DNA from: a virus
DNA length: 20,877 nucleotides
Direction: 5' to 3' (one strand)
Virus record (IMG/VR): IMGVR_UViG_3300009181_000433
Span: 1 to 20,877 of that record
The translations under genes were made by a program, and so were the position numbers. Every line of letters begins with the position of its first letter. The first letter of the stretch is position 1. Positions 1-20,877 of the stretch are shown piece by piece. The notes beneath the pieces were generated by a model that saw nothing but the letters and a program-made list of their open reading frames with translations, did no database searches and was not told the DNA's origin.

Positions 1-760
1 CAATTAAATTAATTGAACTTAATAATTCATTAAAATTAGTTATCTTTATATCAGTTATATTTGCAATTATATTGTTAGCTTCAAACAAGCATGCAAACAC
101 TCTATTTAAAACTTGAGGTGATGTTTTTTCATTAACATTTATATAACAACCGCTTGTAAATATTGTATTGATTAAGTCTTTTTCATCTTGCGTCAATGGT
201 AGTATGTTGCCAGATGAAATAACTTCATTTAACGGGTTCAAAGCTCCTGTAAATCTATAATTTAGATATGATGTTAGTGCATTATTATTTTGCATTAACT
301 TCATTAATGCTTTGTTTAGTATAATGTTATTTACAAACTCATTTCCATTCTTATTAAATGGGGAAACGTTTGTACCACCGCCTGGTGAGTTTTTAGAAAA
401 ATAAATTTCTGTTGCGTCAAATATTGAAAAATTAGTAAACCCTGTATTTGATATAATTGACGGTACTGGCGTTCTAGTTGGTGATGGGGTTGGTGTAAGT
501 GATACTGTCCGTCTTGTTGGTGATGGGGTTGTTGTAGGTGTTATTGAAGCTGAAGGAGTGATTGAAGGTGTTATTGAAGCTGAAGGTGTGATTGACGCGG
601 TAGGTGTAATTGAAGCAGTTGGTGTTACTGAAACTGTAGGGGTTATTGAAGCTGTTGCTGCTACAGACGCTGTAGGTGTTATTGTTACTGTAGGAGTTAT
701 TGATGATGTAGGTGTTATTGAAGGTGTTATCGACGATGTAGGTGTTATTGAAGGTGTTAT
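1..760 (-). pseudogene. Continuation of the repeat-rich structural protein beyond an in-frame TGA (runs off window)
   Basis: I translated the minus strand directly: the reading frame of the gene at 761-1825 stays open for 253 codons after its TGA, to the window edge. The first ~101 codons (about 458-760) continue the same Ile-Thr-Pro-Thr/Ser repeat pattern. From about 457 to 1 follows a different, non-repetitive, Asn-rich domain with motifs such as SPGGGTNVSPF and a mixed helical stretch (NNIILNKALMKLMQNNN), which has no stop and no end in the window. I do not recognise this domain. There is no obvious independent start just after the stop, so it is best read as the C-terminal part of the same protein, separated by one nonsense codon. 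Whether it is translated depends on whether the TGA is real. Confidence 0.75.
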
Positions 761-1195
761 TCATATGGTTGGTGTAATTGACGGGGTAATTGATATGGTT
801 GGTGTAATTGAAGGCGTTACACTAGCTGTAGCTGGTAATGAAGCTGTAGGGGTTATAGATACTGAAGGTGAAACAGAAGCTGTAACCGTCCTTGTCGGTG
901 TTATCGATACTGATGCTGTAGGTGTTATTGATGGTGTTAACGATGCTGTTGGTGTAATCGAAGGGGTTACTGATGCTGTTGGTGTAATCGAAGCGGTTGG
1001 CGTTATCGATTTTGTAGGTGTTATTGAATATGTGGGTGTTATCGATACTGTTGGTGTAATCGAAGCGGTTGGTGATACAGAATTAGGAGGAGTTATTGAT
1101 GCAGTTGGTGTTATCGATGGTGTTACTGATGCGGTTGGTGTTATTGACTTAGACGGGGTAGAAGTAACAGTAGGTGTTATAGAGGGTGTAGATGA
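447..1195 (-). repeat. Degenerate ITPTAS-type coding repeat tract, second and longest linker
   Basis: The minus strand repeats units of 9, 12, 15 and 18 bases encoding ITPT, ITPTAS, VTPS and SITPS, with third-position variation. The protein pattern is more regular than the DNA, which argues for selection on the protein. The tract crosses the TGA at 761-763 without a change of frame. On the plus strand it creates a long spurious GVIEAVGVID frame. Confidence 0.85.
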
Positions 1196-1825
1196 CGGGT
1201 AAGGCCCTACACATGTTGTAAATGTATCAGTAGCTGTACCCAACGTTAGGTATAATTGAGCATTTATACCACCTTGTATACATAAATAACCATATTGTGC
1301 ATTGGGTGCTCCTGAGTATGAACCTCCTTCGGTACCAGATGGGCATAATGGCAATCCATTAAACTGTATAAACCCACTAGCATCGTAATTAAACAACCAA
1401 TAGGCACAAGGTAGAGGGGTTACTGACACTGTAGGTGTCAGTGTAGGTGTAGGAGTTATCGTTCTTGTAGGTGTTATTGACGATGTTACAGACGCTGTAG
1501 GTGTTATTGATGCTCCTGGCGACAATGCTACAGATGATGTTGGTGTTATGGATGGTGTTACCGATGCGGTAGGAGTTACAGTTGGTGTCGGGGTTATAGT
1601 AACTGTAGGAGTAGGTGATGGTGATGCTGGTGGCGTGCAGTCTGAAATATAAGTCCAGCTAGCTGGGTAAGGTCCTACAGATGTTGGAGGCGAACCACCA
1701 CTATCGTTAGTACAATATTGGTCATTGTCATATACTGTCCCAATAAATGAATTTCCATTACAGAGTGTAAGAGAAAGTGGATCACCTCCACTAGTTGTAG
1801 AATATTGCCATAGTGTACAAGACAT
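761..1825 (-). CDS. Mosaic Thr/Pro-repeat structural protein (probable fibre or adhesin), N-terminal part ended by TGA
   Basis: 354 codons from an ATG that has a good Shine-Dalgarno (GAGGAG, 1836-1841) inside the last codons of the upstream gene. Order: a Cys-containing domain (residues 1-63; C3, W6, C22, C38, C63), a Ser/Thr/Pro linker (about 64-139), a second Cys domain (about 140-210; C140, W143, C161, C182, C205), then a long linker built on ITPTAS / VTPS units to the stop. Both Cys domains have C-x2-W at the start, an LxLC motif and a VGPYP motif, so they look duplicated. The gene is last in the gp25-gp6 unit, where T4-like phages often keep fibre or attachment proteins, so a surface-exposed, receptor-contacting role is inferred; the family is not recognised. 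The TGA at 761-763 stands where the repeat calls for Ser, and the frame continues beyond it, so the annotated end is probably not the natural one. Confidence 0.7.
   Translation of the reverse strand: MSCTLWQYSTTSGGDPLSLTLCNGNSFIGTVYDNDQYCTNDSGGSPPTSVGPYPASWTYISDCTPPASPSPTPTVTITPTPTVTPTASVTPSITPTSSVALSPGASITPTASVTSSITPTRTITPTPTLTPTVSVTPLPCAYWLFNYDASGFIQFNGLPLCPSGTEGGSYSGAPNAQYGYLCIQGGINAQLYLTLGTATDTFTTCVGPYPSSTPSITPTVTSTPSKSITPTASVTPSITPTASITPPNSVSPTASITPTVSITPTYSITPTKSITPTASITPTASVTPSITPTASLTPSITPTASVSITPTRTVTASVSPSVSITPTASLPATASVTPSITPTISITPSITPTI
1409..1636 (-). repeat. Shorter Ser/Thr/Pro coding repeat tract, first linker
   Basis: Encodes about 75 residues of TPTVTITPTPTVTPTASVTP-type sequence between the two Cys-containing domains of the same protein. 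It uses the same low-complexity vocabulary as the longer tract downstream, so the protein alternates compact domains with extended, probably rigid or glycosylatable, linkers. Confidence 0.8.
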
Positions 1826-1826
1826 G

Positions 1827-2087
1827 TTACATTATCTCCTCATATATTTCATCATTTAATTGCACGTATATTGTTTTTGGTGAGCCGTTTTCTTCTCTTA
1901 TAACGTTAGTTTTATCATCGTTATATGATTGTACACTAATTACTTCTTGAATGTATGGGTTATATTCAAAACCACTTATATAGTACTCAACACTGTCTGT
2001 AGTTACTAAAATTATACCAGTTTTATTATTATTCCAGATAGCTGGTAACTCAGAGTATGATGATTTTGGTATTAAATTACGTGACAT
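1827..2087 (-). CDS. Small 86-aa protein of unknown function in the gp6 unit
   Basis: ATG-started ORF that begins 5 bases after the gp6 stop and ends one base before the repeat-protein start. Its last codons (gag gag ata atg) hold the Shine-Dalgarno of the next gene, so the two are translationally coupled. The protein is short, mildly acidic at the C terminus and rich in alternating hydrophobic residues (GIILVTTDSVEYYISGF), which suggests a small beta-rich domain. I see no membrane segment or known motif. By position between the wedge protein and a probable fibre it may be a baseplate or fibre-connecting accessory, but this is only positional inference. Confidence 0.7.
   Translation of the reverse strand: MSRNLIPKSSYSELPAIWNNNKTGIILVTTDSVEYYISGFEYNPYIQEVISVQSYNDDKTNVIREENGSPKTIYVQLNDEIYEEIM
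1836..1841 (-). promoter_or_regulatory. Strong Shine-Dalgarno (GAGGAG) for the repeat protein
   Basis: On the minus strand GAGGAG lies 10 bases before the ATG at 1823-1825 and inside the upstream coding sequence. It is the clearest ribosome binding site in the window and shows that SD-based initiation is available to this phage, in contrast to the many starts with no SD. Confidence 0.7.
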
Positions 2088-2092
2088 ATTTT

Positions 2093-3910
2093 TTATTCTA
2101 CTATTATGTTATTCAATATAGTCTTATTATATAGGAAAGGAAATTTATAATATGGTAATTGTACGTCTGTTGCGTCAATACGTATATCAACATCTGAATA
2201 ATTTGGGTTAAATTCAAGTAACGTTAAGCCATTATCAGTAACTGTTGTACCGTCATTAAGAACTCTTCTCATAAAAAAAGTTTCAACACCTTCGATACTT
2301 AAAATTTGTGTTACAAGTCTATTTAACGATACTATTTGGTTAAGTGAGCAATTTTCTGGTGCAAAATATCTTTGGAATACTGTATTAACATTATTTTTAA
2401 CTGTATTGATATCTGTTCTTAAATCATTTGTCTTTTTAATTACTAAATAAGTTGTTTTATAGATATCTTGTGTGGGTGCCTCGCCTGGAGCTGTTAACCC
2501 TAATGTAAATGCTTGATATACAGGGTCTTGAGGTACAAGCTCCATGTTTAAAGCTTTTAAATCTGACATTGCTGTTATAATAGTGTTCTTTTGTGAGTTT
2601 TGTAAGAAATATTGCTTGTTATTTTCATCAACACTCTTTATTTTAGGGGTTAAAAAGAGATAAATGTTATTATCTTGACCGGAATGTGAAAAATTAACTT
2701 CATTAAACAAGTATCTCGGATCATCGTTTGGTCTGGTTATACCTAAATCATAAAAATACTTTATAAATGAATTGATATACGTATTATTATTAACAACAAA
2801 TGAGCTTGTAACAACACTGCCGAAGTTTTTCTGAATAAATGCTTCAAAATCTTGTTGTGTAACAAGTCTATTTTGACTGAAGAATGTTTTTGGTGCATTC
2901 ATACGTATATCATCAACTGACTCTGGTTGGTTTGGAGCAGAAGATGCTAATGTATTTGAGAATGCAATGTTAGATACTTCAGTCCCAGTTATATAATTCA
3001 GTAATGGGTTGAGTACGTCTGTTGCAATTCTTGTAAATTGAGGTGTATTATAGAAATTAAGTGTGTTATTATTGAGTTGGTTGGCTGATACTATCCCAGC
3101 TGCCCCGTTACTCTGAACATAATAAACATAAACTTGGTCACCGGCATTTAACTTCTGACCGAAAACGTTATTACCAAATTTTAATTCATAATACCCGTTC
3201 TCATTATATCTTACTTCATATATTGGTGATGTGCTATTGTTTAAGAATAAAGATTGTGCTGGTGTAAACTGTGTATATTTTTGTGTTGCTGTATTATACA
3301 CATATACATTGATACTATCTTGATCAATATTAATAGGTGTGTTAGTAATATTATCAGTAACCACTATATTAAACGTTTCAAAATCTTCCCCAGTAGCAAG
3401 TTGTACTGGATACTCTACAAATGGCCCTTGATAAAGTAAATTTTCTTGGTATAAATTTTGTAATTGTTCTGCAGTGTTAGTTAATTTACTAAAAGTAATA
3501 TCTTTAATGAACGAATATATAATTCCATTTATAGTAAAAAATGAATACCTTGGTATTGTATAAACACCAGCAGTAACATTTGCATTAGCAGTTGCTTCAA
3601 ATGATAATAAAGAAGTTTTGTAACCAACTGGATTGTATCCAATAAGTTTTACCAATCTATTCATGTTTTCGTAGATAGTTGTTTCGTTAAACATGGCTTG
3701 ACTGCTGGTGCTGTTGAGATAAAAAAGTAAGTAGTGGTAAGAAAGAGCGACAACATCGATAATCGCATTTAAATTACTACCTTCAAAATTTTGATCAGTA
3801 AATGTTCCACCCTCAGTCAGTCTATCACGGATAAGTTGCTTCAAAGTTAATGCATCAAATGTTGCATAACTGTTTCTAGATAATTTAAATTCTGTAAGAT
3901 TGTCTGCCAT
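2093..3910 (-). CDS. gp6: Baseplate wedge subunit gp6 (baseplate J-like family)
   Basis: 605 aa, against 660 in T4. The N-terminal region (about residues 20-105) has the conserved gp6 pattern: a helical segment DALTLKQLIRDRL, then GSNLNAIIDVVALSYHYLLFYLN, then ETTIYENMNRLVKLIGYNP. The middle carries the beta-rich J-like body with YELKFGNNVFGQKLNAGDQV, and the segment RMNAPKTFFSQNRLVTQQDF is the characteristic junction of this family. In T4, gp6 dimers link neighbouring wedges and form the inner baseplate ring that triggers sheath contraction. The gene starts 2 bases after the gp25 stop, so the pair is almost certainly co-transcribed, an arrangement also found in T4. No Shine-Dalgarno is apparent before the ATG, so coupling to gp25 translation is likely. 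Confidence 0.93.
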   Translation of the reverse strand: MADNLTEFKLSRNSYATFDALTLKQLIRDRLTEGGTFTDQNFEGSNLNAIIDVVALSYHYLLFYLNSTSSQAMFNETTIYENMNRLVKLIGYNPVGYKTSLLSFEATANANVTAGVYTIPRYSFFTINGIIYSFIKDITFSKLTNTAEQLQNLYQENLLYQGPFVEYPVQLATGEDFETFNIVVTDNITNTPINIDQDSINVYVYNTATQKYTQFTPAQSLFLNNSTSPIYEVRYNENGYYELKFGNNVFGQKLNAGDQVYVYYVQSNGAAGIVSANQLNNNTLNFYNTPQFTRIATDVLNPLLNYITGTEVSNIAFSNTLASSAPNQPESVDDIRMNAPKTFFSQNRLVTQQDFEAFIQKNFGSVVTSSFVVNNNTYINSFIKYFYDLGITRPNDDPRYLFNEVNFSHSGQDNNIYLFLTPKIKSVDENNKQYFLQNSQKNTIITAMSDLKALNMELVPQDPVYQAFTLGLTAPGEAPTQDIYKTTYLVIKKTNDLRTDINTVKNNVNTVFQRYFAPENCSLNQIVSLNRLVTQILSIEGVETFFMRRVLNDGTTVTDNGLTLLEFNPNYSDVDIRIDATDVQLPYYKFPFLYNKTILNNIIVE

Positions 3911-3912
3911 AA

Positions 3913-4395
3913 TTAATTGTTAAAATAAAAGCCTGCTTTATCTAAAACCCCAACAACAGTAACTTGTTGTGAGCTAAATCTTGGAACTGATATAGATAAA
4001 GTAATAATATATTGTTGGTTGTCTGAGTCTGGTGTTACATTAACATTGAGAATTGTAACTCTTGGTTCATATCTTTGAATGCCTTGATAAATTGCATTGC
4101 CTATTGAAAGAGCTCTACTATCCGTAACTGGTAAAAATAACATATCACCGAAACCAATACCGAATAAAGGGTTTAAAGGCTTCTGACCTGGGTTGGTTGT
4201 AATGATATTAGATATGCTGTTATATATTGCACCTAAATTAGTATCAGCTTGTATGTCAAGTATCTGTTGCTCTTTGTATAACTGATTGTTAGCAGTGGAA
4301 CCAATAGCTAGATCTAATGTTAGATCAGTGTAAACGTTAGTATTGTTCCTTTCTGCGTTAACGTTTGTTAGTATATCTAGGTTAATACTTGGCAT
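3913..4395 (-). CDS. gp25: Baseplate wedge subunit gp25 (GPW/gp25 family)
   Basis: 160 aa, slightly longer than the 132 aa of T4 gp25. Family hallmarks: DLTLDLAIG near the N terminus, a central helix around KEQQILDIQADTNLGAIYNS, the NPLFGIGFGDMLF segment, and the C-terminal RYEPRVTILNVNVTPD strand region. gp25 is the sheath initiator at the baseplate: it provides the first strand-exchange partner for sheath subunits. The gene leads the gp25-gp6-small ORF-repeat protein unit and is divergent from the plus-strand gene at 4452. A TTTAAATA element sits 9 bases before its ATG with no Shine-Dalgarno. The call is secure. Confidence 0.94.
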   Translation of the reverse strand: MPSINLDILTNVNAERNNTNVYTDLTLDLAIGSTANNQLYKEQQILDIQADTNLGAIYNSISNIITTNPGQKPLNPLFGIGFGDMLFLPVTDSRALSIGNAIYQGIQRYEPRVTILNVNVTPDSDNQQYIITLSISVPRFSSQQVTVVGVLDKAGFYFNN

Positions 4396-4404
4396 TATTA
4401 TTAT

Positions 4405-4412
4405 TATTTAAA
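4405..4412 (-). promoter_or_regulatory. Late-promoter-like TTTAAATA before gp25
   Basis: The minus strand reads TTTAAATA followed by nine bases (three ATA units) and the gp25 ATG. It matches the TAAATA core of the T4 late -10 element seen before nine other starts here; its spacing to the ATG is the longest of the set. Confidence 0.5.
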
Positions 4413-4438
4413 CCGAAAATAGAAATATACAAAGAGAG

Positions 4439-4446
4439 CATAAATA
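4439..4446 (+). promoter_or_regulatory. Late-promoter-like CATAAATA before the plus-strand gene at 4452
   Basis: CATAAATA followed by ATAAT and then ATG. It supports the internal ATG at 4452 as the true start and mirrors the element serving gp25 in the opposite direction. Confidence 0.5.
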
Positions 4447-4451
4447 ATAAT

Positions 4452-5078
4452 ATGAAACATAAGTTTTTAGCATTGGTAGAAAACAGTATCACAAGATATA
4501 ACAACGGTGGTCTATTGACAGGTGATACTGTCAAGTTTGTTAAAAACTTTAAGAGTAAAGACTCCTATAAAGCTTTAAGTGATAACTTAAAAGACTATAT
4601 TGAAGAGTTTATAAAGACAGATAAGAACTTGAGAGTTGTTGATATTAAGACAATGTTTCCATCAAGTGCCCCAGGTAACAATGATAACAGAGGTAATGCA
4701 TTTTCAGTTGAAATTGCGATTGAATTAGCACCAGGCAGCTTTGATTTACAAAATAAATTTACAGTACCAAGTGATATCTTGATGCCTGATAATGATTATA
4801 TTAACTTACCGAAGATACCTGATAGTATCCGAAAGAAAGAAAAGCTTAATCATAAGCCAACACCACCAGAAGAAGCTGAAGAATCACCTTACAACCCGTA
4901 TTTACAAACTTTAATGACTCAAGATGGTGATAAGCTCACAAGAGGTGATAAAAAGTTAAACAATGTTAACGTTACCATTCCATCACAACCAGTTAAAGGT
5001 GCTAATTCTCCAGCAGTAAAGGGGTTTAATAGTGTTTATTCACCATTACCTACTAAGATCGTAATGCAACGTCGTTAA
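4452..5078 (+). CDS. Unknown 208-aa protein, plus strand, probably a late gene
   Basis: The frame is open from 4389, but the ATG at 4452 (MKHKFLALVENSITRYNN) is preferred because a CATAAATA element lies five bases before it and the extra N-terminal residues overlap gp25 and look non-coding (MALLLLFKPK). The protein has a compact N-terminal part (about 1-125), then a Pro-rich, probably disordered part (KPTPPEEAEESPYNP) and a basic tail ending MQRR. I do not recognise a family. It is one of few plus-strand genes; the late-type element suggests a virion or morphogenesis role rather than early metabolism. Its TAA overlaps the TAA of the convergent clamp-loader gene in a shared TTAA. Confidence 0.75.
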   Translation: MKHKFLALVENSITRYNNGGLLTGDTVKFVKNFKSKDSYKALSDNLKDYIEEFIKTDKNLRVVDIKTMFPSSAPGNNDNRGNAFSVEIAIELAPGSFDLQNKFTVPSDILMPDNDYINLPKIPDSIRKKEKLNHKPTPPEEAEESPYNPYLQTLMTQDGDKLTRGDKKLNNVNVTIPSQPVKGANSPAVKGFNSVYSPLPTKIVMQRR

Positions 5079-5994
5079 GTTGTAAGCTTTTCTAACTGAC
5101 AAAAGCAAGCAAACGCGTTTATTTCTTTATCAAGAACGAAAGCGTCTCTATATAGATACTCTGATATAATAACAATCATTTGTCTCTTGTTATCTGGTTT
5201 AGTATCTGAATTATAAATGAAGTTAAGGTAATGCTTTAGCAAGCTTGCATAGTCACCTTGAAACTCGTTTTCATTTTCAATCAGAAACTTACGAAGCTCT
5301 AAAACTTTCTTTGATACTAAATGGTTATTAATTTTAGTAACGATATCATTCCTATCAGTCGTATCTTTAATATGTAAAACACCTGATACACTATACTTTT
5401 GAATAGTATTAATGATTTTTCTGATATCAGGGTAGTTGTCTTTAATAACTCTTGCAAGGTTAACCCTTTCAGTCGTCGGTACCTCAATATTTTCAGTACG
5501 TAAAATGTAAACAATTCGGCTTAGTACATCTTGAACTGATGGATTGAGATCGAAGTACTGGGTTCTACTTTGAATAGCAGGAATGATCTTATGTTTATAA
5601 TTTGCAGTTAGAATAAACCTAGTGAAACTACTGTATTCCTCCATTGTATTCCGTAAAGCTCTTTGACCATCAATGGTAATACCATCAGCTTCATCTAAGA
5701 TTACTATCTTAATTGAACCATCGAGACTCTTTGTTTGAGAGAACCCACAAACCTTGCTTCTAATAGTATCAATACCGTTCTCGTCAGAGGCATTGATATA
5801 TAAATACTGACACTTTAGTATGTCCTGAACTATAATCTTTGAATAGTCGTTTTACCAATACCAGGAGTACCTACAAACAACAAATTCGGCACTTCATCCT
5901 TAAGAGTATTAAAGTAAGCCCTATTTTCACTAGACAAAACCATCTCATCGATAGTTTTAGGTCGGTATTTTTCTACCCAAAGATTATTAAACAT
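5075..5994 (-). CDS. gp44: Sliding-clamp loader large subunit (gp44-like AAA+ ATPase), broken by a one-base frameshift
   Basis: The gene begins at the ATG 5992-5994 (MFNNLWVEKYRPKTIDEMV, the typical clamp-loader N terminus). Walker A GTPGIGKTT (residues 42-50) follows, and three codons later the frame hits TAG at 5830-5832. Adding one base near 5841 (so that ATT-CAAAG reads ATT-GCA-AAG, giving KTTIAK) restores a continuous 306-aa protein, against 319 in T4 gp44. After the break come YLYINASDENG, Walker B VILDEAD (about 98-104), sensor 1 LTAN (about 129-132) and the QSR arginine-finger motif (142-144; SRT here instead of the usual SRC). Family role: with gp62, gp44 loads the gp45 clamp onto DNA. 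gp62 and gp45 are not in this window. The gene follows dUTPase by 27 bases and neither has the late element. Without the extra base only a 54-aa fragment and an internal ATG product (from 5644) would be made. Confidence 0.88.
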
Positions 5995-6021
5995 ATTATA
6001 ATTATGTAACTGTTCCGTTTA

Positions 6022-6486
6022 CTACCAATTAACTGTAAGCACTTCATCGGATGAACCAAATCCTTTATCACCTCTTTTAGATTCAGAGGCTTCTGTATCC
6101 CAATGAACGTTAGCTTGAATAAGTGGGTAGATAACTAACTGAGCTACCTTATCACCTTGCATTATTGTCTGAAATTCAGGACCAAAGTTATAAATTTTAA
6201 TGCCCATATCACCTCTATAACCATTATCAATAACACCAAAGTGAGGAAATAGGTGCTTCTTAAAGCCTAAACCTGATCTACCTTCGACTTTAAACCAATA
6301 ACCTGGTGTAATGTATGCTAATTTGAGGCCAACTGGCACAATTGCCCAACTATTACCTGGTATAACCGTTGTTTCAACAGCTGTAACGTCTAAACCCGTA
6401 TCGCCAGTAAAGGGATCTGAGTGATTACTTGTAGGTAACACAGCCTTAGGATGAGTTAAAATGAATTTAATATCAATTGGAAACAT
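6022..6486 (-). CDS. dut: Deoxyuridine 5'-triphosphate nucleotidohydrolase (dUTPase)
   Basis: 154 aa, normal for a trimeric dUTPase, with all five motifs: motif 1 GDTGLDVTA (28-36), motif 2 EGRSGLGF (68-75), motif 3 GVIDNGYRGDMGI (84-96, catalytic Asp87 and uracil-stacking Tyr90), motif 4 GDKVAQLVI (111-119) and the flexible C-terminal motif 5 RGDKGFGSS (138-146). It hydrolyses dUTP to dUMP and pyrophosphate, keeping uracil out of phage DNA and supplying dUMP for thymidylate synthesis. The start MFPIDIKFILTHPKAVLP fits the usual short N terminus. It lies just upstream of the clamp-loader gene in the same direction. A sigma70-like TTGATT-16 bp-TATAAT lies directly before it, fitting early transcription by host polymerase. 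Intact and confidently identified. Confidence 0.96.
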   Translation of the reverse strand: MFPIDIKFILTHPKAVLPTSNHSDPFTGDTGLDVTAVETTVIPGNSWAIVPVGLKLAYITPGYWFKVEGRSGLGFKKHLFPHFGVIDNGYRGDMGIKIYNFGPEFQTIMQGDKVAQLVIYPLIQANVHWDTEASESKRGDKGFGSSDEVLTVNW

Positions 6487-6495
6487 ATATTCATG

Positions 6496-6523
6496 ATTAT
6501 ACCTATAGAGATCTTTAAATCAA
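6496..6523 (-). promoter_or_regulatory. Sigma70-like promoter for dUTPase and clamp loader
   Basis: On the minus strand TTGATT (6518-6523), a 16-base spacer and a perfect TATAAT (6496-6501) lie immediately before the dUTPase ATG at 6486. A start site about 7 bases after the -10 would leave only a few bases of leader. It differs from the TAAATA elements of the structural genes, consistent with early expression. Confidence 0.5.
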
Positions 6524-6546
6524 GTAGATATATGATAAGTATTTTA

Positions 6547-7008
6547 ATGGCTGATCAAGATGTTAATGATGCAGTAGGTGAATTGTTAGATCAATTGCAA
6601 GGTAAAGGGAATGTTCCTAATCTTACACCTAAATTACAGGAACTTTCCAAAGAAAATATGGAACAATTCTTGCTTCAATACTCAAGTCAGTTAATAAAGG
6701 GAAGTGTTGAGTTTGTTGATGACTTAAAACAATATATTACATCTGCTCCTACTCCGGAAGATGTACAAGCCATGGCCACATTAGTTAGTTCATCAGCTGC
6801 TGCAATTGAAACCCTCAATAAGATATTGCTTTCAAATAAAAATATTGATGCAAAATTCAAATTGAAGCAAATGGACATTGATAGTAAAAAGGAATTACAA
6901 CAAACTGATATTCAAGGTAAGTTAGTTATGAATAGAGAAGAACTTCTTAAGAAGTTGCTTGATGATTCAAAGATCATCAACGTTGAAGTAACAGACGTTA
7001 CACTTTAA
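6547..7008 (+). CDS. Candidate terminase small subunit (gp16-like)
   Basis: The frame is open from an ATG at 6493, but the start MADQDVNDAVGEL at 6547 (153 aa) is preferred, because the 18 residues before it would leave almost no spacer to the divergent dUTPase start; ATG 6532 is also possible. The protein is nearly all helical: a short N-terminal region, QFLLQYSSQLIKGSVEFVDDL, then TSAPTPEDVQAMATLVSSSAAAIETLNKI, then a charged coiled-coil-like stretch (FKLKQMDIDSKKELQQ). As far as I recall, this layout resembles small terminase subunits of marine T4-like phages, which form the ring that recognises DNA and stimulates gp17. That rests on pattern memory and is not certain; another helical morphogenesis protein is possible. 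Its TAA overlaps the stop of the convergent gene at 7005 in a shared TTAA. Gene 17 is far away, unlike the T4 16-17 order. Confidence 0.5.
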   Translation: MADQDVNDAVGELLDQLQGKGNVPNLTPKLQELSKENMEQFLLQYSSQLIKGSVEFVDDLKQYITSAPTPEDVQAMATLVSSSAAAIETLNKILLSNKNIDAKFKLKQMDIDSKKELQQTDIQGKLVMNREELLKKLLDDSKIINVEVTDVTL

Positions 7009-7919
7009 CCCTGAACACCTAATACAAACTTTGAAGAAAGTTGTAATGTTGATAAGTTATTTTTTAAAGCATCAACATTTACTTCTAAGTTTTCCATATT
7101 TGTAATAGTATATTTATAAAACACTGCTTTTCTTTCAGGGTTACCGTCTTGTGGATTGAATCCTTTGAAGAACATAATGAAGTCGCTTATTTTACCTAGC
7201 AAAGCATGTAGTTCGTTTAATATTGCTTGGTTATACTTAACAGCTCTATCATAATAAAGAATATCTGTAATTAAATTAGTACCATGTGATGTTTTAGCTG
7301 TGTTATCATTAACATCACCAGTTTGTAACCCGGCCAAATTTGTTTTTAAGAGCGGGTCTGTATAATTGTTAAAGGTTAAAGCAATGACTAAATTATTTCT
7401 AGACACTTTTGATATAGTTGTTGGTGGTAAGAACGATGGATGGATGTGTTGTTGACCGAAAGTATCAAAATATGGTATAACATTATTATCTAAAATAGAA
7501 TATGTGTCTGTTATATACCCTATATCATCTGAAAACGGTTTAAAGTATTGGTTGTTAGTAATAACCCTATCTAACCTTTGTTTGTAATCATTAGATAAAG
7601 ATAGGTACTTCTCAACAAAGAACATTTTAAATGAGTTATTCATCATTTTAGTTCCATCAACTTCTATATTACCATTATCTGCATTTATCTTAAAATTTTC
7701 AACAGTAAAATTTGTCTTGTTTAATTCATCAAATAAAATACCATATGAACTTAACATATTAACTGTAACAAGACTCTTATTAAACTTTATATTTTCATTT
7801 ACTTCAGATAAGAAGCTACCAACTGCATCAAGTATATTAGTGCTTTTATTATAAAAACTTAAGCTTGTGTCTTGAACTATACTAAGGTATTGGGGTAGTA
7901 ATGTTACTTTCTCGTTCAT
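7005..7919 (-). CDS. Unrecognised structural protein, last gene of the hub/gp53 unit
   Basis: 304 aa. Its ATG overlaps the TGA of the upstream hub-like gene (ATGA, 7916-7919), so it is translationally coupled and probably made with baseplate proteins. The sequence is mixed alpha/beta and Asn-rich, with a central region of IHPSFLPPTTISKVSRNN and a helical C-terminal half (YNQAILNELHALLGKISDFIMFF). No signal peptide, clear membrane segment or catalytic motif is seen. From its position a baseplate or hub accessory role is inferred; I cannot assign it to a T4 gene. It ends convergently with the plus-strand gene at 7008. Confidence 0.75.
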   Translation of the reverse strand: MNEKVTLLPQYLSIVQDTSLSFYNKSTNILDAVGSFLSEVNENIKFNKSLVTVNMLSSYGILFDELNKTNFTVENFKINADNGNIEVDGTKMMNNSFKMFFVEKYLSLSNDYKQRLDRVITNNQYFKPFSDDIGYITDTYSILDNNVIPYFDTFGQQHIHPSFLPPTTISKVSRNNLVIALTFNNYTDPLLKTNLAGLQTGDVNDNTAKTSHGTNLITDILYYDRAVKYNQAILNELHALLGKISDFIMFFKGFNPQDGNPERKAVFYKYTITNMENLEVNVDALKNNLSTLQLSSKFVLGVQG

Positions 7920-9481
7920 GGTATATTTTCGTTTATTTTAGGGTCATTGAAATGATATGTTTTAACTGCTATTATCTTATTGTAATAGCTATTGTTATCT
8001 TTAAAGATATGATCAACTTGTAGTATAAAGTATATACCTAAGAACTTATTATCAAAATCATTATCAACATAACTACCTGTTCTATCTATACTAATAAACT
8101 TGCCTGATTTTCTTTGAAATCCGCCTTGTACAGTTATCTCAACACCAAGATTTAACTTAAGAGCGTCTTTTAATACCTCGTTTCTACCAAATGCTAACTT
8201 CAATGCATCACTATCTTCTGAATATATTAGAAACTTGTTATCAAAGTTTTGGTTAGTCTTTTGTGTGTTGTTAATAATAAAGTTAGGTGATGGTTTATTA
8301 TCTCTACCTTTCATTGGAGCAACATATAGCTTAGAAAAGTCCTCTTTAACTCTTTGTACATCACCATCAACCCCGTTAATATCAAACGTCTTGCGTTCAA
8401 AGTTATATGAATGTACTAAGGTAGTTTTAATATTGTTTTGCCATGCTTCACCTGGGGTGTTAAAAAACTTAACATCAACAATATCGCTGGTCTCACCTAA
8501 CTCTAAAGCTATTAATGGCTTTTTAATATCGTTTTCAATAACATTATTGTTATCTTGAGCACCTGCTATGGTTAAATTCTCAACAAAATATTGACCACCT
8601 GAATCATTCTGTTTATTAAAAGCTTTTTGAAAAATACTACTAGCGCTTTCTAAAGTATATTCTCCTGTATAGTCATCCTTAGATAGGAAAGAGAAGTCTT
8701 TACCTGGGCTATTGCTAACATGTAAAGCATACATATACATTAAATCGTTTAATGCCGTATAATTGTTTGGTGATGAATAAAATAATTGACTTGCTCCTGA
8801 TTCAAAGTTAGGAGTAACTTCATTACTACCAGATAAAGTTGTAAAAACGGCTTGTGGGTTGTCTAACCCTTTTTTTAATATGTATTTTAAACAATCCCCT
8901 GTATAGGCTTGTCTATCCTTATCAGATAAAAATGCTATCTTGTCTTTTTTAAGTAAATTAACTGTAGAGAAGAATATTTTCTTTTCTTTTAAAATTTCAA
9001 AATCATAATCTTCAATAGTATACTTTTTTAATTTACCAGTCTTGCTAGGTACATCTACTTCATTAGATAGAATGAATACGTATTGAAACCCAAACACTTT
9101 ATTATAGTCTAAACTCTGTTCATTGTATGGGTTAGTACTAGGATCAACAGGTATAATAGATAGTAATAAAATGTCTCTTCCATCACCTCTGGTCTTATAT
9201 CCTCTTTCACCAATATTATCAACAAATTCAGATGATTGAGGAGATAATTTATATCTTTCAATAACGTCTTCTGTGTTATCTATAACTATATATCCGTTTA
9301 CAAATGGGTTATAGATTTGATCTTGAAGAAAAAGATCCTTTATAGCATCTTTTTGAAAGTCTACAACAACACCATCGGCATTTACAAACGTTGCTCTAAA
9401 CAAATAATTCTTTCTATTGATTGTATAGAAAAATTTTTGATAGTTATCTCTAGCATAAGAAAATGCACTTTCATTTCTCAT
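7916..9481 (-). CDS. Putative baseplate hub protein (gp27-like by fold pattern and position)
   Basis: 521 aa, longer than T4 gp27 (391). The N-terminal part (YLFRATFVNADGVVVDFQKD, then LFLQDQIYNPFVNGYIVIDN) looks like a beta-rich domain of a tail-hub protein, and the middle (FYSSPNNYTALNDLMYMYALH) resembles the helix that hub proteins of the gp27/gpD-like fold carry after their first barrel. The C-terminal part ends with another beta domain (GVEITVQGGFQRKSGKFISID). In T4, gp27 trimers form the hub joined to the spike and the tube. It overlaps both neighbours by ATGA (4 bases), between gp53 and an unknown protein, so it belongs to a tightly coupled baseplate unit. No lysozyme domain like that of T4 gp5 is visible. 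Membership of a baseplate gene set is likely; the exact gp27 equivalence is tentative. Confidence 0.55.
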   Translation of the reverse strand: MRNESAFSYARDNYQKFFYTINRKNYLFRATFVNADGVVVDFQKDAIKDLFLQDQIYNPFVNGYIVIDNTEDVIERYKLSPQSSEFVDNIGERGYKTRGDGRDILLLSIIPVDPSTNPYNEQSLDYNKVFGFQYVFILSNEVDVPSKTGKLKKYTIEDYDFEILKEKKIFFSTVNLLKKDKIAFLSDKDRQAYTGDCLKYILKKGLDNPQAVFTTLSGSNEVTPNFESGASQLFYSSPNNYTALNDLMYMYALHVSNSPGKDFSFLSKDDYTGEYTLESASSIFQKAFNKQNDSGGQYFVENLTIAGAQDNNNVIENDIKKPLIALELGETSDIVDVKFFNTPGEAWQNNIKTTLVHSYNFERKTFDINGVDGDVQRVKEDFSKLYVAPMKGRDNKPSPNFIINNTQKTNQNFDNKFLIYSEDSDALKLAFGRNEVLKDALKLNLGVEITVQGGFQRKSGKFISIDRTGSYVDNDFDNKFLGIYFILQVDHIFKDNNSYYNKIIAVKTYHFNDPKINENIP

Positions 9482-9843
9482 TGTAATTGTTGTTTAATAG
9501 CATTTAAAACTGGCTTTAAATATTGTTTCTTTAACACTTTAATTACCTTACCTGAATTGTTTATATCAAAAGGGTTTTGAATGTTATTCATAATACATAT
9601 TAACCACCATAGATATGTAGTGCCATATATCTGGTAACTCAATGTTGTTAATGGTATATTTGATTGTAATGTCATTAAGTCAAACACTGAATCATTAATA
9701 TTATTAGGCATTTTAATGTTCTTTATAATATTATAGAAGTAAAAGTTTTTATCATCAGTCTGAAAGACTTTAAAGATGTTTTCATACCTGTATATTTCTA
9801 GTCCAGGTAAGTCTTGTATATAATTTTGATATTGTCCGTTCAT
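9478..9843 (-). CDS. gp53: Baseplate wedge protein gp53
   Basis: 121 aa, shorter than T4 gp53 (196). The diagnostic part is the C-terminal half: LTTLSYQIYGTTYLWWLICI then MNNIQNPFDI, the LysM-like YG-x3-YWW...NNI-x-NPFDI pattern of gp53, followed by a basic helix (VIKVLKKQYLKPVLNAIKQ). In T4 gp53 joins the wedge intermediates together and is needed for ring assembly around the hub. Its ATG overlaps the stop of the gp48-like gene and its TGA overlaps the start of the hub-like gene, so all are coupled. The shorter N terminus could reflect a reduced domain. Confidence 0.8.
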   Translation of the reverse strand: MNGQYQNYIQDLPGLEIYRYENIFKVFQTDDKNFYFYNIIKNIKMPNNINDSVFDLMTLQSNIPLTTLSYQIYGTTYLWWLICIMNNIQNPFDINNSGKVIKVLKKQYLKPVLNAIKQQLQ

Positions 9844-11219
9844 CGTTGTACAGGTATGTTACCACTCCCTAATGACCCAGGTGGTCCGATAGTAAACGGT
9901 ATGTTTGTTCTTTCAGGTACCCCGTTAATTCTACGGCCAGTTAAACCGGGACCAAATTGATTTACCAGTGGCCCGAGTGGTTGATTGTTTGAAGCTACAT
10001 TATTATTGTTTATTAAATTAAATGGATTTGCTAAATTAAAATTACTTGCCCCGGTGGGGTCATTAAACTGAGGTAGGGTGGGTTGTATAAGTGGGCCTGT
10101 TGATCTAGGGCCTGTTGGTATATTACCACCTCCTATAGTAACTCTCGATGATATACCACCTGTTATAGCTGCGTATAAAAAGTTTTTCGTCTCTTCATTT
10201 AGACCTTCTATTGTAATATTAACTTCATATGCGTCAGGTATAATAGTTTGGAAAGATATCCCTCCGTTAATAGGAGCTTGTATATTTAACAACCGTCTAC
10301 TACCGAGAAATTTAACAGATAAAGAACTTATAAATGCATATGGCATATATACAACACCTGGTAATGATACTTCATATATAACTGGCATATCAAGAATTGA
10401 TCTAGTTCTTCTACCTGGTCTGTTTTGATAAATTAATCCAAAAAGCAATTGCCAATTTAGTTGAATATCACTTACTGTACCGGTATTTAATAAAGGAAAC
10501 TTTATATTAATAGTCCGGCCTTTATCTCCCATTGTAAATTGTTTTGACTGTTCTATATACGTGCCGGGTTTTAACATATTAGCAAAACCTGCTACCCCAG
10601 CAGCTATACCCCCTACTATAGTAGTTACATCCCCGCCGAGAAAACTCGCATGACCACCACCAAAATTTAAACTATTATCAACATATGAATTATCAAAATA
10701 TGGAAATGCATATTGAAACCCTGTTGGTTTGGTAATGTATAAATAATTGTAAGGTTGTAAAGTCTCTTCATTAAACTTAGAAGCTCCCTCAGCTTCAATT
10801 TTGTCTGTTAGTAATTTTTCAGCGTTGCGCGCAAAAGTAACACCGGTGTTAGTTGCTGCAGCTATAACATCAGCGGTAGTACTAATGAGTCCAGGACCAG
10901 CTGCGGTTTTTATACCCTCAGCTATAGACCCTACCCCTTTTAATAGTTCTTCACCACTTTGTACTGTTGCAAAAACTGAATTGGCTAAATTAGCTACGTT
11001 ACTGTTTATTAATAATTTCTTTTCTATTAATGTAATTGCAGGCACATCTCCTCTTGCAGAGATAGGGTTTTTTGTCCATTGAAAATCTGTTATAACGTTA
11101 ATTATATTACTAGCATTTATACTGCCATCTAATAAATTAGAATTGGTTACAACATTTAAAGCTGGTAATACTTTTGTACCCCCATTTGCTGTATCAGATA
11201 ATGTCCAGAGATTGGCCAT
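9840..11219 (-). CDS. Baseplate tube cap-like protein (gp48-like), with Gly/Pro/Asn-rich tail
   Basis: 459 aa. A long N-terminal part with an Ala/Gly-rich helical region (about 60-145) leads into a body with YLYITKPTGFQYAFPYFDNS and a second Gly/Ala-rich region near 195-215. The C-terminal core holds PGVVYMPYAFISSLSVKFLG and FQTIIPDAYEVNITIEGLNE, a pattern like the C-terminal end of T4 gp48, the tube cap on the baseplate. The last ~100 residues (GGGNIPTGPRSTGPL... GPPGSLGSGNIPVQR) are low-complexity and probably disordered, similar in composition to the tail of the tube-initiator-like protein at 14195-15091. A motif ATTAAATA lies five bases before the ATG, and gp53 and two further genes follow with ATGA overlaps. 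The gp48 assignment is by pattern and neighbours, not certain. Confidence 0.55.
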   Translation of the reverse strand: MANLWTLSDTANGGTKVLPALNVVTNSNLLDGSINASNIINVITDFQWTKNPISARGDVPAITLIEKKLLINSNVANLANSVFATVQSGEELLKGVGSIAEGIKTAAGPGLISTTADVIAAATNTGVTFARNAEKLLTDKIEAEGASKFNEETLQPYNYLYITKPTGFQYAFPYFDNSYVDNSLNFGGGHASFLGGDVTTIVGGIAAGVAGFANMLKPGTYIEQSKQFTMGDKGRTINIKFPLLNTGTVSDIQLNWQLLFGLIYQNRPGRRTRSILDMPVIYEVSLPGVVYMPYAFISSLSVKFLGSRRLLNIQAPINGGISFQTIIPDAYEVNITIEGLNEETKNFLYAAITGGISSRVTIGGGNIPTGPRSTGPLIQPTLPQFNDPTGASNFNLANPFNLINNNNVASNNQPLGPLVNQFGPGLTGRRINGVPERTNIPFTIGPPGSLGSGNIPVQR

Positions 11220-11224
11220 AACAA

Positions 11225-11232
11225 TATTTAAT
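11225..11232 (-). promoter_or_regulatory. Late-promoter-like ATTAAATA before the gp48-like gene
   Basis: The minus strand reads ATTAAATATTGTTATGGC, identical over 18 bases to the start region of the gene at 15091. It lies five bases before the ATG and would serve the whole gp48-like/gp53/hub/unknown block, whose other members have none. Confidence 0.55.
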
Positions 11233-11237
11233 TACGC

Positions 11238-11840
11238 TTATGACAGCGCGCCTTGCAATTCACGTAAACCGCTTGTATTGCCGTAATTATGTGATATAGT
11301 TGTTGCTGACGTTACAATATTAGTATCTCCCTTTAGTTTATCAGCTACTTCATATAGTACTTTATTGGTTTGAGTTGATATCTTTATTTGTTCAGCTAAT
11401 AAATCATGTGTACGTTGGGCGTAGGTTTTAAAATTACTATTGCTTTCTTGTGTAACCTTTAACGCTTCATCAGGTTTATTGTTATCGGTAACGGGCTTAA
11501 TAATAGGAGGTATAATTGTTTGTGGAGATACAACACTTACTTCTTTAGGTATTACTGGGGAAGGTGTCTGCTTTTCAATAGAAGTTTCTGAAGTTGTTGT
11601 TAATTGAGGCGCCTGTGACTGATTATCTGCTATGGGTTTTAACTCATTTAATATTTTACTTGTCGTTGGAGGGGTAGTGGTGTTTGTTATAGATGGGCTG
11701 TTGGTGGTTGGTAATTGCGGAGGTTTTATTTCCCCTGTAGTAGATGGTGGTAACTGAGGGATTTTTATTTTTGAATCCCCTACTGTATATTTATTACCTT
11801 TAAATTCAAACGTTTTCTCTCCCTTTTCAGAAGCAACTCT
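11238..11840 (-). pseudogene. C-terminal part of the tape-measure candidate in a shifted frame
   Basis: Direct translation of the minus strand gives about 200 codons from just after an in-frame TAG (11841-11843) to a TAA at 11238-11240, reading VASEKGEKTFEFKGNKYTVG, then a Thr/Pro-rich stretch, then helical sequence (TYAQRTHDLLAEQIKISTQT, VLYEVADKLKGD) and ending GNTSGLRELQGALS. I see no ATG in this frame, so it has no start of its own. It overlaps the end of the ORF at 11827-12672 and is read by skipping one base after LNLE. It is therefore the other part of one 477-residue protein. A frameshift mutation, sequencing error or programmed event could explain the split. Confidence 0.75.
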
Positions 11841-12672
11841 CTAGGTTAAGTTTTTCTTCTTTTAATTGTTTATTATTAGCTGTTCTTTTAGCAATATCTT
11901 CATTTTGTTCTTTCCGTTCTTGAAAAGTTTTTCCTGAAAATACAAAATCACTTAGTTCAGATAAAGCTGGTGATTCACTAACCTTTTTAGCAATTTTATC
12001 TGATATTTTAAATTCTTTATCCAAATAAGTACCGATTTGCCAACCTGCAAACCCTGCTAAAGCTATAGCAGCTGCTGGTCCTAAAGCTGCTGCAAGAGGG
12101 CCTATAGATGATATAAGCGGGCCTAATAGTTTAGTAGCACCAGTAAATGCACTTAATATACCTTTACCCATACTCGCAAAGGTATCTAATATACTACTTA
12201 AAACACTACCTTTATCTTCTTTTTTTTCTACCTCTTTGGGTTTATCATCTACATCTTTACCTATAATCTTAGATAATTGTTTTATCGCTTTATCACTAAA
12301 ATCTTCTATATATACAGGCTTAACTTCTTCTATAATTTCTGTCTGTTTTTCTTCTTCATTTTCATTTGCAGCTGCATTATTTGCTGGGTTAACTGGTTCA
12401 GAAATTTGAGGAACTGTTATAGGTTGAGGTTTTGCAGTTGTTTCTAAACTACCTAATATTTTATTTAGTATTGCATTATTAGGTTTTATATCTTCAACTT
12501 TTTTAACAGGTAGTTTTTCCGGAAGTTTATCTGGAATCTTATTATCTCCTATACCAGTTGAAGGAATATTAGACTCTTCTGCTTCTTTTTCAAGAGTTTC
12601 AAGTCTTCTTACAATCTTTTCGTTTACCTTAGTAAACAGCAATAGAGCGTCAGTGATAGTTACATCTGCCAT
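11827..12672 (-). CDS. Tape-measure-like or hub-associated tail protein, N-terminal part, frameshifted
   Basis: 281 aa in this frame. The N terminus (about 1-35) is a charged helix (VRRLETLEKEAEES), followed by a Pro/Glu/Lys-rich disordered region (36-150). Residues 168-217 form a long Gly/Ala/Leu hydrophobic segment (ISSIGPLAAALGPAAAIALA, then GFAGWQIGTYLD) typical of tape-measure and tail-tip proteins. After it a helical part leads to LNLE, where the frame ends in SCF-stop; a one-base shift continues for another ~200 residues. Combined length is about 477 aa (T4 gp29 tape measure: 590). The gene lies between the hub-assembly-like proteins and the gp48-like cap, a plausible site for a tape measure. 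The tape-measure role is inferred from the segment and the context, not a family match. Confidence 0.55.
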   Translation of the reverse strand: MADVTITDALLLFTKVNEKIVRRLETLEKEAEESNIPSTGIGDNKIPDKLPEKLPVKKVEDIKPNNAILNKILGSLETTAKPQPITVPQISEPVNPANNAAANENEEEKQTEIIEEVKPVYIEDFSDKAIKQLSKIIGKDVDDKPKEVEKKEDKGSVLSSILDTFASMGKGILSAFTGATKLLGPLISSIGPLAAALGPAAAIALAGFAGWQIGTYLDKEFKISDKIAKKVSESPALSELSDFVFSGKTFQERKEQNEDIAKRTANNKQLKEEKLNLESCF

Positions 12673-12678
12673 TTATTA

Positions 12679-12686
12679 TATTTATC
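12679..12686 (-). promoter_or_regulatory. Late-promoter-like GATAAATA before the tape-measure candidate
   Basis: GATAAATA followed by six bases and the ATG at 12672. It overlaps the stop codon of the upstream gene (TGA, 12685-12687), so the element is squeezed into coding sequence. Confidence 0.5.
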
Positions 12687-13395
12687 ACATAATAAACAAT
12701 TCAGGGCCTATTTCTAATCTCTTATCCTCATACTTAACTAGTAAAGCTTCAGTATCTCTTATTGTCGTTATGTATCCAAAGACTTCTTTAAGTTGCTTTG
12801 TATCAATAGCCTCTATAACGAGTATTGCATTCTTTACTGATAATTCAGTTAAATCTATTACCTGACCGGTATCAGACACCGTTATCTTATTAACAAATTT
12901 GGAAACTTCATTAATTAATAATTTACCTAATAATGCTTTTTCGTTTTTGTAATTGTTAACTATATAATTATTAAACTTTATATCCGTTGTAAGGTTAGGT
13001 GTAGATATTTCTAATACAAACTTATCTGTTGTTATTGTTTTCTTTAATTCTGGTAACGTTATAGTTTTATTTTTTTCAAGCAACTCAGCCATATTAATAT
13101 CATTACAGACTGGGGATATGTTCTTAACAAATGCTAGTATAATATTGATACGATCTATAGTATTAAGAGTAGATATGTCATGTGTAGTTGATGACTTAAT
13201 TATATTGTGTATAACACTATAAAACTCTATAACCCCAAATAAGTTATTAGACAGAATATCAATAATATTTTTTTGTTGTAGTAAGGTTAATGCTTTAAAT
13301 TCAACTTCAGAACTTAAAGACGGTATATATACATTAAGCCTTTCTTCTGACTTCTTTAAGTCACTTATAATGTCTGCAAAAGTCCTATCATTCAT
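12685..13395 (-). CDS. Baseplate hub-assembly-like protein, unrecognised (possible gp26/gp51-type)
   Basis: I place the start at the ATG 13393-13395 (MNDRTFADIISDLKKSEER, 236 aa) because a GTTAAATA element lies five bases before it; a TTG five codons upstream is less likely. The protein is mostly helical with VYIPSLSSEVEFKALTLLQQ near the N terminus, a pattern of 'beta strand pair then LLQQ/K helix' that hub-assembly proteins of T4-like phages often show in their N-terminal part. Its position with the 259-aa neighbour, between tube initiator and tape-measure candidate, is where other myophages keep tail assembly chaperones. The family is not established; a chaperone or hub assembly role is inferred only. 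Its TGA overlaps the promoter-like element of the next gene. Confidence 0.6.
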   Translation of the reverse strand: MNDRTFADIISDLKKSEERLNVYIPSLSSEVEFKALTLLQQKNIIDILSNNLFGVIEFYSVIHNIIKSSTTHDISTLNTIDRINIILAFVKNISPVCNDINMAELLEKNKTITLPELKKTITTDKFVLEISTPNLTTDIKFNNYIVNNYKNEKALLGKLLINEVSKFVNKITVSDTGQVIDLTELSVKNAILVIEAIDTKQLKEVFGYITTIRDTEALLVKYEDKRLEIGPELFIM

Positions 13396-13400
13396 AGTTA

Positions 13401-13408
13401 TATTTAAC
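13401..13408 (-). promoter_or_regulatory. Late-promoter-like GTTAAATA before the gene at 13395
   Basis: GTTAAATA, five bases, ATG. It decides the start of the downstream gene in favour of the ATG rather than the upstream TTG (13408-13410), which lies inside the element. Confidence 0.5.
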
Positions 13409-13410
13409 AA

Positions 13411-14190
13411 CTATACAGAAGACTCAACTTTACTACTATTTTCCTTATCTGCCATCTCTTTCATATAAAGCTTAAGCATAAGGTTACATTCAGGGTAAGA
13501 GTATTGATTGAAATCAGCAGCATTAAAATTTAAACATCTTCTCAAGCTATATTCTATATCATAAAAGTTTTGTAAGCTGTAAGAAAAGATTGCTTTTAAC
13601 AATAACAAGGCTGATGTGTTAAAGAATGATATAGTATAATCTATATGTTTTATATTGTAAATAAACGCGGCAAAATGTTCTGTTATTCTTTTGTATATAT
13701 CTACTACAGGTAATGCTGGGAAATTTTCAATACCTTTTTTTGTTAAATTAGTAACCTCATAATCGTTTATACTGCTGATACAATATACCACGTTTAAAAA
13801 TACATCCGTATTGGGTGTTAATTTAGTGGGAAATAAAAACTTATAAATGTTATCATTACATTCATATTCAAATGGTATAACTTCTACATTAAAAAAGTCA
13901 AATATAGTGTCTATTGAATAACTAATCTTAACATTATTAGCTACAAATTCTATATTTTTACCTAAAATAAGTTCGCGGTATTTTAATAAAATTAAAAATT
14001 TTTGTTGTAAATTAATCTTATAATCAGTAAGTAAGATTGCATCTAATAACGTTTCAAATGCATTAGATATAGTATTAACATCACTTGTAGATATATTCTT
14101 TACTAAATTTCTATACTCTATAAAAGAAATTTCTCTTGCTTGATAGGTTTTTCCTAGTACATCTATGTTATATACGAAATTGTAAGACAT
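13411..14190 (-). CDS. Baseplate hub-assembly-like protein, unrecognised
   Basis: 259 aa starting four bases after the upstream stop (TAATTAAATG), so it is likely coupled to the tube-initiator-like gene. The N-terminal part (VLGKTYQAREISFIEYRNLV) reads as a beta pair followed by a helix, then LLDAILLTDYKINLQQKFLI and helices, and a C-terminal helical region with LRRCLNFNAADFNQYSYPEC. The pattern resembles gp26/gp51-type hub-assembly proteins of T4-like phages, and it may be a distant paralogue of the 236-aa neighbour, but I cannot confirm either. The last residues (KENSSKVESSV) look disordered. No motif or membrane segment is seen. A role in assembling hub or tail before tube growth is a positional inference. 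Confidence 0.6.
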   Translation of the reverse strand: MSYNFVYNIDVLGKTYQAREISFIEYRNLVKNISTSDVNTISNAFETLLDAILLTDYKINLQQKFLILLKYRELILGKNIEFVANNVKISYSIDTIFDFFNVEVIPFEYECNDNIYKFLFPTKLTPNTDVFLNVVYCISSINDYEVTNLTKKGIENFPALPVVDIYKRITEHFAAFIYNIKHIDYTISFFNTSALLLLKAIFSYSLQNFYDIEYSLRRCLNFNAADFNQYSYPECNLMLKLYMKEMADKENSSKVESSV

Positions 14191-14194
14191 TTAA

Positions 14195-15091
14195 TTACGG
14201 TCCTAGCGGAACATTACCTGCAAATGACCCTCTTGGTCCTAATGGAACGTTGCCTGCAAATGATCCTCTTGCTCCAAGCGGTATACCTGTTGGTATAGAT
14301 GATTGTGAGGCTGGGGTTTGGCCTAATCCATTTAACCCACCTACCCCTAAAACTGATCCGCTCCCTCTTATACCTAAACCTGATATACTAGTACTTGGTT
14401 TTATAGATGTAGGAAGCCCGTTATAAGGTGCTTGTATATTATAATTATCATATGCAAATGTAACGTTAAATACATCTAACCCATCATCTGCATATGTAAG
14501 TGTTCTGGTATCTACTGCAGTTGGTACGCAATCATAATACTTCCAGACTTTTCTTAAAGTAGATGGTTTGCCAGTTTCAAACTTTCCAAATTGTATAATT
14601 GTTATATTTGTTTTTATGCTTTCAGAAACCGGGCGAGCTACAAATCCTCTATGAGCTGCCATTATTAACCATGGTCTTAAAATTAAATCTGTAAATGATG
14701 TATTGGTTTCTCTAAATTGAATTGTTAATTGATTAGATGCATATGCATCTCTACCTTCTAATATAGTACCTTGTATAAAACCTCTATTATTTTCAATAGT
14801 AGCACTACTAGAATTTAAATTCTCAGATGGTATACTAGCCCCACCAACAAATATACAACCTGCCTTTTGACTGTTCTCCGGTCTATCAACTAATATAGAT
14901 CTAACCGTATCTATATTCCAGCCTCCTTTGTCGCCTTGTATAAGTTCTACCCCTTGTAAATTGGTTGTATTAACTATTGCGGGTATATTATCAAAAAATG
15001 CTATGAACTGCGTTCTTAAAGGAATAGCTGTATCATATTGCTGTAAAGATGTAGCAAAATTATCCCGAGAATTAAAGCTTGTCTGAGCCAT
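14195..15091 (-). CDS. Tail-tube-initiator-like protein (gp54/gp48 group, tube fold) with repeat tail
   Basis: 298 aa. The body shows the signature of the tube fold: IPLRTQFIAFFDNIPAI near the start, FVGGASIPSENL, a region FREtNTSFTDLILRPWLIMA, then IIQFGKF and KVWKYYDCVPTAVDTRTLTY ending GLDVFNVTFAYDNYNI. T4 gp54 (320 aa) and gp48 are tube-fold proteins that cap the baseplate and start tube polymerisation, and length and place after the tube gene fit this group. The C terminus (from about residue 235) is Gly/Pro-rich and ends with two copies of a 12-residue unit RGSFAGNVPLGP after a partial one, encoded by 36-bp repeats. The gene follows the terminator of the tube gene and has its own ATTAAATA element. 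Which of gp48 or gp54 it equals is open. Confidence 0.6.
   Translation of the reverse strand: MAQTSFNSRDNFATSLQQYDTAIPLRTQFIAFFDNIPAIVNTTNLQGVELIQGDKGGWNIDTVRSILVDRPENSQKAGCIFVGGASIPSENLNSSSATIENNRGFIQGTILEGRDAYASNQLTIQFRETNTSFTDLILRPWLIMAAHRGFVARPVSESIKTNITIIQFGKFETGKPSTLRKVWKYYDCVPTAVDTRTLTYADDGLDVFNVTFAYDNYNIQAPYNGLPTSIKPSTSISGLGIRGSGSVLGVGGLNGLGQTPASQSSIPTGIPLGARGSFAGNVPLGPRGSFAGNVPLGP
14199..14300 (-). repeat. 36-bp tandem repeat at the 3' end of the tube-initiator-like gene
   Basis: Two nearly complete units (14199-14234 and 14235-14270) and a diverged partial third. Each unit encodes RGSFAGNVPLGP. The copies differ at a few positions, so they are not simply an assembly duplicate. Confidence 0.8.
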
Positions 15092-15096
15092 AACAA

Positions 15097-15104
15097 TATT
15101 TAAT
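15097..15104 (-). promoter_or_regulatory. Late-promoter-like ATTAAATA before the tube-initiator-like gene
   Basis: The minus strand reads ATTAAATA, TTGTT, ATG. It lies just downstream of the hairpin terminator of the preceding unit, a position where a new promoter is expected, which is the strongest contextual support for this element being a promoter. Confidence 0.6.
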
Positions 15105-15107
15105 CAT

Positions 15108-15133
15108 AAAAATGCCGTACTATAGTACGGCAT
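15108..15133 (-). terminator. Rho-independent terminator after the tail tube gene
   Basis: Perfect 9-base arms ATGCCGTAC and GTACGGCAT (15112-15120 and 15125-15133) around TATA, with the minus strand then running into a T tract (15112-15108). It lies 25 bases beyond the tube gene stop and before the next gene. The stem is GC-rich against an AT-rich background. It would end the sheath/tube transcript. Confidence 0.85.
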
Positions 15134-15158
15134 GATATCCATTTACGTTTTTAAGATA

Positions 15159-15818
15159 TTAAAATCTAGGCGTAATTGCTTGAACGGCGTTTTGAACTGC
15201 TCTATTAGCAGCACCTCTAAGTACTCCACTGACTTGAGCGCCAACGCCTCTTGCTGTTGTAGCAATACCACCCTTAGTTTGTCTAAAGTAATGATAAGCA
15301 ACATTACAATCAAAGTTTTGAACTTCACCTGTTGATGTTATATCATATGCTAATGCAGCTACGTCTCTAATACTAACACCAACTAATTGGTATTGTGATA
15401 CAACATTTAATTGTTTGTCAAGTTGAGCAAGATCAATTACTGCATCAGGACCTGGTATAAAATAATTACCTGTGCTAGTTGCATCATCAAAGGTTGCTCT
15501 AGAAACTGCTAATAACTTCTGTCTTAATGACTGAGCTTCGTCAGCATAAAAATTGATTGTATAGCTATCGCTCCCAGCGTATGTAGCAACGCCTGGCACG
15601 TTAAAATTTAATCCCATATATGGTACTGGAATATTTGTAATGTTTCTTGCTGGTAAGCTTGCTGTTCTGGCATATACTAAATCGTTATCATCTAGTAATA
15701 ACCCACCCCCGTTGAGGCCGAAATTAATGTTAAGCACTCTAAATAGATTTGAGCGTGAGAAATCTTTTGATTGTGCTGTCTGATAGAAATTTGTAATTGT
15801 TTGGTTGACGTCTGCCAT
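15159..15818 (-). CDS. gp19: Tail tube protein gp19
   Basis: 219 aa, longer than T4 gp19 (163). The family pattern is clear: an N-terminal SRSNLFRVLNINFG strand, then YARTASLPARNITNIPVPYM, FNVPGVATYAGSDSYTINFY, a loop DATSTGNYFIPGPD, and the closing strand EVQNFDCNVAYHYFR. It forms the hexameric rings of the inner tube that the sheath surrounds. The C-terminal extension (GGIATTARGVGAQVSGVLRG... ) is Gly/Ala/Arg-rich and extra to T4. It follows the sheath gene with one small ORF between, is preceded by AATAAATA five bases before the ATG, and is followed by a strong terminator, so it can be made in large amount. Confidence 0.9.
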   Translation of the reverse strand: MADVNQTITNFYQTAQSKDFSRSNLFRVLNINFGLNGGGLLLDDNDLVYARTASLPARNITNIPVPYMGLNFNVPGVATYAGSDSYTINFYADEAQSLRQKLLAVSRATFDDATSTGNYFIPGPDAVIDLAQLDKQLNVVSQYQLVGVSIRDVAALAYDITSTGEVQNFDCNVAYHYFRQTKGGIATTARGVGAQVSGVLRGAANRAVQNAVQAITPRF

Positions 15819-15823
15819 GTTAT

Positions 15824-15831
15824 TATTTATT
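15824..15831 (-). promoter_or_regulatory. Late-promoter-like AATAAATA before tail tube
   Basis: AATAAATA, five bases, ATG. There is no Shine-Dalgarno in the available space, although the tube protein must be among the most abundant late products. Confidence 0.55.
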
Positions 15832-15834
15832 GTT

Positions 15835-16026
15835 TTAGCCTAAAATTAACTGATTATTTGATGCTTCGTTTTTACTATCTAAAAGTATATTCTTTATACT
15901 AATATCTTTCTTAGTATACCAAACGTTATTAATAAGATACCCCACTGAAGTTACCTCTTGGATAACTCCAGTACGTTCATTACTATCAAACGATGTTGTG
16001 AAAAACACTGTATTGCCTTTATTCAT
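15835..16026 (-). CDS. Small 63-aa protein between sheath and tube
   Basis: ATG start with ATTAAATA five bases before it. The sequence (MNKGNTVFFTTSFDSNERTG, then VIQEVTSVGYLINNVWYTKK) reads as short beta strands like a small SH3/KOW-type barrel, followed by a helical tail. I do not recognise a family. T4 has no gene at this place between 18 and 19. Its own promoter-like element and position argue that it is a real late gene, perhaps a minor virion or tail assembly factor. Confidence in coding is moderate since it is short. Confidence 0.65.
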   Translation of the reverse strand: MNKGNTVFFTTSFDSNERTGVIQEVTSVGYLINNVWYTKKDISIKNILLDSKNEASNNQLILG

Positions 16027-16031
16027 TATAA

Positions 16032-16039
16032 TATTTAAT
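16032..16039 (-). promoter_or_regulatory. Late-promoter-like ATTAAATA before the 63-aa ORF
   Basis: ATTAAATA, five bases (TTATA), ATG on the minus strand. It shares the same core as the elements at 11225 and 15097. Confidence 0.5.
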
Positions 16040-16041
16040 TT

Positions 16042-16084
16042 TATAGGTTATAATAAGTTATATCCGGTATAGGTTATAACTTAT
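16042..16084 (-). repeat. 12-bp direct repeat and 10-bp inverted repeat at the end of the sheath gene
   Basis: TATAGGTTATAA occurs twice, at 16042-16053 and 16068-16079. Overlapping it, ATAAGTTATA (16053-16062) and TATAACTTAT (16075-16084) form a perfect inverted repeat with a 12-base loop. The hairpin includes the sheath stop codon (16081-16083). The stem has almost no G/C and no T tract follows closely, so it is a weak terminator candidate and may be an RNA processing or attenuation site. Confidence 0.65.
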
Positions 16085-18486
16085 CCAACTAACTCGTTAA
16101 AGTTAGCACTTGTACGAGTTGCGTAGAAATTAACCAATATAAACTCTGCTGTTCTTACTGGCTTGAGATATATATCAACGACAAGTTCGTTTTGATCGAT
16201 AATACTAGGTGTATTATTACGTTCATCGCATACGATAAGATAATCATACAACCCTTCAGTATTCTTAGCATAGTCGAATATAGGAGTTAATGTATTGATT
16301 ACTCTTGTTCTTGTTAAAAGCGTGTTAGGTTCAAATACGAAAAACTTTACTGTTTGAGCAGTTGCTTTTTCAAGTGATAAGAATAACCGTCTTACGTTAA
16401 TTCTATCAAATGCACTTGGTTGCTTTAACATTGTCTTTTGACCATATATTACAAACCCTTCATTTGGAAAGAATGCAACTGGATTTGCATTTACTTTATA
16501 CAATTGATCTCTTTGTTTTTGTTTTGGCTTTAATGCTAAGTCAGCTGCACCTCTTACTGAGCCTCTTGTAAACCCTGCTGGTGCATACCAAGGTTGGTAT
16601 ACTGAATCTGTACTTGCCATTGCGGCTGCTGCAAAACCAGAGAATGGCACCCAGCAAAAGTCACCTAATGCACTATCAAACACCTTACACCAATTTGCAT
16701 ATACTGTTGAATAACTTGTATTGAACGGTGCAAGCACATTTCTAATAGGGCTATACATATTCAATGAGAAGTTATTATTTGGATCAGCTAATGGTAAGAA
16801 ATTAGTACCTTGAACGAATATGTTTCTTGGTAAATCACCAACAAACAGATGATCCTTTCTTCTTAATCCTGCAAAATCTGAATACCTATTAAAGATTGTT
16901 GCGTAATTAGCTGCAAATGTTGCGGCAGTACCAGTAACATTGTCTGGGTTTGTTGTATATAACCCGCTAATTGCAGATACAAATATTGTATCATCAAAAT
17001 AATGTTGAGCTGAGGATAATGTAGGGGTATTGTTTATATATTCACTTACCGCAAATATTGTCGTCATACCAGCATCAATTGAAACATCAACGTTGTATAC
17101 TTCTGTGTTTTCAGCAATATCAAACATTCTATCAAGCTTTAATGGTATTGAACCGAGATCTTTTGTCTTTAAGTTCGTATCTGTATATGCCCCTGTTGGA
17201 TATAAATTATCTACTGGTGTTAATACTGTATAGCATGATCCTAAAGCTGCTGATAACAATGTAACTTGTGTATTAGCTGTTGCTGAATTTACTATACCAT
17301 ATTGCGCTGAAAGATTATACAATAATGTGCTAGGAGCTACATAAGCTGATGTAACCATTCTAACTTTATTAGTTGGTACACCGGCATTTGATAACCAAGT
17401 TGAACCGTTCTTATGAGAAATAAAGTCATTAACGAGTATTGTAACATTAGGTGATGTATCTTCTCTTGTTTCTAAGAAAAAGCTTACTGGTTGACCACCG
17501 TTTTGCGAATTAAGCTGTCTCCAATAATCGAGTGAACCAATATATCTTTCACTAAACACATAATCGAGCTTGATTGAGTCTGGCGAAAATACTGATTGCT
17601 TTAATTTAAATAAACCAAAAGATAAAGTATCATCGAAATTAACAGTATCAATATTAAATGTACTTGCATTCTCTAATACTTGTGATAAGCTATTGCCTTG
17701 CTGGCCATAATTTAAAACCCCTGCAGGTTGATTATCAGATAATGATGATAGACTGAAATTTAATCTAGTCGATGGTACAGTAATATAATTCGTTGTGTTT
17801 GTAGCACTTTGCGTTACAGTTTGTACAGTTAAGATGTCATCAAAGTTTGATGTAGGACTTAAATTAGAATTGTCTATAATACCAACATAATATCCTTCAA
17901 ATAAATTGTTAACTGTTGTTTGAGCTTTGTTGAGCACAATCATACCAGCATTTCCTAAATCGCTAAATGCATTAAATGATGATTTGCCTGTGTTGCTCCA
18001 ATTAAAGCCACTACCTTGTAAAATATTATCGTATTGTTGCGCTGTTAACTCGAAGTGAGTTGGTTCACCAAATACATAAAGTACACCAGATGCTTGAGCA
18101 TTGTATGTAGTTAAGAATTTACCATATTGTGATGGCTGATTTGTATAGTCAATGTTAATTGCAGAGCAAGGATAAACTAACGCACCATAATTTGCACCAA
18201 ACCCCGTGCCGTTATTTGCACCGTAAGGTAACTTATATGTATAAACATTTGCTGTTGTATTAAGCAGAGGAGCTACTGAATGGTAAAAATATCTTTCAGC
18301 AGGTGTCTGAGGTTGACCATAGATATTAGTAAAATCAGATAAACTTGTAACTTGTAAAACTTCATCAGTAGGACCGGTAGCAGCAAACCCTGCTACTAAC
18401 ACGTTTGTACCTGTAGGTACCACTGGACCTTGAGATAAATCAATTTCTGAAATTTGTACGCCTGGAGATTCAATTGAGCGAGCCAT
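16081..18486 (-). CDS. gp18: Tail sheath protein gp18
   Basis: 801 aa, against 659 in T4. The N terminus MARSIESPGVQISEIDLS and GTNVLVAGFAATGPTDEVLQ are typical of contractile sheaths, as is the C-terminal domain: VNANPVAFFPNEGFVIYGQK, MLKQPSAFDRINVRRLFLSL, then FEPNTLLTRTRVINTLTPIF and VVDIYLKPVRTAEFILVNFY. The C-terminal domain makes the strand-exchange mesh that couples neighbouring subunits during contraction. The extra ~140 residues lie in the middle region, where sheath insert domains are exposed on the outer surface. A CATAAATA element lies seven bases before the ATG. It is followed by a small ORF and the tube gene. Confidence 0.96.
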   Translation of the reverse strand: MARSIESPGVQISEIDLSQGPVVPTGTNVLVAGFAATGPTDEVLQVTSLSDFTNIYGQPQTPAERYFYHSVAPLLNTTANVYTYKLPYGANNGTGFGANYGALVYPCSAINIDYTNQPSQYGKFLTTYNAQASGVLYVFGEPTHFELTAQQYDNILQGSGFNWSNTGKSSFNAFSDLGNAGMIVLNKAQTTVNNLFEGYYVGIIDNSNLSPTSNFDDILTVQTVTQSATNTTNYITVPSTRLNFSLSSLSDNQPAGVLNYGQQGNSLSQVLENASTFNIDTVNFDDTLSFGLFKLKQSVFSPDSIKLDYVFSERYIGSLDYWRQLNSQNGGQPVSFFLETREDTSPNVTILVNDFISHKNGSTWLSNAGVPTNKVRMVTSAYVAPSTLLYNLSAQYGIVNSATANTQVTLLSAALGSCYTVLTPVDNLYPTGAYTDTNLKTKDLGSIPLKLDRMFDIAENTEVYNVDVSIDAGMTTIFAVSEYINNTPTLSSAQHYFDDTIFVSAISGLYTTNPDNVTGTAATFAANYATIFNRYSDFAGLRRKDHLFVGDLPRNIFVQGTNFLPLADPNNNFSLNMYSPIRNVLAPFNTSYSTVYANWCKVFDSALGDFCWVPFSGFAAAAMASTDSVYQPWYAPAGFTRGSVRGAADLALKPKQKQRDQLYKVNANPVAFFPNEGFVIYGQKTMLKQPSAFDRINVRRLFLSLEKATAQTVKFFVFEPNTLLTRTRVINTLTPIFDYAKNTEGLYDYLIVCDERNNTPSIIDQNELVVDIYLKPVRTAEFILVNFYATRTSANFNELVG

Positions 18487-18493
18487 ATGTAAT

Positions 18494-18501
18494 TATTTAT
18501 G
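18494..18501 (-). promoter_or_regulatory. Late-promoter-like CATAAATA before tail sheath
   Basis: CATAAATA, seven bases, ATG. Again no Shine-Dalgarno fits between the element and the start. Confidence 0.55.
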
Positions 18502-18517
18502 ATTTTGCGGACAACTT

Positions 18518-19123
18518 TTACAACAATTCAGCAAAGAACTGAGAAAAGGCAAATGAAAAAGAAGATTCAATTTCACCAGGCTCTCTATAATTATAATCTA
18601 TCCCATTAAGGAGAACAGGAAATGCTTTGGTGTAAGTAAATTTAATAACATTGACATCAAATTCATCTTTACCGAAGATTGTTAAATCAGTTTGGTATTG
18701 ACTTGGGCTTAATTTTACTGGTAATTTGGTATACTCTACAGGAGGTATAGTTGGGTCATCTGAATTATAAAATGATTCCTTTTCATTATTAAGAATATCC
18801 AGCCATTTATATATAGCCCAGTAATTGTTAAATCTGTTATCAATAGTGAAGTTAACAGTTATATTATTATATGGTGGTCTACTATGAGAAGACAATTTAT
18901 ACGTCTGGCCACTATAGCCTGCTGCTACTTCTGGTACAGATATCTCTGGAATAACTGATCCGAACACTGAAAATTGAACTGAATTTTCATTTACTGAGTT
19001 ATTACTTCTACCTTTCAATGATTGGTTATTAATGTCTCTCATAACTGGCGGTAAGTTAACCACAAGTAAAAACTTATCTAACCTATTCTTATTGAGTTGT
19101 GATTGTGTTACTTTATCTATCAT
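18518..19123 (-). CDS. Tube-fold structural protein between terminase and sheath
   Basis: 201 aa, starting 11 bases inside the end of the terminase gene. The pattern SVFGSVIPEISVPEVAAGYS, then PYNNITVNFTIDNRFNNYWA and the closing FDVNVIKFTYTKAFPVLLNG matches the beta-barrel layout of tail-tube-type proteins and resembles the end strands of the tube protein at 15159 and the initiator-like protein at 14195. T4 has no gene between 17 and 18. It may be a tube-related completion, terminator or neck protein. A TATAAAATA variant element lies four bases before the ATG. Structural role likely; exact name not assigned. Confidence 0.7.
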   Translation of the reverse strand: MIDKVTQSQLNKNRLDKFLLVVNLPPVMRDINNQSLKGRSNNSVNENSVQFSVFGSVIPEISVPEVAAGYSGQTYKLSSHSRPPYNNITVNFTIDNRFNNYWAIYKWLDILNNEKESFYNSDDPTIPPVEYTKLPVKLSPSQYQTDLTIFGKDEFDVNVIKFTYTKAFPVLLNGIDYNYREPGEIESSFSFAFSQFFAELL

Positions 19124-20804
19124 TGTGTATTTTATATCCGAGTTGAATTAAATTTTCCATTTCACTAAGACCGGTATTTTTATCTGATAAAATGGTAGGC
19201 ATTGCTGAGTTGTTACCATCCGTATCATTATAAAGAGAACCTGGGTTAGTATAATATTTAATACCAAAATCTAATTGCTTTAATATAAGAGGTCTATTAT
19301 TAGAGTCATGTTGTATAACTTCAAAGTGCTTGTCTACTAAATCTTTATCTAATATAATTAACGCCCATACAAAGCTCATCACTCTATCATCATGGTAGCC
19401 AGCTCCTTTTTTAGCTGACCAGGTACCGTTGCTATGGCGAACAAAACTTTTAAATTCTTTTAAAAGATTTATATCCCTGATCTGTACTACTTCAAGTTGG
19501 TTTACCCAATACCTCATATTAGTTATACCAGTATACTTTGTATTTGTATGTACTACAATGCCTAGTTGGTCTTTTTGTCTACCTGCTGTAGCTGCTCCCC
19601 ATGAAACAATATTATCATATCCAAATGTATTGCGTAGCCCATCAACAACTTGGGCACCACAATTATTTCTTTCAACACAAACAAGTGGTCTACCCCATTG
19701 AGCTAAAATTTCATTTAACTTACTTGTAAAGTTTACTGGTGATATACCACTATTATGATAACATGCAACTTGTCTTATATTTGTTAATTCAGTTATGTCT
19801 ATAACTTGTATGACGGTTGCATCTTTATCTATACCTTCGCTGACGTCAACCCCAGCCACGTAAATTCTATCATCTTTAGGTTCTTCCCAAATTTGATAGT
19901 TGCCTTCTTCCATAACATATAACGGCTGTTTTATATATACAGACAACTTACTATATAACTCTTCATTGACAGAACTCTCACCTGAGTCTAAGAATTCACA
20001 ATTAAATTCTTGATTGAAGGCATCTAAACTACCGATAGTTGCAACAGTTTCAATTTTCCATTTTTCATCTCTACCAGGAATTTCATTCCATAAAATTTTA
20101 TCTCCAGCCCAACCGTTCTTATTATTTTCAGCACCTGAATATAATGTATGGAATAAATTACCAGTACCGTTAGCAGTTGATGCAATAAAAATTTTAGATT
20201 TTTTAGATGATGAAACGATTGGATAAACTGATTTCCAAAACTCTTCAACTAAATGAGGTTCAATAAATGCTAACTCATCTAATAATAGAACGTTTATTGA
20301 TTGTCCTCTTGCTGCTGTACCTGTTGTGGTTGATATACCTATTCTACAACCATTTGCTAATGACATTGATGTCTTGCCGTATTCTTTTACGCCAGGTTTA
20401 ATCCAATTTGGTAACTCTTCGTATGCTAATCTAATTCTTCTAAAGATTTCTATAGCAGTGTTTTCTTTATTTGCAACAATTAATATGCTTTGATCTTCTT
20501 GAAAACAAGCAACCCATAAAGCATATATGGTAAACAGGGTCGTTTTACCAATCTGTCTGCTGGCTAATAATATAAAGAACCTATTATCTCTCATCTTTCT
20601 CAGAACTCTTTTTTGACATAAATGTAACTCTATGCATTGCTTACCTTCATCTAATGAAACAATGTGAAAATAGTTTTCAGCAAAGTAAAGTATGTTATTT
20701 GCACATTTTTTTAATGACGTTGCCATCTCCGCAGTATATTCAAACTGAGAGTCGCTAGCAGGTAGGTTCGGGTTATTTAGGTAATTCTGTTTGTTTTTAA
20801 TCAC
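19113..20804 (-). CDS. gp17: Terminase large subunit (gp17-like), ATPase-nuclease DNA packaging motor
   Basis: 563 aa from a GTG start (20802-20804), against 610 in T4. Motor domain: Walker A ASRQIGKTT (81-89, Lys87), Walker B NVLLLDE (171-177, Asp176/Glu177), coupling motif STANGTG (209-215). Nuclease domain of the RNase H fold: VAGVDVSEG with Asp320, VCVERN with Glu378, and HDDRVMSF with Asp472/Asp473. It cuts concatemeric DNA and pumps it into the prohead through the portal. The start codon choice is based on the first in-frame initiator after the divergent promoter-like region; an ATG at residue 27 (MATSLKKC) is the main alternative but would remove part of the N terminus. The gene overlaps the next tail gene by 11 bases. 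No small-subunit gene is next to it. Confidence 0.96.
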   Translation of the reverse strand: MIKNKQNYLNNPNLPASDSQFEYTAEMATSLKKCANNILYFAENYFHIVSLDEGKQCIELHLCQKRVLRKMRDNRFFILLASRQIGKTTLFTIYALWVACFQEDQSILIVANKENTAIEIFRRIRLAYEELPNWIKPGVKEYGKTSMSLANGCRIGISTTTGTAARGQSINVLLLDELAFIEPHLVEEFWKSVYPIVSSSKKSKIFIASTANGTGNLFHTLYSGAENNKNGWAGDKILWNEIPGRDEKWKIETVATIGSLDAFNQEFNCEFLDSGESSVNEELYSKLSVYIKQPLYVMEEGNYQIWEEPKDDRIYVAGVDVSEGIDKDATVIQVIDITELTNIRQVACYHNSGISPVNFTSKLNEILAQWGRPLVCVERNNCGAQVVDGLRNTFGYDNIVSWGAATAGRQKDQLGIVVHTNTKYTGITNMRYWVNQLEVVQIRDINLLKEFKSFVRHSNGTWSAKKGAGYHDDRVMSFVWALIILDKDLVDKHFEVIQHDSNNRPLILKQLDFGIKYYTNPGSLYNDTDGNNSAMPTILSDKNTGLSEMENLIQLGYKIHNDR

Positions 20805-20810
20805 GGGCGA

Positions 20811-20818
20811 TATAAATA
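20811..20818 (+). promoter_or_regulatory. Perfect T4-type late element TATAAATA, plus strand, at a divergent start
   Basis: TATAAATA, five bases (TTTAC), ATG at 20824. The core lies in the palindrome TAAATATTTA, so the minus strand also reads TAAATA, 12 bases before the terminase GTG. One short element may therefore serve both directions. Confidence 0.6.
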
Positions 20819-20823
20819 TTTAC

Positions 20824-20877
20824 ATGTCAATGGCTAATAATCTATTAGAAATATGGGGTTTGTATAACAGCAAAGTG
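20824..20877 (+). CDS. Start of an unknown plus-strand gene, cut by the window end
   Basis: Eighteen codons are visible from ATG 20824 (MSMANNLLEIWGLYNSKV); a second ATG two codons later is an alternative. The frame is open to the edge. A perfect TATAAATA lies five bases before the first ATG. The sequence is too short to identify; the late element suggests a virion or packaging function, divergent from terminase. Confidence 0.55.
   Translation, partial: MSMANNLLEIWGLYNSKV

Follow-up and report, generated by a model that had tools for sequence, protein, structure and literature searches.

The window analysed here, i.e. the whole stretch of 20,877 nt that forms positions 1 to 20,877 of the IMG/VR record IMGVR_UViG_3300009181_000433, comes from an uncultured T4-like phage. 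It carries, among others, genes for a gp25-like baseplate wedge protein, tail tube, tail sheath, the large terminase subunit, a dUTPase and the clamp loader gp44 (Table 1). Many starts are preceded by the hexamer TAAATA at a short gap, the gap being the number of nucleotides between promoter hexamer and start codon. An earlier note had listed ten such sites, on both strands. All ten are present with the gaps given there, two of the listed positions (4439 and 20811) being those of 8-mers in which TAAATA begins at 4441 and 20813. The list was nevertheless incomplete, as it lacked the minus-strand half of the palindrome TAAATATTTA and the variant TAAGTA. The latter taken alone is unremarkable in the window (one found, 0.74 expected by chance); in relatives, TAAGTA occurs at promoter offsets in 17 families while 2.5 are expected. 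The start that follows it matches the N termini of relatives, and 4/8 of these carry TAAATA at this place. In relatives, 37/56 terL starts have preserved the palindrome ahead of them.

Table 1. Putative promoters of the window and two of the genes attributed to late units. Leaders and +1 positions are deduced from the geometry of the T4 late box or of the sigma70-type promoter, without mapped 5' ends.
Feature	Position	Strand	Start codon and gene	Gap (nt)	Implied +1 or leader	Family members with motif
Late promoter core TAAATA	4405-4410	-	ATG 4395, gp25-like baseplate wedge	9	leader about 4 nt	7/7
Late promoter core TAAATA	4441-4446	+	ATG 4452, 208 aa protein of unknown function	5	+1 = A	6/6
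Late promoter core TAAATA	11225-11230	-	ATG 11219, 459 aa virion-region protein	5		9/9
Late promoter core TAAATA	12679-12684	-	ATG 12672, 281 aa	6		
Late promoter core TAAATA	13401-13406	-	internal ATG 13395, 236 aa	5		18/27
Late promoter core TAAATA	15097-15102	-	ATG 15091, tail-tube-like, 298 aa	5		
Late promoter core TAAATA	15824-15829	-	ATG 15818, tail tube	5		61/67
Late promoter core TAAATA	16032-16037	-	ATG 16026, 63 aa	5		6/18
Late promoter core TAAATA	18494-18499	-	ATG 18486, tail sheath	7	leader 2 nt	75/78
Palindrome TAAATATTTA, two overlapping back-to-back late promoters	20813-20822	both				
Plus-strand half, TAAATA	20813-20818	+	ATG 20824, divergent gene	5		
Minus-strand half, TAAATA	20817-20822	-	GTG 20804, terminase	12	leader about 7 nt	
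Variant late promoter core TAAGTA	6536-6541	+	ATG 6547, inside listed ORF 6493-7008	5		
Early promoter TTGATT-N16-TATAAT	6496-6523	-	ATG 6486, dUTPase	9 (from end of TATAAT)	leader 2-3 nt	
Early promoter TTGGTA-N16-CATAAT	5992-6028	-	ATG 5994, clamp loader gp44	6	+1 = A	
Terminase large subunit, late unit	19113-20804	-				
Tail sheath, late unit	16081-18486	-				

The comparison set comprises about 150 related IMG/VR loci with 1277 unique starts and 403 gene families. These loci belong to a large group of aquatic relatives without close cultured member. Scans of genome contigs with sheath and terminase alignments, intended to identify the host, gave no confirmed relative, and comparison of the contig L251 with phage records gave no near match.

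The association of TAAATA with gene starts is very strong. In the window, the probability of at least 10 of 24 starts carrying it at gaps 5-9 is about 1e-15. Among the relatives, the scan for the motif before ATG that the earlier note had called for places TAAATA exactly 5 nt upstream at 295 of the 1277 unique starts, whereas background offsets give about 2 each; counted by family, gap 5 is occupied in 82/403 families against 3.3 per background offset. As the genomes contain about 65-72% AT, AT-rich intergenic DNA combined with miscalled gene starts could in principle create such a pattern. However, TAAATA as a whole is rarer in the window than predicted (32 occurrences versus 62 in dinucleotide shuffles), so its clustering at starts does not reflect general AT-richness. 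Furthermore, the motif is orientation-specific, its reverse complement TATTTA showing no enrichment, and permuted hexamers give no comparable peak (gap-5 counts of 1 for ATTTAT, 1 for TTAAAA and 7 for TATTTA versus 367 for TAAATA). For sheath, tube and terminase, the called starts also match the conserved N termini. A compositional artefact is thus refuted by the controls and can practically be dismissed.

The presence of the motif depends on the class of the gene. The sheath, tube and gp25 families carry it at the frequencies given in Table 1, versus 0/27 for clamp loader plus dUTPase. In the relatives, no TAAATA was found at the starts of the genes for DNA polymerase, UvsX, gp41, gp32, gp46, gp47, UvsW and gp55. 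When only genes with matched free upstream space are considered, 40/44 virion genes but 1/47 replication genes have the motif (Fisher P = 5e-20). The statement of the earlier note that it marks mainly virion genes and is lacking at dUTPase and clamp loader is therefore borne out, and an equal frequency before early genes, which would have contradicted it, is not observed. The rule has exceptions, the non-virion genes for a DHH phosphoesterase and PhoH having the motif, and 15% of the starts fall in none of the classes.

The replication genes possess a promoter of another kind, TTGA-N16/17-TATAAT, in which 6 nt separate TATAAT from ATG. At early starts, positional peaks are seen for TATAAT at gap 6 and for TTGA at gap 30. 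Starts picked for TATAAT alone display T at -34 (0.94), G at -32 (0.77), A at -31 (0.74) and T at -1 (0.80), and the combination of -10 and -35 occurs at 76/809 starts versus 2 in a shifted control. In the window, such promoters precede the dUTPase gene and the clamp loader gene, 0 being expected by chance for the latter. The late class has no -35 box: no TTGA peak exceeds 14/686 (at gap 29), whereas the peak of the early class is strong.

These data bear on the proposal that TAAATA serves as an AT-rich enhancer of translation (Kozak-like, acting by bS1 or an A-rich contact), as in SD-poor Bacteroidota, the mRNAs having ordinary leaders. SD-like sequences are indeed scarce in these genomes, and TAAATA provides an A at -6, one of the positive determinants described in F. 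johnsoniae (A at -3, -6 and -12/-13; PMC6847099). However, the motif genes show no enrichment of A at -3 (0.40), and replication genes with as much upstream space are almost all without the motif, having instead TTGA and TATAAT at the distance of -35 and -10, for which a signal for ribosomes would have no need. The motif is a single exact hexamer in fixed phase, common at terL to two opposite strands; in addition, no strong positional peak is seen for TAHHTTTG, the -7 element of Bacteroidota. The split between classes at matched spacing and the existence of a second, sigma70-type class led to rejection of this reading, which appears very improbable. The preference of the earlier note for a promoter over a translation signal thus holds, being supported by this split, by the T4 geometry, by the lack of -35, by gp55 in relatives and by the control phages. 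A Bacteroidota host, suspected from the absence of SD, is made unlikely by early promoters of the TTGA/TATAAT type and by the missing TAHHTTTG element.

TAAATA is the core of the T4 late promoter octamer TATAAATA, which occupies -13 to -6 (PMC2988020), and would be read by the host RNA polymerase with a phage gp55-type late sigma. With this geometry, the A of ATG becomes +1 at gap 5, and gaps 6-12 would place it 1-7 nt before the start codon. Several features of the gap-5 starts fit initiation on this base: the start codons are ATG (442) or GTG (38) but never TTG, i.e. +1 is always a purine, and the -1 base is C or T in 90% of cases. As in T4 late promoters, the segment directly downstream of the box is AT-rich, -5 to -1 being nearly all A/T except for C at -1. 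At longer gaps, with families counted once, YR is found at +6 in 34/81 families versus 12-26 at neighbouring positions, i.e. a modest initiator signal.

In the early class, TATAAT 6 nt before ATG means that +1 would also be the A of ATG. The two promoter classes, each at its own canonical distance, would thus converge on the same base, as judged from their sequences. It remains conceivable that the T4-type late promoters give short but real leaders of roughly 1-10 nt, or that ATG corresponds to +2 or +3, if the gp55 relative starts a few bases off the T4 distance. Leaders of 1-7 nt follow in any case from gaps 6-12, and at gap-6 starts +5 is A and +6 is mixed. However, 5 is the most frequent gap, +1 is there invariably a purine and -1 mostly a pyrimidine, which all indicates the A of ATG; this base is independently marked by the early promoters, and such a displaced start seems unlikely.

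The late transcription factors were looked for in relatives, the window being without a gp55 gene and too short to hold one. Six relatives encode homologues of gp55 (E 1e-26 to 1e-30), and IMG/VR contains 556 related stretches. The C-terminal clamp-binding tail of T4 gp55 is missing from 4/5 homologues. By contrast with gp55, a search of 12 contigs with PF16805 gave no gp33, although it detects the protein in T4 and the Pelagibacter phage Mosig; fragmentary contigs or divergence of the protein could explain this. The expectation that both factors would be encoded was thus met for gp55 only. A search for gp45 by sequence (Pfam PF02916) gave nothing convincing in the lineage. Structure prediction reveals a PCNA-fold clamp protein in 8 contigs of relatives, for which a role as activator can at most be inferred. 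It is possible that gp33, and the contact with the clamp via the gp55 tail, were lost or replaced. A phage-encoded bS21, a conceivable device for initiation without SD, is absent from 12 contigs and present in the control phage Mosig.

All of this suggests that TAAATA is very probably the core of a T4-type late promoter giving leaderless or near-leaderless virion mRNAs, the replication genes being served likewise by a host sigma70-type promoter. If +1 lies at or near the start codon, the virion mRNAs are leaderless or nearly so and would be translated without Shine-Dalgarno. SD-like sequences are found at 2-13% of the starts in the lineage versus 73% in the T4 late region, and the pattern that marks leaderless genes is present, with a -10-type box some 10-12 bp ahead of the start codon and without SD. 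The leaderless reading of the earlier note is therefore supported, with 5' ends still unmapped, but not its restriction to late genes, since the early sigma70-type promoters stand at an equivalent leaderless spacing. Many other starts share bases with the preceding gene's stop codon or directly adjoin it (ATGA, TAATG), and such genes are probably reached by translational coupling.

Leaderless or near-leaderless transcription of both classes across the lineage is an inference, as are promoter activity and the late timing of the virion units. It seems likely, with less certainty than for the promoter itself, that a large uncultured T4-like lineage has dispensed almost wholly with 5' leaders and ribosome-binding sites, early (host sigma70) and late (gp55) transcripts both starting on the start codon, downstream genes relying on stop-start coupling, and gp33 as well as the contact of the gp55 tail with the clamp being perhaps lost or replaced.

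Messages without leaders are well known from individual phage genes and from some bacteria. No description of such a phage lineage was found in the literature, subscription papers and preprints lying outside the coverage. If confirmed, two unrelated promoter classes starting on AUG would let translation without ribosome-binding sites be studied as a clean natural experiment, and the still unidentified host is predicted to translate leaderless mRNA well. This would also provide a simple rule by which to locate promoters and the real gene starts of many uncultured contigs, and a chance to study recognition of late promoters by gp55 where gp33 may be absent.

Among the closest known systems is the T4 late system (gp55-gp33-gp45), with which the lineage shares the TAAATA core of TATAAATA, the AT-rich downstream segment, the lack of -35, the use of both strands, the link with virion genes, and gp55 and a PCNA-like clamp in relatives. 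However, TAAATA lies mostly 21-30 nt upstream in T4, whereas the promoter gap is 5-12 in the lineage, where SD is rare, gp33 was not detected and gp55 mostly lacks the T4 clamp-binding tail. The upstream TA of the octamer is only weakly or partly kept (A at -13, 0.50; A/T at -12); the T4 late promoter tolerates A at -13, and Aeh1 has a/gC there.

Judged by gp55 and DNA polymerase (identities of about 32-42%), the characterised viruses nearest to the lineage are the Kyanoviridae, T4-like cyano- and pelagiphages such as Mosig and the single-cell virus AG-345-L05, which have gp55 and TAAATA-type boxes. Unlike the lineage, AG-345-L05 has its TAAATA mostly 21-30 nt upstream, and Mosig shows no TAAATA peak near ATG and SD-like sites at 63% of its starts. 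The A-rich, Kozak-like initiation of Bacteroidota resembles the present case by AT-rich start regions without SD, but the leaders of host transcripts in that group average 33 nt (PMC6847099), whereas the element of the lineage follows gene class and promoter type. Lastly, the bacterial leaderless (‘TA-led’) genes described by Zheng et al. 2011 (PMC3160421) likewise lack SD and have a -10-type box some 10-12 bp ahead of the start codon; the phage, however, uses this layout for most promoter-proximal genes and with two sigma factors, one of them its own.

The window, an IMG/VR virus record (20,877 bases, GC 32.8%), comes from a T4-like phage with a contractile tail and encodes a terminase, tail sheath and tube, the baseplate wedge proteins gp25 and gp6, a gp53-like protein, a dUTPase and a clamp loader. 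The closest phage records are distant (at most 38% identity for the window terminase and at most 33% for the DNA polymerase of one relative). Near and remote uncultured relatives are present in IMG/VR and are presumably mainly of freshwater and marine origin, judging by the sample series. The interruption of the clamp loader gp44 frame in the window is likely an assembly indel, since relatives show a single frame of about 305 aa. The repeat proteins are probably tail-associated adhesins, and the long frame opposite to them is probably spurious.

All ten TAAATA hexamers that the earlier note had placed 5-9 nt ahead of ATG (listed there under 4405, 4439, 11225, 12679, 13401, 15097, 15824, 16032, 18494 and 20811) were recovered. 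Finding at least 10 of 24 window starts so marked by chance has P ~1e-15, and TAAATA is overall scarcer than expected (32 observed vs 62 expected). Two additional sites are members of the same set, a TAAATA and a TAAGTA. The latter is weaker by itself (about one such chance match expected in the window) and is the most enriched single-base variant of TAAATA among relatives. The palindrome TAAATATTTA, conserved upstream of 37/56 related terminase starts, could serve both strands as back-to-back late promoters, their activity being inferred. The gap (nucleotides between hexamer and start codon) is 5 for the divergent gene and 11-12 for the terminase, implying a short leader of ~6-7 nt.

Features in the window and in related contigs (L numbers)
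Feature	Location	Strand	Remark
Palindrome TAAATATTTA	window 20813-20822		between terminase and divergent gene
Late-type TAAATA	window 20817-20822	-	ahead of terminase
Late-type TAAGTA	window 6536-6541	+	ahead of ATG 6547
Early promoter (putative), clamp loader	window		TTGGTA-N16-CATAAT-N6-ATG
Early promoter (putative), dUTPase	window		TTGATT-N16-TATAAT
Clamp loader gp44	window 5645-5994	-	interrupted once: up to GKTT in one frame, remainder in another
Low-complexity repeat proteins	window 474-1825	-	Asn/Thr-rich; ITPTxS repeats across hundreds of residues
Long open frame	window 558-1202		opposite repeat proteins
PCNA-fold sliding clamp	L169:6041-6772		identified by structure only
gp55	L168:6500-6973, L175:1011-1457, L165:7123-7671, L179:5793-6272		homologues; no T4 C-terminal clamp-binding tail
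gp55	L190:12897-13352		homologue; C-terminal end FIFE
DHH phosphoesterase	L169:2794-3669		non-virion
PhoH-like	L167:4846-5616		non-virion
QueC-like	L168:16482-17231
Glutamine amidotransferase-like	L168:18583-19254

The start-adjacent hexamer is a trait of a lineage. Among 1277 unique ATG starts from ~150 related loci, TAAATA occurs 295 times at gap 5, 86 at 6, 65 at 7, 33 at 9 and 35 at 11, against ~2 per offset past 16. With each family counted once, gap-5 TAAATA is found in 82/403 gene families vs 3.3 per background offset, and its reverse complement shows no positional enrichment before starts in these loci. Furthermore, 217/318 intergenic TAAATA have a gene start at gap 4-12 downstream. 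The trait is retained down to ~40% sheath identity and in contigs retrieved via gp55.

Which genes carry the hexamer bears on whether it acts in transcription or, alternatively, as a ribosome signal. Among relatives, it precedes sheath (75/78), tube (61/67), gp25 (7/7) and terminase (47/56), against 0/27 for the clamp loader and dUTPase families, a strong split. None was found in relatives at DNA polymerase, UvsX, replicative helicase, single-strand binding protein, gp46, gp47, UvsW, gp55 or an RNase H-like exonuclease. Many replication genes being tightly packed, the comparison was limited to starts having at least 15 nt free upstream: virion genes score 40/44 vs 1/47 for replication genes (P = 5e-20). 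TAAATA marks 2% of same-strand overlapping genes vs 67-87% of genes spaced 11-100 nt. The contrasts drawn by the earlier note hold, and an equal frequency before early genes, which would have refuted it, was not seen. Late-type TAAATA also precedes two non-virion genes, DHH phosphoesterase (5/6 relatives) and PhoH-like (3/3), which suggests late roles for them.

In a review of T4 late transcription (PMC2988020), the late box is numbered from -13; it ends at -6, leaving 5 bases before +1. On this numbering, gap 5 puts +1 on the A of ATG. The preceding base is C or T in 90% of gap-5 starts, whose codons are 442 ATG, 38 GTG and no TTG (background 3.8 TTG per offset), as expected if a purine +1 is required there. 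At gaps 7, 9, 11 and 12, where ATG lies elsewhere, 69-88% of sites still have an A six bases past the hexamer; weighting by gene family leaves only a modest excess, so this is supporting evidence only. This geometry is shown by the sequence, while the mRNA 5' end at AUG, its efficient translation and late expression are inferred.

Replication genes with free upstream space show a TTGA peak at gap 30 and a TATAAT peak at gap 6, also at family level. Starts picked solely for gap-6 TATAAT recover a clear -35 box, with T at -34 in 0.94 of them, G at -32 in 0.77 and A at -31 in 0.74; position -1 is T in 0.80. With ordinary sigma70 spacing, TATAAT 6 nt before ATG again makes the A of ATG the +1 base; judged by sequence, early genes look leaderless as well. 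Late-type and early-type promoters differ in distance to +1 and the phage keeps both. A translation signal would not explain two promoter types, each kept at its own distance. Together with the class split at matched spacing, these two geometries strongly favour the earlier note's reading: TAAATA is a promoter element, active by inference, rather than a ribosome signal. Classification of 809 starts from nine relatives and the window put 32% in the late-type group and 17% in the early -10 group (roughly half of the latter also have a -35), with 34% directly after an upstream stop (commonest junctions ATGA and TAATG) and ~16% other or close; -10-only starts include chance matches (55/809 shifted controls pass the -10 test). 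The TTGA/TATAAT promoters and the missing TAHHTTTG element argue against a Bacteroidota host.

Six relatives encode a gp55 homologue (E 1e-26 to 1e-30), several of these genes lying under early-type promoters. A 243-residue protein retained in eight contigs has a predicted PCNA fold (pLDDT 90; best PDB matches PCNA, E ~1e-13) and is likely gp45; tblastn against 50,697 phage records gave no match for it. The gp33 co-activator was not found in relatives, whereas T4 and Pelagibacter phage Mosig controls gave clear matches. The QueC-like and glutamine amidotransferase-like proteins, kept in eight contigs, possibly belong to a 7-deazaguanine DNA modification set.

T4 gp55 has a C-terminal clamp-binding tail that is missing in 4/5 homologues of the lineage; the FIFE end of the fifth may be a remnant. 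With gp33 undetected, clamp coupling of late transcription may differ from T4. Starts differ likewise: SD-like sequences precede 2-13% of starts in the window lineage vs 73% in the T4 late region and 63% in Mosig, and TAAATA, at modal gap 5 here, lies mostly 21-30 nt upstream in T4 and 21-30 nt upstream in the single-cell virus AG-345-L05.
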